A stretch of 64,000 bases of DNA from Methylobacterium sp. CB376 (GTDB lineage: Bacteria; Pseudomonadota; Alphaproteobacteria; Rhizobiales; Beijerinckiaceae). The notes below the pieces were generated by a model. The model worked only from the letters and a program-made list of their open reading frames with translations, was not told the DNA's origin and made no database searches. A program made the translations under genes and the position numbers. Of the stretch, positions 1 to 64,000 are shown piece by piece. Location of the stretch: NCBI RefSeq assembly GCF_029714205.1, contig NZ_CP121648.1, positions 6,326,501 to 6,390,500 on the forward strand, read 5' to 3'. Position 1 is the first letter of the stretch. Each line of letters opens with the position of its first letter.

Positions 1-1125
1 CGCTCGTGCGGCCGTCGTAGGTCTTGCGCGCCACGCCGGTCAGCGACACCGCCAGCGTCGCCTTGTCGATCGTGCCGACCGTACCCTGGACCTGGCTCGT
101 GCTGCCCAGCGTGTAGTTGGCGGCATCCGCCCCCGACAGGGTCAGGCCCGAGACCGTCACGGACTTGCCCGTCCCGGCCTTGGCGTCCGCGTAGACCGCG
201 CTCGCCCCCGCGACCTGGACGTCGTCCTGGCCGAGGCGGCTGCTGCCGAGGTCGAAGCCGAGCCCCGTCAGGCCGGCGCTCGCGCGGCCGTCGTAGGTCT
301 TGCGCGCCACGCCGGTCAGCGACACCGTCAGCGTCGCCTTGTCGATGGTACCGATCGCCGCCGAAGCCGTGGGCGCGGCGAGCGTGTAGTTGTCCGCGTC
401 CGCCCCCGACAGGGTCAGGCCCGACACCGTCACGGACTTGCCCGCGCCCGCCTTGGCATCCGCGTAGGAGGCGCTCGCCCCCGCGACCTGGACGTCGTCC
501 TGGCCGATGCGGCCGCTGACGATGTTGAGGCCGAGCCCCGTCAGGCCGGCGCTCGTGCGGCCGTCGTAGGTCTTGCTGGCCGAGCCGGTCAGCGAGACCG
601 CCAGCGTCGCCCTGTCGATCGTCCCGATCGCCGCCGAGGCCGTGGGCGCGGCGAGCGTGTAGTTGTCCGCGTCCACCCCCGACAGGGTCAGGCCCGACAC
701 CGTCACGGACTTGCCCGTCCCGGCTTTGGCGTCCGCGTAGACCGCGCTCGCCCCCGCGACCTGGACATCGTCCTGGCCGATGCGGCTGCTGCCGAGGTCG
801 AAGCCGAGCCCCGTCAGGCCGGCGCTCGCGCTGCCATCGTAGGTCTTGCGCGCCACGCCGGTCAGAGAGACCGCCAGCGTCGCTTTGTCGATCGAGCCGA
901 TCGCCGCCGAGACCTGGTTCGTGGTGCCCAGCGTGTAATTGCCCGCCGCGGCCCCCGACAGGGTCAGGCCCGAGACCGTCACGGACTTGCCCGCGCCCGC
1001 CTTGGCATCCGCGTAGGAGGCGCTCGCCCCCGCGACCTGGACGTCGTCCTGGCCGATGCGGCCGCTGACGATGTTGAGGCCGAGCCCCGTCAGGCTGGCG
1101 CTCGCGCTCCCGTCATAGGTCTTGG
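1..1125 (-). repeat. Tandem YDG-domain repeats with alternating A/B types
   Basis: The codon block for KTYDG recurs at about 1112, 836, 563, 290 and 14, a period of 273-276 bases (91-92 residues). Two subtypes alternate strictly: one carries LNIVSGRIGQDD with ASYADAKAGAG, the other FDLGSSR(I/L)GQDD with AVYADAKAGTG. The array is therefore also a 549-base dimer repeat, which implies expansion by unequal exchange of dimers. The array continues past the left edge of the window. Confidence 0.85.
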
Positions 1126-4100
1126 TGACGCTGCCGGTCAGGGACACCGTCAGCGTCTTGGGGTCCACCGTGACCGAGCCGGGCGAAACGAACCGGGTGG
1201 TCCGCCCGCCCCAGGAGGTGCCGCTGCCCCCGGACAGACCGATCGCGTAGGTTCCCGCATTGCTCTGTGCGGTCACGCTCGAGGTCACGCTCGGGAGCGC
1301 GGACACGACGTTGCCGAAGACGCTCCCCGAGCCGTACACGGTCGGCGCGAGGGTCGGCGGCGTGTCGCCGTAGGTCATGCTGGCCGAGGCATCGAGCGCC
1401 ACCACGCCCGAGGTGGCGTAGAGTTCGGCGGTGTGCGTCTTGCCGTCGCTCGACTGGGCCGCGGAGGCGTTCGGCCGCGCCCAGACGGTCGTGAAATCCC
1501 ATCCGACCGCCGTGGCGGTGGCGGTGAACCCGCCGGCGGTGCCGGGGGTGTCGAGCATCTGCGCGGTGGTCAGGCCGGTGCCCATGCCCCCGGCGCTGGT
1601 CGCCTGGCCGGTGGCCTCCGTGTCCCAGTAGGAGGCGGTGACGGTGGCGCCGGATCGCAGGCTGCCGACCAGGCCGCCGACAGTGCTGGTGCCCGTCACG
1701 CTGCCGGTCGCGTAGGTCTGCCGGATGGCGCCGGCGTTGGTGCCGACCAGACCGCCGACGGGAGCGTCGGGAGTCGTGCCGCCCGTGACGCTCCCGGTCG
1801 CGTAGGCCTGCTGGATGGTGCCGGAGTTGATGCCGACCAGACCGCCGGCCGCGCTCCTGGCGGACACCCGACCGGTGGCGTAGGCCTGGATGATGATCCC
1901 GGCATTGCTGCCGACCAAGCCGCCGATCAAGTCGCTGCCGGACACGGCGCCGGTGGCGTAGACGGCGCGCAGCGCCCCCGACCCAGCGTTGGAACCGACC
2001 AGACCGCCCGCTCGGCCGTAGGTCGATGCGCGCGCAGTGATGTCGGCGAAGACCTTGGTGACGAAGCCCTTGTTGGTTCCGGCCAAGCCCCCGGCATCGC
2101 CGGCCGCGCTGACACCGCCGCCGGCCAGCCCGACGCTGCGGACCTCGCCCGTGGGACCGATGATCCCGAACAGGCCCGCCGAGCTGGTCGAGGGCGCGTT
2201 GATCGTCAGGCCGGCGATGCGGTGGTCGCGGCCGTCGAAGCGCCCGGTGAACGGGCCCATGCCATTGCCGAGCGGCACGAAGCCGCCGCTGCCCCAGATG
2301 TCGGAGGCGGTCGCGCCCGCCGTGGCGCCCGCGTCGAGATCGCCGGCCAGGGCGTAGGACCCGGCGAGATTCACGTTGACGAGCTGGAGCTGGTGCAGGT
2401 TGGTGACGGTCGCGATGCCGTCCGCCCCCGGCTGCGCCGCCTCCCAGCGCCCGATCGGCCGCAGGTCGCCGGCCTGGTACCAGTCGCGCGTGAAGTTCCA
2501 GCCGGCGTAGCTGCCCTGGTCGCGCGCCTGCGCGGTGGTCAGACCCCTCGCGCCGCTTCCTCCGGCGCTGATCGCCTGACCGGTGGTCTCCGTGTCCCAG
2601 AACGACGCGAGGACGGTGCCACCGCTGGACCCGACGAGGCCGCCGGAAAGGTTGTTGGCCGTCACGCGGCCGGTGGCATAGACTTGGGTGAGGGTCCTCC
2701 TGTTGCTTCCAGCGAAGCCGCCGACAGTGGTGTTGCCCGTCACGCTGCCGGCGGCGTAGGCCTGGGTGACGAGACCATTCCAGTTATTCCCGACGAAGCC
2801 GCCGACAGCGCTGCTGCCCGTCACGCTGCCGGCGGCGTAGGCCTGAGCGATGGTGCCGGAATTGCTCCCGACGAAGCCGCCGACGGTGCGGCCGCCCGTT
2901 ACGCTGGCGGTGACGTAGGCCTGGGTGATGCGGCCGGAATTGGCCCCGACGAGGCCGCCGACAGTGTCGCCGCCCGTTACGCTGCCGCCGACGAGGCCGA
3001 CATTGGAGACCGTCGCGCCGCTCTGCACAACACTGAACAGACCGACAGCCTCCATGGTCGGCCGGTTGATCGTGAGCCCGGCGATCACATGGCCGCGGCC
3101 GTCGAAGGTGCCGGCGAACCCGGTCGAGCCGCCCCAGATCGGCACGAAGCCGCCCCCGCCCCAGAGGTCGGCGGCGTTGGTGCCCGCGGTGGCGCGCGCG
3201 TCGAGGTCGGCGGCGAGCCGGTAGCGGCCGGCGGGATTCGTCGCCACCAGCTGCAGCTGGTGCAGGGTGGCGATCGGGATCGCCCCGTCCGCCCCCGGCT
3301 GCGCCGCCTCCCAGAGCCCGATCGGCCGCAGGTCCGCGGTCTGGTACCAATCCGTCGTGAAGTTCCAGCCCGCGTAGCTGCCCTGGTCGCGCGCCTGCGC
3401 GGTGGTCAGACCCGTCGCGCCGCTTCCTCCGATGCTGGTCGCCTGACCGGTGGTCTCCGTGTCCCAGAACGACGCGGTGATGGGGGCGCCACTGCCAGCC
3501 CCGACGAGGCCGCCGACCGCGCTGTCGCCCGTCACTCGGCCGCTGGCGTAGGCCTGAGTGATGCTACCGCCAGCGTACCCGACGAGGCCGCCGACATTCT
3601 TGCTGCCCGTCACGCTACCGGTGGCATAGGCCTGGGTGATGCCGCCGCCGGAGGTGTACCCGACGAGGCCGCCGACATAGCTGGCGCCCGTCACGCTGCC
3701 GGTCGCGAAAACCTGGGTGATGCTGCCGGAAGTGGTCCCGACGAGGCCGCCGACGAAAGTGTCGCCCGTCACGCTGCCACTGGCGTAGACCTGGGTGATG
3801 GTACCGGCCACATTTTTCCCGGCAAGGCCGCCGACATTGCTCCTGCCCGTCACGCTGCCGCCGTCGAGGCCGATCCCGCGCACGAGGCTGCCTGGGCCGG
3901 TCACGCCGAACAGGCTGACGTTGTCGAGGGTGGGCCGGTTGATCGTCAGCCCCCGGATCACGCCGCCGCGGCCGTCGAACAGGCCCGAGAACCGCGCCGA
4001 CGGGGTCCCGATCGGCACGAAGCCGCCCGGACCCCAGATGTCGGCGGCGACCGCGCCCGCCGTGGCACTCGCGTCGAGATCGGCGGCCAGCGCGTAGGAC

Positions 4101-7100
4101 CCGGCGAGGTTCGCGGCGACGAGCTGCAGCTGGTGCAGGTTGGTGATGAGGGCGGGGCCGTCCGCCCCCGGCTGCGCCGCCTCCCAGCGCCCGATCGGAC
4201 GCAGGTCCGCGGCCTGGTACCAGTCGCTCGTGAAGTTCCAGCCCGCGTAGCCGCCCTGGTCGCGCGCCTGCGCGGTGGTCAGGCCGGTGCCTCCTCCGGC
4301 GCTGCTCGCCTGCAGGGTCGTGTTCGTGTCCCAATAGGAGGAGGTCACGCTGCCGGTGCCGGTCCCGACCAGGCCGCCGGCCTTGGACGGGTCCGCGAGC
4401 GCGACCACGAGCCCCGACGCGTAGGATTGGGCGATGCTGCCGCCGTTGCTGCCGACGAGCCCGCCGACATCGGCGCCGCCAGTGACCTCCCCGGTCGCGT
4501 AGGCCTGGCTGAGGGTGCCGGCGGTCACCGCGCCGACGAGCCCGCCGACCGAGGTGCCCGACCCGTAGACGCTCCCGGTCGCGGAGGCCTGGGCGATGCG
4601 GCCGGAACTGCTGCCCACCAGCCCGCCGACGCCGGTGCCGCCCGAGACGCGGCCGGTCGCGGAGGCCTGGAAGATCGTCCCGTCGCTGGACCCGGCGAGG
4701 GCGCCGACCTTGTCACGGCCGATGATGCGGCTGCCGGCGAGGCCGATCCGGGCGACGCGGCCGGCCGCGCTCACCGCGCCGAACAGGCCGACGAAGTCCG
4801 AGGTCGGCGTGTTGATGGTCAGGCCGGAGATCGCGCGCCCCCGGCCGTCGAAGCGACCGGAGAAGCCCGCGGCGCTGCCGCCGAGCGGCACGAAGCCGCC
4901 CGGGCCCCAGATGTCGGCGGCATCCGCGCCCGCCGTGGCGCCCGCGTCGAGATCGGCGGCCAGGGCGTAGGACCCGGCGAGGTTCGCGGCGACGAGCTGC
5001 AGCTGGTGCAGGGTGGTGATGAGGGCGGGGCCGTCCGCCCCCGGCTGCGCCGCCTCCCAGCGCCCGATCGGCCGCAGGTCACCGGCCTGGTACCAATCCG
5101 TCGTGAAGTTCCAGCCCGCGTAGCTCGCCGCCTGGCGCGCCGACGCGGTGGTCAGACCCGAAGCGCCGCTTCCTCCGGCGCTGGTCGCCTGACCGGTGCT
5201 CTCCGTGTCCCAGAAGGATGACGAGACGTTGCCCATGCTGAAGCCCAGCAGACCGCCCACGCCGACTCCGCCTGTCACGCGGCCGCTGGCGTAGGTCTGC
5301 TGGATGCTGCCGCCAGCGTTGCCCCCGACGAGGCCGCCGACAAAGCTGTCGCCCGTCACGCTGCCGCTGGCGTAGGCTTGGCTGATCGTCGCGGAATTGT
5401 ACCCGACGAGGCCGCCAACCTTGCTCGTCCCCGACACGCTGCCCGTCGCGTAGGCTTGGCTGATCCAGCCGCGGCTGAACCCGACCAGGCCGCCGACTTG
5501 GCTGCCGGTCTGGCTGCCGGAGACGGACGCCGTGGAGTAGGCTTGGCTGATCGTCCCGGAGTTGGTGCCCACGAGGCTGCCGACTTGCGAGGAGCCCGAG
5601 ACGCTGCCGCCGACCAGCCCGATCCGCGTGAGACCGCCCCCCGACGCGAGCTTGCCGATCAGGCCGACAGCATCCTGGCTCGGCCGGGCGATGGTCAGCC
5701 CGGTGACGACGTGGCCCGCGCCGTCGAGGCTGCCGCTGAACGGCGCGGTCTCATCGCCCACCGGCACGAAGCCGCCGGGGCCGAACACCTCGCTCGCGTC
5801 GGCCCCCGCCGCCGCCTTCATCGTCGCGCCGGCATCGATGTCGGCGGTGAGCCGGTAGCGGCCGGCGAGATTCGTCCCCATCAGCTGCAGCTGATGCAGG
5901 GTGGAGATCGGGATCACCCCGTCCGCGCCCGGCTGCGCCGCCTCCCAGCGCCCGATCGGCCGCAGGTCACCGGCCTGGTACCAATCCATCGTGAAGTTCC
6001 AGCCCGCGTAGCTCGCCGCCTGGCGCGCCGACGCGGGGGTCAGACCCGCCGCGCCGCTTCCTCCGGCGCTGGCCGCCTGACCGGTGGTCTCCGTGTCCCA
6101 GAACGACGCGAGGACGGTGCCATTGCTGGACCCGACGAGGCCGCCGACACCGCCCGTGCCCGTCACGCGGCCGCTCGCGTAGGTCTGCCGGATGGCGCCG
6201 GAGTTGAAGCCGACCAGGCCGCCGACATTGACGCCGCCCGTCACGCGGCCGGTCGCGGAGGCCTGGGTGATGCTGCCGCTATTGTACCCAACGAGGCCGC
6301 CGACATTGCGGGTGCCCGTCACGCTGACGGTCGCGTAGGCCTGGGTGATGCTGCCGGAATTGGTCCCGACGAGGCCGCCGACGGTGAGGCCGCCCGTCAC
6401 GCTGCCGCCGACGAGGCCGATGCCGCGCACGAGGCTGCCCGCGCCGGTGGCGGTGAACAGGCCGACTACGTTGATGCTGGGCCGGTTGATCGTCAGCCCC
6501 CGGATCACGCCGCCGCGGCCGTCGAACAGGCCCGTGAACCGCGCCGACGGGGTCCCGATCGGCACGAAGCCGCCCGGGCCCCAGATGTCGGCGGCACCCG
6601 CGCCCGCCGTGGCACTCGCGTCGAGATCGGCGGCCAGGACGTAGGACCCGGCAAGGTTCGCGGCGACGAGCTGCAGCTGGTGCAGGTTGGTGATGAGGGC
6701 GGTGCCGTCCGCCCCCGGCTGCGCCGCCTCCCAGCGCCCGATCGGCCGCAGGTCACCGGCCTGGTACCAATCCGTCGTGAAGTTCCAGTCCGCGTAGCTC
6801 GCCGCCTGGCGCGCCGACGCGGTGGTCAGACCCGTCGCGCCGCTTCCTCCGGCGCTGGCCGCCTGACCGGTGGTCTCCGTGTCCCAGAACGACGCGAGGA
6901 CGGTGCCATTGCTGGACCCGACGAGGCCGCCGACACCGTCCGTGCCCGTCACGTGGCCGCTGGCGTAGGTCTGGAGGATGCTGCCGGCGCTGGCCCCGAC
7001 GAGGCCGCCGACAGTGCTGGTGCCCGTCACGCCGCCGGTCGCGTAGGCCTGGGTGATGCTGCCGCCATTGGTCCCAACGAGGCCGCCGACAGTGCGGGTG

Positions 7101-10100
7101 CCCGTCACGCCGCCGGTCGCGTAGGCCTGGGTGATGCTGCCGCCATTGGTCCCAACGAGGCCGCCGACAGTGCGGGTGCCCGTCACGCCGCCGGTCGCGG
7201 AGGCCTGGGTGATGCTGCCGCTATTGTACCCAACGAGGCCGCCGACAGTGCGGGTGCCCGTCACGCTGACGGTCGCGGAGGCCTGGGTGATGCGGCCGGA
7301 ATTGGCTCCGACGAGGCCGCCGACCGTGCTCCCGCCCGTCACGCTGCCGCCATCGAGGCCGATGCCGCGCACGAGACTGCCTGCGCCGGTGACGCCGAAC
7401 AGGCCGACGTTGTCGAGGGTGGGCCGGTTGATCGTGAGCCCGGCGATCGCATGGCCGCCGCCGTCGAAGGTGCCGGCGAACCCGGTCGAGGCGTCCCCGA
7501 TCGGCACGAAGCCGCCCCCGCCCCAGAGGTCGGCGGCGTTGGTGCCCGCGGTGGCGCGCGCGTCGAGGTCGGCGGCGAGCCGGTAGCGGCCGGCGGGATT
7601 CGTCGCCACCAGCTGCAGCTGGTGCAGGGTGGCGATCGGGATCGCCCCGTCCGCGCCCGCCGGCGCCGCCTCCCAGCGCCCGATCGGCCGCAGGTCCGCG
7701 GTCTGGTACCAATCCGTCGTGAAGTTCCAGCCCGCGTAGCCGCCCTGGGCGCGCGCCTGCGCGGTGGTCAGGCCGGTGCCTCCTCCGGCGCTGCTCGCCT
7801 GCAGGGTCGTGTTCGTGTCCCAATAGGAGGAGGTCACGCTGCCGGTGCCGGTCCCGATCAGGCCGCCGATGTCGCTTGTGCCGCTCAGAGGGCCCGAGGC
7901 ATAGCTTTCGCTGACCGTCCCGCCGTTATAAGCCACCAAGCCGCCGATCTGGTTCGAGCCCGTCACGCTGCCCGTCGCGTAGGCTTGGCTGATCGGCCCG
8001 GAATTGTAACCCACGAGGCCGCCGATCTGGGTCCAGCCCGACACGCTGCCCGTCGCGTAGGCTTGGCTGATCATCCCGGAATTGTAACCCACGAGGCCAC
8101 CGGCCGCGCTGCGGGAGGCGGAGACGGACGCCGTGGAGTAGGCTTGGCTGATCGTCCCGGCGTTGGAACCCGCGAGGCCGCCGACATTGGAGGAGCCCGA
8201 CACGCTGCCGCCGACCAGCCCGATCCGCGTGAGACCGCCGCCCGGCGCGAGCTGGCCGATCAGGCCGACGTAACTCTGGCTCGACCGGGCGATGGTCAGC
8301 CCGGTGATGACGTGGCCCGCGCCGTCGAGGCTGCCGCTGAACGGCGCGGTGTAATCGCCCACCGGCACGAAGCCGCCGGGGCCGAACACCCCGCTCGCGT
8401 CGGCCCCCGCCGCCGCCCTCATCGTCGCGCCGGCATCGATGTCGGCGGTGAGCCGGTAGCGGCCGGCGAGATTCGCCCCCATCAGTTGCAGCTGGTGCAG
8501 GGTGGCGATCGGGATCACCCCGTCCGCCCCCGGCTGCGCCGCCTCCCAGCGCCCGATCGGCCGCAGGTCACCGGCCTGGTACCAATCCGTCGTGAAGTTC
8601 CAGCCGGTGTAGCTCGACGTTTGGCGCGCCCCCACAGTGGTCAGGCCGGTGCCCATGCCCCCGGCGCTGGTTCCCTGGCCGGTGGTCTGCGTGGTCCAGT
8701 AGGAGGCGGTGACGGTGACGCCGGATTGCAGGCTGCCGACCAGGCCGCCGACGGTGTCCGTGCCCATCACGCGGCCGCTGGCGTAGGCCTGGCCGATGCT
8801 CCCGGAAGTGACGTTCCCGACGAGGCCGCCGACCGTGCTTGCGCCCGTCACGCTGCCGGTCGCGTAGGCCTGGGTGATGGTGCCGGAAGTGACGTTCCCG
8901 ACGAGGCCGCCGACCGTGCTTGCGCCCGTCACGCTGCCGGTCGCGTAGGCTTGGCTGATGCTGCCGGCATTGTTGCCGACGAGGCCGCCGAGTGTGTTGG
9001 CGCCCGTCACGCTGCCGGTGGCGTAGGCCTGGGTGATGCTGCCCGAATTCGCCCCGACCAGACCGCCGAGAGCGCTGCCGCCCGTCACGCTGACGCTGGC
9101 AGAGGCTTGGCTGATGCTGCCGTAATTGGTCCCGACCAGCCCGCCGACATTGCCGATGCCGGTCATGCTGCCGCCGACGAGCCCGACGTTGCGGACCGCC
9201 GCGCTCCCATCCACGACACCGAACAGACCGATATTGGACGTGCCCCCGCGGTTGATCAGGAGGCCGGTGATCACGTGACCCTGGCCGTCGAACAGGCCCT
9301 TGAACCGACGGGTGTCGCTCCCAAGCGGCGCGAACCCGCTCCCGTTGTTCCAGCCCGCCGTCTCGCTCGCATCGATGTCCCGGCCGAGCGCGTAGCCGCC
9401 CGACAGGTTCTTGCTGATGTCCTGCAGGTTCTGCGCCGTATTCACCAGCATCCAGGCGCTCAGAACCGTCCCCGTCCCGACATTCGGCCCGTAATTCGTC
9501 GGCGTCGCATAATCGGCCGGGTTGTAGTACAGCGCCACGCCGCCCGACGCCGTCGCCTGCACGCCGGACCCGAAGGTCACCGTGCCGGTGCCGCTGCCGG
9601 CCGCATCCGCCCGCAGCACGATCTGCGCGCCCGTCCCCCCGGTGAGGTTCGCGTTGACCGCCACGTGGCGCGCCGCCGCCAGCGTCAGCGTCGTGCCGCC
9701 GCTCCACGTCACCGGGTCGGCCACCGTGATGTCGCCCGCCTGGCTCCCGCCCGTCCCGGTCGTCACCGTCACGTTCGCGCTGCCCAGCGCGGTCTGCAGC
9801 GTGCCCACGCTCAGCACGCTGTCGTTCGCCGCCGCGGCGAAGCCCGACAGGCCCGAATCGGCGGCGCCCGAGATCGTCAGGTCGTAGGGGTCGAGCAGCA
9901 GCGTCCCCGCCGCACCCGCCGGCGCCGTCAGGTCGGTGCGGCCCCGATAGGCCAGCACCCCCTTCGACGACACCTCCGCCGCGCCGCCATCCCCGCCCAG
10001 GCGGCCGCCCGTCGCCACGATCGTCCCGGAAAAGTCGGTCCGCCCGTCCGACCACAGCACCACGTCGCCGCCCGCGCCGCGCGCCGTCGCCTCCGCCCGG

Positions 10101-11290
10101 ATCTCGCTGCCCGCATCCACGCTCAGCGTCGTGGCGTGCGCCAGCCCGCCCTGGCCCTGGCGCCCGCCCCCGAGCCGCACCCGCCCGCCCCCGGCCGCCC
10201 CCGACACGTCGATCCGCGCCAGGCTCAGCGCCATGGCGGGCGCCGTCGCCACCACGCTCCCGCCCGCACCCGACCGGCCCGCCGCCGCGAGGACGCCGCT
10301 CAGCGCCAGGCTCTCGCCCGCCCGGATCCCGACCCGGCCGCCCCGCGCCCCCGAGGCCTCGATCCGGCCCGCCACCGAAACCTCCCGGCCGCGGATCCGC
10401 ACCCGGCCCCCTTGCGGGCCGCCCGAGGCGTCGAGCCGCGCCGCCGCCCCGACCTCGACCTGCCCGTCCCCGCCCGAGAGCAGGATGGTGCCGCCCCGGG
10501 TCGTGAAGCTGCGCGCCTCCACCACGCCGGACAGGTTCACGGCCTGCCGCGCCATCTCCCGCGCCGCCGCCGCCCGCAGGGTCACGGTGCCGCCCTCGGC
10601 CGAGATCACCCCCGAATGGGCCACCAGCGCGCCCGCGCCCGCCCGCCGCGTCGGCACCGCCACCTGCAGGAACCCGTCCCCGGCGAGGTCCAAAGTCGCC
10701 TCCTCGCCCGAGCCCAGCCCGACCTTGCCGGCCGGCACCGTGATCACGCCGGAATTCGCCACCTCCCCGCCGATCAGCGCCGCGTAGCCGCCGCGGGCGA
10801 TGGTCAGCGTCCCCGCTTGGGTCACCGGCGCCGAGGCGCCCGAGCCCCGGAACGACCGCCGCCCGGCCAGGAAGTCGCCGTCCGTGATGCCCAGCGAGGA
10901 GGCCACGAAGGCCCCCGCCTCGACCCGGCCGGTCGGGGTGATCGCGATGCCGTTCGGGTTGACGAGGTAGACCTGCCCGTTGGCGGTGAGCTGCCCGGCG
11001 ATGGTCGAGGGCGTCGTCCCCGTCACCCGGTTGAGGATCGCCGCCTGCGCGTCCGGCTGCCGGAACTCGACCCGGCCGCCCTGGCCGATCGAGAAACCCT
11101 GCCAGTTCACGATGGCGTTCGGGCTGGCCTGGGTGACGGTGAGGGCGCCGTTCCGCGGCGCGCCGATGCTGACGCTGCCGGCGACGACCTGCCCGCCGCT
11201 CGGCAGGGTCTGGGCCGGGGCCGTCCGGGTCAGGGCCGTGGTGGCCAGCAGCGCGGCGAGGAGGCGGGGGGCGAGGGAGCGCACGGGCAT
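1..11290 (-). CDS. Giant filamentous-haemagglutinin-like exoprotein (TpsA), C-terminus beyond window
   Basis: This is the secreted partner of a two-partner secretion system, exported across the outer membrane by the TpsB encoded just upstream. The frame starts at ATG 11290-11288 and stays open to base 2 (at least 3,763 codons); no stop-bounded ORF exists in this frame. Residues 1-27 form a signal peptide ending in APAQT. A TPS/haemagglutination domain follows, with the motifs NWQGF, VEFRQPDAQAAILNRVTG and VNPNGI. Residues from about 620 to 3,200 are GLUG-type repeats (GGLVG..SG.I.QAYATGSVTG) grouped in modules that each contain LRPIGRWEAA and end near YWDT.TTGQ. An MBG-like segment (MTYGDTPP) and tandem YDG-type repeats follow. 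The TpsB stop is 16 bases upstream, so the two genes form an operon. The role is probably adhesion or biofilm formation, inferred from the family. Large opposite-strand ORFs here share the same codon register and are shadows. Confidence 0.9.
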   Translation of the reverse strand, partial: MPVRSLAPRLLAALLATTALTRTAPAQTLPSGGQVVAGSVSIGAPRNGALTVTQASPNAIVNWQGFSIGQGGRVEFRQPDAQAAILNRVTGTTPSTIAGQLTANGQVYLVNPNGIAITPTGRVEAGAFVASSLGITDGDFLAGRRSFRGSGASAPVTQAGTLTIARGGYAALIGGEVANSGVITVPAGKVGLGSGEEATLDLAGDGFLQVAVPTRRAGAGALVAHSGVISAEGGTVTLRAAAAREMARQAVNLSGVVEARSFTTRGGTILLSGGDGQVEVGAAARLDASGGPQGGRVRIRGREVSVAGRIEASGARGGRVGIRAGESLALSGVLAAAGRSGAGGSVVATAPAMALSLARIDVSGAAGGGRVRLGGGRQGQGGLAHATTLSVDAGSEIRAEATARGAGGDVVLWSDGRTDFSGTIVATGGRLGGDGGAAEVSSKGVLAYRGRTDLTAPAGAAGTLLLDPYDLTISGAADSGLSGFAAAANDSVLSVGTLQTALGSANVTVTTGTGGSQAGDITVADPVTWSGGTTLTLAAARHVAVNANLTGGTGAQIVLRADAAGSGTGTVTFGSGVQATASGGVALYYNPADYATPTNYGPNVGTGTVLSAWMLVNTAQNLQDISKNLSGGYALGRDIDASETAGWNNGSGFAPLGSDTRRFKGLFDGQGHVITGLLINRGGTSNIGLFGVVDGSAAVRNVGLVGGSMTGIGNVGGLVGTNYGSISQASASVSVTGGSALGGLVGANSGSITQAYATGSVTGANTLGGLVGNNAGSISQAYATGSVTGASTVGGLVGNVTSGTITQAYATGSVTGASTVGGLVGNVTSGSIGQAYASGRVMGTDTVGGLVGSLQSGVTVTASYWTTQTTGQGTSAGGMGTGLTTVGARQTSSYTGWNFTTDWYQAGDLRPIGRWEAAQPGADGVIPIATLHQLQLMGANLAGRYRLTADIDAGATMRAAAGADASGVFGPGGFVPVGDYTAPFSGSLDGAGHVITGLTIARSSQSYVGLIGQLAPGGGLTRIGLVGGSVSGSSNVGGLAGSNAGTISQAYSTASVSASRSAAGGLVGYNSGMISQAYATGSVSGWTQIGGLVGYNSGPISQAYATGSVTGSNQIGGLVAYNGGTVSESYASGPLSGTSDIGGLIGTGTGSVTSSYWDTNTTLQASSAGGGTGLTTAQARAQGGYAGWNFTTDWYQTADLRPIGRWEAAPAGADGAIPIATLHQLQLVATNPAGRYRLAADLDARATAGTNAADLWGGGGFVPIGDASTGFAGTFDGGGHAIAGLTINRPTLDNVGLFGVTGAGSLVRGIGLDGGSVTGGSTVGGLVGANSGRITQASATVSVTGTRTVGGLVGYNSGSITQASATGGVTGTRTVGGLVGTNGGSITQAYATGGVTGTRTVGGLVGTNGGSITQAYATGGVTGTSTVGGLVGASAGSILQTYASGHVTGTDGVGGLVGSSNGTVLASFWDTETTGQAASAGGSGATGLTTASARQAASYADWNFTTDWYQAGDLRPIGRWEAAQPGADGTALITNLHQLQLVAANLAGSYVLAADLDASATAGAGAADIWGPGGFVPIGTPSARFTGLFDGRGGVIRGLTINRPSINVVGLFTATGAGSLVRGIGLVGGSVTGGLTVGGLVGTNSGSITQAYATVSVTGTRNVGGLVGYNSGSITQASATGRVTGGVNVGGLVGFNSGAIRQTYASGRVTGTGGVGGLVGSSNGTVLASFWDTETTGQAASAGGSGAAGLTPASARQAASYAGWNFTMDWYQAGDLRPIGRWEAAQPGADGVIPISTLHQLQLMGTNLAGRYRLTADIDAGATMKAAAGADASEVFGPGGFVPVGDETAPFSGSLDGAGHVVTGLTIARPSQDAVGLIGKLASGGGLTRIGLVGGSVSGSSQVGSLVGTNSGTISQAYSTASVSGSQTGSQVGGLVGFSRGWISQAYATGSVSGTSKVGGLVGYNSATISQAYASGSVTGDSFVGGLVGGNAGGSIQQTYASGRVTGGVGVGGLLGFSMGNVSSSFWDTESTGQATSAGGSGASGLTTASARQAASYAGWNFTTDWYQAGDLRPIGRWEAAQPGADGPALITTLHQLQLVAANLAGSYALAADLDAGATAGADAADIWGPGGFVPLGGSAAGFSGRFDGRGRAISGLTINTPTSDFVGLFGAVSAAGRVARIGLAGSRIIGRDKVGALAGSSDGTIFQASATGRVSGGTGVGGLVGSSSGRIAQASATGSVYGSGTSVGGLVGAVTAGTLSQAYATGEVTGGADVGGLVGSNGGSIAQSYASGLVVALADPSKAGGLVGTGTGSVTSSYWDTNTTLQASSAGGGTGLTTAQARDQGGYAGWNFTSDWYQAADLRPIGRWEAAQPGADGPALITNLHQLQLVAANLAGSYALAADLDASATAGAVAADIWGPGGFVPIGTPSARFSGLFDGRGGVIRGLTINRPTLDNVSLFGVTGPGSLVRGIGLDGGSVTGRSNVGGLAGKNVAGTITQVYASGSVTGDTFVGGLVGTTSGSITQVFATGSVTGASYVGGLVGYTSGGGITQAYATGSVTGSKNVGGLVGYAGGSITQAYASGRVTGDSAVGGLVGAGSGAPITASFWDTETTGQATSIGGSGATGLTTAQARDQGSYAGWNFTTDWYQTADLRPIGLWEAAQPGADGAIPIATLHQLQLVATNPAGRYRLAADLDARATAGTNAADLWGGGGFVPIWGGSTGFAGTFDGRGHVIAGLTINRPTMEAVGLFSVVQSGATVSNVGLVGGSVTGGDTVGGLVGANSGRITQAYVTASVTGGRTVGGFVGSNSGTIAQAYAAGSVTGSSAVGGFVGNNWNGLVTQAYAAGSVTGNTTVGGFAGSNRRTLTQVYATGRVTANNLSGGLVGSSGGTVLASFWDTETTGQAISAGGSGARGLTTAQARDQGSYAGWNFTRDWYQAGDLRPIGRWEAAQPGADGIATVTNLHQLQLVNVNLAGSYALAGDLDAGATAGATASDIWGSGGFVPLGNGMGPFTGRFDGRDHRIAGLTINAPSTSSAGLFGIIGPTGEVRSVGLAGGGVSAAGDAGGLAGTNKGFVTKVFADITARASTYGRAGGLVGSNAGSGALRAVYATGAVSGSDLIGGLVGSNAGIIIQAYATGRVSARSAAGGLVGINSGTIQQAYATGSVTGGTTPDAPVGGLVGTNAGAIRQTYATGSVTGTSTVGGLVGSLRSGATVTASYWDTEATGQATSAGGMGTGLTTAQMLDTPGTAGGFTATATAVGWDFTTVWARPNASAAQSSDGKTHTAELYATSGVVALDASASMTYGDTPPTLAPTVYGSGSVFGNVVSALPSVTSSVTAQSNAGTYAIGLSGGSGTSWGGRTTRFVSPGSVTVDPKTLTVSLTGSVTKTYDGSASASLTGLGLNIVSGRIGQDDVQVAGASASYADAKAGAGKSVTVSGLTLSGAAAGNYTLGTTNQVSAAIGSIDKATLAVSLTGVARKTYDGSASAGLTGLGFDLGSSRIGQDDVQVAGASAVYADAKAGTGKSVTVSGLTLSGVDADNYTLAAPTASAAIGTIDRATLAVSLTGSASKTYDGRTSAGLTGLGLNIVSGRIGQDDVQVAGASASYADAKAGAGKSVTVSGLTLSGADADNYTLAAPTASAAIGTIDKATLTVSLTGVARKTYDGRASAGLTGLGFDLGSSRLGQDDVQVAGASAVYADAKAGTGKSVTVSGLTLSGADAANYTLGSTSQVQGTVGTIDKATLAVSLTGVARKTYDGRTS
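1640..9400 (-). repeat. About eight tandem GLUG modules inside the exoprotein gene
   Basis: The block encoding LRPIGRWEAA occurs near 2450, 3320, 4190, 5060, 5955, 6735, 7680 and 8555, a period of about 0.79-0.94 kb. Each module reads, in coding order: GWNFTTDWYQ, LRPIGRWEAA, a conserved LHQLQL stretch, an FDG/LDG..GVI.GL.I.R segment, then several 24-26 residue GLUG repeats and YWDT. Module length differs by the number of GLUG units (from three to about six). A 78-base unit is duplicated almost exactly at 7071-7148 and 7149-7226. Another unit is duplicated with an 81-base period at 8803 and 8884. Confidence 0.85.
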
Positions 11291-11306
11291 CGGCGGGCTC
11301 GTTCGA

Positions 11307-13151
11307 TCAGAATTGCAGGGTGACGCTGAAGGTGACGCGGTCCTCGGCGGGCAGCCGGTCGGAGCGCGCGGAGCGGCCGTATTCGAGGCTGGCGCTCAGG
11401 TTGGTGAAGCTCGCCTGCGGCGAGGCCGCGAGCCGGAGCCCCAGCCCGTAGGAGGCGCCCCGCACCATCGGCCGCTCCAGGGAGGTCGGGCGCTGCTGGC
11501 GCACCAGCCCGAAGGCCCCGAAGCCGTAGGGCGTCGCGACCAGCCCCGCCGCGGCGCTCTCCGCCTCCTGGAAGCCCGTGCCGAGCTGGGCCGGCAGCGA
11601 GGGCAGGCGGAACGGCATCGGGACCGAGGCCACGAAGGGGAATTGCACCTCCCCGCGCAGCACGTAGCCCTCGTCGCCCTGGAACAGGCCGGAATCGAAC
11701 GAGGACAGGCCCGACAGGCTGGCGATGCCGAATTGCTCGGCCCGCGGCAGGGCCTGGTTGAACGAGGTCTGGGCCCGGGCCCTGAGGTCGAGGGCGAGGT
11801 GCTCGGCCAGGGGCTGCGCGAGGCCGAGGCTCGCCTCCAGCTTCTGGAAGTCCGGCCGCGCGCCCTGGCGCGAGAGCGGCACCACGCCCGGCCCGGGCAG
11901 GGGCGCCGCCCGGGCGCCGAGCCCGTCGAGGCCGAAGGAGCCGGTCAGGCGCGCCGTCAGGACGCCGTCCGTGGGCAGGACCCAGAGCGCGTCGCCGCTC
12001 GCCCGGGCGACCCGCAGCCGGTCGAGGCTGAACGGGGCCTCGATCGGCCGGATGACCGTGAGGCGCTCCTCCTGCGCGTCGAAGCTCGCCTCGGCGGCGA
12101 GGGTGAGGTCGCGCGCGCGGATCAGCGGGTAGCGCAGCCGCGCGGAGTAGCGCGAGAAGTCCGAGGTGAAGGCCGGGTTGCCGGGGCGCGGCTTGGCGGT
12201 GGTGCGCGCATCCGTGGCCTCCAGGTTGAGGGTGAGGCCGTCGCCGCCGAGGGGCAGGATCAGGCCGGCGGCCAGCGACCGGTTGAGCGGCCGCGGCGAG
12301 AACAGGCTGGCCTGGCCGGCCGGGATCGCGGCGCCGCCGGCGCGCAGGTAGAGCTGCTCGCCGTGGCCGGTGGGCGAGTTCATCTCCAGGCCGAGGCTCG
12401 CCGGGTTCCGCCCGAGCGCGTCCGAGAGGGTGTTGTCGACGCCGACCATCCCGGTGACGGGCTTGTAGCGCGCCTCGACCACCAGGATGCTGGAGCCCGG
12501 GGCGGTGCCGGGGGCGAGGGTGGAGCGCAGCACCGTGCCGGGGGTGTCGCCGGCCAGCATCAGCCCGCGCTCGATCTCGGCGAGGCGCAGGCCGCGGCGC
12601 CCGGCCAGGGGGGCGAGGAGGGCGGCGACGCGGTCGCGGATCTCGGGCGGGAGGGCGGCGGTGTCGATCCGCTCCAGGGTGCCGTCGATCACGACGAGCC
12701 GCAGCGCGCCGCCGTCGCGGAGCGCCTGGGCGGGCAGCACCACCCGCACCAGGGCGTATCCCTCGGCGGCGTAGGCCTGTTCGAGGTCGCGGGCGGCCGC
12801 GAAGATCTGCGCCAGGGTGACGGGGCCGGCGGCGAGCCGGTCGGCGAGGGCGCGGGTGGCGCCCTCCAGGGCCGGCAGGGTGCCCTCGGCCGCGACGGCG
12901 CCGAGGCGGACCGAGACGCGCTCGGCGCCCGGCGGCGCCTCGGGCCCGGCCCCTTCCGGGATGACGAGGCCCGCCCCGCGGGCCTGGGGGGCGGGGCGGA
13001 AGGACGGCGGCGTGATCTGCGAGGCGGTCTGGGCGCGGGCCGGGACGAGGCCCGCCGCCGCGGCCGCGAGCGCCCCGATCGCCATCGCCGGCCACGGCCC
13101 GGCCCGACCGGCGACCGCTGCCCGCCCGCGCGCCGTCGAATCCTGCATCAT
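11307..13151 (-). CDS. TpsB / ShlB-FhaC family two-partner secretion transporter
   Basis: This is the outer-membrane beta-barrel that exports the giant exoprotein encoded directly downstream. An N-terminal signal peptide (AAAAAGLVPARAQ) is followed by a POTRA region (SVRLGAVAAEGTLPALEG; a second repeat near residues 130-200) and a ShlB-type barrel. The barrel ends in VTFSVTLQF with the terminal phenylalanine typical of outer-membrane barrels. The open frame extends to 13307, but the ATG pair at 13151-13146 was chosen because it precedes the signal peptide directly and has a purine-rich GGGGTGGG stretch upstream. That start gives about 614 residues, normal for the family. The gene lies 16 bases upstream of the exoprotein gene on the same strand, the usual TPS operon order. 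The family assignment is firm; the exact start is less so. Confidence 0.88.
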   Translation of the reverse strand: MMQDSTARGRAAVAGRAGPWPAMAIGALAAAAAGLVPARAQTASQITPPSFRPAPQARGAGLVIPEGAGPEAPPGAERVSVRLGAVAAEGTLPALEGATRALADRLAAGPVTLAQIFAAARDLEQAYAAEGYALVRVVLPAQALRDGGALRLVVIDGTLERIDTAALPPEIRDRVAALLAPLAGRRGLRLAEIERGLMLAGDTPGTVLRSTLAPGTAPGSSILVVEARYKPVTGMVGVDNTLSDALGRNPASLGLEMNSPTGHGEQLYLRAGGAAIPAGQASLFSPRPLNRSLAAGLILPLGGDGLTLNLEATDARTTAKPRPGNPAFTSDFSRYSARLRYPLIRARDLTLAAEASFDAQEERLTVIRPIEAPFSLDRLRVARASGDALWVLPTDGVLTARLTGSFGLDGLGARAAPLPGPGVVPLSRQGARPDFQKLEASLGLAQPLAEHLALDLRARAQTSFNQALPRAEQFGIASLSGLSSFDSGLFQGDEGYVLRGEVQFPFVASVPMPFRLPSLPAQLGTGFQEAESAAAGLVATPYGFGAFGLVRQQRPTSLERPMVRGASYGLGLRLAASPQASFTNLSASLEYGRSARSDRLPAEDRVTFSVTLQF

Positions 13152-13977
13152 GATGCCCACCCCGAGTAGATTGTCCGGCCGACCAGCGTTTCCGATCGGT
13201 GCACCGCCTTGGATTATCTCGCGATCGGCCCGATCAGACCGGAGCAAGCGGGGAAATATTCCTGTCATTATCGTAATTCTTGACCGAATATCCGGACCGA
13301 GAGGCACTCGCCTGCGATGCGAGCCGCGTCGAAAGCAGGGTTCTCATAGCTTCTTACTCTACGCAAGATTCCTTAACGTCAAGCGCGGCCGGAGCCCGGC
13401 GGGATCGCCGCAAAGGCGCCGGGTGCGGCTTCGCGAACACACCCCGCGCGGTTGCGAGGACCCGGCGGCGCCCGCGGGGCGATCCGCGGCGGCGCCCGGC
13501 GGGACCGGCTCGGCCGGGCCGCGCGCGGGCCGGGCGGGATCGTCCGGCTTCGGTCGTGCGGGAGCGGTGCGCCGCGCTCGGGCGTTCTCTCGGCCTCGGG
13601 GGGCTTGGTTCCGATCTGCGCGGGATGGGTGCCGGACGGAGTCCCGGTGGGCGGTCCGGCCCGACCTTCGGCTCGGCGAGACCTCCGGCCAAGGCTCTCC
13701 CCTGTCCCGCACGACCGGACCGGAGGGGAGGGGGGCCGGGACTCGGCGCAGGCGGCCGCGAAGCGTCCGTGTGCCCGCACCGCTACGGATCAATCGACAA
13801 TCTTACCGTTCAAGTCTTGTGCCGATCACAATTTCAGAAGATCACCGCACGTCACGCGCGGCATCCCCATCCGTCCCGCCTCGCGGTCGGTTCCTGGAAG
13901 CAGATCCGAGCCGGACAGGTCCTCGCCATTCGGTCGAGCGGAGTGGTCGTGCCGGAGACCGAAAGATCTCCGACCCG
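13152..13977. other. Gene-free region, leader of the TPS operon
   Basis: This stretch of about 825 bases has no convincing coding frame; the short ORFs on both strands are arginine/proline-rich by-products of GC bias. Two patches are clearly AT-richer than the surroundings, 13235-13390 and 13790-13860. The first is the natural site for the promoter of the tpsB-tpsA operon; on the minus strand it contains ACGATAATG, a possible -10 element, about 130 bases before the tpsB start. No recognisable repeat or RNA gene was seen. Confidence 0.5.
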
Positions 13978-14706
13978 TCAGGAGAGATGCTCCGGCCGCA
14001 GGCGGCCGTCGTGGAGCGCGCTCGCGACCAGGATCCCGGCGGCGCCCGCCGCGCGCAGACCCGCCAGATCCTCCGGGCCGCGCAGACCCCCGGCGGCGTA
14101 GAGCCGGGCCGCGGGCGCCCGCGCCCGCACCGCCGCGATCCCGGCGAGGTCCGGCCCCGCCCCGCTCCCGACCCGCCCGAGCGCCATCACGATGATCTCG
14201 GACGGCCACAGGGACGGATCCTCGTGCAGGGCGGCCGGGCCGAGCGGCGCGCCGTCCCGACTGTCGAGGGACAGGATCGCCGCGTCGCCGAGGCGGCGCA
14301 CGAGGTCCGGATCGCCCTGGCTCTCGCTGCCGAGCACCGGCCGGCCGAGCCCCGCCTCCAGGAAGGCGGCGACCGCCGCCTCGCCGGCGAAGCCGGCATC
14401 GACCCACAATTCCACCCCGGGCGCGGCCGCCGCGACGGCGCGCAGCGCCGCGCGGTCGGGCGGCGCGCCCTCCATGATCGCGTCGAGATCCGCCACGTAG
14501 AGCCGGCGCGCCGGCCAGGCGGCGAGGAGCCCGGCCGCCACCGCGCCCGGATCCGCGCTCGCGCTCAGCGGCGTGCGGATCGGCGCATAGGCGTGGCGCT
14601 CGCCGGCCCGCGCCCGCACCACCTGCCCGCGCCGCAGGTCGAGGACCGGGATGATCGCGACCGGCTCCCGGCCCGCGATCGGGCTTGCGCCCGCGCCCCC
14701 GCTCAT
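13978..14706 (-). CDS. HisA/HisF-related TIM-barrel protein, C1-cofactor pathway type
   Basis: This 242-residue protein has the HisA/HisF fold: the first beta-strand reads AIIPVLDLRRGQVV, strand 2 reads LYVADLDAI, and a C-terminal strand reads YAAGGLRG followed by GILVASALHDG. It diverges from true HisA in the phosphate-binding loops. Proteins of this type (a HisA/HisF-related family of methanogens and methylotrophs) occur with tetrahydromethanopterin and methanofuran genes. Its neighbour, transcribed divergently 41 bases away, is an MfnF-type protein, which supports a role in synthesis of the C1-carrier cofactor rather than histidine. ATG 14706 was chosen because it leaves the short divergent gap. 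The reaction is unknown to me; the family is reasonably sure. Confidence 0.75.
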   Translation of the reverse strand: MSGGAGASPIAGREPVAIIPVLDLRRGQVVRARAGERHAYAPIRTPLSASADPGAVAAGLLAAWPARRLYVADLDAIMEGAPPDRAALRAVAAAAPGVELWVDAGFAGEAAVAAFLEAGLGRPVLGSESQGDPDLVRRLGDAAILSLDSRDGAPLGPAALHEDPSLWPSEIIVMALGRVGSGAGPDLAGIAAVRARAPAARLYAAGGLRGPEDLAGLRAAGAAGILVASALHDGRLRPEHLS

Positions 14707-14747
14707 GCCACCCCGGCCCCGGTTCCCACCCGCCGCGAGACCTGCCC

Positions 14748-15809
14748 GTGTCCCTGCCGCATGATTCCGCCTCCGCCGCCCGCATCATCGGCTGGGACCT
14801 CGGCGGGGTGCATGTCAAGGCGGCGCTGGTGGAGGAGGGCGCCGTGCGGGCGGTGGTCCAGGCGCCGTGCCCGCTCTGGCGCGGGCTCTCCGCCCTCGAC
14901 GCGGCGCTCGCCGGCCTGCCGGACTGGGCGCGGGGCCCCGCGCACCACGCCGTCACCATGACGGGCGAACTCACCGACTGCTTCGCCGACCGGGCCGACG
15001 GGGTGGCGCAGCTCGCCGCCTGGGCGGACCGGTCGCTCTCCGGCCCGGTCGCGATCTATGCCGGGCGGTCGGGCTTCGTCGCGCCCGAGGCGGCGGCCCC
15101 GGCCGCGGCGGAGATCGCCAGCGCCAATTGGTACGCCACCGCCGCCCTGGTCGGCCGCCTCGTCCCGGAGGCGCTGCTCGTCGATATCGGCTCGACCACG
15201 GCCGACCTGATCCCGGTCGCGGCCGGGCAGCCCGCCGCGCGCGGCTACAGCGACGCGGAGCGGCTGGAGACCGGCGAGCTGGTCTATACCGGCGTCGTGC
15301 GCACGCCGCTCCTCGCCCTGAGCCCCTGGGCGCCCTTCCGCGGCCGCCGCACCGCCCTGATGGCCGAGACCTTCGCGGCGACCGGCGACGTGCACCGGCT
15401 GCTCGGCGACCTGCCCGCCGAGGAGGACCAGCAGGACACGATGGACCTCAAGGGCAAGTCGCGGCCCGAGACCGAGACGCGGCTCGCCCGCATGATCGGG
15501 CGCGACCGCCACGAGGGCAGCCCCGCCGATTGGAGCCGCCTCGCCGGCCACTTCGCGGAGGCGCAGCTGCGCCTCCTGCACGACGCGGCCGCCGTGATCC
15601 TCTCGCGCGGCGACCTGCCGGCGCGGGCGCCGGTGATCGCCTGCGGGGCGGGCCGCTTCGTCGCGACGCGCCTCGCCGCCCGGCTCGGGCGCCCGGTTCG
15701 GGACCTCGCCGACCTGATCGCCCCGCACCTCGCGGCGGGCGCCGAGGCCTGGGCCTCGACCTGCGGGCCGGCGGTCGCGGTGGCGTGGCTGGCGCGGCCG
15801 GCCGGCTGA
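14748..15809 (+). CDS. Hydantoinase/oxoprolinase-family protein, H4MPT-linked C1 transfer pathway (MfnF-like)
   Basis: This is an ASKHA-fold protein of about 353 residues. The N-terminus has IIGWDLGGVHVKAAL (nucleotide-binding loop), the middle HHAVTMTGELTDCF, then LVDIGSTTADLIPV (second phosphate loop), and the C-terminus VIACGAGRFVATRLA. This pattern fits the family called H4MPT-linked C1 transfer pathway protein, shared by methanogens and methylotrophs. Its archaeal relatives include MfnF, which couples the furan and tyramine parts of methanofuran. A role in methylofuran synthesis is therefore inferred. The open frame reaches back to 14685, but GTG 14748 (SLPHDSASAARIIGWD) avoids overlap with the divergent gene and places the conserved domain near the N-terminus. 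The short gap suggests shared control of both genes. Confidence 0.75.
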   Translation: MSLPHDSASAARIIGWDLGGVHVKAALVEEGAVRAVVQAPCPLWRGLSALDAALAGLPDWARGPAHHAVTMTGELTDCFADRADGVAQLAAWADRSLSGPVAIYAGRSGFVAPEAAAPAAAEIASANWYATAALVGRLVPEALLVDIGSTTADLIPVAAGQPAARGYSDAERLETGELVYTGVVRTPLLALSPWAPFRGRRTALMAETFAATGDVHRLLGDLPAEEDQQDTMDLKGKSRPETETRLARMIGRDRHEGSPADWSRLAGHFAEAQLRLLHDAAAVILSRGDLPARAPVIACGAGRFVATRLAARLGRPVRDLADLIAPHLAAGAEAWASTCGPAVAVAWLARPAG

Positions 15810-15837
15810 GCGGGGCCGCCCGTCATCCCCTGCCCGG

Positions 15838-15988
15838 CCGTGATCGTCCGGACAGCGGATGACAAGCCCGCGCGGCGCGTGAGCGAAACCGAAATCCGCA
15901 TTGCGAAGCAATCCATCGGATTTCGTATGGCAAGCCCGCGCGGCGCGTGAGCGAAGCCGAGTTTCGCATGGCGACGCAAGCCGTCGGA
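15838..15988 (+). repeat. Two cores of a dispersed intergenic repeat family
   Basis: Cores lie at about 15864-15900 and 15931-15988. Each holds CCCGCGCGGCGCGTGAGCGA followed by AAACCGAAATCCGCA or AGCCGAGTTTCGCATGG, and the second ends in GCGACGCAAGCCGTCGGAT. The sequence GATCGTCCGGACAGCG before the first core reappears at the stem of the palindrome at 60991-61034. The same cores occur at 33601, 60267, 61033 and 61101, always on the plus strand and always between genes. The second core runs into the 3' end of the GGDEF/EAL gene. Confidence 0.8.
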
Positions 15989-18595
15989 TCAGGCGGTCCG
16001 GCGGCCCTCGGCCCAGCACTGCGCGGCGAAGAGGTCGGCCGCCATCGGCTGCCCGAACAGGTAGCCCTGGCCCTCCTGGCAGCCCTCCGCGGTCACGCAG
16101 CGCAGCATCGCGGGGGTCTCGATCCCCTCGGCCGTGACCTCCAGGCCGAAGCTGCGCCCGAGCGCCACCACCGAGCGCACGATCGCCAGGTCCTGGGCGG
16201 AATCCGGGATGCCGCGGACGAAGGAGCGGTCGATCTTCAGGCGGGTGAGGGGAAAGCGCTTCAGGAGGCTCAGGGACGCGTAGCCGGTGCCGTAATCGTC
16301 GAAGGCGAGGCCCACGCCCATGTCCCGCAGCGCCCGGAGCGGCGGGATCAGCGCGTCGTCGTGCTGGAGGATGATGGTCTCGGTGATCTCCAGTTCCAGG
16401 GCCGAGGCCGGGAGCGCCGCCTCGGCGAGGGCCGCGCGCACCTCCTCGACGAGGTCCCGGGACAGGAACTGCCGGCTGAACAGGTTGACCGCGACGCGCA
16501 GTTCCCCGAGGCCGCGGCGGCGCCAGCCGGCGGCCTCGGCGCAGGCGGTGCGCAGCACGAAGCGCCCGACATCCTCCGCGGCGCGGCTGCTCTCCAGCGG
16601 GGCCAGGAAATCCGCCGGGGCGAGGAGGCCGCGCTCCGGATGCCGCCAGCGGATCAGCGCCTCCGCCCCCGCGATGGTGCGGTCGCGCAGGCGCAGCTGG
16701 GGCTGGTAGAACAGGACGAACTCCCCCTCGGCGAGGGCGCGGGGCATCTCCTGCTGGCACGCCGTCCAGGCGAGGAGGCTGCGCCGCATCTCGGGCCGGA
16801 AAACCCGCCGGCAATGCTGCCCCGCCCGCTTCGCCTCGTGCAGCGCCATGTCGGCGCGGGCCAGGAGGTCGTCCGCCCCGCGCTGGCCGTGCGGCGCGAC
16901 CGCCACGCCGATGCTGGCGTCGAGGTGGAAGATCTGCTCGGCCACCCGGAAGGGCTCCGCGAGGCCGCCGAGGATCCTGTCGGCGGTCCGCTCCCCCTCG
17001 GCGGGCTCCGCCAGATCGGGGAGCAGGACCGCGAACTCGTCCGCGCCGATGCGCGCCACCAGCCCCGACCCGCCCACGTCCCCCTGCAGGCGCTGGCCGA
17101 CGAGGCGCAGGAGGACGTCCCCGACGGCGTGGCCGAAGCTGTCGTTGACCCGCTTGAAGCCGTCGACGTCGATCAGCAGCAGCCCGGCGAGGCCCCCCGC
17201 CGGCCGGGCGTCGAGGGTCGCGAGGTCGCGCGTCAGGGCGCGGCGATTGTACAATCCGGTCAGCCCGTCCGTCTCCGCCTGCCGGCGCAGCGTCTGCATC
17301 AGGTTCGCGCGCTCCTGCAGCCGCTTCTGCAGAACCAGGAGGGCGTCGAACAGGAGGGCGATCTCGCGGACGCGCATGGGCGCCCGGACGGGGGCGGGAT
17401 CGACGCCTCCCGCCAGGGCGACGATCGCCTCCCGCGCGTCGAGGAGCGGCCGCAGGATCGAGGCGCGCAGGGAGCCGAGGAGGCCGCCGATCAGGGCGAG
17501 GGCGGCGAGCGTCACGAGGCCGGCCGCGGCGAGCGCGTCGCGCGCCCCGTCGCGCTCCCGGGCGGAGGCCGCATTCATCCGGGCGAGAAAGGCCGTGCGC
17601 AAGTCCTCGAGCGGCTTCAGGGTCGGGACGTAGCGGGCGGTCAGCGTCTGCGCATCGAGCGAGTAGCGCCCCGAAGGTCCGCGCCCCTCGGCGATCACCG
17701 CCTCGACCGTGCCGAGCCCCTCGCCCAGGAAGCGGCTCTCGACCTCCCGCATCAGCGGATCGAGGGCGGCGGGGATCTGGCCCTGCAGGAGCTGCCAGAT
17801 CTCGCGCAGGCGCCCGCGGGTCTCGACGGCTTCGGCGAGGTGGACCTCGCCGAGCGGCGCGCGCACGGCCAGCGCCGGGACGATGAAGGAGGCGATGCGC
17901 CCGCCATGCTCCCTCAGGTCGCTCACCGCCCGTGCCACCATGGCTTGGCCGGCGAGCGCCGGGTCGAGCTCGCGCAGCGTCCGGACCTCCCAGGTCACGA
18001 CGTCCTGGAACTGGTCGACGACCGCGATCATCGCCCCGACGGCCGCGCGGATCTGGTCCGCGCCGCGGGCGGCGGCCGGCATCCGGGCGATCTCGTCGAC
18101 CTCCCGGCGCGCCGCGCGCAGCCTCGCCTGCGCGGCGTCGATGAGGTCGGCCGGGAGGCGCCGGGCCGGGCCGGTGAGCCCGTCGGGATCGTCCGGGCCG
18201 TGGAGCTGCGCGAGCGCCCGGTCGGTGGCCTCGCGGAACTCCCGCAGCCGCGTCAGGGCCGCCGCGTTGCCGGCGGGATCCTGGGACATGGCGACGTTGG
18301 CCGGCCCGCGCTCGGCCGAGATGCGGTTGGCGGCCTCGAGCACGCGCGCGAACTGCGCGATCTCGGCGAGGTTGTGCCGGGACCGGAGGAAGGCCGTCAC
18401 GGCCGGGGCGACCAGCGTCGCGCTCAGGGCCGCGAGGCCCGCGCCGATGAGGAGGATCGCGATCCAGAGGCGGCGGCTGAGGCTGGTGGCGCCGTCTGTC
18501 GTCCTGGCCTGCACACACACCTCCCGCGTACCGGCCGGAGCCGACGTCCCCGACACCTGCCCCAGCTGGCCCGACGCCGGATCCCGGCGCGCCAT
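15989..18595 (-). CDS. Membrane-bound GGDEF/EAL cyclic-di-GMP protein
   Basis: This 868-residue protein makes and/or breaks cyclic di-GMP. One transmembrane helix lies near residues 42-65, a sensory domain of about 300 residues follows, and a second helix lies near residues 355-380 (VTLAALALIGGLLGSL). A GGDEF domain begins at about residue 435 (TDGLTGLYNRRAL) and an EAL domain at about residue 620. The GGDEF signature reads ARIGADEFAVLL, so the second glycine is alanine, and I see no RxxD inhibitory site before it. The EAL domain keeps EALIRW, AFDDYGTGYASL, LKIDRSFV and VTAEGIETP. Phosphodiesterase activity is therefore the safer prediction. The sensory domain contains ISAERGPAN, a motif seen in NIT-like sensors, but that is tentative. 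The gene stands alone. Confidence 0.88.
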   Translation of the reverse strand: MARRDPASGQLGQVSGTSAPAGTREVCVQARTTDGATSLSRRLWIAILLIGAGLAALSATLVAPAVTAFLRSRHNLAEIAQFARVLEAANRISAERGPANVAMSQDPAGNAAALTRLREFREATDRALAQLHGPDDPDGLTGPARRLPADLIDAAQARLRAARREVDEIARMPAAARGADQIRAAVGAMIAVVDQFQDVVTWEVRTLRELDPALAGQAMVARAVSDLREHGGRIASFIVPALAVRAPLGEVHLAEAVETRGRLREIWQLLQGQIPAALDPLMREVESRFLGEGLGTVEAVIAEGRGPSGRYSLDAQTLTARYVPTLKPLEDLRTAFLARMNAASARERDGARDALAAAGLVTLAALALIGGLLGSLRASILRPLLDAREAIVALAGGVDPAPVRAPMRVREIALLFDALLVLQKRLQERANLMQTLRRQAETDGLTGLYNRRALTRDLATLDARPAGGLAGLLLIDVDGFKRVNDSFGHAVGDVLLRLVGQRLQGDVGGSGLVARIGADEFAVLLPDLAEPAEGERTADRILGGLAEPFRVAEQIFHLDASIGVAVAPHGQRGADDLLARADMALHEAKRAGQHCRRVFRPEMRRSLLAWTACQQEMPRALAEGEFVLFYQPQLRLRDRTIAGAEALIRWRHPERGLLAPADFLAPLESSRAAEDVGRFVLRTACAEAAGWRRRGLGELRVAVNLFSRQFLSRDLVEEVRAALAEAALPASALELEITETIILQHDDALIPPLRALRDMGVGLAFDDYGTGYASLSLLKRFPLTRLKIDRSFVRGIPDSAQDLAIVRSVVALGRSFGLEVTAEGIETPAMLRCVTAEGCQEGQGYLFGQPMAADLFAAQCWAEGRRTA

Positions 18596-18737
18596 CTCTC
18601 CAGATGCGGCCGGACTCGTTGCGGAAAGATTATCTATTCCGTCCCCCTAGGTCACGTCAGCCGTAAAAATCAGGCAGTGCGGCGGATTGACCGAGAGGAA
18701 CAGCGCTCGTTGAGCGGGCAAGTTGATCCTGCGGCCG

Positions 18738-18959
18738 TCATGCTGCAATGCAGCGCCGCACGAGGGCGACGACCAGCGGGTGCCCCTGGGAGTCCTGCCG
18801 CAGGGGCGTGCCCGCCAGCAGCCGGCCGGCCCGGGCCAGCCGCTGATCCGCCCTGGCCCGGCAGGCCTCGGCGGCCTCCCGCAGGGTCCGGGCTTCCTCG
18901 AGGTCCCTGTTCGCCTTGCGCAGGAGCCACATCGCCCGCAGGGTCCGGATGAAGCGCAT
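18738..18959 (-). CDS. Small hypothetical protein, helical
   Basis: This predicted protein has 73 residues and starts at ATG 18959 with GGAGAT seven bases upstream on the minus strand. The N-terminus (MRFIRTLRAMWLLRKANRDLE) is basic and amphipathic, and the middle (EEARTLREAAEACRARADQRL) is likely a coiled helix. The C-terminus ends in VALVRRCIAA. I do not recognise the family. It was chosen over two longer overlapping frames because of its ribosome-binding site and its protein-like composition. It lies just after the hybrid kinase operon end and may be cotranscribed with it. Confidence 0.55.
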   Translation of the reverse strand: MRFIRTLRAMWLLRKANRDLEEARTLREAAEACRARADQRLARAGRLLAGTPLRQDSQGHPLVVALVRRCIAA

Positions 18960-19031
18960 CGCCCGATCTCCGTCGTGAGGCGGGCATCCTTCCCGAGCCG
19001 CGCTCCGGCGGCGGTGCGTCGCCGCACCCCG

Positions 19032-19451
19032 TCACGGGGCCGGGCGCGCCGCCCCGAGCACGGCGCGCAGCTTGGCGGCGAGCTGCGCCACCGTGAAGGG
19101 CTTGGTGATCAGCTGCGTGCCGGGATCGAGCATGCCGTTGTGCACGATGGCGTTGCGGGTATAGCCGGTCATGAACACGACCTTGAGGTCGGGGCGGCGG
19201 CGCAGGGCCTCGTCGGCGAGCCTGCGGCCGTTGACCTCCGGCATCACGACGTCGGTGAGGAGGAGCCCCACCTCCGGGTGGAGCGCCAGCAGGTTGAGGG
19301 CGGCGGCGGCCCCGTCCGCGGCCAGCACCCGGTAGCCGAGATCCGCGAGCGCCTCGACGGTGAACTGGCGCACCGCCGCCTCGTCCTCGACGACCAGCAC
19401 GGTCGTGTCCTCCTGCGCGAGGGCCAGGGCGTCGGGGACGGGGGGAGGGGG
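19032..19451 (-). pseudogene. Receiver (REC) domain displaced from the hybrid kinase frame
   Basis: This stretch encodes a full response-regulator receiver domain: TTVLVVEDEAAVRQF (acidic pocket), LLLTDVVMPEVNG (phospho-acceptor Asp), VVFMTGYT (switch Thr) and LITKPFTVAQLAAKL (conserved Lys). It has no start codon of its own; the frame simply continues in from antisense-looking sequence. It abuts the kinase in the -1 frame, so in the ancestral gene it was the C-terminal domain of that kinase. The switch lies in the run G6-A-G5 at 19440-19451. Adding one base there restores a single hybrid kinase ending at 19032. This is either a sequence error or a real frameshift mutation. Confidence 0.75.
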
Positions 19452-21241
19452 CGCTCCTCGGGCCCCGCGTGGCGGGGCAGGTAGATCTTGACCGTCGTGC
19501 CCTGGCCGAGCTCCGAATAGACCGCGACGTGCCCGCCCGACTGGCGCACGAAGCCGTAGACCTGGGACAGGCCGAGGCCCGTCCCGCGGCCCTGCTCCTT
19601 GGTGGTGAAGAAGGGCTCGAAGGCCCGCGCCAGCACCTCCCGGGGCATGCCGCTGCCGTTGTCGGTCACCGCGACGAGGACGTACTGCCCGGCCGCGACC
19701 TCCGTCCGGGCCGCCGCGTAGGCGTCGTCCAGGTCGGCGTTGGCGGTCTCGATGGTCAGGCGCCCGCCGGTCTCCGGCAGGGCGTCGCGGGCATTCACCG
19801 CGAGGTTGAGGAGCGCGTTCTCGAGCTGGTTGGGATCCGCGAAGGTCCGCCAGAGCCCGCCGGCCAGCACCGTCTCGAGCCGCACCGTCTCGCCGAGGGT
19901 CTGGCGCAGGAGCTCGGCCATGCCCGAGACGAGGGCGTTGGCGTCGACGGGCCTGGGGTCGAGGGGCTGGCGGCGCGCGAAGGCGAGGAGGCGCTGCGTC
20001 AGCGCCGCGGCGCGCTGGGCCCCGCCCACCGCGTTCTCCAGGAGGCGCAGCTGGCGGGCATCGGTCTCGCCCATGCGCCGCTGCAGCAATTCGAGGGAGC
20101 CCAGCACGACGGTGAGGAGGTTGTTGAAGTCGTGCGCGAGCCCGCCCGTGAGGCGCCCGACCGCCTCCATCTTCTGCGACTGGCGCAGCTGCTCCTCGCT
20201 CGCCTCCCGGCGCAGGATCTCGGCGCGCAGCTGCGCCAGGGCCTCGCCCTCGCGCCGGGTCCGCCGCAGGGCCACGAGCGTCAGCGCCACCAGCCCGGCC
20301 GTCGCCGGGATGCCGAAGACGAGGTGGCTCGCCATCGTGTCGCGCCACTCCGCCAGGATGCGCGCGCGGTCGATCCCGGCGGTGACGTAGACCGGGTAGG
20401 TCGGGAGCCGCCGGTAGCCGTAGAGCCGCTCCTGCCCGTCCACCGCCGAGCGGGTCACGTAGAAGCCCTGTCCGGGCGCCCGGGACAGGGCCGCGAGGAA
20501 GCCGCTGTCGGGCGGCACGCGCGCGACGCGCCCCGGCTGCTCGGGCACCCGCGCCAGGATCGCCCCGTCCTCCCGCAGCAGCGAGACGGTGTCGAGGCCG
20601 CTCTCGCGCACCTGCGCGTAGAAGTCCCGGAAATAGGCCGGGTCGATCGCCACCGCGACGATGCCCCGGAAGCCCTGGCCGCGCCGGGCGGTGCTCACCT
20701 GGAAGACCGCGGCCCCGTCCACCCCGGTCATCACCTCGCCGACGTAGTCCCGGCCCGGCGGCAGGCCCCCGTCCCGGTGCAGGCGGAAGAAGGGGCGCTC
20801 CAGGAATTCCGGCTCGCGCCCCTCGGGCGGTGCGCCGGCGCTGACCAGGGGCCTCGCCCGCGCGTCGAGGACCCAGATGTCGCTCACCTGCGCCAGCGTG
20901 TCGCTGAGCTCCCGGAGCTGGCGGGAGAGGTCGGGGCCGCGGGCCCGGATCGCCTCGTCCGGCAGGCCGTCCAGGATCTGGTTGGCCTGCCGGGTCACGA
21001 GGTCCGCCGTCTCGAACACCTTGACCGCGTGCTCGCGCACGAGGTCCAGGGTCTGGGCGAGGCGCAGCCGCGCGTCCCGCCAATGGCTCTGGTAGGAGAG
21101 CCAAGCGCCCGTGGCGAGCACCAGCGCCGGCAGCAGCACGGCGGCCACCACGACGATCCGGAGCGACCGCTCGGCCCCCGTGGGAGGCGGGCGAGGCGCG
21201 CCGGCGCCGTCGGCGCGGGTGGGCGGCACGGGAGCTGTCAC
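19244..21241 (-). CDS. Membrane sensor histidine kinase, C-terminal receiver lost by frameshift
   Basis: This is the kinase part of a hybrid two-component sensor. Helix 1 lies near residues 28-48, a periplasmic Cache/PAS-like sensor spans roughly residues 50-300, and helix 2 lies near residues 304-322. The HisKA box reads GGLAHDFNNLL (His near residue 369), with an N-box at NQLENALLNLAVNARDA, a G1 box at VTDNGSGM and a G2 box at GRGTGLGLS. After YLPRHAGPEERPL the frame leaves the expected sequence and reads about 60 arginine/serine-rich residues to a stop at 19244. The expected receiver domain lies in the -1 frame directly downstream. The intact protein would run 21241-19032, about 736 residues. 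The slip site C CCC CCG also fits a -1 slippery pattern, but a homopolymer indel is the simpler reading. The signal is unknown. Confidence 0.8.
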   Translation of the reverse strand: MTAPVPPTRADGAGAPRPPPTGAERSLRIVVVAAVLLPALVLATGAWLSYQSHWRDARLRLAQTLDLVREHAVKVFETADLVTRQANQILDGLPDEAIRARGPDLSRQLRELSDTLAQVSDIWVLDARARPLVSAGAPPEGREPEFLERPFFRLHRDGGLPPGRDYVGEVMTGVDGAAVFQVSTARRGQGFRGIVAVAIDPAYFRDFYAQVRESGLDTVSLLREDGAILARVPEQPGRVARVPPDSGFLAALSRAPGQGFYVTRSAVDGQERLYGYRRLPTYPVYVTAGIDRARILAEWRDTMASHLVFGIPATAGLVALTLVALRRTRREGEALAQLRAEILRREASEEQLRQSQKMEAVGRLTGGLAHDFNNLLTVVLGSLELLQRRMGETDARQLRLLENAVGGAQRAAALTQRLLAFARRQPLDPRPVDANALVSGMAELLRQTLGETVRLETVLAGGLWRTFADPNQLENALLNLAVNARDALPETGGRLTIETANADLDDAYAAARTEVAAGQYVLVAVTDNGSGMPREVLARAFEPFFTTKEQGRGTGLGLSQVYGFVRQSGGHVAVYSELGQGTTVKIYLPRHAGPEERPLPPSPTPWPSRRRTRPCWSSRTRRRCASSPSRRSRISATGCWPRTGPPPPSTCWRSTRRWGSSSPTS

Positions 21242-21397
21242 GGGGGCGCGGCCGGGGAGCTTGGGTGTTTAGTCCTATTCGGTTACCAGACGGGCCGGCC
21301 GGTCGCCAGCGCCGGCGCGGCGCGCGCGCCGGGGCGGGAAGGGTGGAATGAACGAAGGGTTGCGCCGATCGCGCGGGCGCGGGCGGGGTCCCGCGCC

Positions 21398-22189
21398 GTG
21401 ACGGACCGCCCCGTCCTGACCGCCGCCCTGATCGCCCGGGCGCATCCCGATCCGGTGCCCGACGACGCCGCGGCGATGCCGCTCCTGTCCGAGGCCGAGA
21501 CCGAGGCGCTGCTCGCCGCCGCCCTCGCCGCCAAGCCCGGCCCGCCGGACGAGATCTGGCTCTTCGCCTACGGAGCCCTGATGTGGCGGCCCGAATTCCC
21601 GTTCGCGGAGCGGCGCGCGGCCGGCCTGCCCGGGTGGCACCGGCGGTTCTGCCTCTGGCAATGGCGCTTCCGCGGCACGCGCGACAATCCCGGGGTGATG
21701 CTCGCCCTCGACCGCGGCGGGCGCTGCCGCGGCCTCGCCTACCGGCTCGCCGGGCCGGACCCGCTCGCGGCTTTGCGCCCGGTCTGGCACCGGGAGATGC
21801 GCGGGCGCGGCTACGCGGCGCGCTGGCTGGCGGCCCGGACCGAGGCCGGGACCGTCCCGGCGCTCGCCTTCGTGGCGAACCGCGCGGGCGAGCGCTACGC
21901 CGGCCGCCTCGGCGAGGAGGCGATCGCCGCGCGCATCGCGGCGGCCTGCGGCCATCTCGGGCCGAACGCGGAGTACCTCCTCAACACCGCCGCCTCCTGC
22001 GCGGCGCTCGGCCTGCGCGATCGCCACCTGGAGCGCCTCCAGGCCCTCGTCGCCGCCCGCCTGGAGGCGGCGGCGCGCGCCCGAGCCGGTGCGGCGGACA
22101 TGGCCGCCGGCGCTGCGAGGCGGCCCCCGGCGAGGCGGCCCCCGGCGACGCGCCCCCCGGCGAGTCCGGAGCCTGAACCCGAGGCCTGA
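21398..22189 (+). CDS. chaC: ChaC-family gamma-glutamylcyclotransferase
   Basis: The product, about 263 residues, is predicted to cleave glutathione (gamma-glutamyl amides) to 5-oxoproline and the free amine in the cytoplasm. The signature begins with WLFAYGALMWRPEFPF, followed by GWHRRFCLWQWRFRGT, LALDRGGRCRGLAYRL and VWHREMRGRGY, in which the glutamate is the expected catalytic residue. NAEYLLNTAASC lies near the end. The C-terminus is a proline/arginine tail (ARRPPARRPPATRPP) encoded by short tandem repeats, not part of the fold. GTG 21398 (TDRPVLTAAL) was chosen as the start; the next in-frame ATG, at 21476, would still leave the whole domain. It is divergent from the kinase gene, with about 156 bases between. 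Confidence 0.82.
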   Translation: MTDRPVLTAALIARAHPDPVPDDAAAMPLLSEAETEALLAAALAAKPGPPDEIWLFAYGALMWRPEFPFAERRAAGLPGWHRRFCLWQWRFRGTRDNPGVMLALDRGGRCRGLAYRLAGPDPLAALRPVWHREMRGRGYAARWLAARTEAGTVPALAFVANRAGERYAGRLGEEAIAARIAAACGHLGPNAEYLLNTAASCAALGLRDRHLERLQALVAARLEAAARARAGAADMAAGAARRPPARRPPATRPPASPEPEPEA

Positions 22190-22591
22190 GCGGAGGACGC
22201 CTCGGCCCGCCCACGCCTGCTGCCCGGGGCCCGGGCGGAATCCGGGTTCGTGCGCCTCCCGGACCGGTGCCGAAGGCCCGGAACCCGGCACCCGTCCCGG
22301 GCATTTCCGAGGGGTGAGGCGGTCCCTGTCCCCAGCGGGCCGCACCGCAGTGAAAAACGCCGCCGAACCACCGCTGCGCGCTTGACGCCGGCCGCCTCCG
22401 AGCGCAATTGGGGGCGTCCGCGCGTCCTCGCCTCGGCCGTTCGCGCGGCTCCACCGGAACCACGAACTCCATGTCCAGCGACAGTAGTCGAAGGACCACG
22501 CCGCCTGCGCTTGGTGCGTGAGCCGCGCCTGATCGTGTGATCGGGCTCGCCCGCGACCAGTCGAGAGGCGGCTGGTCGCATGAGGTGAGCC
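22190..22591. other. Gene-free region with hairpin before a small gene
   Basis: These 402 bases carry no convincing coding sequence. Just before the start of the next gene, GCGACCAG (22553-22560) and CTGGTCGC (22572-22579) form a perfect 8-bp stem with an 11-base loop. It ends 12 bases before the ATG and touches the ribosome-binding site GAGGTGAG, so it could influence translation. No other repeat was noticed. Confidence 0.5.
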
Positions 22592-22804
22592 ATGACCCTG
22601 TTTTCCGGAACCGCCCGCGCGGCCGCGGTGGCCGATCGCCGTGATCAGAGCATCGCCGTCGCGCTGATCCTTCTCCTCGCCCTCGTCTTCGCACCGGCCA
22701 TCGGCCTCCACGTGGCCGTGAGCACCTTCGGCGTCGGCGCGCCCGCGCCCACGCCCGAGGGAGTCGCGGCGGCCCCGGCAGAGGCCAAGCCGTCCCGCGG
22801 CTGA
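22592..22804 (+). CDS. Small single-pass membrane protein, unknown
   Basis: This 70-residue protein has a cytoplasmic-looking N-terminus (MTLFSGTARAAAVADRRDQ), one hydrophobic helix (SIAVALILLLALVFAPAIGL) and an alanine/proline tail. A good ribosome-binding site (GAGGTGAG) precedes ATG 22592. I do not recognise the family. It heads a run of very small membrane or secreted proteins on the plus strand. Confidence 0.55.
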   Translation: MTLFSGTARAAAVADRRDQSIAVALILLLALVFAPAIGLHVAVSTFGVGAPAPTPEGVAAAPAEAKPSRG

Positions 22805-22843
22805 GCCGTGCCGCGGCTGAGCCGTGCCGCGGCTGAGCCGGCG
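22797..22843 (+). repeat. 16-base tandem repeat at the gene end
   Basis: The unit CCGCGGCTGAGCCGTG occurs about three times in succession, starting within the last codons of the 70-residue protein gene and running past its stop. Confidence 0.7.
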
Positions 22844-22946
22844 CGGCCGAGCCGGCTCGCAACCGGCTTCCGGCTGTGCTTGGATCGGCCCCGGCGGGCG
22901 CCCGCAGGCGCCCGCGCCGGATCGGCCGACTCGAGAACGGCGCCTC

Positions 22947-23054
22947 ATGAACGACGACCTGCGCGAATCCCGCGGCGCCCTCATCCTGCTCGCCGCCGCG
23001 GTCCTCTCGGTCCTGCTCTTCGGGGCCGCGACGCTGCTCGGCCTCACCGGCTGA
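22947..23054 (+). CDS. Very small one-helix membrane protein
   Basis: This 35-residue frame starts at ATG 22947 (MNDDLRESRG) and continues as a hydrophobic helix (ALILLAAAVLSVLLFGAATLL) to its stop. Charged N-terminus followed by a clean helix is protein-like, and the frame lies between two other small plus-strand genes. There is no strong ribosome-binding site. It could be spurious. Confidence 0.4.
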   Translation: MNDDLRESRGALILLAAAVLSVLLFGAATLLGLTG

Positions 23055-23104
23055 CGGGAACCCTCCGGCCCGCTCGGCGGATGTGTCGTCAGGAGGAGCG
23101 CACC

Positions 23105-23284
23105 ATGACGGCCACCGATCCCGCCAAGGATTCCGCCAAACCCGGCGACAAGGCCCCGCCCGGTACCCCCGGCACCGGCGAGAACATCTGTCCCCGCTGC
23201 CACGGCTCCGGCCGCGTCGAGGGCACGTCCTGCCCGGACTGCGCCGGGACCGGCAAGGTCACCGAGCCGATCGGCGGCGCCTGA
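23105..23284 (+). CDS. Small DnaJ-type zinc-finger protein
   Basis: This 59-residue protein contains two CxxCxGxG units, CPRCHGSGRV and CPDCAGTGKV, the signature of the cysteine-rich zinc-binding region of DnaJ. No J domain is present. Four cysteines can bind one zinc ion. The N-terminal half is hydrophilic (TDPAKDSAKPGDKAPPGTPG). A strong ribosome-binding site (GGAGGAG) precedes ATG 23105. The function is unknown; a role as a small chaperone-like or regulatory protein is only a guess. Confidence 0.75.
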   Translation: MTATDPAKDSAKPGDKAPPGTPGTGENICPRCHGSGRVEGTSCPDCAGTGKVTEPIGGA

Positions 23285-23347
23285 GGCGACCGACCCCGCC
23301 GCGCAACCCCGTCTTCACGTCCCGCCTGCGATAACCATCCGGTGACA

Positions 23348-23374
23348 CCCACGGTCGTTGCTCACGACCGTGGG
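23348..23374 (+). terminator. Strong hairpin between small gene and structured leader
   Basis: CCCACGGTCGT (23348-23358) and ACGACCGTGGG (23364-23374) form a perfect 11-bp stem with the loop TGCTC, 63 bases after the stop of the zinc-finger gene. Only TTCC follows, so there is no clear U-tract. It could end transcription of the upstream gene or belong to the leader described next. Confidence 0.55.
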
Positions 23375-23380
23375 TTCCGT

Positions 23381-23471
23381 TCTCGAATCGGCGCCAAGCC
23401 TCGGGCTTGGTGTCGCCCATTCGAGAGGGTCGGCGGCCCGATGCGTCGGCATCCCGGGCCGCCGGGATGAG
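23381..23471 (+). promoter_or_regulatory. Structured 5' leader, copy A of a two-copy motif
   Basis: An outer stem pairs TCTCGAAT (23381-23388) with ATTCGAGA (23419-23426). It encloses hairpin CCAAGC/GCTTGG (23394-23399 with 23405-23410), extended by GGCG/CGCC. A second hairpin pairs 23432-23440 with 23455-23463 (nine perfect pairs), then a bulged CC, then ATGC/GCAT closing the loop GTCG. GATGAG follows at 23466, and the start codon of the HNH-like gene is 27 bases later. The same architecture, with changed but still paired bases, occurs at 40619-40707 before another unknown gene. I do not recognise it as a named riboswitch. Confidence 0.65.
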
Positions 23472-23492
23472 TGTGCCCGGAGGAGCGAGCGG

Positions 23493-24239
23493 ATGGCGGG
23501 GGAGCGCAGGAGCAAGGCGGCGGAGTGGCGGGAGGCGCGCAACGCCGTCTCCCGCGCCCGCCTGGAGAAGGCGCTGCCCGCCATCTTCCCGCCGCTGGTG
23601 CTGCGCCACGCGCTCTCGCGGCCCTTCGTGCCCCCGACCCCGCGCCTCGCCGTCGAGAGCTACTGGCGCGGCCACGTGATCCGGGCCGACCGTCTCGCCC
23701 GGGCCCTGGCCGCCCGCAGCGGCCATCCCGAGGGCTGGACGTGGCGGCTCGGCAAGGAGGAGGGGCTCGGCGCGAGCTTCCGCCTGCCGCCCGCCCCCTT
23801 CCGCGAGCCGGCCTTCGCCCGCGGGCGCGGCCATTGCTGCATCTGCGGCCAGCCGGTCTTCCGCTTCGGCTGGCACGCGGATCTCTGGGGCGCCGGCGCG
23901 CCCAACCGGAATGCCGGCTGGCACGCCGCCTGCGTCACCGCCTGGAAGTTCTGGATCGCCGCGAGCGACCACGCGAAGGTGCTGAAGGCGCGCCAGCGCC
24001 ACCGCTGCCCGGAGACCGGCAAGCGCCTGCTGCGCAGCGCCGAGGTCGATCACCGGGTGCCCCTCTACCAGGTCTGGCGCGAGCACCGGGACGCGCCCTG
24101 GCCGCGCCTGCTCGGCTACTGGGGCGTGCCGAACCTCCAGGTCGTCAACCGCGCCGCCCATGTCGGCAAGTGCGCGGCCGAGGCCGGCGAGCGGGCCGCC
24201 CACCGGCGGCTCGCGGCGGCTCAGCGCGGGACGATGTGA
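23493..24239 (+). CDS. HNH-like protein with cysteine pairs, unknown role
   Basis: This protein has 248 residues. A zinc-binding-like segment CCICGQPVF with HAACVTAWKFW lies near residues 112-155, and CPETGKRL follows. The C-terminal part reads AEVDHRVPLYQVW and, later, LGYWGVPNLQVVNRAAHVGKC, which resembles the HNH nuclease core (DH, then N and H/K). ATG 23493 has GGAGGAGCG upstream and follows the structured leader at a fixed distance. Nuclease activity is an inference from these motifs. The 3' end overlaps the convergent small gene by 19 bases. Confidence 0.7.
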   Translation: MAGERRSKAAEWREARNAVSRARLEKALPAIFPPLVLRHALSRPFVPPTPRLAVESYWRGHVIRADRLARALAARSGHPEGWTWRLGKEEGLGASFRLPPAPFREPAFARGRGHCCICGQPVFRFGWHADLWGAGAPNRNAGWHAACVTAWKFWIAASDHAKVLKARQRHRCPETGKRLLRSAEVDHRVPLYQVWREHRDAPWPRLLGYWGVPNLQVVNRAAHVGKCAAEAGERAAHRRLAAAQRGTM

Positions 24240-24499
24240 AGCCCGTCGTCGGGCAGGAGGTTGCGGGCCGGTCCGCCGGTCTGCTGGCCGCGGCCCTGCT
24301 GGTAGTAGGGCCGCTCGGGGTGGTGGTCGTTGTCGCTGCCCGAATCGTACTCCCAGGGCTGCGACCAGGGCGCGCGCCCGCCCACCGTCCCGGTCGCGTC
24401 GATGTCGGGCGGGAGGCGCCGGGGCCCCGCCTGCGCGGAGAGCGGCAGCAGCCCCGCGGCGCCGAGGCAGAGGATCCGGATCAGCCCAGCCATCGTCAT
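24221..24499 (-). CDS. Small secreted protein, unknown
   Basis: This 92-residue protein has a clear signal peptide (GLIRILCLGAAGLLPLSAQAG), followed by a polar segment rich in Asp, His, Gly and Pro (DNDHHPERPYYQQGRG). It is convergent with the HNH-like gene and overlaps it by 19 bases. I do not recognise the family. It could act in the periplasm. Confidence 0.55.
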   Translation of the reverse strand: MTMAGLIRILCLGAAGLLPLSAQAGPRRLPPDIDATGTVGGRAPWSQPWEYDSGSDNDHHPERPYYQQGRGQQTGGPARNLLPDDGLHIVPR

Positions 24500-24703
24500 C
24501 GTCCCGCTCCGCCGGGTCCCGCCCGGCCATCCCGAGTCTCAACGGTCCAGCTGAAGGCTTCGTTCCCGAAGGGCAGGGCGCGAAGTGTTGCGTCCCCCGC
24601 CGCGCGACGCAATCCGCGATGTGCGCCGGCGCAAATCGCGCGCAACGCCGCGCGCCTACACAGCGCCCCAGAGACGGCCGCAGGGCCGCGAGGGGAGCGC
24701 ACC

Positions 24704-25012
24704 ATGATCCGGACCGCCACGCTGATCACCGCCCTGGCCGCCCTGGCCTCCTACGCCCTGGTCCCGTCCGGGACGGGCGCCGAGGCGCACGTCGCCCCTG
24801 CGGCCAAGCGCTTCACAGACAAGCGCTTCACCGAGCGGCTGCCGGTGGCGTCCTTCCGGCCCGAGCCGCAGGATATCGCCCTGTTCTCCCTCGCGGGCGC
24901 GCAGCGGACGGCCGCGCGGCCCTGCAGCACCTGGCCCTACGAGGGCGCCCGCTGCGTCGCCGAGGCGCCGGAGCCGGGCGTCGCCCGCGTCGCGGGCCTG
25001 GCGCGGCGATGA
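24704..25012 (+). CDS. Small secreted protein, unknown
   Basis: This 102-residue protein starts at ATG 24704 with GAGGGGAGCG upstream. Residues 1-27 look like a signal peptide (IRTATLITALAALASYALVPSG). The mature part contains a short direct repeat (KRFTDKRFTER) and two cysteines (PCSTWPYEGARC). It ends in an ATGA overlap with the next small gene, so the two are probably translationally coupled. The family is unknown to me. Confidence 0.6.
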   Translation: MIRTATLITALAALASYALVPSGTGAEAHVAPAAKRFTDKRFTERLPVASFRPEPQDIALFSLAGAQRTAARPCSTWPYEGARCVAEAPEPGVARVAGLARR

Positions 25013-25098
25013 CGCGGCGTCTGCACGAGGCGCTCCTGATCGCCGGCAGCTTCGGCCTCGGCGTCGGCCTGGCCTTCCTGGTCGCCCCGCTGATCTGA
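25009..25098 (+). CDS. 29-residue one-helix membrane peptide
   Basis: This tiny frame starts at ATG 25009, overlapping the upstream stop as ATGA. It reads MTRRLHEALLIAGSFGLGVG and then FLVAPLI: a basic end and one hydrophobic helix. The overlap suggests coupled translation. It is small enough that chance cannot be excluded. Confidence 0.45.
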   Translation: MTRRLHEALLIAGSFGLGVGLAFLVAPLI

Positions 25099-25186
25099 GG
25101 AGCGCGCGCCGATCGGGCGGGGGGCCGGCGGCGCGCCGCGCGTCGGAAGCCGGGACTCTCGGGCCGCGACGCGCTATACCGCGGCC

Positions 25187-25492
25187 ATGCTCAAGCTCGC
25201 CCGCATCCTCGGTCTCCTGCTGCTTCCCGGCACCGCCCTGGCCCGGGACCTGCCGCACCGCGTGCCGGCCCCCGCCCTGCGCTGCGGCCAGGTCCTGGCC
25301 CTGCTGAACCAGCGCGGGGAGGCCATCGTCGACACCGGGCCCTTCACCTACGAGCGCCTGGTGCGCGACATCGGCTTCTGCCCGATCGAGCAGACGACCG
25401 AACCCTTCTTCGGTCCCTCGGCGGATGCCGGGAGGTGCTTCCTCGGCTATCGCTGCAAGGACCGGATGAGCGAGGGCCGCCGCGGCGACTGA
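25187..25492 (+). CDS. Small secreted cysteine-containing protein
   Basis: This 101-residue protein has a signal peptide (LARILGLLLLPGTALA) and a mature domain with four cysteines (LRCGQV, GFCPI, GRCFLGYRC) that could form two disulfides. Conserved-looking blocks include RGEAIVDTGPFTYERLVRD. It is monocistronic and converges on the Rieske oxygenase gene. I do not recognise the family. Confidence 0.6.
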   Translation: MLKLARILGLLLLPGTALARDLPHRVPAPALRCGQVLALLNQRGEAIVDTGPFTYERLVRDIGFCPIEQTTEPFFGPSADAGRCFLGYRCKDRMSEGRRGD

Positions 25493-25505
25493 GCGGCGGC
25501 GCGGC

Positions 25506-26540
25506 TCAGCTGCGCCAGCGCAGGAGCCGCGGCGCGAGCGGGTTGGCGAAGGCCGCGCCCGCCTCACGGGCGCGCAGGAACTCGCGCTTGAGGCTGAAAT
25601 ACCATTGCGACTGCACGTCGCTCTCCCCGATCAGCACCATCGCGGGCTTCCGGTCGAGGCCCTTCTGGGCGACCTGCAGCACGTCGCGGTCCTGGCCGAG
25701 GAATTGCCGCATCAGCGGCCGCGCCAGCGGCCGCAGGAGGTTCAGCAGCGGCAGGTTCCAGTACATCGCGTTGACGAGCGCCGTGCGGCCCGGGCCGAGC
25801 GGCGTCGCGAAGGTGTAGTTCGCGATGCGCTTCTCCCCGGCCCTGATCCGCTCCAGCCGCACGCCCGGCAGGCGGAACTCGATCTCGACCTCCGGCACCG
25901 CCCCGAGCAGGCGGTAGACCGCCGAGGCGCTCTTCGCCCTGTGGCTCGTCATGGTGAAGCCGAACGGGGAGGGGGCGAAGTGCTTCTCCTTCTCCCGCAG
26001 GGTCTTGGAGGTCCGCCACCACCACAGATCGTGCACGTAGGCGACATGGGCCGGATCGACGAAGCTCAACGCCACGAGGTCGAAGCTCGCCTCGACCTCC
26101 AGCGTCTCGACCAGCATGCCCGCGTAGGGGAACTCCACCTCCGGAATCGGCGGCGCGTCCGGCCGCGGCTCGCCCGCCGCGATCCAGACGAGGCCGGACG
26201 CCTCCCTCACGGAGAAGCGCGGCAGCCGCACGGTGCGGAAGTCGGATTCGTCCCGGGCCGCGAGGGCGGGGATCGCCGCGCATTGCCCGTCCGGCCGGAA
26301 CTCCCAGCCGTGGAACGGGCAGACGAGGCGGCCCTCGACCAGGCGCCCGGCCGAGAGCGCCATGCCCCGGTGCGGGCAGCGGTCGCGCAGGGCGAAGAGG
26401 CCGCCGCCCGCCGCCCGCCCGACCACGATCGCCTCCTCGCCGAGCGTGACGGCACAGAGCCGCCCCTCGCGGAAGCGGCGGCTCTCGCCGACGCAGTACC
26501 AGACGTCGTCGAGCGGGCGGCGGATGGGATCCCCTGTCAT
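25506..26540 (-). CDS. Rieske-type oxygenase, alpha subunit
   Basis: This is a non-haem iron oxygenase with a Rieske [2Fe-2S] domain. The cluster ligands are CPHRGM near residue 55 and CPFHGWEF near residue 76. The catalytic domain has FVDPAHVAYVHDLWW, which supplies the histidines of the mononuclear iron site. Length is about 344 residues, as in single-component oxygenases that use a separate reductase. ATG 26540 was preferred over ATG 26570 because it has an AGGA ribosome-binding site and gives the natural start MTGDPIRRPLDDVWY. No reductase or ferredoxin gene lies nearby. The substrate cannot be named from sequence alone. Confidence 0.82.
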   Translation of the reverse strand: MTGDPIRRPLDDVWYCVGESRRFREGRLCAVTLGEEAIVVGRAAGGGLFALRDRCPHRGMALSAGRLVEGRLVCPFHGWEFRPDGQCAAIPALAARDESDFRTVRLPRFSVREASGLVWIAAGEPRPDAPPIPEVEFPYAGMLVETLEVEASFDLVALSFVDPAHVAYVHDLWWWRTSKTLREKEKHFAPSPFGFTMTSHRAKSASAVYRLLGAVPEVEIEFRLPGVRLERIRAGEKRIANYTFATPLGPGRTALVNAMYWNLPLLNLLRPLARPLMRQFLGQDRDVLQVAQKGLDRKPAMVLIGESDVQSQWYFSLKREFLRAREAGAAFANPLAPRLLRWRS

Positions 26541-26721
26541 GCTGTCCTGCGGGTCGGGGCCGGGCCCCATGATGTCATGCGCGCGCCGGCTGCTTAGGGC
26601 AAAGTCGGCCGCGCGTCATCGCCGCCGCGGCAGCCGGAACGCGGGACGCGGCGTTTCGTTAACGGCGGCGCTGGGCCGGGCCGGCCCCGCTCGCCGGCCC
26701 ACATCACAAGGAGAGACCGCG

Positions 26722-27138
26722 ATGAGCCTGCTCGGATCTATCGTCAGCAAGATCCTCCATCCCTTCGGCGGCGAGGCCCAGGCGGCGACGCCGAACGCCC
26801 CGGCCTCGGCCTCCTCCGCCCCCTCCGCGGGCGGCTCCGCCGAGCCGGCCGCCACCGGCACGGTCCCCACCGTCGACGGCAAGGTCGACGTCGAGGCGGT
26901 CCTGAACGGCCTCGCCGCCAAGGCCGGCCAGCCGCTGAACTGGCGCACCTCGATCGTCGACCTGATGAAGCTCCTGCACCTCGACAGCAGCCTGACGGCC
27001 CGCAAGCAGCTCGCGGCCGAGCTGCATTACGGCGGCGACACCGACGACACCGCCACGATGAACGTCTGGCTGCACAAGCAGGTGATCCGGAAGCTCGAGG
27101 AGAACGGCGGCAAGGTGCCGGACGACCTCAAGGATTGA
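26722..27138 (+). CDS. DUF3597 domain protein
   Basis: This 138-residue protein begins MSLLGSIVSKILHPFGGEAQ and then has an alanine/serine-rich linker of about 40 residues. The conserved C-terminal domain reads VDVEAVLNGLAAKAGQPLNW, WRTSIVDLMKLLHLDSSL and RKQLAAELHYGGD. This arrangement matches DUF3597 proteins. ATG 26722 has AAGGAGAG upstream. The function of the family is unknown, and the gene is not clearly part of an operon. Confidence 0.8.
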   Translation: MSLLGSIVSKILHPFGGEAQAATPNAPASASSAPSAGGSAEPAATGTVPTVDGKVDVEAVLNGLAAKAGQPLNWRTSIVDLMKLLHLDSSLTARKQLAAELHYGGDTDDTATMNVWLHKQVIRKLEENGGKVPDDLKD

Positions 27139-27186
27139 TGCGGCCGGGGCGCGCCGCGGCCCCGGGCGGGGCCGCGGCGATCCCGC

Positions 27187-28071
27187 TCAGTTCGTCGGCT
27201 CGCCCGCCGCCACCTTGGCGGTCCAGTCGTCGAAGGCGATCACGGTCTGGCGCTGCTCGCCCAATCCCTCGATGCCGAGGCTCACCACGTCGCCCGCCTT
27301 CAGGTAGCGCGGCGGCTTCATCCCGAGCCCGACCCCCGGCGGCGTGCCGGTGGTGATGACGTCGCCCGGCTCCAGCAGCATGAAGTGCGACAGGTAGGAG
27401 ACGATCTGGCGGCAGTCGAAGATCATCGTGCGCGTCGAGCCGGTCTGCATCCGCGCGCCGTTCACGTCGAGCCACATGCCCAGGTTCTGGACGTCCGGGA
27501 TCTCGTCCGGCGTCACCAGCCAGGGGCCGAGGGGGCCGAAGGTCGGGCAGCCCTTGCCCTTGGTCCAGGTGCCGCCGCGCTCCAGCTGGAATTCCCGCTC
27601 CGAGACGTCGTTGCAGACGCAGTACCCCGCCACGTAGTCGAGGGCCTCGTTGGCGTGGACGTAGGAGGCGCGCTTGCCGATCACGATCGCGAGCTCCACC
27701 TCCCAGTCGGTCTTCGCCGAGGCCTTCGGCAGGATCACGTCGTCGTTCGGGCCGACGATGCAGGACGGCGCCTTGTTGAAGATGATCGGCTCGGAGGGGA
27801 TCGGCGCGTTCGTCTCCGCCGCATGGTCCGCGTAGTTGAGCCCGATCGCGATGAAGTTGCGCACGCCGCCCACGCAGGGCCCGAGGCGCGTGCCCGCCGG
27901 CACCGCCGGCAGCCTCGCCGGGTCGAGCGCCCGCAGGCGCCCGAGGCTCTCGGCCCCGAGCACCGGTCCGGCGATGTCGCGGATCACGCCCGAGAGGTCG
28001 CGGATGGTCCCGTCGGGGCCGACGAGGCCGGGCTTCTCCGCGCCGCTCTCGCCGTAGCGTACCAGCCTCAT
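27187..28071 (-). CDS. Fumarylacetoacetate hydrolase (FAH) family protein
   Basis: This 294-residue protein starts at ATG 28071 with GGGGAG upstream; a longer frame to 28620 lacks coding character. The FAH core is intact: IGLNYADHAAE, PIIFNKAPSCIVGPNDDV, TDWEVELAIVIGK (metal-binding Glu residues) and GDVITTGTPPGVG near the C-terminus. The N-terminal domain (MRLVRYGESGAEKPGLV) is the one typical of ureidoglycolate lyase-like and 2-keto acid hydratase-like members. The substrate is uncertain. It is monocistronic and convergent with the DUF3597 gene. Confidence 0.83.
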   Translation of the reverse strand: MRLVRYGESGAEKPGLVGPDGTIRDLSGVIRDIAGPVLGAESLGRLRALDPARLPAVPAGTRLGPCVGGVRNFIAIGLNYADHAAETNAPIPSEPIIFNKAPSCIVGPNDDVILPKASAKTDWEVELAIVIGKRASYVHANEALDYVAGYCVCNDVSEREFQLERGGTWTKGKGCPTFGPLGPWLVTPDEIPDVQNLGMWLDVNGARMQTGSTRTMIFDCRQIVSYLSHFMLLEPGDVITTGTPPGVGLGMKPPRYLKAGDVVSLGIEGLGEQRQTVIAFDDWTAKVAAGEPTN

Positions 28072-28423
28072 GCTCAAAGCTCCCCTGTCGCGCCCGGCCG
28101 CGGCCGGGCCCCGGCGCGAAAACGCCCGCGGGCTCGCGGAAGTTCGTGGCAATTGTATCACAGAGGCCGGCGAAATGCCGGAGCGGCAGCCAACCGCTGC
28201 GGGCGTGCGCCAGTTATTGCAACTGATGCCAATAGTGGATCCGGCCGCTCTGCTCGTACTATCGCACGAAACTCCCATCGAACGAGGTTTACTCAAATAT
28301 AGCCAGCGCCCGTGGCGGCCGGCGGGCCGCGTTGCGCCGCCGCCGCCGCCTGAGGCAGAGTCAAGCTGAGCCGCCGGCCGAAGCTGCTGCGACGGAGCCT
28401 CGCGGGATAATGGGGAGTGGAAC
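28072..28423. other. Divergent promoter region of FAH-family and FadL-type genes
   Basis: This region of about 350 bases holds no gene. Bases 28140-28310 are clearly AT-richer than their surroundings (CAATTGTATCACAG, TTATTGCAACTGATGCC, TACTCAAATATAGCC), as expected for promoters of the two divergent genes. No clear operator repeat was found. Confidence 0.5.
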
Positions 28424-29722
28424 GTGCTGAGCTCAACGAGCAGGGCTGCGCTGCTGGCCGCGCTCGCCTTCGGGGCGGGCGTCGCGGGGGCGGACCGGGC
28501 GCGGGCGGGCGCCTTCGGCCTGCGGGAACAGAGCGCCGAGGCCCAGGGCCTGGCCTTCGCGGGCGCGGCCGCCGGTTCGGGCGGCCTGTCCTCGATGTTC
28601 TGGAACCCGGCCGCCGTCACGATGAAGCCGGGCTGGAACTCGGACTACAACGCCACCGTGATCGTGCCGCAGGCGACCTTCACGACGCAGCCCGGGACCT
28701 TCGCGCCGCTGCGCACCCTCGGCGAATCGGGCGACATCGGCCAGGCCGCCGTGCTGCCGGCGACCTACACCAACTACCAGCTCGGCGAGCGCCTGTTCCT
28801 GGGCCTCGCGGGCGCCGCGCCGTTCGGCCTCGTCACCAAGCCGAACCAGGTCTGGGCCGGCCAGACCTACAGCCGCTCGTCGCGGATCTTCTCGCTCAAC
28901 TTCAACCCGGTGATCGGCTACCGGGTCACCGACTGGCTGTCGGTGGCGGCCGGCCCGACCATCGAGTACTTCAAGCTCAAGCTGCGCCAAGCGGTCGGCA
29001 TCTCGCCGCTCGCCCCGAGCGCGCTCCTCAAGGGCGACGATTGGGGCGTGGGCTTCACGGCCGGCCTGCTGATCCAGCCGACCGCCACCACGACCCTCGG
29101 CGTCGGCTTCCGCTCCTCGATCCACCACGAGCTCGACGGGGTGCTCTCCGTGGTGCCGGGCCGGGTGCGCTCGAACCTCAACACGCCCGAGAAGCTCTCG
29201 GTCGGCCTGACCCAGGGCATCACCCCGGAATTCCGCATCAATCTGGGCTTCGAGTGGGACAACTGGTCCCGCCTCGGCACGCCGGCCATCGTCTCGCAGA
29301 GCCTCAACATCCCGGTCTCGGCCCTGCCGCTGCGCTACCGGGACGGGTTCCACTACTCGGTCGGCGGCGAGTACGACGTCAGCCCGCAATGGACGCTGCG
29401 GGCGGGCTTCGCCTACGAGGTCTCGCCGATCACCGACGCCAACCGCTCGACGCGGCTGCCGGACGGCGACCGCTACTGGGGCTCGATCGGCGCGAGCTAC
29501 CGCTACAGCGACAAGATCCAGTTCGACGTCGCCTACTCGCACCTGTTCGCGGCGGGCCGCAACCCGGTCCGGATCGTGCCGGGCGATCCGCTCTACGTGG
29601 CGCCGCTCGCCTATCTGGCGACGACGGACACGAGCGCCGACGTCGTGTCGGTGGGCATCAAGTACCGCTGGGATACGCCGGCGGCCCCGCTCAGCCCGGC
29701 GCCGATCATCCGCAAGTACTAA
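28424..29722 (+). CDS. OmpP1/FadL-family outer-membrane transporter
   Basis: This 432-residue beta-barrel is predicted to take up long-chain fatty acids or other hydrophobic compounds. A signal peptide (ALLAALAFGAGVAGADRARA) precedes the family hallmark GAFGLREQSAEAQGLAFAG and SSMFWNPAAVT, which form the N-terminal hatch. Amphipathic strands continue to the C-terminus (DVVSVGIKYRWDT...). GTG 28424 has GGGGAG nine bases upstream. It may supply substrates for PHA synthesis next door, but that is only an inference from position. Confidence 0.85.
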   Translation: MLSSTSRAALLAALAFGAGVAGADRARAGAFGLREQSAEAQGLAFAGAAAGSGGLSSMFWNPAAVTMKPGWNSDYNATVIVPQATFTTQPGTFAPLRTLGESGDIGQAAVLPATYTNYQLGERLFLGLAGAAPFGLVTKPNQVWAGQTYSRSSRIFSLNFNPVIGYRVTDWLSVAAGPTIEYFKLKLRQAVGISPLAPSALLKGDDWGVGFTAGLLIQPTATTTLGVGFRSSIHHELDGVLSVVPGRVRSNLNTPEKLSVGLTQGITPEFRINLGFEWDNWSRLGTPAIVSQSLNIPVSALPLRYRDGFHYSVGGEYDVSPQWTLRAGFAYEVSPITDANRSTRLPDGDRYWGSIGASYRYSDKIQFDVAYSHLFAAGRNPVRIVPGDPLYVAPLAYLATTDTSADVVSVGIKYRWDTPAAPLSPAPIIRKY

Positions 29723-29769
29723 CCCTGTGGGGCCGCCCGGCCGCGTGCCCGGCGGCCCGCGCAGGTCGG

Positions 29770-31563
29770 TCACGCCTTCACGCGCACGTAGGTCCCGGGT
29801 GCCGGGGCCAGCGAGGGGAGCCTGCCGCCGCCCGGCTCGCGGGCCGGGACGCGCTCGGGCGCCTGGCGCTCGATCCACGCGAACCAGTAGGGCCACCACG
29901 AGCCGGGATGCTCGGTCGCCGCGGCGATCCACTCGCCGAGCGAGCCGTGGGCCGGGCCGCCGGTCCAGAACTGGTACTTCGGATTGGCGGGCGGGTTGAC
30001 GACGCCCGCGATGTGGCCGGAGCCGGCCAGCACGTAATCGACCGGCCCCCCGAAGCAGCGGCATCCCTCGAAGACCGAGAGGGCCGGGGCGATGTGGTCC
30101 TCGCGGGTGGCGAGGTTGAAGATCGGGATCGTCACCTTGCCGAGGTCGAGGCGCGTGCCCGCCAGCACCATCTCGCCGCGCGACAGCCTGTTCTCCAGGT
30201 AGCAGTTGCGCAGGTAGAAGGAGTGGTTGGCGGCCGGCATCCGGGTCGCGTCGGAGTTCCAGTAGAGCAGGTCGAAGGGCAGCGGCGCCTTGCCCTTGAG
30301 ATAGGTGTTGACGACGTAGGGCCAGATCAGGTCGTTCGGCCGCAGCATGTTGAAGGCGTTGGCCATCTTGGAGCCGTCGAGGTAGCCGCGGCTCTGCATG
30401 CTGGCCTCGACGGCGCGGATCTGCGGCTCGTCGACGAAGACCTTCAGGTCGCCGGCATGGGTGAAGTCGACCTGGGTGGTCAGGAAGGTCGCGCTGGCGA
30501 TGCGGTCGTCGCCCGTCGCGGCCATGGAGGCCAGGGTGACGCCCAGCAGGGTGCCGCCGACGCAGTAGCCCACCGCCGAGACCTCGCGCTCGCCGCTCGC
30601 CGCCTCGACCGCGTCGAGGGCCGCGAAGATGCCCTCCCGCATGTAGCTCTCGAAATCCTTCTCCGCGTGCCGCTCGTCCGGGTTGACCCAGGAGATCACG
30701 AAGACGGTGAGCCCCTGCGACACCGCCCAGCCGATGAAGCTCTTCTCCTTGTTGAGGTCGAGGATGTAGAACTTGTTGATCCAGGGCGGCACGATCAGGA
30801 GCGGGCGCTTCAGCACCGTCTCGGTCTGCGGGGCGTACTGGATCAGCTCGATGAGGTCGTTGCGGAAGACGACCTCGCCGGGGGTGCTCGCCATGTTGAC
30901 GCCGATCTCGAAGCGGCCGGGATCGGTCTGGCGCACGCGCAGCTCGCCCCGCCCGGCCTCGACGTCCTCGGCGAGCATCCGCATGCCGCGCACGAGGTTG
31001 GCGCCGCTCTCGCGCATCGTGTCGCGGATCAGCTCCGGGTTGGTCGCCAGGAAGTTCGACGGCGACAGCGCGCTCGACAATTGCCGCACGTAGAAGCGCG
31101 CCTTGGCGCGGGTGTGGTCGTCGAGCCCCTCGGCCTCGTCGACCAGGATCTCGGCCCAGCGGGTGGTGATGAGGTAGCCCTGCTTCAGGAAGTCGAACAT
31201 CGGGTTCGTCGACCATTCGGGGGCCGCGAAGCGCTTGTCGCGGGGATCGGGCATCGCCACGGGGGTCACCGCCTCGCCCTGCATCCGCTGCAGCGTCGAG
31301 CCCCACAGGGCCAGCATCTGGCCCCCGATCAGCGTCTGCGCCTCCGTCGCCTTCTGGGGGTCGGCGAGCCAGCGCTCCGCCACCGTCCCGAGGGTCCTGA
31401 CCACTTCGGTGACGCCCTCGGCCAGCGCCGCGTCGGGCTTGCCCTGCTCGAAGGGCTTGGCGTAGGCCACCACCGCCCGCCGGAACTCCTCGACCAGCTG
31501 CCCCGCGTTGCAGGACATCGACTCCACGTCCACGACCGGCGTCGCGACCTTCTCGACCGTCAC
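29770..31563 (-). CDS. phaC: Class I poly(3-hydroxyalkanoate) synthase
   Basis: The enzyme polymerises 3-hydroxyacyl-CoA into PHA granules in the cytoplasm. It has 597 residues, the usual class I length. The lipase-like box reads [11 protein letters not shown] with the nucleophilic Cys near residue 334; the catalytic Asp is in REDHIAP near residue 489 and the His in GSGHIAGV near residue 518. The N-terminal domain has [15 protein letters not shown] and [20 protein letters not shown] sequence typical of the family. The start is GTG 31563 with GGAGGGAG upstream. No phasin or phaAB gene lies nearby. Identification is secure. Confidence 0.95.
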
Positions 31564-31669
31564 GCGCTACTCCCTCCCACTCGGCCGCCCCTGCCGGGTC
31601 AAGCCGCCTTTCGGACAAACTAACGCCTCACAACCGGATTCTGCCAGATGCCGAACCGGGTTTCCCAAG

Positions 31670-31712
31670 TACCCTGCCCATACCCTGCCCATACCCTGCC
31701 CATACCCTGCCC
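31670..31712 (+). repeat. 11-base tandem repeat upstream of phaC
   Basis: The unit TACCCTGCCCA occurs four times in perfect tandem (31670, 31681, 31692, 31703; the last base is changed). It lies about 110 bases upstream of the phaC start and 50 bases before the divergent lipoprotein gene. Such a repeat may vary in copy number between strains. Confidence 0.85.
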
Positions 31713-31762
31713 GCGCTGCACTGCCCAGGTTCCACCGCCGCGATCCCACCGTCCAGGTTCCC

Positions 31763-32095
31763 ATGCGCTTCCCGCTGCGTCGTGCCCTCCTCCTCACCCT
31801 CGCCCCGGCGCTCTCGGCCTGCGTCCTCGACGGGTCGAATCCCGTGCGCGACGCCGCGCGGGCGATCGTCCCGGCCCCGAAGCCGGTCGAGGCGCCCGAC
31901 TTCGTCGCCCGGTCCCGGCGCCCGGACATCGACTACGTGCCGGTCGGCACCTCGGCCCCGCCGCGCCCGGTGCGGGCGAAGTCGGCCGCGGGCGTGAAGG
32001 ACCTGGAGGCCGAGCTCGACGCCAGCCGCCGCCGCAACGAGGCCAAGGGCAGGGACGCGGCCGGGGCCGGGGCGGCGGCGAAGCCGGCCCCGTGA
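31763..32095 (+). CDS. Small lipoprotein, unknown
   Basis: This 110-residue protein starts at ATG 31763 and has a lipoprotein signal (RRALLLTLAPALSAC) with lipobox LSAC. The mature part is proline/alanine-rich with a charged helix near the end (KDLEAELDASRRRNEAKGRD). It is divergent from phaC. I do not recognise the family. Confidence 0.65.
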   Translation: MRFPLRRALLLTLAPALSACVLDGSNPVRDAARAIVPAPKPVEAPDFVARSRRPDIDYVPVGTSAPPRPVRAKSAAGVKDLEAELDASRRRNEAKGRDAAGAGAAAKPAP

Positions 32096-32342
32096 GGCCG
32101 GGAGGCGCGGGGCGTCCGGGTCGCTTGGCGGCTCCTGCGGGTGTCTTGCCGGCCTTCTGGCAGAGATCTGCGACAGGTCCGCGAACCACACCCGCGCGGA
32201 ATTCGACCTCGGTCGGAGGGAATGACAGTTCCGCCGCGGCCGGAACACCGCTAATCAGGACGGCTCCGGCGGCGCTGCACCCGCCGGACGAACGACCCCG
32301 CGACGGGCGCCCCGGGAGGCGGCGCCGATCAGGATCCGGCCG

Positions 32343-33563
32343 ATGACCGATTTTCACCGCATCAAGCGACTGCCCCCCTACGTCTTCGAGCAGGTCAACC
32401 GGATCAAGGCCGCCGCCCGCGCCAACGGCGCCGACATCATCGATCTCGGCATGGGCAATCCGGACCTCGACGCGCCGCGCCACGTGATCGAGAAGCTGAT
32501 CGAGACCGCCGGCAAGCCGCGCACCGACCGCTACTCGGCCTCGAAGGGCATCGCCGGCCTGCGCCGGGCCCAGGCCGGCTACTACCAGCGCCGCTTCGGC
32601 GTGAGCCTGAACCCCGAGACCCAGGTCGTGGCGACCCTCGGCTCGAAGGAGGGCTTCGCCAACATGGCCCAGGCCATCACGGCGCCGGGCGACGTGGTGC
32701 TGGTGCCCAATCCGAGCTACCCGATCCACGCCTTCGGCTTCCTGATGGCGGGGGGCGTGATCCGCTCGGTCCCGGCGGAGCCGACGCCGGCCTTCTTCCC
32801 GGCCGTCGAGCGGGCGGTGCAGCACTCGATCCCCAAGCCGGTGGCGCTGGTGGTCTGCTACCCCTCGAACCCGACCGCCTACGTCGCCTCCCTCGACTTC
32901 TACCGGGACCTCGTCGCCTTCGCCAAGAAGCACGACCTGATCCTGCTCTCCGACCTCGCCTACGCGGAGGTCTATTTCGACGACGCCAACCCGCCGCCCT
33001 CCGTGCTGCAGGTGCCGGGCGCCATCGACGTGACGGTGGAGTTCACCTCCCTGTCGAAGACCTTCTCGATGGCGGGCTGGCGGATGGGCTTCGCGGTCGG
33101 CAACGAGCGGCTGCTCGCGGCCCTGACGCGCGTGAAGTCCTACCTCGATTACGGCGCCTTCACGCCGATCCAGGTCGCCGCGACCGCCGCCCTGAACGGG
33201 CCGGACGCCTGCATCCACGAGATGCGCGCCACCTACCGGCGGCGGCGCGACGCGCTGGTCGATTCGTTCCAGAAATGCGGCTGGGCGATTCCCGCCCCCT
33301 CCGCCTCGATGTTCGCCTGGGTGCCGATCCCGGAGAAGTTCCGCGGCCTCGGCAGCCTCGAATTCTCCAAGCTGCTGGTCGAGAAGGCGGACGTGGCGGT
33401 GGCGCCGGGCATCGGCTTCGGGGAGCACGGGGACGAGTTCGTGCGCATCGCCCTGGTCGAGAACGAGCAGCGCATCCGCCAGGCCGCCCGCAACATCCGC
33501 CGCTTCTTCGAGGGGGCGGAGCGCACCCTGCACAACGTGGTCCCCCTGCAGAAGGCGGTCTGA
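32343..33563 (+). CDS. Class I/II aminotransferase (AlaC / LL-DAP aminotransferase type)
   Basis: This PLP enzyme has 406 residues. MTDFHRIKRLPPYVFEQVN is the typical N-terminus of the AlaC/LL-diaminopimelate aminotransferase-like group. The PLP lysine is in SLSKTFSMAGWRMGF near residue 238. Other hallmarks are YPSNPTAYVA, LLSDLAYAEVYFD and GEHGDEFVRIALVEN (substrate carboxylate Arg). It transfers amino groups between an amino acid such as alanine or aspartate and 2-oxoglutarate; substrate preference cannot be decided here. The stop is followed directly by a 13-bp terminator-like hairpin. Confidence 0.85.
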   Translation: MTDFHRIKRLPPYVFEQVNRIKAAARANGADIIDLGMGNPDLDAPRHVIEKLIETAGKPRTDRYSASKGIAGLRRAQAGYYQRRFGVSLNPETQVVATLGSKEGFANMAQAITAPGDVVLVPNPSYPIHAFGFLMAGGVIRSVPAEPTPAFFPAVERAVQHSIPKPVALVVCYPSNPTAYVASLDFYRDLVAFAKKHDLILLSDLAYAEVYFDDANPPPSVLQVPGAIDVTVEFTSLSKTFSMAGWRMGFAVGNERLLAALTRVKSYLDYGAFTPIQVAATAALNGPDACIHEMRATYRRRRDALVDSFQKCGWAIPAPSASMFAWVPIPEKFRGLGSLEFSKLLVEKADVAVAPGIGFGEHGDEFVRIALVENEQRIRQAARNIRRFFEGAERTLHNVVPLQKAV

Positions 33564-33564
33564 G

Positions 33565-33595
33565 CCGGGATCCGCTTGATCGAAGCGGATCCCGG
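33565..33595 (+). terminator. Terminator-like hairpin after the aminotransferase gene
   Basis: CCGGGATCCGCTT (33565-33577) pairs perfectly with AAGCGGATCCCGG (33583-33595) around the loop GATCG. It starts two bases after the stop codon. No U-run follows, so it may protect the 3' end or work with Rho. It belongs to the same intergenic element family as the repeat that follows. Confidence 0.7.
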
Positions 33596-33600
33596 ATCCC

Positions 33601-33680
33601 AAGCCTGCGCGGCGCCTGAGCGAAGCCGACATCCGCATGGCCGCAATGGGAGATGGCGACGCAAGCAACCGGATGGCGGA
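33601..33680 (+). repeat. Dispersed intergenic repeat core
   Basis: The core contains TGCGCGGCGCCTGAGCGAAG, then CCGACATCCGCATGG, then ATGGGAGATGGCGACGCAAG and a final CCGGATGGCGGA. The last part matches the copy at 61101-61175 almost base for base. It sits between two plus-strand genes, directly after a hairpin. Confidence 0.8.
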
Positions 33681-33831
33681 TGAGCCGGGCGGGGCCTTGT
33701 GGCCGCGCGGTGACAGGGCGGGGTGAAAGCCCGGCTCGGGCCGCGCCGGTCCCGGGCGCGCCTTGATCGGAGCGGGGCGGAGCGGCAGGGTTGCGGCCAC
33801 GCTGCCGTTCCTCAACCCCCCGGGTTCTTCC

Positions 33832-34047
33832 ATGCGTCGTTCGCTGACCCTCGCCGGCCTGGTCCTCGCGGCCCTCGCGCCGGCCGCCTGCGCGCCGAAC
33901 CCGATCGTCGCCCGCGATCCGGTGCCGGCCCCGGGGCCGGAGGAGGCCTATCGCTGCCATTCCCGGCCGACCGTGCTGAACGGCTTCTGGACCGATTGCG
34001 AGCCGGCCCTGCGCGAGCAGGCGGTGGTGGTCCGCAGCAAGGGCTGA
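33832..34047 (+). CDS. Small lipoprotein, unknown
   Basis: This 71-residue protein starts at ATG 33832. The signal (RRSLTLAGLVLAALAPAAC) ends in a lipobox-like PAAC. The mature part has two further cysteines (YRCHSRPTVLNGFWTDCE) that may form a disulfide. It heads a group of three small exported proteins. The function is unknown to me. Confidence 0.65.
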   Translation: MRRSLTLAGLVLAALAPAACAPNPIVARDPVPAPGPEEAYRCHSRPTVLNGFWTDCEPALREQAVVVRSKG

Positions 34048-34087
34048 TCGGCCCCGGCGGCGCGTCCCCCGGCGCGCTCTCCCGGCA

Positions 34088-34126
34088 ACACGTCCCGGCA
34101 ACACGTCCCGGCAACACGTCCCGGCA
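34088..34126 (+). repeat. 13-base tandem repeat, three copies
   Basis: ACACGTCCCGGCA is repeated three times without change (34088, 34101, 34114) in the gap between two small exported-protein genes. Confidence 0.85.
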
Positions 34127-34184
34127 ACCCTTGCGGTTCCGGCGCGTTGAGGAGTTGGCCCCCCCTCGCGTCAAGGACCGGCCC

Positions 34185-34535
34185 GTGCCTCGCCCCCTTC
34201 TCCTCCTCGTCGCCGCCGGCCTCGCCGGCCCCGCCGCGGCCCAGACGGCCCGGGAGGCTCCGCTGACCCTGCGCGTGCGGCCCGAGGCGGCCGCGCGCCA
34301 GGACGTCTACGCCCGCGCGGCGGCGCGCGGTCCCGTGGTGCTGCGCGTCGACCCCTTCGCCGTCCCGAGCGGCGCGCCGCTGGTGGCGGTGCGGGCGGTT
34401 CCGGTCGCGCATGTCCAGAACGGCGGCGCCTTCGGGCCGACCGGGTTCGGCTACTACGACGACCAGATCAGCGAGGGGCCGCTCAACCGCCGGCCCCGCC
34501 CGGCCGCCTACGTCCTCGGCAGCGTGCCTTACTGA
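34185..34535 (+). CDS. Small secreted protein, unknown
   Basis: This 116-residue protein starts at GTG 34185 with AAGGA upstream. The signal peptide (RPLLLLVAAGLAGPAAAQ) is cleaved after AAAQ. The mature part contains LTLRVRPEAAARQDVYARAA and ends GFGYYDDQISEGPLNRRPRP. There is no known domain I can name. It lies 16 bases before the next small exported-protein gene, so they are likely cotranscribed. Confidence 0.6.
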   Translation: MPRPLLLLVAAGLAGPAAAQTAREAPLTLRVRPEAAARQDVYARAAARGPVVLRVDPFAVPSGAPLVAVRAVPVAHVQNGGAFGPTGFGYYDDQISEGPLNRRPRPAAYVLGSVPY

Positions 34536-34551
34536 GCGTCAGGATCCCGCC

Positions 34552-34920
34552 ATGCTGCGTCCCATCCTCGTCCTCGCCGCCGCCCTCGCCCTCGGCGGGT
34601 TGGCGGGTCCGGCCTCGGCCCAGAGCGTCGGCTACGTCACGGGCATTCCCGGCCCCGATCCGGCGGGCGGCGACGAGATCGGCTGGGGGCCGGCCTACCG
34701 GCCCGAGACCAGCTTCTCGCAGCCCGGCACCCCGCCGACCCCCGGCGACTACGCGGGCGCCGCCTACCGGGCGCGCACGGGCCGGGGCGTCTACGAGGGC
34801 GTCCAGGCCGGCGTGACGCCCGGGACCGAGGCCCCGGCGCTGCGCCCGCGCCGCATGCGCGCCGCCGCGCCGCCGGCCCGCCGCCACGCCGTCCGCCACC
34901 ACCGGCAGGCGGCCCGCTGA
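34552..34920 (+). CDS. Small secreted basic protein, unknown
   Basis: This 122-residue protein starts at ATG 34552. The signal peptide is LRPILVLAAALALGGLAGPA followed by SAQ. The mature part is glycine/proline-rich and ends in an Arg/His-rich tail (RRHAVRHHRQAAR). It may bind nucleic acid or metal through that tail, but this is speculative. It shares an operon-like arrangement with the 116-residue gene. Confidence 0.6.
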   Translation: MLRPILVLAAALALGGLAGPASAQSVGYVTGIPGPDPAGGDEIGWGPAYRPETSFSQPGTPPTPGDYAGAAYRARTGRGVYEGVQAGVTPGTEAPALRPRRMRAAAPPARRHAVRHHRQAAR

Positions 34921-34971
34921 GCCTCGTTCGCCGGGCGCGGGCGCCTCCACCCCGGAGCCTTGGCGGCGAAG

Positions 34972-35087
34972 AAGCCTTGGCGCTCCAGAAGCCTTGGCGC
35001 TCCAGAAGCCTTGGCGCTCCAGAAGCCTTGGCGCTCCGGAAGCCTTGGCGCTCCGGAAGCCTTGGCGCTCCGGAAGCCTTGGCGTTG
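34972..35087 (+). repeat. 17-base tandem repeat, nearly seven copies
   Basis: The unit AAGCCTTGGCGCTCC(A/G)G runs from 34972 in six complete copies and one partial copy. The first three copies carry A at position 16 and the last three carry G, so the array grew from two variant units. It ends about 77 bases before the start of the glycosidase gene. Confidence 0.9.
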
Positions 35088-35163
35088 AAAATGCATCGGC
35101 GGCGGCCCGGGAGGGGCGGGCGCCGGAGGCCCGCGCCCCGTCCCGCAAGCCGGATGGAGCGCC

Positions 35164-37809
35164 GTGGACGGGGTGGATCGTTGGGCCGAGCGGCGGCGCA
35201 TCGCCGAGCAGGGCCGGGGCGAGCGGGCGTGGTCCCTCTGGGGACCGTATCTCAGCGAGAGGCAGTGGGGCACCGTCCGCGAGGATTACAGCCGCGACGG
35301 CGATGCGTGGCGCGCCCTCACCCACGAGGAGGCGCGCTCGCGCGCCTATCGCTGGGGCGAGGACGGCCTCGCCGGGATCTGCGACGACCGCGGCTTCCTC
35401 TGCGTCGCGCTCGCCCTCTGGAACGGCCGCGACCGCATCCTCAAGGAGCGCCTGTTCGGCCTGACCAACCAGGAGGGCAATCACGGCGAGGATGTCAAGG
35501 AGATCTACCACTACCTCGACGCCGTGCCGAGCCACGCCTACCTCAAGTTCCTCTACCGCTACCCGCAGGATCCGTACCCCTACGAGGCCCTCCTCGCCGA
35601 GAGCCTGCGGCGCGGGCGCGACCGGCCCGAATTCGAGATCGAGGAGACCGGCCTCTTCGCGGATGACCGCTTCTTCGACGTCGCCGTCGAGTACGCCAAG
35701 GCCGACATCGCCGACATCCACCTGCGCGTCACCGCGGTCAATCGCGGGCCGGACCCGGCCGACCTCCACCTCGTGCCGCAGGTCTGGTACCGCAACACCT
35801 GGTCCTGGGAGGCGCAGGGATCCGAGGCGAGGCCGCGCCTCGCGGCGCTGCCGGACGGCTCCGTCGCCTGCGCGCATCCGCGGCTCGGCGCCTACCGGCT
35901 CAGCTACGAGGGCGCGCCGCGCCTGCTGTTCTGCGAGAACGACACCAACCTGCGCCGCCACGCCGGCCGGCCCGACGCGCCCGGGCCGTTCAAGGACGGC
36001 ATCCACGCGGCCCTGATCGAGGGCGACCGCGCCGCCGTGTCGGAGGAGGGCGGCACCAAGCTCGGCCTGCACTACCGGTTCCGCCTGCGCCCCGGCGAGC
36101 GCGCGACGGTCCGCCTGCGCCTCGCGGCAGGCCCGCGCCCGCGCCCCGTCGACCGGGAGGATGCCGTGCTCGCCCAGCGCGTCGCGGAGGCCGACGCCTT
36201 CTACGAGGATCTCCAGGACGGGATCGAGGATCCCGACCGGCGGGCGATCTTCCGGCAGGCCGCCGCGGGCCTGATCTGGACGAAGCAGCTCTACCGCTAC
36301 GACGTCCGCCGCTGGCTCGCCGGCGACCCGCTCCAGCCCGAGCCGCCGCGGGAGCGGGCCTGCGGCCGCAACGCCGCCTGGCGCCACCTCGCCGCCGCCG
36401 ACGTGCTCTCGATGCCGGACAAGTGGGAATATCCCTGGTTCGCGGCCTGGGACCTCGCCTTCCACTGCCTGCCCCTCGCCCTCCTCGATCCGGGCTTCGC
36501 CAAGGGCCAGCTGCTGCTGCTCACCCGCGAATGGTACATGCACCCGAACGGGCAGCTGCCGGCCTACGAGTGGGAGTTCGGCGACACCAACCCGCCGGTC
36601 CATGCCTGGGCGACCTTCCGGGTCTTCGAGATCGACCGGGAGCGCCGGGGCGGGCGCGGCGACCTCGCCTTCCTGGAGGGCGTGTTCCACAAGCTCCTGA
36701 TCAACTTCACCTGGTGGGTGAACCGCAAGGACGCCACCGGCCGCAACGTCTTCCAGGGCGGCTTCCTCGGGCTCGACAACGTCGGCGTCTTCGACCGCTC
36801 CCGGCCGCCCCCGGGCTTCGGCATCGTTCACCAGGCCGACGGCACCGCCTGGATGGCGATGTACGCCCTCAACATGATGCGCATCGCCCTCGAACTGGCG
36901 CTCCACAACGACGTCTACGAGAGCACGGCCTCGAAGTTCTTCGAGCATTTCCTGCTCATCGCCGAGGCGATGACCGACATGGGCGGCGAGGGATTCGGGC
37001 TCTGGGACGAGGAGGATCAGTTCTACTACGACGAGGTCGACATGCCGGACGGCGGCATGATCCCGCTGCGGGTGCGCTCGATGGTCGGGCTGGTGCCGCT
37101 CTTCGCCGTCGAGGTGATCGAGCCCGGCATGCTCCAGCGCCTGCCGGACTTCGCCCGGCGCCTCAACTGGGTGCTGGAGCACCGGCCCCACCTCGCGCGG
37201 CTCGTCTCGCGCTGGACGGAAGGCGGCGTCGGCGACCGCAAGCTGCTCTCGCTGCTGCGCGGCCACCGCATGAAGGCGCTGCTGCGGCGCATGCTCGACG
37301 AGAGCGAGTTCCTGTCGCCCTTCGGCGTGCGCTCCCTCTCGAAGGTGCACGAGGCGCAGCCCTACGCCCTCGACGCCTTCGGGGCCTCCTTCACGGTCCG
37401 GTACGACCCGGCCGACTCGACCTCCAACATGTTCGGCGGCAACTCGAACTGGCGCGGGCCGGTCTGGATGCCGATGAACTACCTGATCGTCGAATCCCTG
37501 CGCCGCTTCCACGCCTATTACGGCGACGATTTCCTGGTCGAGTACCCGACCGGCTCCGGGGACCTGCGCACGCTGAGCGCCATCGCGGACGCGCTGGAGG
37601 ACCGGCTCATCGCCCTGTTCACGAAGGACGCGGAGGGCCGCCGGCCCGCCTTCGGCGCCCGCCCGCCGCCGGTCTTCGGCGACGGGGAGCCGCTCCTGTT
37701 CCACGAGTTCTTCGACGGGGACAGCGGCCGCGGCCTCGGCGCCTCGCACCAGACCGGCTGGACCGCCCTGGTGATGAACCTGCTGCTCCGCCAGGCGGGC
37801 CGGCGCTAA
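35164..37809 (+). CDS. Glycoside hydrolase of the GH63 / MGH1-like type
   Basis: This is a large (881-residue) cytoplasmic glucosidase-like protein. The N-terminal beta-domain has KERLFGLTNQEGNHGEDVKE and YHYLDAVPSHAYLKFLYRYP. The (alpha/alpha)6 catalytic domain follows from about residue 400, with KWEYPWFAAWDLAFHCL, YEWEFGDTNPPVHAWA and the near-C-terminal block NSNWRGPVWMPMNYL typical of GH63-type enzymes. WDLAF and the WEFGD acidic residues are candidates for catalysis. GTG 35164 is taken as the start. No signal peptide is seen. Substrates in related bacterial enzymes include glucosyl- or mannosylglycerate and trehalose-like compounds; which applies here is unknown. Confidence 0.82.
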   Translation: MDGVDRWAERRRIAEQGRGERAWSLWGPYLSERQWGTVREDYSRDGDAWRALTHEEARSRAYRWGEDGLAGICDDRGFLCVALALWNGRDRILKERLFGLTNQEGNHGEDVKEIYHYLDAVPSHAYLKFLYRYPQDPYPYEALLAESLRRGRDRPEFEIEETGLFADDRFFDVAVEYAKADIADIHLRVTAVNRGPDPADLHLVPQVWYRNTWSWEAQGSEARPRLAALPDGSVACAHPRLGAYRLSYEGAPRLLFCENDTNLRRHAGRPDAPGPFKDGIHAALIEGDRAAVSEEGGTKLGLHYRFRLRPGERATVRLRLAAGPRPRPVDREDAVLAQRVAEADAFYEDLQDGIEDPDRRAIFRQAAAGLIWTKQLYRYDVRRWLAGDPLQPEPPRERACGRNAAWRHLAAADVLSMPDKWEYPWFAAWDLAFHCLPLALLDPGFAKGQLLLLTREWYMHPNGQLPAYEWEFGDTNPPVHAWATFRVFEIDRERRGGRGDLAFLEGVFHKLLINFTWWVNRKDATGRNVFQGGFLGLDNVGVFDRSRPPPGFGIVHQADGTAWMAMYALNMMRIALELALHNDVYESTASKFFEHFLLIAEAMTDMGGEGFGLWDEEDQFYYDEVDMPDGGMIPLRVRSMVGLVPLFAVEVIEPGMLQRLPDFARRLNWVLEHRPHLARLVSRWTEGGVGDRKLLSLLRGHRMKALLRRMLDESEFLSPFGVRSLSKVHEAQPYALDAFGASFTVRYDPADSTSNMFGGNSNWRGPVWMPMNYLIVESLRRFHAYYGDDFLVEYPTGSGDLRTLSAIADALEDRLIALFTKDAEGRRPAFGARPPPVFGDGEPLLFHEFFDGDSGRGLGASHQTGWTALVMNLLLRQAGRR

Positions 37810-38044
37810 GCATCATTCGCCGAAGGGGTCACCTTTTCGGCGGCGGCCCGAAGGACCGCGTCAGCGGAAATTGATGCGAGAACAAGAGCTAGGCAGAGTT
37901 GCCCGGCGCAACTCCGCTCAGCCCCGCGCCCGCGACCGCCCCGGGCGGCAGGATCGGGGGCCGGGAACGGCTCGTCCGCCCCTGGGGCGCGACGCGGTGT
38001 CCCGGCGTTCCAGCCCCGCGCCTTCGCGCCGGGCCTGTTCCCGG

Positions 38045-38512
38045 TCAGCCGCCGGCCTGCGGGCCGGCCTGCGGGCCGGCCTGCGGCCGGGCGAGGCGTC
38101 CCAGCGCCCGGACCAGCGCCGGTTCGAGGCTCCTCAGCTCCCGCAGATGCGCCGCCGTGAGCCGCGCCAGCAGCGCCTCGGCCCGCGGCGTCAGGGCGAG
38201 TTCCATCCGCCGCCGGTCCGCGCGCCCGCGGGTCTTGGCCAGCAACCCGCCCTCGACCATCCGCGCCACCAGCTCCGCGGCGCTGTGGGGCGCGATCAGC
38301 AGCTGCTCGGCCAGCAGCCCGACCGTCGGCGGCCGCTCCCCCGCGTGACCCGCCACGGCGAGCAGCGCCTGGTGCTGCTGGGGCGGCAGCCCCTCGGCGA
38401 GCGCCGCCGCCTCGCTGAAGGCCAGGAACTGCCTCAGGCGGAACCGGAACGCCGCCAGCGCCGCGTATTCCGCGCGCGACAGGCCCTCCGGCGCAATCGG
38501 CTCTTCGGCCAA
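38045..38512 (-). CDS. MarR-family transcriptional regulator
   Basis: This winged-helix repressor has about 155 residues: RLRQFLAFSEAAALAEGLPP, QQHQALLAVAGH, TVGLLAEQLLIAPHSAAELV (recognition helix) and RGRADRRRMELALTPRAEALL (wing). The frame has no ATG at the right place; TTG 38512 is preceded by a perfect AGGAGG six bases upstream, so TTG is the likely start. The C-terminus is a short repeat (GPQAGPQAGG) encoded by 12-base tandem units. It is divergent from the CLC gene across a 29-base palindrome, so it probably controls that gene and itself. The effector is unknown. Confidence 0.85.
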   Translation of the reverse strand: MAEEPIAPEGLSRAEYAALAAFRFRLRQFLAFSEAAALAEGLPPQQHQALLAVAGHAGERPPTVGLLAEQLLIAPHSAAELVARMVEGGLLAKTRGRADRRRMELALTPRAEALLARLTAAHLRELRSLEPALVRALGRLARPQAGPQAGPQAGG

Positions 38513-38540
38513 GGCATGCCTCCTCGTCGGTCCGCGCGCT

Positions 38541-38569
38541 GGAAATATATCGTGACACGATATATTTCC
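38541..38569. promoter_or_regulatory. 29-base perfect palindrome, likely MarR operator
   Basis: Half-sites GGAAATATATCGTG and its exact reverse complement flank a central A. It is by far the most AT-rich spot in the region and lies between the divergent marR (28 bases from its start) and CLC gene (21 bases from its ATG). MarR dimers bind such inverted repeats, and here binding would cover both promoters. Confidence 0.85.
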
Positions 38570-38590
38570 GCCCCGCGACGCGGAGGGAAC

Positions 38591-40495
38591 ATGGATCAGC
38601 AGAGGGCTCCGGCCCAGGCCGCCGGCAGGCCGGCCCAAGCCGCCGGCAGGCCGGCCCAGTCCGCCGGGAGGCCGGCCCAAGCCGACGGCAGGCCGGCCCA
38701 GTCCGCCGGGCGGCACGCCATACCCGTCCGGGCCCGGCGTCCGCTCGCGGATTTCAGCGCCGACCATCGGGTCGTGATCCTGCTCGCCATGGCGCTCGTG
38801 GTGGGGACGGGCGGGGCCTTCGCGGCCCTGGCGCTGGTCAAGCTGATCGGCCTCGTCACGAACCTCGCGTGGTTCGGGCGCCTCGACGCGGAGCCCGCCG
38901 GCCTCGCGGGCGCGCCCCGCGGCGCCTGGATGGTGCTGGCGCCGGCGCTGGGCGGCCTCGTGATCGGGCTGATGGCCCGGTTCGGCTCGGAGAAGATCCG
39001 CGGCCACGGCATCCCGGAGGCGATCGAGGCGATCCTGATCGGCGGCAGCCGGATGTCCGCCAAGGTGGCGCTGCTGAAGCCGCTCTCCTCGGCCATCTCG
39101 ATCGGCACCGGCGGCCCCTTCGGCGCCGAGGGACCGATCATCATGACGGGCGGGGCGATCGGCTCGCTCTTCGCGCAGCTGTTCCACCTGAGCGCGGCCG
39201 AGCGCAAGACGCTGCTCGTCTCCGGCGCCGCCGCCGGCATGACGGCGATCTTCGGCACGCCGGTCGCCGCCCTGCTCCTCGCGGTGGAGCTGCTGCTGTT
39301 CGAGTGGCGCCCGCGCAGCTTCATCCCGGTCGCGGCGGCCGCCGCGGTGGCGACCGGCTGGCGGCCCCTGCTGTTCGGCGCGGGGCCGCTCTTCCCCTTC
39401 GCGGCGGTGCCGGACCTGCCCGGCTGGGGGCTGCTCTCCTGCGCCGGGCTCGGGGTCGCGGCGGGCCTGCTCTCCGGCCTGCTCACCAAGCTGCTCTACG
39501 GCCTGGAGGACGCCTTCGAGCGCCTGCCGGTCCACTGGATGTGGTGGCCGGCCCTCGGGGGCCTCGTCGTCGGGGCGGGCGGCCTCGTCGAGCCCCGCGC
39601 CCTCGGAATCGGCTACGACGTCATCGCCGACCTGCTCGGCGGCCGCCCGGGGGCGGGGGCCGTCCTCACCCTCCTCGCCGTCAAGGCGCTGATCTGGCTC
39701 GTCGCCCTGTCCTCGGGGACCTCCGGCGGCGTGCTCGCCCCGCTCCTGATCCTCGGCGGGGCGATGGGCTGGCTCCTCGGCCACGCCGCCGGCCTGCCGG
39801 GGGAGGCGGGATTCTGGGCGCTCCTCGGCATGGCGGCGATGCTGGGCGGCACCATGCGGGCCCCGCTCACGGGGGCGCTCTTCGCCGTGGAACTGACCGG
39901 CGAGGTGCGCGCCCTCGCGCCGCTGCTCGCCGCCACGGTGGCGGCCTACGCGGTGACGGTGCTGCTGCTGAAGCGCTCGATCCTCACCGAGAAGATCGCG
40001 CGGCGCGGGCAGCACGTCACCCGCGAGTACGGCGTCGATCCCTACGAACTGACCCGCGTCGCCGAGGTGATGGTGCGCGAGGTGGACGTGCTGCCGGCGG
40101 ACCTGCCGGTGGCCGAGGCGCTGGCGGCGATCGAGGCGGGGCGCCACCGGGCCTACCCGGTCGTCGACGCCGCCCGGCGCCCGGTCGGGCTCGTGACCCG
40201 CGCCGATGCCCTGCGCTGGGCGGTGGAGGAGGGGCGGGGCGCAGCGCATCCGGGGGAACGCCTGGAGGAGCGGGTCTCCGACGCCTCCCTGGCGGTGGTG
40301 CATCCGCGGGACGTGGTGGCGCGGGCCATCGACGTCATGATGGAGAGCGACCAGGGCCGCATCCCGGTGACCGATCCGCGGACGGGCGCCCTCGTCGGCC
40401 TCGTCTCCCGCAAGGACCTGCTGCGCGTGCGCGCCGCGGTGATCCGCGCCGAGGCCGAGCGGCGCCCCTACCTCGTGCGCGGGCGCGGCGGCTGA
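38591..40495 (+). CDS. CLC-family chloride transporter with C-terminal CBS domains
   Basis: This 634-residue membrane protein moves chloride (or a similar anion), either as a channel or in exchange for protons. The CLC filter motifs are GHGIPEAIEAI, GPFGAEGPIIM (gating Glu near residue 180) and SSGTSGGVLAPLLIL. At the position of the internal proton glutamate of E. coli ClcA the sequence reads AVELL, with leucine in the second place, so coupling may differ. Two CBS motifs occupy about residues 490-625 (VAEVMVREVDVLPADLPV; VVHPRDVVARAIDVMMES). The first 45 residues are a hydrophilic repeat (AGRPAQ(A/S)). ATG 38591 follows GGAGGG. Divergent marR is the likely regulator. Confidence 0.9.
   Translation: MDQQRAPAQAAGRPAQAAGRPAQSAGRPAQADGRPAQSAGRHAIPVRARRPLADFSADHRVVILLAMALVVGTGGAFAALALVKLIGLVTNLAWFGRLDAEPAGLAGAPRGAWMVLAPALGGLVIGLMARFGSEKIRGHGIPEAIEAILIGGSRMSAKVALLKPLSSAISIGTGGPFGAEGPIIMTGGAIGSLFAQLFHLSAAERKTLLVSGAAAGMTAIFGTPVAALLLAVELLLFEWRPRSFIPVAAAAAVATGWRPLLFGAGPLFPFAAVPDLPGWGLLSCAGLGVAAGLLSGLLTKLLYGLEDAFERLPVHWMWWPALGGLVVGAGGLVEPRALGIGYDVIADLLGGRPGAGAVLTLLAVKALIWLVALSSGTSGGVLAPLLILGGAMGWLLGHAAGLPGEAGFWALLGMAAMLGGTMRAPLTGALFAVELTGEVRALAPLLAATVAAYAVTVLLLKRSILTEKIARRGQHVTREYGVDPYELTRVAEVMVREVDVLPADLPVAEALAAIEAGRHRAYPVVDAARRPVGLVTRADALRWAVEEGRGAAHPGERLEERVSDASLAVVHPRDVVARAIDVMMESDQGRIPVTDPRTGALVGLVSRKDLLRVRAAVIRAEAERRPYLVRGRGG
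38606..38712 (+). repeat. 24-base tandem repeat in the N-terminal coding part of the CLC gene
   Basis: Units of 24 bases encoding the octapeptide AGRPAQxA occur four to five times, rich in GCCGGC. The encoded tail is cytoplasmic and poorly conserved in sequence, so copy number is probably free to vary. Confidence 0.75.
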
Positions 40496-40618
40496 GCGGC
40501 CGCGGCGGCCCCGCCGCGCGGTGGGCCCCGATCTTAACGTGGGTTGCCGCGGGACCGGGCGCCGTTCGCTACCCTGGGACGATCCCAGCGGGCGTGTCCG
40601 ATGACCGCCGGGTCCGTT

Positions 40619-40707
40619 CTCGAAGCCTCGTCGAGCCACCGGCTCGCGCCGAGGATTCGAGGGGGTTGGAGGCCCGGTGCGCCAGCGTCCTGGGCCGTTG
40701 CGATGAG
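40619..40707 (+). promoter_or_regulatory. Structured 5' leader, copy B of a two-copy motif
   Basis: The outer stem pairs CTCGAA (40619-40624) with TTCGAG (40656-40661). It encloses CCTCG/CGAGG and CGAGCC/GGCTCG with the loop ACC. The second hairpin pairs GGCCC (40671-40675) with GGGCC (40692-40696), keeps the same bulged CC (40689-40690) and a four-pair tip with loop GCCA. GATGAG follows at 40702 and the start codon 28 bases later. Both copies are preceded by GGGT(T)CCGTTCTCGAA. Base changes between the copies keep the pairs, which argues for a functional RNA structure. Confidence 0.65.
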
Positions 40708-40729
40708 GGGTCCATCCTCCGAGGGTTGC

Positions 40730-40984
40730 ATGACCAACAGGCAGCACGATCTTCTGGATCGCGGCACCGTGGCGGAGATCGAGGATCTCGTTCTCGGCGG
40801 GCGGGGCGACGTCGAGCGGCGGCGCATGGTGCAGCGGCTGCGGCAGCTGGAGAGCCTGTCGCGGCAGCGCATGAACGACCGCGAGGAGCTCCAGCTGATC
40901 ATGTCGGCCCGGCGCCTGCTCGGCGACCGGGAGAGTTTCGGCGTCGTGCGCGGCCTCTTCGCCGAGGATGCGCGGCGGGCATGA
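40730..40984 (+). CDS. 84-residue hypothetical protein behind a structured leader
   Basis: The protein starts at ATG 40730 and is hydrophilic and helical (VAEIEDLVLGGRGDVERRRM, LRQLESLSRQRMNDREELQL, IMSARRLLGDRESFGVVRGL). It has no signal or membrane segment. I do not recognise the family. The gene follows copy B of the two-copy leader, so its expression is probably controlled by that RNA element. Confidence 0.65.
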   Translation: MTNRQHDLLDRGTVAEIEDLVLGGRGDVERRRMVQRLRQLESLSRQRMNDREELQLIMSARRLLGDRESFGVVRGLFAEDARRA

Positions 40985-41118
40985 CCCGCAGGCATCCGCT
41001 GCAGGGCTCGCCCGGGAGCGCGGGCGGCTGAACGGCGTTCTTGTCCGACGAGACGCATCGAACCCGGTCCGGCGCCGGCTTCCGGCGGTTCGGGCCGGGC
41101 TGACGGCGGAGCCGTCGG

Positions 41119-42681
41119 ATGACGACGCTGATGGAACGGGTGCTCGGCCGCGTGCTGGCGGCTCTGCCGCTGGCCGGGCCGCTGACGGTGCTGGGCACGG
41201 ACGGGCGGCGCCTCACGGCCGGGCCCCGGGACGGTCCGCCGGTCCGCGTGCGGCTCCGCGACCCGTCGGCGGCGCGCCGCCTCCTCCTCGATCCCGACCT
41301 CGCCTTCGGCGAACTCTACGTGGAGGGCGGCCTCGTTCTCGAGGAGGGGACGCTGCCCGACCTGATGCGCGTGCTCCTCGCCCGCAGCCGCGGCGAGGTG
41401 CCGCTGCCCTCCGCGACCGCGATGGCGCTGCTGCGCCGCCTCGGCCGGCGGCTCGGCCGGCGCAACACGCCGCGGCGGGCCCGCCGCAACGTCGCCCACC
41501 ATTACGCGCTCGACGAGCGCCTCTACGGGCTCTTCCTCGACCCGACGTGGCAGTATTCCTGCGCCTACTTCACGGCGGAGGAGGACGACCTCGCGGCCGC
41601 GCAGCGGGCCAAGATGCGCCACATCGCCGCCAAGCTCCTGGCCGGGCCCGGGCAGCGGGTCCTCGACATCGGCTGCGGCTGGGGCGGCCTCGCGCTCTAC
41701 CTCGCCGGGGTCGCGGGCTGCGCGGAGGTGCGGGGCATCACGCTGGCGGAGGGGCAGCTCGCCCGGGCGCGGGCGCAGGCGCAGGCGCGCGGCCTCTCCG
41801 CCCGCGCGCACTTCGCCCTGGAGGATTTCCGCCGGGCGTCGGGCAGCTTCGACCGGATCGTCTCGGTCGGCATGTTCGAACATGTCGGGCCGGCCGATTA
41901 CCCCGGCTTCTTCCGCCTCGTCCGGGAGCGCCTGGCGCCGGACGGGGTGATGCTCCTGCACACGATCGGGCGCACGGGGGCGCCCTACCCGACGAATGCC
42001 TGGATCACCCGCTACATCTTCCCGGGCGGCCACCTGCCGACCCTGTCCCAGATCACGCCGGCGATCGAGCGCTCGGGCCTGATCGTCACGGACGTGGAGG
42101 TGCTGCGCCTGCACTACGCCCGCACGCTGGCCGCGTGGCGCGCCCGCTTCGCCGCGAGGCGGGAGGCGGCGCGCGCGCTCTACGACGAGCGCTTCTGCCG
42201 GATGTGGGACTGGTACCTCGCGGCCTCCGAGGCGGCCTTCCGGTACGAGGACCTGGTGGTGTTCCAGATCCAGCTCGCGCGGCGCAACGACGTGGTGCCG
42301 CTCACGCGGGACTACGTCGCCCGGGAGGAGGCCCGGCTGCGCGCGCGGGAGGAGCGGCGGGGCCGCGGAGCGCTCCCCTCACGGCCGGGTCAGCACGTCG
42401 CTGAGCGTCAGCGCGAACAGCACCCCCGCCCACAGGAACCCGGCCAGGGCGGCGAGGCGCACGAGGCCGCGCGCCTCCCGCAATTCCATGTAGAAGACCA
42501 GCACCAGGAGCGCCTTCGCGGCCGCGATGGCGAAGCCGATCGCCGCCGTCGCCGCCCCGAGCTTCCAGAAGGCCGCCGCGCAGGTCAGCGCCAGGAGGCC
42601 GAGCAGGGCCGCCCAGATCGCGAGGTTGCGCAGCCAGAGGGAGCGGACCGTCGCGCTCATCCGGACCGCCCCGGCAGGTAG
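41119..42681 (+). CDS. cfa: Cyclopropane-fatty-acyl-phospholipid synthase with aberrant C-terminal extension
   Basis: The enzyme adds a methylene group from S-adenosylmethionine to unsaturated membrane lipid chains. The substrate-binding region reads AFGELYVEGGLVLEEGTL and the AdoMet fold VLDIGCGWGGLALYL near residue 181. Other hallmarks are NVAHHYALDERLYGLFLDP, WQYSCAYF (active-site Cys), GMFEHVG and FPGGHLPTLS. The family part ends near residue 415 (about 42360). The frame then continues for roughly 105 Gln/Arg/Glu-rich residues that lie entirely antisense to the cytochrome oxidase subunit IV gene. Another frame would stop at 42404 after a one-base shift in the CGGCGGGGCC run, so the native stop was probably lost by an indel or mutation. 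The core annotation is secure. Confidence 0.88.
   Translation: MTTLMERVLGRVLAALPLAGPLTVLGTDGRRLTAGPRDGPPVRVRLRDPSAARRLLLDPDLAFGELYVEGGLVLEEGTLPDLMRVLLARSRGEVPLPSATAMALLRRLGRRLGRRNTPRRARRNVAHHYALDERLYGLFLDPTWQYSCAYFTAEEDDLAAAQRAKMRHIAAKLLAGPGQRVLDIGCGWGGLALYLAGVAGCAEVRGITLAEGQLARARAQAQARGLSARAHFALEDFRRASGSFDRIVSVGMFEHVGPADYPGFFRLVRERLAPDGVMLLHTIGRTGAPYPTNAWITRYIFPGGHLPTLSQITPAIERSGLIVTDVEVLRLHYARTLAAWRARFAARREAARALYDERFCRMWDWYLAASEAAFRYEDLVVFQIQLARRNDVVPLTRDYVAREEARLRAREERRGRGALPSRPGQHVAERQREQHPRPQEPGQGGEAHEAARLPQFHVEDQHQERLRGRDGEADRRRRRPELPEGRRAGQRQEAEQGRPDREVAQPEGADRRAHPDRPGR
42379..42660 (-). CDS. ctaF: Cytochrome c oxidase subunit IV (CtaF-like)
   Basis: This 93-residue small membrane subunit of the caa3 oxidase has three hydrophobic helices (LAIWAALLGLLALTCAAAFW; AIGFAIAAAKALLVLVFYM; LVRLAALAGFLWAGVLFALT). 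The block AAKALLVLVFYMELRE is typical of prokaryotic subunit IV. Its ATG overlaps the ctaE stop (ATGA), making it the last gene of the respiratory operon. It is overlapped antisense by the extended cfa frame. Confidence 0.85.
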   Translation of the reverse strand: MSATVRSLWLRNLAIWAALLGLLALTCAAAFWKLGAATAAIGFAIAAAKALLVLVFYMELREARGLVRLAALAGFLWAGVLFALTLSDVLTRP

Positions 42682-43334
42682 AAGACCGGGTAGAGGACGA
42701 TCCAGACGACGTCGACGAGGTGCCAGTAGAGGGCCGTCACCTCGACCTCGGGGCTGCCGCGCAGCTCCAGCCGGCCGCGCCAGCCGAGGAGCGCGAGCCG
42801 CCCGACCAGCGCGATCCCGACCGACAGGTGCAAAGCGTGCACCCCCGTCATCAGCCAGTAGAGGGCGAAGAAGATCTGGGCCGGCGCCGCCGCGAGCGGG
42901 AAGTGCGGCCCGGGCACCAGGCTCTTCTCGATGTCCTCGCGGTACTCGACCCCCTTCACCGCCACGAAGGCGAGGCCGAGCGCGGCCGTCACGGCGAGGC
43001 AGGCGACCACGAGGCGGCGCAGGTCCTCCTCGGCCTTGGCGGCCTGGGAGGCCACCGCCATGGTCAGGCTGCTGGTGAGCAGGATCGCCGTGTTGGCGGT
43101 GCCGAGGGCGAGGTTGGTCTCGCGGCCCGCCGCCGCGAAGGCCTCCGGGTGGGCGATCCGCATCACCGCGTAGGTGAGGAGCAGCGCCCCGAAGAACAGC
43201 GTCTCGCTCGCCAGGAAGAGCCAGATCCCGAAGGTCGCCCCGCGCCGCTGGCGCCCGAGATCGGACCAGGGCTCGCGGATCAGCCGCGCGGCCGGCTCGC
43301 CCCCGGCGACGCCCCCCTCGGCCGCGCCGCTCAC
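42657..43334 (-). CDS. ctaE: Cytochrome c oxidase subunit III
   Basis: This 225-residue subunit has about five helices, as in the short form of subunit III. Hallmarks are FGIWLFLASETLFFGALLLTY near the N-terminus, TANTAILLTSSLTMAVA, and YWHLVDVVWIVLYPVFYL at the end. GTG 43334 overlaps the ctaD stop as GTGA, and the ctaE stop overlaps the ctaF start. These overlaps suggest tight translational coupling. Confidence 0.92.
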   Translation of the reverse strand: MSGAAEGGVAGGEPAARLIREPWSDLGRQRRGATFGIWLFLASETLFFGALLLTYAVMRIAHPEAFAAAGRETNLALGTANTAILLTSSLTMAVASQAAKAEEDLRRLVVACLAVTAALGLAFVAVKGVEYREDIEKSLVPGPHFPLAAAPAQIFFALYWLMTGVHALHLSVGIALVGRLALLGWRGRLELRGSPEVEVTALYWHLVDVVWIVLYPVFYLPGRSG

Positions 43335-45007
43335 GGCAGGAGCTCCTGCTCGCGCTGGTAGCTCGGCGGGCCGATCGTCGCCGAGTGGCCCTCCGGATGG
43401 TAGTCGTAGGGCGCGCGCACCACCCGCGGCTGCCGGACGAAGTTCTTGTGCGGCGGCGGCGAGGTCGTGCTCCATTCGAGGCCGGTCGCGTCCCAGGGGT
43501 TGCTCGACGCCCGCGCCCCGTAGACCAGCGACCAGGTCAGGTAGGCGAGCGGCAGCAGGTAGGCCGCCGCCAGGATCGCCGCGCCCGACGACGACATCAC
43601 GTTGTAGATCTGGAATTCCGGCGGATAGGTGTGGTAGCGCCGCGGCATCCCGAGATAGCCGGCGATGAATTGCGGCGCGAAGGTCAGGTTGAACCCGAAA
43701 TACATCAGGATGGCGGCGAACCGGGCCCAGGATTCCGGGTACATCTTTCCCGTCACCTTCGGCCACCAGAAGTGCAGACCGCCGAAGAAGGCCGAGACCG
43801 AGCCGCCCACCATGATGTAGTGGAAGTGCGCGACCACGAAGTAGGTGTCCGTGACGTGGACGTCGACCGGGATGGCGGCGAGGAAGAGCCCCGACAGGCC
43901 GCCGGTCGTGAACAGCCCGACGAAGCCGAGCGCGTAGAGCATCGGCGCGCCGAACCCGATCTGCCCGCGGTAGAGCGAGAAGATCCAGTTGAAGACCTTG
44001 ATGGCGGACGGCACCGCGATGATGAAGGACAAGAACGAGAAGATCAGGGCCGCGTAGGGCGACATGCCCGACACGAACATGTGGTGACCCCAGACGAAGA
44101 AGCCGATCCCGGCGATCGCCAGGATGGCGTAGACCATGAACGTGTAGCCGAAGATGCGGCGGCGCGCGAAGGCCGGAATGATCTCCGAGACCACCCCCAT
44201 CGCCGGCAGCACCATGATGTAGACGGCCGGGTGCGAGTAGAACCAGAACAGGTGCTGGAACAGGATCGGGTCGCCGCCGCGGTTCGGGTCGAAGATCGGC
44301 AGGCCGAGCCAGCGCTCGGCCATGACGAGGAGCAGCGAGATCGCCAGGACCGGCGTCGCCAGCACGATCACGATGCTGGTGGCGTAGATCGACCAGACGA
44401 AGAGCGGCAGGCGGAACCACGTCATGCCGGGACAGCGCAGCATGTGCACGCTGGCGATGATGTTGACGCCGGTGGCGATGGTGGAGAAGCCGACCAGGAA
44501 CACGCCGAGCGCCGCCGCGAAGACGTGCGTGTTCGAGAACATCGTCGAGAAGGGCGTGTAGAAGGTCCAGCCGGTATCGACCCCGCCGGCGATCAGCGCG
44601 TAGACCGTGCAGGCCCCGGCCGCCACCGTGAGGTACCAGCTGAACAGGTTGAGCCGCGGGAAGGCGAGGTCCGACGCCCCGATCATCAGCGGCACCAGGA
44701 AGAGGCCGAGCGTGTTGGGGATGGAGGGCACCAGGAAGAACCACACCATCACGATGCCGTGGAACGAGAACAGCTTGTTGTAGGTGTCCGAGGTGAGGAG
44801 GTGGCCCTCCGGCGAGACGAGTTCGAGGCGCACCAGGGTGATCGCCGCGCCGCCCATGAAGAAGAACACGGTGATCACGACCGCGAACAGGATCGCGAGG
44901 CGCTTGTGGTCGGTGGTGGTGAGCCAGGACCCGACCGAGCGGCTGAACCGCAGGTAGTCCGGCTCGGTCGGCAGCGGCAATTCGCCGAGCGCCGCGGACT
45001 CGCTCAT
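43331..45007 (-). CDS. ctaD: Haem-copper oxidase subunit I, A2 type
   Basis: This 558-residue catalytic subunit reduces O2 to water and pumps protons. Haem and CuB ligands are visible in FSFHGIVMVWFF, WFYSHPAVYIMVLP, GHHMFVSG and DTYFVVAHFHYIMVGG. At the end of the D-channel the usual glutamate (HPEVY) is replaced: the sequence reads YSHPAVY near residue 259. Tyr-Ser before HP is the signature of A2-type oxidases such as the Rhodothermus caa3 enzyme. ATG 45007 overlaps the ctaC stop as ATGA. It works with the CtaC subunit, which carries its own haem c. Confidence 0.94.
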   Translation of the reverse strand: MSESAALGELPLPTEPDYLRFSRSVGSWLTTTDHKRLAILFAVVITVFFFMGGAAITLVRLELVSPEGHLLTSDTYNKLFSFHGIVMVWFFLVPSIPNTLGLFLVPLMIGASDLAFPRLNLFSWYLTVAAGACTVYALIAGGVDTGWTFYTPFSTMFSNTHVFAAALGVFLVGFSTIATGVNIIASVHMLRCPGMTWFRLPLFVWSIYATSIVIVLATPVLAISLLLVMAERWLGLPIFDPNRGGDPILFQHLFWFYSHPAVYIMVLPAMGVVSEIIPAFARRRIFGYTFMVYAILAIAGIGFFVWGHHMFVSGMSPYAALIFSFLSFIIAVPSAIKVFNWIFSLYRGQIGFGAPMLYALGFVGLFTTGGLSGLFLAAIPVDVHVTDTYFVVAHFHYIMVGGSVSAFFGGLHFWWPKVTGKMYPESWARFAAILMYFGFNLTFAPQFIAGYLGMPRRYHTYPPEFQIYNVMSSSGAAILAAAYLLPLAYLTWSLVYGARASSNPWDATGLEWSTTSPPPHKNFVRQPRVVRAPYDYHPEGHSATIGPPSYQREQELLP

Positions 45008-45936
45008 GACCGGTCCTCCTTCGCGAGGGAGCGGATGTAGGCGACGAGGCTCTGGATCTCCCCCTCCGAGAGCCGGCCGGCGAAGCTCGGCATGATCGGC
45101 GCGAAGCCGGCCACCACGTCCTTGTTCGGCTGCAGGATCGAGTCGCGCAGATAGGCCTCGTCGGCCGCGACCACGCGCCCGTCCGCCAGCGCCACGGTGC
45201 GGCCGTAGAGGCCGGCGAGGCTCGGCGCGTGCACCCGGGCGGAGGCGGCGTGGCAGCCCGAGCAGCCGCGCTCCACGAACAGCGCCGCGCCCGCCTTGGC
45301 GAGGTCGTCGCCCTCCGGCTGGGCGGCGAGCCACGCCGCGTAGGCGTCCGGCCGCATCACCACGATCTTGCCGCGCATGCGGGAATGGTCGGTGCCGCAA
45401 TACTCGGCGCAGAGGAGGTGGAACACCCCGAGCTTGGTGGCCTCGAACCACGCCACGTGGGTCTGGCCCGGCACCACGTCCTGCTTGAGCCGGAAGGCCG
45501 GCACGAAGAAGGAGTGGATCACGTCCTGCGAGCGCATCTCGAGGCGCACCGGCACGCCGATCGGCACGTGCAGCGCGTCGATCTCGCGGGCGCCGTTGGC
45601 GTGCAGCGCCTTCCACATCCACTGCTTGGCGACGACCTGCACCTCGATCGCGTCCCCGGGCGGCGTGAAGGACCTGATCTCGATCGAGGTGCCCCACCAG
45701 AACAGGAAGACGAACAGGAACAGGGTCGCGCTGGTCCAGCCGATCTCGAATTCGCGGCTCACCACCTCGGGCATCGGCCCGCGCGGGGCGGCGGAGCCGC
45801 GCCGGTAGCGGACCGAGAAGCCGAGGAGCAGGCAGACGACGAGGAGCAGGATCGCGCCCGACAGGACGAGCAGGCCGGCGAAGATCGCGTCGATGCGCTG
45901 CGCGAGGGTCGAGGCGGTCTCGGGCCAGAAGGCCAT
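45004..45936 (-). CDS. ctaC: caa3 oxidase subunit II with fused cytochrome c domain
   Basis: This 310-residue subunit takes electrons from ActE or soluble cytochrome c. Two N-terminal helices precede the cupredoxin domain. The CuA site is CAEYCGTDHSRM near residue 179, and QWMWKA marks the conserved aromatic patch. A cytochrome c domain follows with CSGCH near residue 225 and an axial Met in IMPSFAGRL. The fused haem c makes this a caa3-type enzyme. The SCO gene stop and the ctaC ATG share one base. Confidence 0.93.
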   Translation of the reverse strand: MAFWPETASTLAQRIDAIFAGLLVLSGAILLLVVCLLLGFSVRYRRGSAAPRGPMPEVVSREFEIGWTSATLFLFVFLFWWGTSIEIRSFTPPGDAIEVQVVAKQWMWKALHANGAREIDALHVPIGVPVRLEMRSQDVIHSFFVPAFRLKQDVVPGQTHVAWFEATKLGVFHLLCAEYCGTDHSRMRGKIVVMRPDAYAAWLAAQPEGDDLAKAGAALFVERGCSGCHAASARVHAPSLAGLYGRTVALADGRVVAADEAYLRDSILQPNKDVVAGFAPIMPSFAGRLSEGEIQSLVAYIRSLAKEDRS

Positions 45937-46721
45937 CACGGAACCCTCCGGGCCGGCCCGCCGCCGCGGCCGAGCCGCCACAGGGCCAGACCCAGCCCGG
46001 CCACCGTCAGCGCTCCGGCGAGCGTGAGGAGCCGCGAGATCGCGGGCGTGTAGATCCCCCGCGCCGCGTCGAAGCCGTAGCACAGCACCGCGAGCCGCCC
46101 CGCGACGCCCCCGATCGCCCCGCGCCCGGCCTCCAGCAGCGCGAGGCGCAGGCTCGGCCCGTCGAGGGCGAGGGTCGAGAGGGCGCGGGCGAGGTGTCCG
46201 TCCAGCGTCAGGGCGAGGGCGGCGGACGGGTGGGCGTACTGGTCGTGCTCGGCATCGTAGGCGGTGCGGTAGCCCAGCGAGCGGGTGAGGTCCGCGAGGG
46301 CGGCCGGGTCGGCGCGCAGGAGCACCGTCGCCGCGCGCAGGGCCGGATCGGCCACCTGCGCGCCGAGGAGCGCCCGGCCCTCGGCGAGGCCGTCCTTCGG
46401 GTCGAGGCCGAGCACGATCAGCCGGTAATCGGCGCCCGGCCGCAGCCCCGTCTCGCCGAGCGCGCCCGCCACCACGGCCAAGGCCGGCCCGCACAGGGTG
46501 CGGCAGGTGAAGTCGACCGGGACGAGGAGCGCCGGGCGGCCCCCGAGCGCCTCCCCGAGGGCGAGGGAGCGGCCGCTCTCGTCCGTGACGCGGGCGCCGA
46601 GGGGCAGGCGGGCGCCGGCCGGCGGCGCGAGGCCCGCCGCCGCGAGCTCGGAGGCGGCGAGGCCCGCCCGGGCGGCGCAGGGCGCGAGCGCGATCAGCAG
46701 GGCGAGGAGGAGGCGCGTCAC
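45936..46721 (-). CDS. SCO1/SenC-family copper chaperone
   Basis: The 261-residue protein inserts copper into the CuA site of subunit II. The copper motif is FTCRTLCGPAL (CxxxC) and the distant histidine is in DQYAHPSAAL. A signal peptide (RLLLALLIALAPCAARAG) leads it to the periplasm, and a C-terminal helix (LLTLAGALTVAGLGLALW) anchors it. GTG 46721 overlaps the upstream stop as GTGA. The position directly before ctaC fits this role. Confidence 0.88.
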   Translation of the reverse strand: MTRLLLALLIALAPCAARAGLAASELAAAGLAPPAGARLPLGARVTDESGRSLALGEALGGRPALLVPVDFTCRTLCGPALAVVAGALGETGLRPGADYRLIVLGLDPKDGLAEGRALLGAQVADPALRAATVLLRADPAALADLTRSLGYRTAYDAEHDQYAHPSAALALTLDGHLARALSTLALDGPSLRLALLEAGRGAIGGVAGRLAVLCYGFDAARGIYTPAISRLLTLAGALTVAGLGLALWRLGRGGGPARRVP

Positions 46722-47059
46722 GGCCGCCGGCTCTCCTTGATCGGGCCGGGCGCCGCCGCCGGGGCGCCGACCGGGTCGAGGGCCGCGGCGCCCCGGCCCG
46801 CGAGGATCTCCATGGCGCGCGCGACCGGGATCCGGACGATGCCGCGCTCCCGGTCGACCCAGGCATAGCCGGACAGGGCCTCGCCCTGCGCGTCGAGGAG
46901 GCGCTTGAGGTCGCCGGCCGGGTCGATCTGCAGGCCGGGCTGCGGCATCGCCCGCGGCGGCGGCCGCTCGCGCCGCGGGGCGCCGCGGTCGTAGGAGAGC
47001 TTGAGCCCGCCCATGGCGGCGGCGACGAAGAGCGCGAAGCCCGCGACGGCGGCGAGCAC
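46718..47059 (-). CDS. Small membrane-anchored protein of the ACIII-oxidase operon
   Basis: This 113-residue protein has an N-terminal helix (LAAVAGFALFVAAAMGGLKL) and a soluble domain with LQIDPAGDLKRLLDAQGEAL, YAWVDRERGIVRIPVARAME and a proline-rich end. The pattern WVDR..GIVRIPI..AM is seen in small proteins encoded next to SCO genes in similar clusters. No ligand residues are obvious. The only in-frame start after the actF stop is GTG 47059. It may help assembly of the caa3 oxidase; this is inferred from position. Confidence 0.75.
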   Translation of the reverse strand: MLAAVAGFALFVAAAMGGLKLSYDRGAPRRERPPPRAMPQPGLQIDPAGDLKRLLDAQGEALSGYAWVDRERGIVRIPVARAMEILAGRGAAALDPVGAPAAAPGPIKESRRP

Positions 47060-47113
47060 CGTCCGGACCGGGACGCCCGGGGCCTCCGGGGGGCGGGGAT
47101 CTCCGGGGAGGCG

Positions 47114-48103
47114 TCAGCCGGCATGGCCGAGCCCTCCGGGCAGGCGGCGCGCCGGGAACAGGCGGGCCAGGAGGCGCCCCGAGAGGCGCACGAGGCCGAC
47201 CGTGACCGCGACGGCGGCGAGGAGGCCGAGCGCGCCCAGGAGGAGGGGCGGGCCGGGCGGGTCGTAGGCCGGCGCGACGAGCCAGAGCCGGTGCAGGCCG
47301 ATCCCGAGGAGCACGAGCCCGCCCACCAGGCGCAGGGCGGCGCGGCTGCGCCGCAGGTGCCCGTTCAGCAGCAGCCCGAAGGGGAGGACCGCGCCGGCCG
47401 CGACGGCGGCGACGATGAGCCAGACGAGACCGTGCTGGCCGCGGCGCAGGTACCAGGCGGCCTTGTCGGGCAGGTCGCCGTACCACGCCACGATGAAGGA
47501 CATCAGCGCGATGTAGACGGTGCCGGTCAGGGTGGCGAGGAGCAGGCCGGCGAGGTCGCTGGCGTCGCGCCCCGCGAGGTCCGGCGGCGCCAGCAGGGCC
47601 GCGAAGGCGAGGGCGGAGAGCATCTGCTCGATGGCGAAGCCCGCTGCGAAGGCCGAGGAGGTGAAGCCGGGCTCGACGGAGAGCACCCAATCGACCGCGA
47701 TCACGCTGATCAGGACCGCGTGCAGCAGGAGCGCCACGGCCGCGAACAGGCCGCCGCCCCGTCCCGCCGCGACCACGAGGCCGATCACCGACCAGATCAC
47801 CAGGGCGAGGACCGAGCGGGCGAGGAAGAAGGTCGGGTGCAGGTAGAGGGGAGCGACCTGCGGCGGGGCCTGCGCCGGATCGGCCGCCCACGGATAGATC
47901 GCCGCGAGGCCGAGCGCGATCGGCAGGAAGGCCAGGGCCGCGAGCGGGGTGAGCGAGGCGGCCGGGCGCAGCACGGGGGCGAGCGCCTCGCCCCAGCGCC
48001 CGCCGGTGAGGCCGTGGATCAGGAGCAGCGCGAGGCTGCCGATCGGGATGCCGCTCCAGGCGGCGTAGGCGGCGAGCCAGCCGCGGGCGGCCTGCGCGAT
48101 CAC
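47114..48103 (-). CDS. actF: Alternative complex III subunit ActF (membrane)
   Basis: This 329-residue, roughly ten-helix protein is related to ActC/NrfD and is one of two large membrane subunits of the quinol:cytochrome c oxidoreductase. Recognisable blocks are AYPWAADP-type loop IYPWAADPAQAPPQ, YLHPTFFLARSV, SVIAVDWVLSVEPGFTSSAF and YGDLPDKAAWYLRR. GTG 48103 overlaps the actE stop as GTGA. The order actA-B-C-D-E-F is complete here. Confidence 0.88.
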   Translation of the reverse strand: MIAQAARGWLAAYAAWSGIPIGSLALLLIHGLTGGRWGEALAPVLRPAASLTPLAALAFLPIALGLAAIYPWAADPAQAPPQVAPLYLHPTFFLARSVLALVIWSVIGLVVAAGRGGGLFAAVALLLHAVLISVIAVDWVLSVEPGFTSSAFAAGFAIEQMLSALAFAALLAPPDLAGRDASDLAGLLLATLTGTVYIALMSFIVAWYGDLPDKAAWYLRRGQHGLVWLIVAAVAAGAVLPFGLLLNGHLRRSRAALRLVGGLVLLGIGLHRLWLVAPAYDPPGPPLLLGALGLLAAVAVTVGLVRLSGRLLARLFPARRLPGGLGHAG

Positions 48104-48683
48104 CGCAGCCTCCCGGCGGCTTCGGGCGCCTCGGCCAGGGTGGCGTGGTGCGAGAGCTGCAGGGCCCGGATATACGCGGCCACGGCCCAGCGCTCGGCGG
48201 GCGGGACGCGGGCCGCGTAGGCGTACATCACGCCGTAGCCGTGCGTGATGACGTCGACGAAGTGGGAGGCCGGGGCCGCGCGCAGGCGCTCGGAATGGTA
48301 GGAGGGCGGCGGCGGGAAGCCGCGCTGCACGATCATCCCGTGCCCGTCGCCGTCGTAGCCGTGGCAGGGCGAGCAGAACACGTCGTAGCGGTCGCGGCCG
48401 AGCCCGAGGAGGGCGGGCGTCACCTCCGGCGGGGCGGCGAGGGCGGCGTCGCGGGCGAGGTCGCCCTGCGCGACCGCGCCCTCCGGCAGCGGCCGGGCCG
48501 AGGTGCCGTCCGGCCAGATCCGGGAGGCCGCGTAGGTGTCTAAGCGCTTCTGCTGGAAGAGGTTCTGGTCCTGGCAGCCGGCCACCAGCAGGCCGGCGAG
48601 GAGGAGGACCGGGCGGGCGCGCCGCGGCGCCGGGCGCCCCCGACGGAGGGGGCGGGCGGGGATGACGGGCGCGCCCTCCTCAT
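48100..48683 (-). CDS. actE: Alternative complex III subunit ActE (lipoprotein cytochrome c), frame broken in signal region
   Basis: The mature protein is a mono-haem cytochrome c with CSPCHGYDGDGHG and RGFPPPPSYH; it passes electrons from ActA to the oxidase. In the same frame LLLAGLLVAGC forms a lipobox, as in known ActE, but that frame contains no start codon. ATG 48683 overlaps the actD stop as ATGA, like every other junction in this operon, and reads MRRARPSSPPAPSVG in the neighbouring frame. Adding one base to the C5 run at 48637-48641 or the G5 run at 48648-48652 joins the two into one lipoprotein precursor. The frame open as such covers 48100-48585. The break is either a sequence error or a real mutation. 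Confidence 0.82.
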
Positions 48684-49198
48684 GGCCGCACCTCGAACAC
48701 CACGAGGGCCCCGGTCTCCTCCAGGAGGTGGCGCAGGGCGGTGCCGTCGCCCGGCGCCGCCGCGGCGGCGAGCAGGAAGAACCGGTCCTGGCTCGCCCGC
48801 TCGAAGCCCGGGACCGCGAAGAGCGGGTGGTGCAGGCGCGGCAGGCCGGTGCCCCACAGGAAGGCGAGGAGCCCCGCCAGCGCCGCCGCGAACACCCCCA
48901 CCTCGAACGGCACCAGCAGGAAGACCGGCCAGCTGTGCAGCGGGCGCCCGCCGGAATTGAGCGGGTAGTCGATCACCGCGGCGTACCATTGCAGGAGATA
49001 CGCGAAGGCCGCCGCGCCGACGCCCCCGGCCAGCATCGCCCAGCGCAGGCGGCTCGGGCGCGGGTCCAGCACGCCCTCGACCGCCTCCACCGGGTAGGGC
49101 GTGAAAGTGTCGAGGGGCCGGTGGCCCCGCGCGCGCAACGTGCGGGCCGCCCGGACCAGGCTGTGGGGATCCGCGAAGCAGGCCAGCATCTCTCCCAT
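48680..49198 (-). CDS. actD: Alternative complex III subunit ActD (DUF3341)
   Basis: This 172-residue protein has the DUF3341 pattern: a short N-terminal domain (LACFADPHSLVRAARTLRAR, PLDTFTPYPVEAVE), two helices (WAMLAGGVGAAAFAYLLQW; VFLLVPFEVGVFAAALAGLL) with INYPLNSGGRP-like loop DYPLNSGGRPLHSWP, and a soluble end. It is the small membrane subunit of the complex. Its ATG shares one base with the actC stop. Confidence 0.9.
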   Translation of the reverse strand: MGEMLACFADPHSLVRAARTLRARGHRPLDTFTPYPVEAVEGVLDPRPSRLRWAMLAGGVGAAAFAYLLQWYAAVIDYPLNSGGRPLHSWPVFLLVPFEVGVFAAALAGLLAFLWGTGLPRLHHPLFAVPGFERASQDRFFLLAAAAAPGDGTALRHLLEETGALVVFEVRP

Positions 49199-50553
49199 CA
49201 GGCGGCCCCCTCCCGGTGGGCGAGTTCGCGCAGCTCGTGCATCGACACCGCCGGCACCACGCGCACGAACAGAAGGAAGAAGAAGGCGAACAATCCGAGC
49301 GGACCGATCAGGAAGGACCAGTCCCAGAAGGTCGGGCGGAACACCCGCCACAGGCTCGCGGCATAGCCGTGCGACAGCGTCGTCCAGGTGATCAGGATGC
49401 GCTCCAGCCACATCCCGACATTGATGACGAGCGAGATCGCCAGCATGGCCGGGATGCTGCGCCGCAGGCGGCCCAGCCAGAGGGCCTGCGGCACCACCAC
49501 GTTGCAGGCGAGCATCGCCCAGTAGAGGAGCGCGTAGTCGCCCAGGAACTCGTAGGCGACGAGGCGGCGCTCGTCGGGCTTGCCGCCGTACCAGGCCATG
49601 AACCATTCGGTGGCGTAGGACAGGCCCATGACCAGCGAGGCCATCAGCATCACCCGCCCCATCACCTCGAAGTGGTTGACGGTGATCAGGGCCTGGAGCC
49701 GCAGGCCCCAGCGCACCAGGGCCGCCAGCACCACCACCATGGCGAAGCCCGAATACATCGCGCCGACCACGAAATAGGGCGGGAAGAGGCTCTCCTGCCA
49801 GCCCGGCATCAGGCTCGCCGCGAAGTCGAGGCCGACGATCGAGTGGACCGAGCAGACCAGGGGCACGGCGAGCGCCGCCAGCGTCGTGTGCAGGGTCCCG
49901 AGGCGGCGCCAGTGCCGGGCCGAGCCGCGCCAGCCGAGCGCCAGGCTGCCGTAGAAGAGCCGGGCGCCCCGCGAATCCGCCCGGTCGCGCATCGTCGCGA
50001 GGTCGGGGATCAGCCCGACGTACCAGAACAGCAGCGAGAACAGCAGGTAGCTGACGATGGCCCAGAAATCCCACACCAGGGCGCTGCGCCATTGCGGCCA
50101 CAGCCCCATCGTGTTCGGGTAGGGGGCGAGCCAGTAGGCGTAGATCGGCCGCCCGAGGTGGAGGATCGGGAACAGCCCGGCGATCGAGACCGCGAACAGG
50201 GTCATCGCCTCGGCGAAGCGGTTGATCGAGGCCCGCCAGTGCTGCCGGGTCAGGAGCAGCATCGAGGAGATCAGCGTGCCGGCATTGCCGATGCCGATCC
50301 ACCAGACGTAGTTGGCGATGGCGAAGCCCCACACCACCGTGGTGTTGATGCCCCAGACGCCGACGCCCCGCCAGAACAGCCACGCGACGGCGACGAGCGT
50401 CAGGAGCACGAAGGGCAGGGTGAGCGCGAGGGCGATCCACCAGCCCCGGCCGACCCCGACCAGGATCGGGGCGACCACCGCGTCCGTGATGGCCGCGTCG
50501 CTCTCGCGCGCGGCGGCGATCCAGCGATGGGCCGGCCGGGGCTCCGCGCTCAC
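49198..50553 (-). CDS. actC: Alternative complex III subunit ActC (NrfD-like, quinol site)
   Basis: This 451-residue membrane subunit has about ten helices and is homologous to NrfD/PsrC. It carries the likely quinol-oxidation site on the periplasmic side. Recognisable blocks are WGINTTVVWGFAIANYVWWI, GLFPILHLGRPIYAYWLAPY, TVNHFEVMGRVML and ATEWFMAWYGG. GTG 50553 overlaps the actB stop as GTGA. Confidence 0.92.
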   Translation of the reverse strand: MSAEPRPAHRWIAAARESDAAITDAVVAPILVGVGRGWWIALALTLPFVLLTLVAVAWLFWRGVGVWGINTTVVWGFAIANYVWWIGIGNAGTLISSMLLLTRQHWRASINRFAEAMTLFAVSIAGLFPILHLGRPIYAYWLAPYPNTMGLWPQWRSALVWDFWAIVSYLLFSLLFWYVGLIPDLATMRDRADSRGARLFYGSLALGWRGSARHWRRLGTLHTTLAALAVPLVCSVHSIVGLDFAASLMPGWQESLFPPYFVVGAMYSGFAMVVVLAALVRWGLRLQALITVNHFEVMGRVMLMASLVMGLSYATEWFMAWYGGKPDERRLVAYEFLGDYALLYWAMLACNVVVPQALWLGRLRRSIPAMLAISLVINVGMWLERILITWTTLSHGYAASLWRVFRPTFWDWSFLIGPLGLFAFFFLLFVRVVPAVSMHELRELAHREGAA

Positions 50554-53393
50554 GAGCCGTCTCCCGGCAGGTCGGGGGCGGGGTTGCGCAGGTCCGCCAG
50601 GTAGGTGGTGCGCGGGCGCGTCCCGAGATGGCCGAGCAGCGCGTAGTGGCGCGGCTCCGCCCTCAGGCGGGCGACGTCGGACCCCGCCTCGGCGAGGTCG
50701 CCGAAGGCGATCGCCCGGCTCGGGCAGGCATCCTGGCAGGCGGTGGTGACCTCGCCCGGCCCGAGCGGGCGCCCGTCCCGCTCCGCGGCGCGGCGCGCGC
50801 CGCTGATCCGCTGGATGCAGTAGGTGCACTTCTCCATCACGCCGCGCTGGCGGACCGTCACCTCCGGGTTGCGCTGGGCCGGCAGCGGATCGAGGCCGAG
50901 ATTGGCGTATTCCTGGCCGTCCGCGTAGCCGAGGAAGTTGAAGCGGCGCACCTTGTAGGGGCAGTTGGCCTCGCAGAAGCGGGTGCCGATGCAGCGGTTG
51001 TAGACCTGGAGGTTCAGGCCCTCGCCGTCGTGGACCGAGGCCGCGACCGGGCAGACCGGCTCGCAGGGCGCGTGCTCGCAATGCATGCAGGGCACGGGCT
51101 GGAAGCCCGGACGGGGATGGTCCGGCCCGCCGCGATCGTAGGTGTCGACGCGCAGCCAGTGCATCAGCCGCCCGCGCGCGACCTCCTCCGGCCCCACCAC
51201 CGGCACGTTGTTCTCGGTCTGGCAGGCGACCACGCAGGCGTTGCAGCCGATGCAGAGCGAGGCGTCGATCACCATGGCCCAGGCGTGGCCGTCCGCGTCG
51301 CCCGTCCAGGGCGCGATCAGGCTCGGATGGGGGCCGGGATCGGTCCCGGGCGCCTCGCCGATGGCGGTTCGGCCCTCGGCCAGGGCGGCGAGCGTCAGGA
51401 GCGGGTAGTTCTCCCGCGCCTCCCGCTCGCGCACCACGCGCTGGGTCGTCAGGATCCCGGGATGCTGCCCGGTCGGGGCGAGGGCGACGCCGTCGACGCG
51501 CCAGAGGGCGTCCTCGCGGCGCAGCGCGTAGGCGCTGGCGCCGATGCCGTTGCCGATGGCGCCGGCCCGGGAGCGGCCGTGGCCGAGGGTCAGGCTCGCC
51601 ACGCCCGCCGCGTGGCCCGGCACGGTCGCGACCGGCACCTCGATGCTGCGCCCGCCGGCGGCGACGCGGACGAGGTCGCCCTGGGCGAGGCCGCGCCGGG
51701 CCGCCTCGTCGGGGGCGAGGGCGAGGGCGTTGCCCCAGACCTGCTTGGTCAGGGGCGCCGGGCATTCCTGCAGCCAGGCATTGTTGGCCATGCGCCCGTC
51801 CCAGGTCCCGGGATCGGGCCGCAGCACCAGGGTGAGGTCCTGCGCGGCGGCGGGCGGCCCGGGATCGGGCAGGCGCGGGCTGCCGGTCGCCACCGGCGCG
51901 GCGGCGCTGTCCTGCACCACGCCCTCGTGCAGGGCGCGCCGCCACCATTCCTCGAACCCGGCCTCGCGCCCCGGCCTCCAGGTCTCGCGCACGAGGTCGT
52001 AGGACGCGGCGTCGCCCTCGCCGAGGAGGGCGCAGACGACCTCCTCGGCCGTGCGGGTGGCGTAGAGGGGGCGGATCAGGGGCTGCACCAGCGAGGCGGT
52101 GCCGTCGACGGCCCGCAGGTCGCCCCAGGCCTCGAGCGGGTGGGTCTCGGGCACGTGCCAGGTGGCGAGCACGGCCGTCTCGTCCACGGCGGGGCCGAGA
52201 TGGAGCCGGAACGGGGCCCGGCCCAGCCTCTCCGCGAGGGCGAGGTCGGCGGGCGCGTCGTAGACCGGGTTGACCCCGAGCATCACGAGGTCCTGCACGC
52301 CGCCCGCCGCGAGGTCGCGGGCGAGGTCGGAGAGCGTGCCGGGCGCCCGGCCGCCGATCAGGTCCGGCGGCTCGATCCAGTCGAGGGGCGCGCCGAGCAC
52401 GCCGTTGATCCAGTGCGCGAGGGCGTGGATCTCGGGCGGCAGGGTCGGCCCGGCGAGGACGAGGGCGGCGCCGCGGCGCGCGCGCAGGTCCTGCGCGGCC
52501 CGCGCCGCGAGGCGGGCGGCCTCCTCCGGCAGGGTCGGCGCGCGCAGGTCCGCCCCGAGGGCGCGGGCCAGCGCCACCGCCACCTCACCGATCCGGTGCG
52601 GCGGCAGGGCGAGGCGGTGGTCGGCCTTGGCGCCGGTCAGGGTCGGCGCCGCCTCGACCGCGTAGAGCCGCGAGAAGCCCTCGCCCGCCGCCGGGACGCG
52701 GCGGCTGCCGAAGCCGCGGCCGTTGCGGATCTGGTCGGGACCCGGGCCGAGCGGGTCGGCGTCGAGGCTGACGATCACGGCGGCGCGGTCGAGATGCGGC
52801 ACGGGCCAGAGCGGGCGGCCGAAGGCGAGGGCGGCGCCGGCCCGGGCGGAGGCGTCCTCGGTCGGCTCGTGCGCGTGCCAGGCCGCCCGCGGATAGGCGT
52901 CGAGCAGGCGGGCGATCTGGCGCTGGAGCGTCGGCGAGGTCACCCGGCCGGTGAGCAGCCGCATCCCCTCGCCGCGCGTCTCCCGCCAGGCCGCGACCTT
53001 GGCGACGAGCGCCCGCTGCAGCGCGCTCCAGGTGCCGATGTCGCCGCCCTGGCGCAGGGTCTTCGAGCGGTCGGGATCGTAGAGGGACAGCACCGCCGCC
53101 TCGGCGAAGACGTCCGTCGCCCCGAGGCTCCCCGGGTGGCGCGGGTTGCCCTCGACCTTGATCGGGCGACCGTCCACGGAGCGCACCCGGCAGCCGCGGC
53201 CGTAGCCGGCGAGCGGCAGGGTGCTGGCGAAGACGAGCGGCACGCCCCCGGTGACCCGCTCGGGCTGGACCACGTAGGGGACGATCTCCTCGTCCGGCTT
53301 GGCGCAGGCGCCGGCCGCCAGCGTGATGCCGGCCGCGAAGGCCCGCAGCGCCTCGCGGCGCGAGACCGTCCGGGGCCCGCTCAGCGGTGGCAT
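50550..53393 (-). CDS. actB: Alternative complex III subunit ActB (molybdopterin-like and iron-sulfur fusion)
   Basis: This 947-residue periplasmic subunit starts with a twin-arginine-like signal (SRREALRAFAAGITLAAGAC). The first part resembles molybdopterin oxidoreductases (VEGNPRHPGSLGATDVF) but lacks the cofactor and N-terminal cluster cysteines, as is normal for ActB. The last part (about residues 715-900) holds four cubane-type cysteine groups: CIGCNACVVAC, CMHCEHAPCEPVC, CIGTRFCEANCPYK and CTYCIQRI with CQDACPS. It wires ActC to ActA. Its ATG lies inside the actA 3' end (13-base overlap). Confidence 0.93.
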   Translation of the reverse strand: MPPLSGPRTVSRREALRAFAAGITLAAGACAKPDEEIVPYVVQPERVTGGVPLVFASTLPLAGYGRGCRVRSVDGRPIKVEGNPRHPGSLGATDVFAEAAVLSLYDPDRSKTLRQGGDIGTWSALQRALVAKVAAWRETRGEGMRLLTGRVTSPTLQRQIARLLDAYPRAAWHAHEPTEDASARAGAALAFGRPLWPVPHLDRAAVIVSLDADPLGPGPDQIRNGRGFGSRRVPAAGEGFSRLYAVEAAPTLTGAKADHRLALPPHRIGEVAVALARALGADLRAPTLPEEAARLAARAAQDLRARRGAALVLAGPTLPPEIHALAHWINGVLGAPLDWIEPPDLIGGRAPGTLSDLARDLAAGGVQDLVMLGVNPVYDAPADLALAERLGRAPFRLHLGPAVDETAVLATWHVPETHPLEAWGDLRAVDGTASLVQPLIRPLYATRTAEEVVCALLGEGDAASYDLVRETWRPGREAGFEEWWRRALHEGVVQDSAAAPVATGSPRLPDPGPPAAAQDLTLVLRPDPGTWDGRMANNAWLQECPAPLTKQVWGNALALAPDEAARRGLAQGDLVRVAAGGRSIEVPVATVPGHAAGVASLTLGHGRSRAGAIGNGIGASAYALRREDALWRVDGVALAPTGQHPGILTTQRVVREREARENYPLLTLAALAEGRTAIGEAPGTDPGPHPSLIAPWTGDADGHAWAMVIDASLCIGCNACVVACQTENNVPVVGPEEVARGRLMHWLRVDTYDRGGPDHPRPGFQPVPCMHCEHAPCEPVCPVAASVHDGEGLNLQVYNRCIGTRFCEANCPYKVRRFNFLGYADGQEYANLGLDPLPAQRNPEVTVRQRGVMEKCTYCIQRISGARRAAERDGRPLGPGEVTTACQDACPSRAIAFGDLAEAGSDVARLRAEPRHYALLGHLGTRPRTTYLADLRNPAPDLPGDGS

Positions 53394-54037
53394 ATCGAGC
53401 ACTCGCTGAGGCGGTCGGCGGACCGGATGTGGTAGGCCGCCCTCAGCGCCCTGCCGCGGGTCTCCTGGTCGGGGGGAGGGGTCCAGGCCATGTCGTAGAC
53501 CTCCTCGCGGGGGCGGAGATTCGGCTCGGGGTTGCGGTGGCAGTCGAGGCACCAGCTCATCGTGAGCGGGGCGGCCTGGCGCATCAGCGGCATGCCCTGG
53601 ACGGCGCCGTGGCAGGTCGAGCAGCCGACGCCCTTGGCGACGTGCACGCTGTGGTCGAAGTAGACGTAGTCCGGCAGGGTGTGGACGCGCCGCCAGCGGA
53701 TCGGCGTGCCGGTGGCGAGGCTCGCCCGCACCGGCGCCAGCATCTCGGCATTGGTCCAGATCTGCGAGTGGCAGGACATGCAGGTGTGGGTCGGGGGGAG
53801 GCCGGCGAAGCGGGCCTTCTCCACGGAGGTGTGGCAGTAGCGGCAGGCGATCCCGAGCCCGCCGACATGGTGCTGGTGGCTGAAGGGCACCGGCTGCGCG
53901 CGGACCACGTTCTGCCCGGTGGCGTAGGGCGCGGCCCAGAGCCGGTAGGTCAGCCCGACCGCCAGCACCGGGGCCGCGGCCATCCCGGCCATCACCAGGC
54001 GGATGATCGTGTCGGCGCCGGGACGGAAGATCTGCAC
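53381..54037 (-). CDS. actA: Alternative complex III subunit ActA (pentahaem cytochrome c)
   Basis: This 218-residue protein has one N-terminal helix (LVMAGMAAAPVLAVGLTY) and five haem c sites: CRYCH, CMSCH, CSTCH, CLDCH and CSICH. PFSHQHHVGGLG and YFDHSVHV supply further axial histidines. It takes electrons from ActB and passes them to ActE. GTG 54037 is the best start; only two bases separate it from the stop of the NrfD-like gene upstream, so the FDH and ACIII genes are one operon. Confidence 0.92.
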   Translation of the reverse strand: MQIFRPGADTIIRLVMAGMAAAPVLAVGLTYRLWAAPYATGQNVVRAQPVPFSHQHHVGGLGIACRYCHTSVEKARFAGLPPTHTCMSCHSQIWTNAEMLAPVRASLATGTPIRWRRVHTLPDYVYFDHSVHVAKGVGCSTCHGAVQGMPLMRQAAPLTMSWCLDCHRNPEPNLRPREEVYDMAWTPPPDQETRGRALRAAYHIRSADRLSECSICHR

Positions 54038-54039
54038 GG

Positions 54040-55197
54040 TCAGGCGGAGCGTCGGAGCGGGACGGACCGGTGAGCGGCGCGGAGGCGGCCGGTGCGCGGC
54101 GGCGGGCCATGTTCGGGGGAGCTCTCGGGCGAGGTCTCGGGCAAATTCTCGGGCGAACTCTCGGGCAAATTCTCGGGCTGCGCGAAGCGGAAGCTGACAT
54201 CCGGCCGCGCCGCGGATTTGTCGCCCGCTCCCATCACGGAGATGCGCAGCAGCGCGCTGCCGGCCAGCACCGCGAGGCCCGCCGCCACGGACAGCTCCGC
54301 GGGCGGCCGCCGCCCGCGGGCGCGCATCGCGCGCTCGGCCGCGTAGAGCCCGAGCGGCAGCAGCACGCCCAGGCCGACGGCGCCGACCTTCTCGGCCGTC
54401 CCGGCCCGCCCGCGCGTGGCGGGCTCGACCCCCGTCCGCCGATAGGCGAGCGCCGCGGCCGCGTCCCCGGCGAGCTCGACCGCGAGCGCCGCGGCCGCGA
54501 TGCCGTGCAGCGCGTCCCGCTGCGGCCCGGCGGGCTCGGCCATCGCCAGGGCCGCCGCCCCCGACGCCACCGAGGAAGCGCCGAAGCGCACTGCCAGCGC
54601 GCGGGGTGCCGCCGCCCAGAGCGGCGTCGAGGTCGCCGAGAGGAGGGCGGCCGTGTAGGTCGACAACCCCGCCCCGAGCAGGGCCGCCGGCACGCCCGCC
54701 GCGCGGGCGGCCCCCCGCATGGTCCTCGGGGCGATCCCGAGATCGGCGGCGACCTGCGCCGCGGCGCTCACGCCCGCGCAGGCGGAGAAGCCCATCAGGA
54801 TCCAGGTCCCGATCGACATCGGCGAGGTGGCCTTGGCCACCCGCAGCATGTTGTAGAAGCGGCTCGGGGTGTGCAGGTCGTAGATCAGGAGCGCGCTGCC
54901 GAGGGTCGGCGCGAGCAGGGCCGTGTAGCGGGCGCGGCGGATCATCGGGCCGGCCTCGACGCCCCGGGTCGCCTCGGCGAGGGCCGCCAGGATCGCCGAG
55001 GAGCCCGAGAGGCCGGCGAGGAAGATGTAGCCGCCCACCACCGCGTTCTCGAACGGCGCCGGCTTGAGCTGCGCGCGGCCGTAATAGGTCGGCCCCGCCC
55101 AGGCCTCCCCGGGTTCCGGCCGGCGCGCGCCCGAGGCGCGGTCCGGGCGGGGGAGCGGGGCCTCGGGGCCGCGCGCGACGACGGGATATTCGGCCAT
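54040..55197 (-). CDS. NrfD/PsrC-family membrane subunit of the formate dehydrogenase
   Basis: This 385-residue membrane protein is the likely quinone-reducing anchor of the formate dehydrogenase. Family blocks are TYYGRAQLKPAPFENAVVGG, YIFLAGLSGSSAILAALAEA, LLIYDLHTPSRFYNMLRVAK and SPMSIGTWILMGFSACAG. The last 40 residues form a hydrophilic tail with repeats (ENLPESSP, ENLPETSP) encoded by 12-base units. ATG 55197 shares one base with the stop of the iron-sulfur subunit gene. It replaces the di-haem cytochrome b of FDH-N-type enzymes, so the electron route to quinone differs from E. coli. Confidence 0.85.
   Translation of the reverse strand: MAEYPVVARGPEAPLPRPDRASGARRPEPGEAWAGPTYYGRAQLKPAPFENAVVGGYIFLAGLSGSSAILAALAEATRGVEAGPMIRRARYTALLAPTLGSALLIYDLHTPSRFYNMLRVAKATSPMSIGTWILMGFSACAGVSAAAQVAADLGIAPRTMRGAARAAGVPAALLGAGLSTYTAALLSATSTPLWAAAPRALAVRFGASSVASGAAALAMAEPAGPQRDALHGIAAAALAVELAGDAAAALAYRRTGVEPATRGRAGTAEKVGAVGLGVLLPLGLYAAERAMRARGRRPPAELSVAAGLAVLAGSALLRISVMGAGDKSAARPDVSFRFAQPENLPESSPENLPETSPESSPEHGPPPRTGRLRAAHRSVPLRRSA
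54118..54180 (-). repeat. 12-base tandem repeat encoding a Glu/Pro/Ser tail
   Basis: Five units of 12 bases built on CTCGGGC alternate between GAACT/GAGGT and AAATT forms. They encode the ENLPE(S/T)SP tail of the NrfD-like subunit. Confidence 0.75.
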
Positions 55198-56159
55198 CAG
55201 GCGCGCTCCTGGCGGCCGGCACCGCGCTGATCGGGACCGCGCCGGCCGCCCCGGGATCCGGCCCCGCCGAGCAGGAGCGCCGCCGCGAGGGCGAGGCCCG
55301 CCACCGCGGTGAGCCCGGTCGCGAGGCTCGGGGCGACCCGGTTGGCGGGCCGGGTCGGCGCGGCCGGCAGGTTGTAGACCTCCGGCCGGTCGGTGAGCAG
55401 GAAGAAGGCGTTGAGGTGCCCGAGATCGCCGGTGGCGCCCGGGCTGCCGGGCACGCCGTACAGGTAGGCGCCGGGCACGCCGCGCCCGTGCAGGGTCTCG
55501 ACCCGCGCGCGCGCCTTCTCGTGCAGGTCGCCGAGTTCCCCGAACTGGATCGAGTCGGTCGGGCAGGACTTGGCGCAGGCCGGCTCCAGCCCGCCCTTCA
55601 GGCGATCGTAGCAGAGGGTGCACTTGTGCGCCTTGCCGTCGACGGTGCTGACGTCGACCACCCCGAACGGGCAGGCCGGCACGCAATAGCCGCAGCCGTT
55701 GCAAATGTCCTGCTGCACCACGACGGTGTCGAACTCGGTCTTGAACAGGGCGCCGGTCGGGCAGGCTTCCAGGCAGGGCGCGTTGTGGCAGTGCTTGCAC
55801 ACGTCGCTCATCATCAGCCAGCCGCTCTGGAATGGCGTCTGGAGGCTGTCGCGCACCCCGCCGGGGCCGGACTTCTCCACGAAGCTGACGTGGCGCCACG
55901 TGTTGGCCGAGAGGGCGCCGGTATTGTCGAAGCTGTGGCCGGAGAGCCCGAGATTGTCGGCCGGCAGGTTGTTCCACTCCTTGCAGGCGACCTCGCAGGC
56001 CTTGCAGCCGATGCAGACCGTGGTGTCGGTGAAGAAGCCGTAGGATCGGCCCGGCTCGATGCGGGTGCCGGCGGTGATCTCGGCCTCGTCCGGGATCATC
56101 CGGTCGAGGCGCGACTCCGCGATCTCGGCCGCGCGGGGATGCAGGTGCTGGATGCCCAT
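55197..56159 (-). CDS. fdnH: Formate dehydrogenase iron-sulfur (beta) subunit
   Basis: This 320-residue protein carries four [4Fe-4S] sites: CIGCKACEVACKEWN, CKHCHNAPCLEACP, CNGCGYCVPACPF and CTLCYDRL with CAKSCP. SYGFFTDTTV before the first site and FKTEFDTVVVQQDICNGCG are typical of FDH beta subunits. A single C-terminal helix (LATGLTAVAGLALAAALLLG) anchors it to the membrane. It passes electrons from the selenocysteine subunit (divergent gene at 56683) to the NrfD-like subunit. ATG 56159 was chosen as the only start that keeps the N-terminal cluster region. Confidence 0.9.
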   Translation of the reverse strand: MGIQHLHPRAAEIAESRLDRMIPDEAEITAGTRIEPGRSYGFFTDTTVCIGCKACEVACKEWNNLPADNLGLSGHSFDNTGALSANTWRHVSFVEKSGPGGVRDSLQTPFQSGWLMMSDVCKHCHNAPCLEACPTGALFKTEFDTVVVQQDICNGCGYCVPACPFGVVDVSTVDGKAHKCTLCYDRLKGGLEPACAKSCPTDSIQFGELGDLHEKARARVETLHGRGVPGAYLYGVPGSPGATGDLGHLNAFFLLTDRPEVYNLPAAPTRPANRVAPSLATGLTAVAGLALAAALLLGGAGSRGGRRGPDQRGAGRQERA

Positions 56160-56169
56160 CGGCCGGCCC

Positions 56170-56388
56170 TCAGATCCGCTCCAGCCGCTCGGCGCGGTGG
56201 GCGATCAGGTTGCGGGTCCGCGCGTAGCGCACCCGCACCCGGGCCTGCTCGGCCTGGAGCCGGGCGAGGTCGTCGGGCTCCGCCCCCGCCATCGGCCCCA
56301 GCACGAAGAGGTGCGCGATCCCCTCGTCGTCGACGAGCTGGAACCGGGTCTCCTGCGCGATGGTGACGACGCCTCGCATCGACGGCAT
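56170..56388 (-). CDS. Small conserved-looking protein, first gene of the FDH-ACIII-oxidase operon
   Basis: This 72-residue protein starts near ATG 56388 and ends 10 bases before the FDH beta gene. It reads GVVTIAQETRFQLVDDEGIA, HLFVLGPMAGAEPDDLARLQ, then a basic helix. It is soluble, with no metal motif. Its place as first gene of the operon suggests a role in FDH maturation or regulation, but I cannot name the family. Confidence 0.65.
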   Translation of the reverse strand: MPSMRGVVTIAQETRFQLVDDEGIAHLFVLGPMAGAEPDDLARLQAEQARVRVRYARTRNLIAHRAERLERI

Positions 56389-56682
56389 GGGATCCCTCGT
56401 CCGCGCAGAGCGCCCGCTCGCGCCGCTTCCGCGCCGCCAACGCCGGGGGACCGGGTTGGTTCAGCGGCGTCCCTCGGCTGCGTCCCGGCCGGCTGCTCCC
56501 GCGGTCACATAACGCCCCCGGGCGGCGCCTCCAGGCGCCGGGCCGGCCGCGCTCGGTCCGGCAGCGTACGAAGCCGGGCGCCGGGCCGCCGGCGCGCGCC
56601 GCGCCGCCGGAACCATGACGCATGGTCGGGATTGGAGCGCTGGGACGGGTCGCGATCGGCCCCCTGGACGGGAGTGGCGGCC
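56389..56682. other. Divergent promoter region of the formate respiration locus
   Basis: About 294 bases separate the fifteen-gene minus-strand operon from the plus-strand selenocysteine formate dehydrogenase gene. No gene fits here. I see no clear sigma-54 box or long inverted repeat. GGGAG lies just before the fdnG start. A single region driving both directions would coordinate the three FDH subunits. Confidence 0.5.
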
Positions 56683-59600
56683 ATGGCGCGGCGGATCGGC
56701 AAGGGGATCGGCAAGGGCATTGGCAAGGGGATCGGCGAGCGGGTCACCGGCTTCCTGCGCGACTGGTCGATCCCGCGGCAGCTCGCGGGCGAGAGCGTGA
56801 TGGGGCGCGCCGCCCGCAGCACGATGTCGGAGCGCCTGCGGCCGCGCCTGGAGGAGGCCGACCGGGTCGGCACCAGCATCTGCCCGTTCTGCGCCGTCGG
56901 CTGCGGCCAGCTCATCTACGCCAGGAACGGCCGCCCGATCCACGTCGAGGGCGACCCGCGCTCGCCGATCAATGCCGGGACGCTGTGCCCCAAGGGCGCC
57001 GGCACGCTCGGCATGCTGCTCTCGCCCGAGCGGATCAGCCGCGTCCTCTACCGGGCGCCGCGCGCGCGGCACTGGGAGGTCAAGCCGCTGGACTGGGCGA
57101 TGGAGCGCATCGCGCAGCTCACCAAGCAGGCCCGCGACGAGACCTTCGCCGAGCGGCTGCCGGACGGGCGCGTCGTCAACCACACGCTCGGCATCGGGTC
57201 GCTCGGCGGCGCGACCATGGACAATGAAGAGAACTACCTGATCAAGAAGCTCTTCGGCGGCGGGCTCGGCATCGTCAACATCGAGAACCAAGCCAGGATC
57301 TGACACTCCGCCTCGGTGCCCAGTCTGGGTACCTCCTTCGGACGCGGCGCCGCCACGATGGCGCTGTGGGACCTCGCGAACGCGGACTGCATCATCGAGA
57401 TGGGGTCCAACATCGCGGAGAACCACCCGATCGCCTTCCGCTTCGTCACCGAGGCGCAGCGCAAGGGCGCGACCATCATCCACGTCGATCCGCGCTACAC
57501 CCGCACCAGCGCGCTCGCGGACATCTACGCGCCGCTGCGCTCGGGCAGCGACATCGCCTTCCTGGGCGGGATGATCCGCTACATCCTGGAGCACGACCTG
57601 TGGTTCCGGGACTTCGCGCTCGCCTACACGAACCTCGCCCACATCATCGAGGACGGCTACCAGGACCCGGAGACCCTCGACGGCCTGTTCTCGGGCTTCG
57701 ACCGCAGCTCCGCCGCCTACGAGGACGGGACCTGGCAATACGCGGGCAAGCGGGTGCCCTCCTCGGTGGCCGAGCACCGGGTGCAGACGAAGGAGGGCGA
57801 CCCGGGGGAGGGCAGCCCCTACGAGAGCATGACCGAGGGGCCGCCGCCGCGGGACCCGACGCTGCAGCACCCAAACTGCGTCTACCAGATCCTGAAGCGG
57901 CACTACGCCCGCTACACGCCCGAGATGGTCGAGCGGGTGACCGGCTGCCCGCGGGAGACGTTCGTGCGGGTGGTCGAGACCTTCGCGCGCAATTCCGGGC
58001 GCGAGCGCACCGGCGCCTTCACGTACGCGGTCGGCTGGACCCACCACACCACCGGCGTGCAGATCATCCGCGCCGCCTCGATCGTCCAGATGCTGCTCGG
58101 CAATATCGGGCGCCCGGGCGGGGGCATCATGGCGCTGCGCGGCCACGTCAGCATCCAGGGCTCGACCGACATCCCGACCCTCTACAACATGCTGCCGACC
58201 TACCTGCCGCAGCCCAACGTCTTCCACGAGCACGCGACGCTGGCCGACTACCTGCGGGTCGAGACCCCGACCACGGGCTGGTGGGCGAACATGCCCAAAT
58301 ACGTGATCAGCCTGCTGAAGGCGTGGTACGGCGAGGCCGCCACGCCGGCGAGCGACTACGGCTACCAGTTCCTGCCCAAGCTCACGGGCGACGCCTCCCA
58401 GGAGCCGATGACGCTCTCGATGGTCGACGGCATGATGCGCGGCCAGTTCATCCTCGGCCAGAACCCCCTGGTCGGCGCCGTCAACGCGGACCTCGTCGAG
58501 CGCGGCTTGTCGAAGCTGCGCTGGATGGTGGTGCGGGACTTCGCCATGACCGAGACGGCGAATTTCTGGCAGAAGGGCCGGCTGGTCGAGCGCGGGGACC
58601 TCAGCCCGGAGGAGATCGAGACCGAGGTGTTCTTCCTGCCCGCCGCCATGCCGGGCGAGAAGGAGGGCAGCGTCACCAACACGAGCCGCCTCGTGCAGTG
58701 GCACGACAAGGTCTGCGAGGCGCCGGGCGACAGCCGCTCGGACCTCTGGTTCATCTACCATCTCGGCCGGCGCCTGAAGGCGCTCTACGCCGACAGCACC
58801 GAGACCCGCGACGGGGCGATCCAGGCGCTCACCTGGGACTACCCGGTCGAGGGCGCGGTCGCCGAGCCGCGGGCGGAGGCGATCCTGGCCGAGATCAACG
58901 GCTACACGGTCGCCGACGGCAAGCCGGTGGCGAGCTACAAGGCGCTCAAGGACGACGGCTCCACCGCCTGCGGCGGCTGGATGTATTGCGGGATCATGCC
59001 GGAGGAGGGGCGCAACCTCGCCCGGGCGCGCCGGCCGGACGGGCCGGACGGGCCGGGCTCGCATCTCGGCTGGGCCTTCTCCTGGCCGTCGAACCGGCGC
59101 ACCCTCTACAACCGCGCCTCGGCCGACCCGGAGGGCCGGCCCTGGTCGGAGGCCAAGAAGATGGTCTGGTGGGACGAGGCGCAGGGACGATGGACCGGCC
59201 TCGACGTGCCCGACTTCGTCGAGACGAAGCGGCCGGACGAGCGTCCGGACTGGTCGAAGCACCCGCGCGGCATGGACGCGCTCGGCGGGGACGATCCCTT
59301 CATCATGGAGGCGGACGGCAAGTGCCAGGTCTTCGTGCCGACCGGCCTGAAGGACGGGCCGCTGCCGACCCATTACGAGCCGGTCGAGAGCCCGGTGCGC
59401 AACCCCCTCTACGGCCAGCAGATGAACCCGGCCGCGAAGCTCTGGGGGCGGCCCGGCAACGCGCTGCACGCCCCCCAGGACCCGCGCTTCCCCTACGTGT
59501 TCACCACCTTCCGGTTGACCGAACTCCATTGCGGGGGCGTGCCGACCCGGGTGATGCCGCACACGGCGGAATTGCAGCCCGAGGCCTTCGTGGAGGTCTC

Positions 59601-59919
59601 GCCGGAGCTCGCGGGCGAACTCGGCCTCCGCCATCTCGGCTGGACCGTGCTGTCGACCCTGCGCGGCGAGATCGAGGTGCGGGCGATGGTGACCGAGCGG
59701 ATCCGGCCCTTCCGGATCGACGGGCGGACGGTGCACGAGGTGGCGATGCCCTGGGTGTTCGGCCGCGAGGGCTACGCGCGCGGCGCGGTGGCGAACGTGC
59801 TCCTGGCGATCACGGGCGACCCGAACACCAGCATCCACACGACCAAGGCGCTGACCTGCAACCTGCGGCCGGGGCGCCTGACGCAGCTCAAGCGGGAGGC
59901 GCGCCGTGGCCCCGCATGA
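56683..59919 (+). CDS. fdnG: Selenocysteine formate dehydrogenase catalytic subunit
   Basis: This molybdo/tungsto-bis-MGD enzyme oxidises formate to CO2. The frame has one in-frame TGA (57301-57303, codon 207) in the context NQARI-U-HSASVPSLG, exactly where FdnG/FdoG proteins carry selenocysteine, and the frame then continues to 59919 (1,078 residues). The [4Fe-4S] site is CPFCAVGC (Cys67, 70, 74) with CPKGAG near residue 102. Further blocks are ECIIEMGSNIAENHP-type (DCIIEMGSNIAENHP), QNPLVGAVNADLV and TFRLTELHCGG. The start ATG 56683 follows GGAG. There is no twin-arginine signal; instead the N-terminus is a GKGI repeat (three 12-base units). The partner subunits are encoded divergently. Decoding needs SelA, B, C and D, not in this window. 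Confidence 0.93.
57304..57345 (+). promoter_or_regulatory. SECIS-like hairpin after the selenocysteine codon
   Basis: Eighteen bases after the TGA the loop AGTCT (57322-57326) is closed by CCC/GGG, with GGT(G) and (T)ACC extending the stem (57315-57333). The E. coli fdhF element has its loop GGUCU at the same 18-base distance from the UGA. The SelB-binding core is therefore present with one change, A for the first G. Confidence 0.75.
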
Positions 59920-60226
59920 ATACGGCCACGCGGCGCTCTCCGCCCTCGACGCGGTGCTGGCCGAGCGGCCGCGCAAGGACGATCACGGCCTGACCCACGC
60001 GATGCAGTGCCTGACGCGCTTCCGCGACGAGGTGATCGCGATCCAGCGCGAGGACCCGCCGTCGCGGGACCGGCGCGAGACCCTCTCGCGGCTGAACGCG
60101 GTGGTGGCGGTGGTGTTCGGGGCGCATTTCCCCTTGGGCACCGTGCCCTGGGCCGAGGTCGAGAAGGCGCGCGGCTGGCTCCGGGACCTGGTGCGGGAGT
60201 TCGAGGGCGAGGGCGCGGCGGGCTGA
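59906..60226 (+). CDS. Small soluble protein downstream of fdnG
   Basis: This 106-residue protein starts at GTG 59906 with GGGAGG six bases upstream and overlaps the fdnG 3' end by 14 bases, so translation is coupled. It is helical, with blocks YGHAALSALDAVLAERPRKD, LTRFRDEVIAIQRED and GAHFPLGTVPWAEVEKARGW. I do not know the family. Coupling to the catalytic subunit suggests a role in FDH maturation or stability. Confidence 0.7.
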   Translation: MAPHEYGHAALSALDAVLAERPRKDDHGLTHAMQCLTRFRDEVIAIQREDPPSRDRRETLSRLNAVVAVVFGAHFPLGTVPWAEVEKARGWLRDLVREFEGEGAAG

Positions 60227-60231
60227 TCCGG

Positions 60232-60320
60232 GATCGGATTGATCACAGCGGATCTCCGGATCGCGCGCCCGCGCGGCGCGTGAGCGAAGCCCCAATCCGC
60301 CATCCCGAAGGAATCAAGCC
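60232..60320 (+). repeat. Dispersed intergenic repeat core
   Basis: The core GCCCGCGCGGCGCGTGAGCG continues with AAGCCCCAATCCGCCATCCC and GAAGGAATCAAGC. It follows an imperfect GGATC-rich inverted segment (60232-60262) and matches the copy at 61033 most closely. It sits after the last gene of the fdnG unit. Confidence 0.8.
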
Positions 60321-60429
60321 GATGTGGCCTGAGGGGCTTGCCGGTGGCCGGTGCGGGCCGGCTCCCCGCCGGCGCGCCGCCGCAGGGGAGGGGCGCGTCC
60401 GGTCCGGGACCGGGCGCGGCTTGCGCGGC

Positions 60430-60900
60430 TCAGCGCGGGGTCGGATCGACCAGCGTCAGCTTGCCCTCGAACGGCTTGCTCTGCGCCGTGACGCTCGTGC
60501 AGCCGAACGTGTACTCACCCGGCCCGATCGTGCGCAGGCGGATCTCGCCGGTGCCGTTCTCCTTGACCAGGTAGGCGTCGTTGCTCGCCACGTGGACCAC
60601 GTCGCCGTCGTGGTGGAGCACGTTCTTGTTCTGGAAGATCTGCGGCGCCGTGAGCGTCACGCGCGCGCTCGACCGGTTGGTGACTTCGAGCGCCACGTTG
60701 CTGTTGGCCGGCAGGCGCAGCTCCGCCGGCTCGCACTTGGCGGCGCCGTTCTCGCTCGTGATGGTGAGCTGGACCGGCGGCATCGCGTCGCCCCCGGCCT
60801 TGGGCGGGGGCAGGTCGTTCGCCGCGAGGGCCGCCCCGGCGAGGCCCGCCAGCAGGAGCCCGGCGAGGCCGCCGCGGGCCAGGGAGAGGTGTCGCATCAT
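60430..60900 (-). CDS. Cupredoxin-like periplasmic protein
   Basis: This 156-residue protein has a signal peptide (LARGGLAGLLLAGLAGAALA) and a single domain with LRLPANSNVALEVTNRSSAR, FQNKNVLHHDGDVVHVASND and GPGEYTFGCTSVTAQSKPFEGKL. The strand pattern and the GxYxFxC end resemble cupredoxins. The usual copper set (His, Cys, His, Met) is incomplete: the C-terminal Cys is present, but the following His is not obvious. It may bind copper differently or not at all. GGAG precedes the ATG. It is monocistronic. Confidence 0.65.
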   Translation of the reverse strand: MMRHLSLARGGLAGLLLAGLAGAALAANDLPPPKAGGDAMPPVQLTITSENGAAKCEPAELRLPANSNVALEVTNRSSARVTLTAPQIFQNKNVLHHDGDVVHVASNDAYLVKENGTGEIRLRTIGPGEYTFGCTSVTAQSKPFEGKLTLVDPTPR

Positions 60901-60990
60901 CGTCGCTCCGTCCGGTCTGCATGAACGCGCAGGCCAAACGTCGGGAGCCGGCCCGATGTTGCCGGCTGCGACCGGAAGGACCGGCCGCCC

Positions 60991-61034
60991 GCTCAGGCGC
61001 TGTCCGGACGATCACGTCCGGACAGCGCCTGAGC
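60991..61034. repeat. Perfect 20-bp-stem palindrome with 4-base loop
   Basis: The arm GCTCAGGCGCTGTCCGGACG is followed by ATCA and its exact reverse complement. It lies between two minus-strand genes, 91 bases upstream of the cupredoxin-like gene start and directly joined to two dispersed repeat cores. It could work as a strong terminator for the gene transcribed from 62157 or as part of a mobile repeat. Confidence 0.85.
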
Positions 61035-61175
61035 CCGCGCGGCGCTTGAGCGAAGCCCAAAGCCGCCATCCCGAAGGGATCAAGCGGATTTGGGATGACA
61101 CGCCCGCGCGGCGCCTGAGCGACGCCGACATCCGCATGGCCGAAATGGGAGATGGCGACGCAATCCGTCGGATCT
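61035..61175 (+). repeat. Two cores of the dispersed repeat family
   Basis: The first core (61033-61095) carries CGCGCGGCGCTTGAGCGAAG with GCCGCCATCCCGAAGGGATC. The second (61101-61175) carries CGCGCGGCGCCTGAGCGACG with CCGACATCCGCATGGCCGAA and ATGGGAGATGGCGACGCAAT. They end just before the stop of the MbfA-like gene. Confidence 0.85.
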
Positions 61176-61179
61176 CGGA

Positions 61180-62157
61180 TCAGGCGCTGCCGATCAGGAT
61201 GCCGGTCGCGAAGACCAGGAGCCCCCCGACCACGACCTGGAACGCCGCCTGCAGGAAGGGCGTGTCCATGTAGCGGGCGCGGATCCAGGAGATCGCCCAG
61301 AGTTCGAGCAGCACCACCGCCACCGCGAGGCCCGTCGCGAGCCGGAAATCGTGGATCAGGTAGGGCAGGGTGTGGCCGATCCCGCCCGCCGTCGTCATCA
61401 GCCCGCAGACGAGGCCGCGGATCCAGGGCCGGCCGCGCCCGGTCATCGAGCCGTCGTCCGAGAGCGCCTCGGCGAAGCCCATCGAGATGCCGGCTCCCAG
61501 CGAGGCCGCGAGCCCGACCAGGAAGGCGTCCCAGCTGTTCTGCGTCGCGAAGGCCGCGGCGAAGACCGGGGCGAGCGTCGAGACCGAGCCGTCCATCAGG
61601 CCCGCGAGGCCCGGCTGGATCACCTGCAGCACGAACAGGCGGCGGGCGGTCTCCTTCTCCTCCTCGCCGGCCCGGGTCTCGGCGCGCGCCTCCAGCTGCG
61701 AGGCCATCGCCTCGTGCCCGGCCTCCACGTCCGCGAGGTCGCCCAGGAGCTTGCGCACCTTCGGGTCGCTGCAGCGGGCGGCCGCCTCCCGGTAGAAGCG
61801 CTGGGTCTCGGCCTCCATCGTCTCGGCGCGGTGGCGCACCGCCGCGATGTCGAAGCGCGCCTGCATCCAGACCGGCTTGCGGCGCACGAAGCCCTTCACG
61901 TCCTCGCGGCGGATCAGCGGGATGTGGTCGCCGTAGCGCTCCTCGAAGAGGTCGAGGAGCTGGCGGCGATGGTCGCTCTCGGCGCTCGCCATCTCCCGGA
62001 ACACCTGCGCGGAGGCCGGGTAATGCTCCCGCAGGCGCTCGGCGATCTCGCGGTAGATGCGCCCGTCCTCCTCCTCCGCCTGGATGGCGAGAGCGAGAAC
62101 TTCCCGGTCGGTGAGGTCGGACAGGGCAACCTGCGGGCCCTGCGTGAACAGCGGCAT
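61180..62157 (-). CDS. mbfA: MbfA-like membrane ferritin / iron exporter
   Basis: This 325-residue protein joins an N-terminal ferritin-like (rubrerythrin/erythrin) domain to a C-terminal VIT1/CCC1-type transporter. The four-helix domain supplies Glu/His ligands in [39 protein letters not shown] and [14 protein letters not shown]. The membrane domain has [40 protein letters not shown] and [10 protein letters not shown]. In rhizobial relatives MbfA exports iron and protects against iron and peroxide stress under control of Irr. A matching box lies just upstream. GGAGAG precedes ATG 62157. Confidence 0.9.
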
Positions 62158-62180
62158 GCGCGGCTCTCCGGTGCATGAAT

Positions 62181-62195
62181 TTAGAATTGCTCTAA
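62181..62195. promoter_or_regulatory. Irr/ICE-like box upstream of mbfA
   Basis: TTAGA-ATTGC-TCTAA is a perfect 5-bp inverted repeat in an AT-rich island, 24-38 bases upstream of the mbfA start. It resembles the TTTAGAA..TTCTAAA iron control element bound by Irr in Rhizobiales. Confidence 0.7.
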
Positions 62196-62339
62196 TTCCA
62201 GACTGAGCCGCGCGTCAACACCCGCGGGGTGCCCGCGGCGCCGCGCGCCGCACCGGCGCGGGGGCGGCGGGCGCGCGGGGCTCGCCTCGACACGGGGGGA
62301 TGGCATGACTAAGAGAACGGGCGCGAGCCCTTGGTGCTC

Positions 62340-62381
62340 CTCACGAAACGCCCGCCGTCCGCCCAGCGGGCGTTCCGTGAG
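62340..62381 (+). promoter_or_regulatory. Long hairpin in the alaS leader
   Basis: Bases 62340-62355 pair with 62366-62381: fifteen pairs and one A/C mismatch around a 10-base loop. The hairpin ends 57 bases before the alaS start and is not followed by a U-run. It could regulate alaS by attenuation or be a terminator of a short upstream transcript. Confidence 0.55.
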
Positions 62382-62438
62382 CGGCACTCCCGGGCCGGGA
62401 TGTTCTCGCCCCCACCTCAACCCACGAGTTTTCGCCCG

Positions 62439-64000
62439 ATGAGCGGTGTCAACGAGATCCGGTCGACCTTCCTCGACTACTTCGCCAAGCACGGGCACGA
62501 GGTCGTCCCCTCCTCGCCGCTCGTACCGCGCAACGACCCCACGCTGATGTTCACGAACGCCGGCATGGTGCAGTTCAAGAACGTCTTCACCGGAGTCGAG
62601 AAGCGGCCCTACCACCGCGCCGCCACCGCCCAGAAGTGCGTCCGCGCCGGCGGCAAGCACAACGACCTCGACAACGTCGGGTACACGGCGCGCCACCACA
62701 CCTTCTTCGAGATGCTCGGCAATTTCTCGTTCGGCGACTACTTCAAGCCGCTGGCGATCGAGTTGGCCTGGAACCTCGTGACGAAGGAGTTCGGCCTCGA
62801 CAGGAGCAAGCTGCTGGTCACGGTCTACGCCGACGACGACGACGCGGCGACGCTGTGGCGCAAGATCGCCGGCTTCCCGGAGGAGCGCATCATCCGCATC
62901 GGCACCTCCGACAATTTCTGGCAGATGGGCGATACCGGCCCGTGCGGGCCGTGCTCGGAGATCTTCATCGACCAGGGTCCGGAGCTGTGGGGCGGCCCGC
63001 CCGGCAGCCCGGAGGAGGACGGCGACCGCTTCCTCGAATTCTGGAACCTCGTCTTCATGCAGTACGAGCAGATCGAGCCGGGCAACCGGGTCGGCCTGCC
63101 GCGGCCCTCCATCGACACCGGCATGGGCCTGGAGCGCATGGCGGCGATCCTCCAGGGGGTGAAGAGCAACTACGACACCGACCTGTTCCGGAGCCTGATC
63201 GACGCGGTGGCCCACCAGGTCGGCCGGCCGCCGGAGGGCGCGCAGACCGCCTCCTACCGGGTGATCGCCGATCACCTGCGGGCCGCCTCCTTCCTGGTCG
63301 CCGACGGGGTGCTGCCGGGCAACGAGGGGCGCGGCTACGTGCTGCGCCGGATCATGCGGCGGGCCATGCGCCACGCCCAGCTCCTCGGCGCCCGCGACCC
63401 GATGATGTACCGCCTCGTGCCCACCCTGGTGCGCGAGATGGGGCAGGCCTATCCCGAGCTGGTGCGGGCCGAGTCGCTGATCTCCGAGACCCTGCGCCTG
63501 GAGGAGACCCGCTTCCGCCGCACCCTGGAGCGCGGCCTGTCGATCCTGGACGCGGAGACCCGCGACCTCTCCGAGGGCCAGAACCTCTCGGGCGAGACCG
63601 CCTTCACGCTCTACGACACGTACGGGTTCCCCCTCGACCTGACGCAGGACGCGCTCAAGTCGCGCGGCATCGGCGTCGACACCGACGCCTTCAAGGCCGC
63701 GATGGAGCGCCAGCGCGCGGCGGCCCGCGCCGCCTGGGCGGGCTCCGGCGAGGCGGCGACCGAGACCCTGTGGTACGCCCTGCGCGAGCGCGTCGGCGCC
63801 ACCGAGTTCCTCGGCTACGAGGCCGAGACCGCGGAGGGCGTGGTCACCGCCCTGGTCCGGGGCGGCGTCGAGGTCGAGGCGCTGGCGTCCGGCGAGGAGG
63901 GCCTGCTGGTGGTGAGCCAGACGCCCTTCTACGGCGAGTCCGGCGGCCAGGTCGGCGATACCGGCACGGTCGCGGCGGCGGGGCTGCGGGCGCGGGTCAC
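62439..64000 (+). CDS. alaS: Alanyl-tRNA synthetase, N-terminal part (runs off window)
   Basis: The first 520 codons of a cytosolic enzyme that charges tRNA-Ala are present. [20 protein letters not shown] and [22 protein letters not shown] are the class II motif 1 region. [26 protein letters not shown] sequence ([20 protein letters not shown]) and [17 protein letters not shown] follow. The motif 3 region [12 protein letters not shown] and the tRNA-recognition stretch [15 protein letters not shown] are intact. The last visible part ([15 protein letters not shown]) opens the editing domain. ATG 62439 is the usual start; the gene continues past 64000. Confidence 0.96.

Follow-up and report, generated by a model that had tools for sequence, protein, structure and literature searches.

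A selenocysteine formate dehydrogenase gene set adjoining alternative complex III and caa3 oxidase genes in Methylobacterium: a probable formate-respiration unit

The window, a stretch of 64,000 nucleotides, comes from a Methylobacterium near strain WSM2598. It contains a string of 15 minus-strand genes (56388–42379) in the order sm72, fdhB, fqoC, actABCDEF, sm113, a SCO-like gene, and ctaCDEF. The coordinates of these genes and of the divergent formate dehydrogenase (FDH) genes are given in Table 1. On the FDH side, the gaps are +10 bp (sm72/fdhB), -1 bp (fdhB/fqoC), and +2 bp (fqoC/actA). Within the act genes they are -13 bp (actA/actB), -4 bp (actB/actC), -1 bp (actC/actD), +94 bp (actD/actE), and -4 bp (actE/actF). 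These are followed by +54 bp (actF/sm113), -4 bp (sm113/sco), and -1 bp (sco/ctaC), and each of the three cta junctions (ctaC/ctaD, ctaD/ctaE, and ctaE/ctaF) is -4 bp. The sizes of the +94 and +54 gaps depend on the choice of start; the actE frame is open for 37 codons upstream, so the actD/actE gap may be smaller. The initial annotation had described 15 minus-strand genes in this order, joined by overlaps or very short gaps, and all 15 were found, with +94 and +54 as the exceptions to the spacing. Its divergent fdhA with a coupled small gene across 294 bases and its two-base gap between the NrfD-like gene and actA agree with the coordinates obtained here.

Table 1. Genes and other features of the FDH, alternative complex III (ACIII), and caa3 oxidase locus, in window positions.
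Feature	Coordinates	Strand	Basis
fdhA/fqoA, putative selenocysteine (Sec)-containing formate dehydrogenase catalytic subunit, 1078 aa	56683..59919	+	NF041513, TIGR01553, solved relatives
In-frame TGA, predicted selenocysteine, SECIS-like hairpin just 3'	57301..57303	+	motif, hairpin, selB and tRNA-Sec
fdhSm, 106-aa conserved protein, function unassigned, overlaps fdhA end	59906..60226	+	recurrence with FDH
Divergent intergenic region, 294 bp, between sm72 and fdhA	56389..56682	.	coordinates
sm72, 72-aa conserved protein, function unassigned	56170..56388	-	recurrence with FDH
fdhB/fqoB, iron-sulfur subunit, C-terminal transmembrane (TM) helix	55197..56159	-	TIGR01582 (below cut-off), 1kqf_B
fqoC, NrfD-like membrane subunit, 8 predicted TM segments	54040..55197	-	PF03916, alignment hydropathy
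actA, pentaheme cytochrome, 5 CXXCH	53381..54037	-	motifs and solved ACIII chain
actB	50550..53393	-	solved ACIII chains 8k9e, 6lod, 6f0k, 6btm
actC, NrfD-like subunit	49198..50553	-	solved ACIII chain
actD	48680..49198	-	PF11821, 173.6 bits
actE, mono-heme cytochrome c, true start possibly further upstream	48100..48585	-	heme motif
actF	47114..48103	-	solved ActF chains
sm113, small protein of ACIII-caa3 cluster	46718..47059	-	same place in several relatives
SCO-like protein, CXXXC	45936..46721	-	motif and position; weak family support
ctaC, COX2 fused to cytochrome c (caa3 type)	45004..45936	-	CoxB over cut-off, heme c
ctaD, COX1	43331..45007	-	COX1 family match
ctaE, COX3	42657..43334	-	COX3 family match
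ctaF, caa3 oxidase subunit IV	42379..42660	-	caa3_sub_IV over cut-off

The fdhA product scores 1481.1 bits against NF041513 (cut-off 1400) and 952.2 bits against TIGR01553, the FDH-N alpha model (cut-off 814.2). Among solved structures, it is nearest to the alpha chains of Sec-FDH and FDH-N. The in-frame TGA lies in the context NQARI-U-H. This motif was found in 25 alphaproteobacterial loci, of which 24 have a TGA at the catalytic position; the 25th reads TGN. A SECIS-like hairpin follows the TGA, in an alignment that gives it no net covariation support and in which two of its seven pairs are disrupted, one in 6 and the other in 2 of 24 sequences. The genes for selB and tRNA-Sec are adjacent to one another in the host genome. 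Taken together, the TGA, the hairpin, selB, and tRNA-Sec mark the fdhA product as a predicted bacterial selenoprotein. The start at 56683 was chosen by homology, and the frame is open further upstream. No twin-arginine motif with a hydrophobic core, as in a Tat signal, was seen in 26 FdhA N-termini read by eye, the window's included. At least one further FDH alpha encoded in the host genome scores above the cut-off of its family.

The best family match of fdhB is TIGR01582, at 175.8 bits and under the cut-off of 334.7; against the E. coli chain 1kqf_B the E value is 1e-44. The flanks of its helix carry a mean net charge of +2.0 before and +1.2 after, which by the positive-inside analysis weakly supports an inward-facing iron-sulfur domain; the same analysis gave no clear orientation for FqoC. 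FqoC is a PF03916 member with eight hydropathy peaks in alignment A1, and its profile had no matches among PDB sequences. The FDH encoded here thus has the subunit make-up of FqoABC. Two small genes travel with it, fdhSm in 24 and sm72 in 27 of 30 alphaproteobacterial loci. The divergent arrangement of fdhA against sm72-fdhB-fqoC was present in 23 of the 30 loci examined. No Pfam or NCBIfam family was found for fdhSm or for sm113, and no confident one for sm72. Matches to sm113 occur at the equivalent place in several relatives.

All six ACIII core subunits are present: a five-heme ActA, ActB, the NrfD-like ActC and ActF, ActD, and a mono-heme ActE. The products of actA, actB, actC, and actF match solved ACIII chains; that of actF does so despite having no Pfam family. 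The caa3 set contains COX1, COX2 with a fused cytochrome c, and subunit IV, with CoxB and caa3_sub_IV over their cut-offs and ctaD just under its own (659.4 bits against TIGR02891, cut-off 670.75). By their gene content, ACIII and caa3 are both canonical. The SCO-like gene had no relevant Pfam match at E <= 5, NCBIfam gave none at E <= 0.01, and its sole PDB match is weak (E 0.012); since family support is weak, SCO is a name given by motif and position. The genome also encodes a bc1-type cytochrome b. Because of this and the other FDH alpha, neither the FDH nor the ACIII-caa3 module is the only route.

The layout suggests that fdhB-fqoC is cotranscribed with the act and cta genes. With only 2 bp between fqoC and actA, an act promoter would have to lie within fqoC. 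A consensus scan found no sigma-70-like promoter anywhere, and its terminator-like sites were three against 2.6 expected, so that it weighs little for or against cotranscription. There were no Rfam matches at gathering scores.

Of all loci and genomes searched, only the window's own genome and WSM2598 showed the two-base fqoC–actA junction, so that wide conservation of the junction is rejected. The initial annotation had proposed a search for fdnH-nrfD-actA synteny in other genomes and took a lack of it outside this genome as counting against its reading. For the exact junction the outcome goes against that reading beyond the species; for the wider link it does not, since linkage of FDH to ACIII or oxidase genes within 20 kb did recur in other lineages. 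Such linkage, in other arrangements, was found in Belnapia, in Paracraurococcus, in genome G447, and in the M. longum group. In Belnapia, fdhA-fdhSm lies about 1 kb from actA, and in Paracraurococcus the FDH and ACIII blocks are convergent. G447 has fdhA-fdhB-fqoC followed by ctaC-ctaD, meeting actA-F. In M. longum, strain 2A, and G345, fqoC is separated from actA by about 13 kb. Nine stretches of this interval were scanned in M. longum, and the seven with a family are mostly sugar-nucleotide and glycosyl genes; a role for them in formate metabolism is therefore rejected. Strain JK268 (protein P0009) has an extended FqoC tail like that of the window species and, by this tail, may share the junction.

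Linkage is far from uniform. Among the 11 Methylobacterium genomes with FqoC, FDH and ACIII lie within 20 kb in five, are 110 kb and 1.07 Mb apart in two, and are on different contigs in four. Fourteen Acetobacteraceae possess both modules; these share a contig in two (both near) and are on different contigs in 12. Of 22 lineage units, four have the modules within 20 kb, whereas about 0.15 would be expected if genes were placed uniformly in a genome of 6 Mb (p ~1e-5). The model is rough: it takes no account of clustered genes or broken contigs, the units were collapsed and counted by hand, and the distances for G000 and G366 were set to 0 rather than measured. On an actC tree of 64 rows, from which seven duplicate rows were left out, the linked state needs six changes, at least four of them forced by supported branches.

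FDH and ActD also tend to be found in the same genomes. ActD is present in 26 of 29 FDH-bearing genomes versus 5 of 289 in the class sample (own genome included). Among 200 Acetobacteraceae, ActD is over the cut-off in 14 of 18 genomes with FqoC versus 27 of the 182 others (Fisher 5e-8, kinship not removed). Within Methylobacterium, ActD is over the cut-off in 85 of 111 genomes and FqoC is present in 11 of 111 (Fisher 0.045). Plain co-occurrence is thus rejected as strong evidence there, because ACIII is common in the genus without this FDH. Enrichment is confined to the high-scoring type of ActD (9 of 11 FqoC genomes versus 22 of 100, p 1.4e-4), with counts made by hand and the 145-bit split picked after the scores were known. 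One genome, G093, has FqoC and no ActD match.

Genome G346, from a relative, contains an open ACIII–caa3 cluster adjoining a scar of the FDH genes. The junction is therefore older than the window species. FDH and ACIII-caa3 are not obligately retained together, since G346 lost the one and kept the other, and the FDH was dispensable there. G346 can be regarded as a natural experiment in which the same oxidase module has lost its FDH. In G359, a genome without FqoC whose actC is close to the strain 2A gene, no FDH remnants were found at E ≤ 1e-5 in the 18 kb upstream of actA.

The locus is best explained as a formate-respiration unit made from two pre-existing modules that are coupled through the quinone pool (probability about 0.75). 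Gene content, gene order, homology, the recurring linkage, and the FDH loss seen in G346 are the observations behind it. The FDH alpha subunit would oxidize formate, probably in the cytoplasm given that no Tat signal was seen. Electrons would travel via the iron-sulfur beta subunit to FqoC, the NrfD-like protein, where quinone could be reduced. ACIII would then oxidize the quinol, and electrons could reach oxygen by way of ActA/ActE and the heme c of CtaC. The membrane half of the FDH and the whole ACIII-caa3 set probably form one transcript and hence one regulatory unit, with formate as its putative physiological trigger. The link between FDH and ACIII would be diffusing quinone; the FDH, with its subunits complete for a quinone reductase of a kind already described, would need no physical contact with ACIII.

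A juxtaposition left by a rearrangement accident, with no functional meaning, would fit the restriction of the exact junction to the window species and the G346 scar, as well as the other Methylobacterium, whose modules are either distant from one another or have unrelated genes between them. It is fairly unlikely given the excess of linked lineage units over the rough expectation, and the differing arrangements are hardly one inherited accident. It is unlikely that FqoABC is bound to an ACIII-caa3 supercomplex as a formate oxidase, with quinone or electrons channelled inside. Supercomplexes of ACIII with caa3 and aa3 oxidases are reported for other bacteria in passages of PMC5928083, and the recurring gene linkage would suit this arrangement. 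However, no bridging subunit was recognized, the FqoABC subunit set is complete, the ACIII-caa3 genes of G346 are still open after FDH loss, and many FDH genomes have the two modules at a distance or on separate contigs. Quite unlikely is the still larger proposal of a formate:oxygen megacomplex, in which Sec-FqoABC would be docked on ACIII-caa3 and sm72 and fdhSm would be FDH assembly or docking factors; it would have been put together more than once among methylotrophs and bacteria of the acetic-acid family. FDHs of this superfamily can work in both directions, so this one could serve as a redox-balancing CO2 reductase with an unrelated ACIII-oxidase neighbor. The reduction of CO2 by quinol is uphill unless there is reverse proton flow, and the recurring linkage to genes for oxygen respiration fits oxidation; reverse use is highly improbable. 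Formate respiration through the quinone pool is the preferred reading.

Several known systems resemble parts of this locus. E. coli FDH-N (FdnGHI) has a related Sec alpha and iron-sulfur beta (1kqf). In the window there is no visible Tat signal, and an 8-TM NrfD-like protein replaces the four-helix heme b gamma subunit; identity of the whole complex with FDH-N is rejected for these reasons, although the alpha subunit passes TIGR01553. The membrane FDH of Rhodococcus equi, as described in sections of PMC13332983, likewise has a beta subunit with one TM helix, an NrfD anchor, and an alpha subunit with no confident signal peptide, on which the predictors disagree. It belongs to a different phylum, and those sections state no ACIII link. 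The Rhodothermus marinus cluster, whose products form a supercomplex in the relevant passages of PMC5928083, also joins actABCDEF with a caa3 oxidase; the window's cluster differs in being preceded gaplessly by FDH genes. COX operon type a-I with its Nrf-like/Act cluster, in the portion of PMC4013037 that describes it, has ACIII attached and cytochrome c fused to COX2. Unlike the linkage in the window, 'formate dehydrogenase' is absent from the main text of that paper. The SAR324 electron-transport reconstruction concerns a different bacterial group, and the corresponding passages of PMC4782131 do not report FDH and ACIII genes as linked. No description of FDH–ACIII gene linkage was found in the titles, abstract openings, and passages covered, which came mostly from open-access literature.

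The closest counterpart is FqoABC, a formate:quinone oxidoreductase with an NrfD-like anchor that was proposed in 2021 (Calisto and Pereira, PMC8076601). Its formate:quinone activity is a tentative assignment in the passages of that paper concerned with it. Those passages list Actinobacteria, Chlorobi, Crenarchaeota, Chloroflexi, and Deltaproteobacteria, and not Alphaproteobacteria. By their description, rather than by sequence, the two share FdnGH-like alpha and beta subunits and an 8-TM NrfD-like subunit. The actinobacterial relatives found here have the gene order fdhA-fdhB-fqoC. The window differs from FqoABC as described there in its divergent fdhA, its two extra small conserved genes, and its joining to an ACIII-caa3 operon. 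That the linkage recurs in varied arrangements suggests a possible pairing, in these bacteria, of formate electrons with ACIII instead of bc1. An uncharacterized FDH with an NrfD anchor, of the kind proposed as Fqo, is now placed in culturable aerobic methylotrophs with a likely partner, and the activity that was tentatively assigned in 2021 thus becomes testable.

The array of fifteen genes on the minus strand, and the fdhA-fdhSm pair divergent from it, agree with the initial annotation; distances between genes range from -13 to +94 bases. Gene calls were settled by homology; a simple GC-position gene finder also selected a number of antisense frames, the region being rich in GC. Family and structure-sequence searches identified all six core subunits of alternative complex III (ACIII; actA-F). 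They also supported the caa3 oxidase (ctaC-F), a formate dehydrogenase (FDH) alpha subunit of Sec type (fdhA), and FDH beta (fdhB) as an iron-sulfur protein with a C-terminal helix. The fqoC product was identified as an NrfD-like anchor through family search. The putative SCO gene, which carries a CXXXC motif, is named by motif and place only. The source genome is 7.69 Mb in two contigs, the larger being 7.64 Mb, and the closest named genome by FqoC is Methylobacterium sp. WSM2598 (98%). The FqoC tail is longer in the window than in most relatives; a similar tail is present in JK268.

Positions of the features discussed, in the window and in two compared genomes
Feature	Position	Strand	Remark
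Array from sm72 to ctaF	window 56388-42379	-	
12/24-base tandem repeat	window 54113-54178		3' end of fqoC, at actA junction
sm72	window 56170-56388	-	72 aa
Catalytic TGA	window 57301		read as selenocysteine (Sec), within NQARI-U-H
fdhSm	window 59906-60226		106 aa, behind fdhA
Cupredoxin-like, rubrerythrin/VIT-like and 397-aa (no Pfam family) protein genes	window 60430-63374	-	beyond FDH; match only in WSM2598 among FDH loci compared
FDH scar in G346 (Methylobacterium)	C7:6979100-6979610 (L231)		directly upstream of actA, collinear with window order
FDH and respiratory genes in G447	C40:356562-374900 (L223, L224)		

A scan of genome contigs gave 79 loci, and counts were made on 30: the 29 closest (L025-L053, all alphaproteobacterial by title) and L022. 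In 23 of these, fdhA is divergent from sm72-fdhB-fqoC; the other seven are on cut contigs, co-directional, rearranged, or without a visible fdhA in the stretch. The product of sm72 belongs to a conserved family (eight invariant residues in 23 aligned sequences) that lies beside FDH in 27/30 loci and has no confident family in Pfam. FdhSm is likewise a conserved family, detected in 24/30 loci, for which family search gave no confident match. The catalytic codon is TGA in 24 of the 25 alphaproteobacterial loci where the motif was found and TGN in the remaining one. Other loci with the motif mostly have TGA, and two actinobacterial loci have TGC. A 7-pair hairpin starts 12 bases 3' of the TGA in an alignment of 24 sequences, with one pair broken in six and another in two, and covariation in this alignment gave no net support. 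SelB adjoins tRNA-Sec elsewhere in the genome.

These genes probably form a formate-to-oxygen chain. The Sec-FDH would oxidize formate, quinone would be reduced at FqoC, ACIII would oxidize the quinol, and caa3 would pass the electrons to oxygen. Expression of the FDH and ACIII-caa3 halves is probably tied, because fqoC and actA have no space between them. Formate is an intermediate in methylotrophs and thus an obvious substrate. The genome also encodes a bc1-type cytochrome b and has ten molybdoenzyme Fe4S4 matches, fdhA included. Four others, typed as cut pieces, are one FDH alpha over cut-off, two FDH-like below it, and one NapA. The unit is therefore one of several routes.

The initial annotation had suggested that FDH may join an ACIII-caa3 supercomplex. 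No FqoC match was found in G346, whose ActC is the closest outside the window species among the loci fetched (88%). Its twelve ACIII-caa3 genes match those of the window at 72-93%, and the alignments contain no stop codon. The scar upstream holds 3' fqoC pieces, an sm72 5' stub along with a portion of the divergent region, and a 64-bp match to the interior of fdhA. Thus, the FDH-ACIII junction predates the window species, and G346 lost FDH by deletion but kept the respiratory module. Judged from these sequences, G346 argues for modular coupling rather than an obligate formate supercomplex. Gene content, gene order and recurrent linkage favor the formate-to-oxygen reading. The gene arrangement given in the initial annotation is confirmed and its interpretation is supported in part; an FDH-ACIII-caa3 supercomplex is a possible but unlikely arrangement.

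FqoC and act genes lie less than 20 kb apart in the window species, M. longum, strain 2A, G345, Belnapia, Paracraurococcus, and G447. About 13 kb separates them in M. longum, strain 2A, and G345, and the M. longum spacer, where scanned, has mainly sugar-nucleotide genes. In Belnapia, actA is about 1 kb behind fdhA-fdhSm, and in Paracraurococcus the FDH and act genes are convergent. G447 has fdhA-fdhB-fqoC followed by a co-directional ctaC-ctaD pair, only 33-37% like that of the window, with actA-F convergent; this is a separate putative formate-to-oxygen array. The distance is 110 kb in G329 and 1.07 Mb in G419. With near kin collapsed and Paracraurococcus left out as outside the drawn samples, four of 22 units were near against 0.15 expected under uniform placement; both genes share a contig in only six units, and exact scoring is impossible for the other 16. 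On an actC tree of 64 rows, drawn mostly from the loci that matched best, the linked state requires six changes, at least four forced by supported branches, so the linkage was gained or lost repeatedly.

ActD is present in 26/29 genomes behind L025-L053, picked by closeness to the window's FqoC, versus 5/289 in the class sample (own genome included); kinship was not removed from any co-occurrence count. The class sample has FqoC matches in three genomes, one weak (34%), and both proteins only in the own genome. G093 has FqoC and no ActD match. Among 200 Acetobacteraceae, FqoC was matched in 18 genomes, in one case by a fragment; ActD is over cut-off in 14 of these versus 27/182 others. ACIII is so common in 111 Methylobacterium genomes that the test is weak there. 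ActD scores in this genus form two main classes, one at about 146-173 bits and the other at about 96-131 bits, and some further weak matches lie below both. Some genomes carry both classes, which suggests that two types of ACIII circulate in the genus.

The alpha subunit passes the FDH-N alpha model TIGR01553. In contrast to FDH-N, it is probably cytoplasmic, because no Tat signal was seen by eye in 26 FDH alpha N-termini; charges flanking the beta-subunit helix agree weakly. The enzyme's genes encode FdnGH-like subunits and an NrfD-like protein with 8 TM segments, a composition consistent with FqoABC, a tentative assignment (Calisto and Pereira, 2021; PMC8076601). Passages of that paper list Actinobacteria, Chlorobi, Crenarchaeota, Chloroflexi, and Deltaproteobacteria; the window's family would be an alphaproteobacterial branch. 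No description of FDH-ACIII gene linkage was found in literature searched by title, abstract start or passage. A passage on SAR324 assigns NrfD-linked FDH and ACIII to the same genomes (PMC4782131), so the electron route as such has a precedent. The modules are known, and their combination is new and recurrent.
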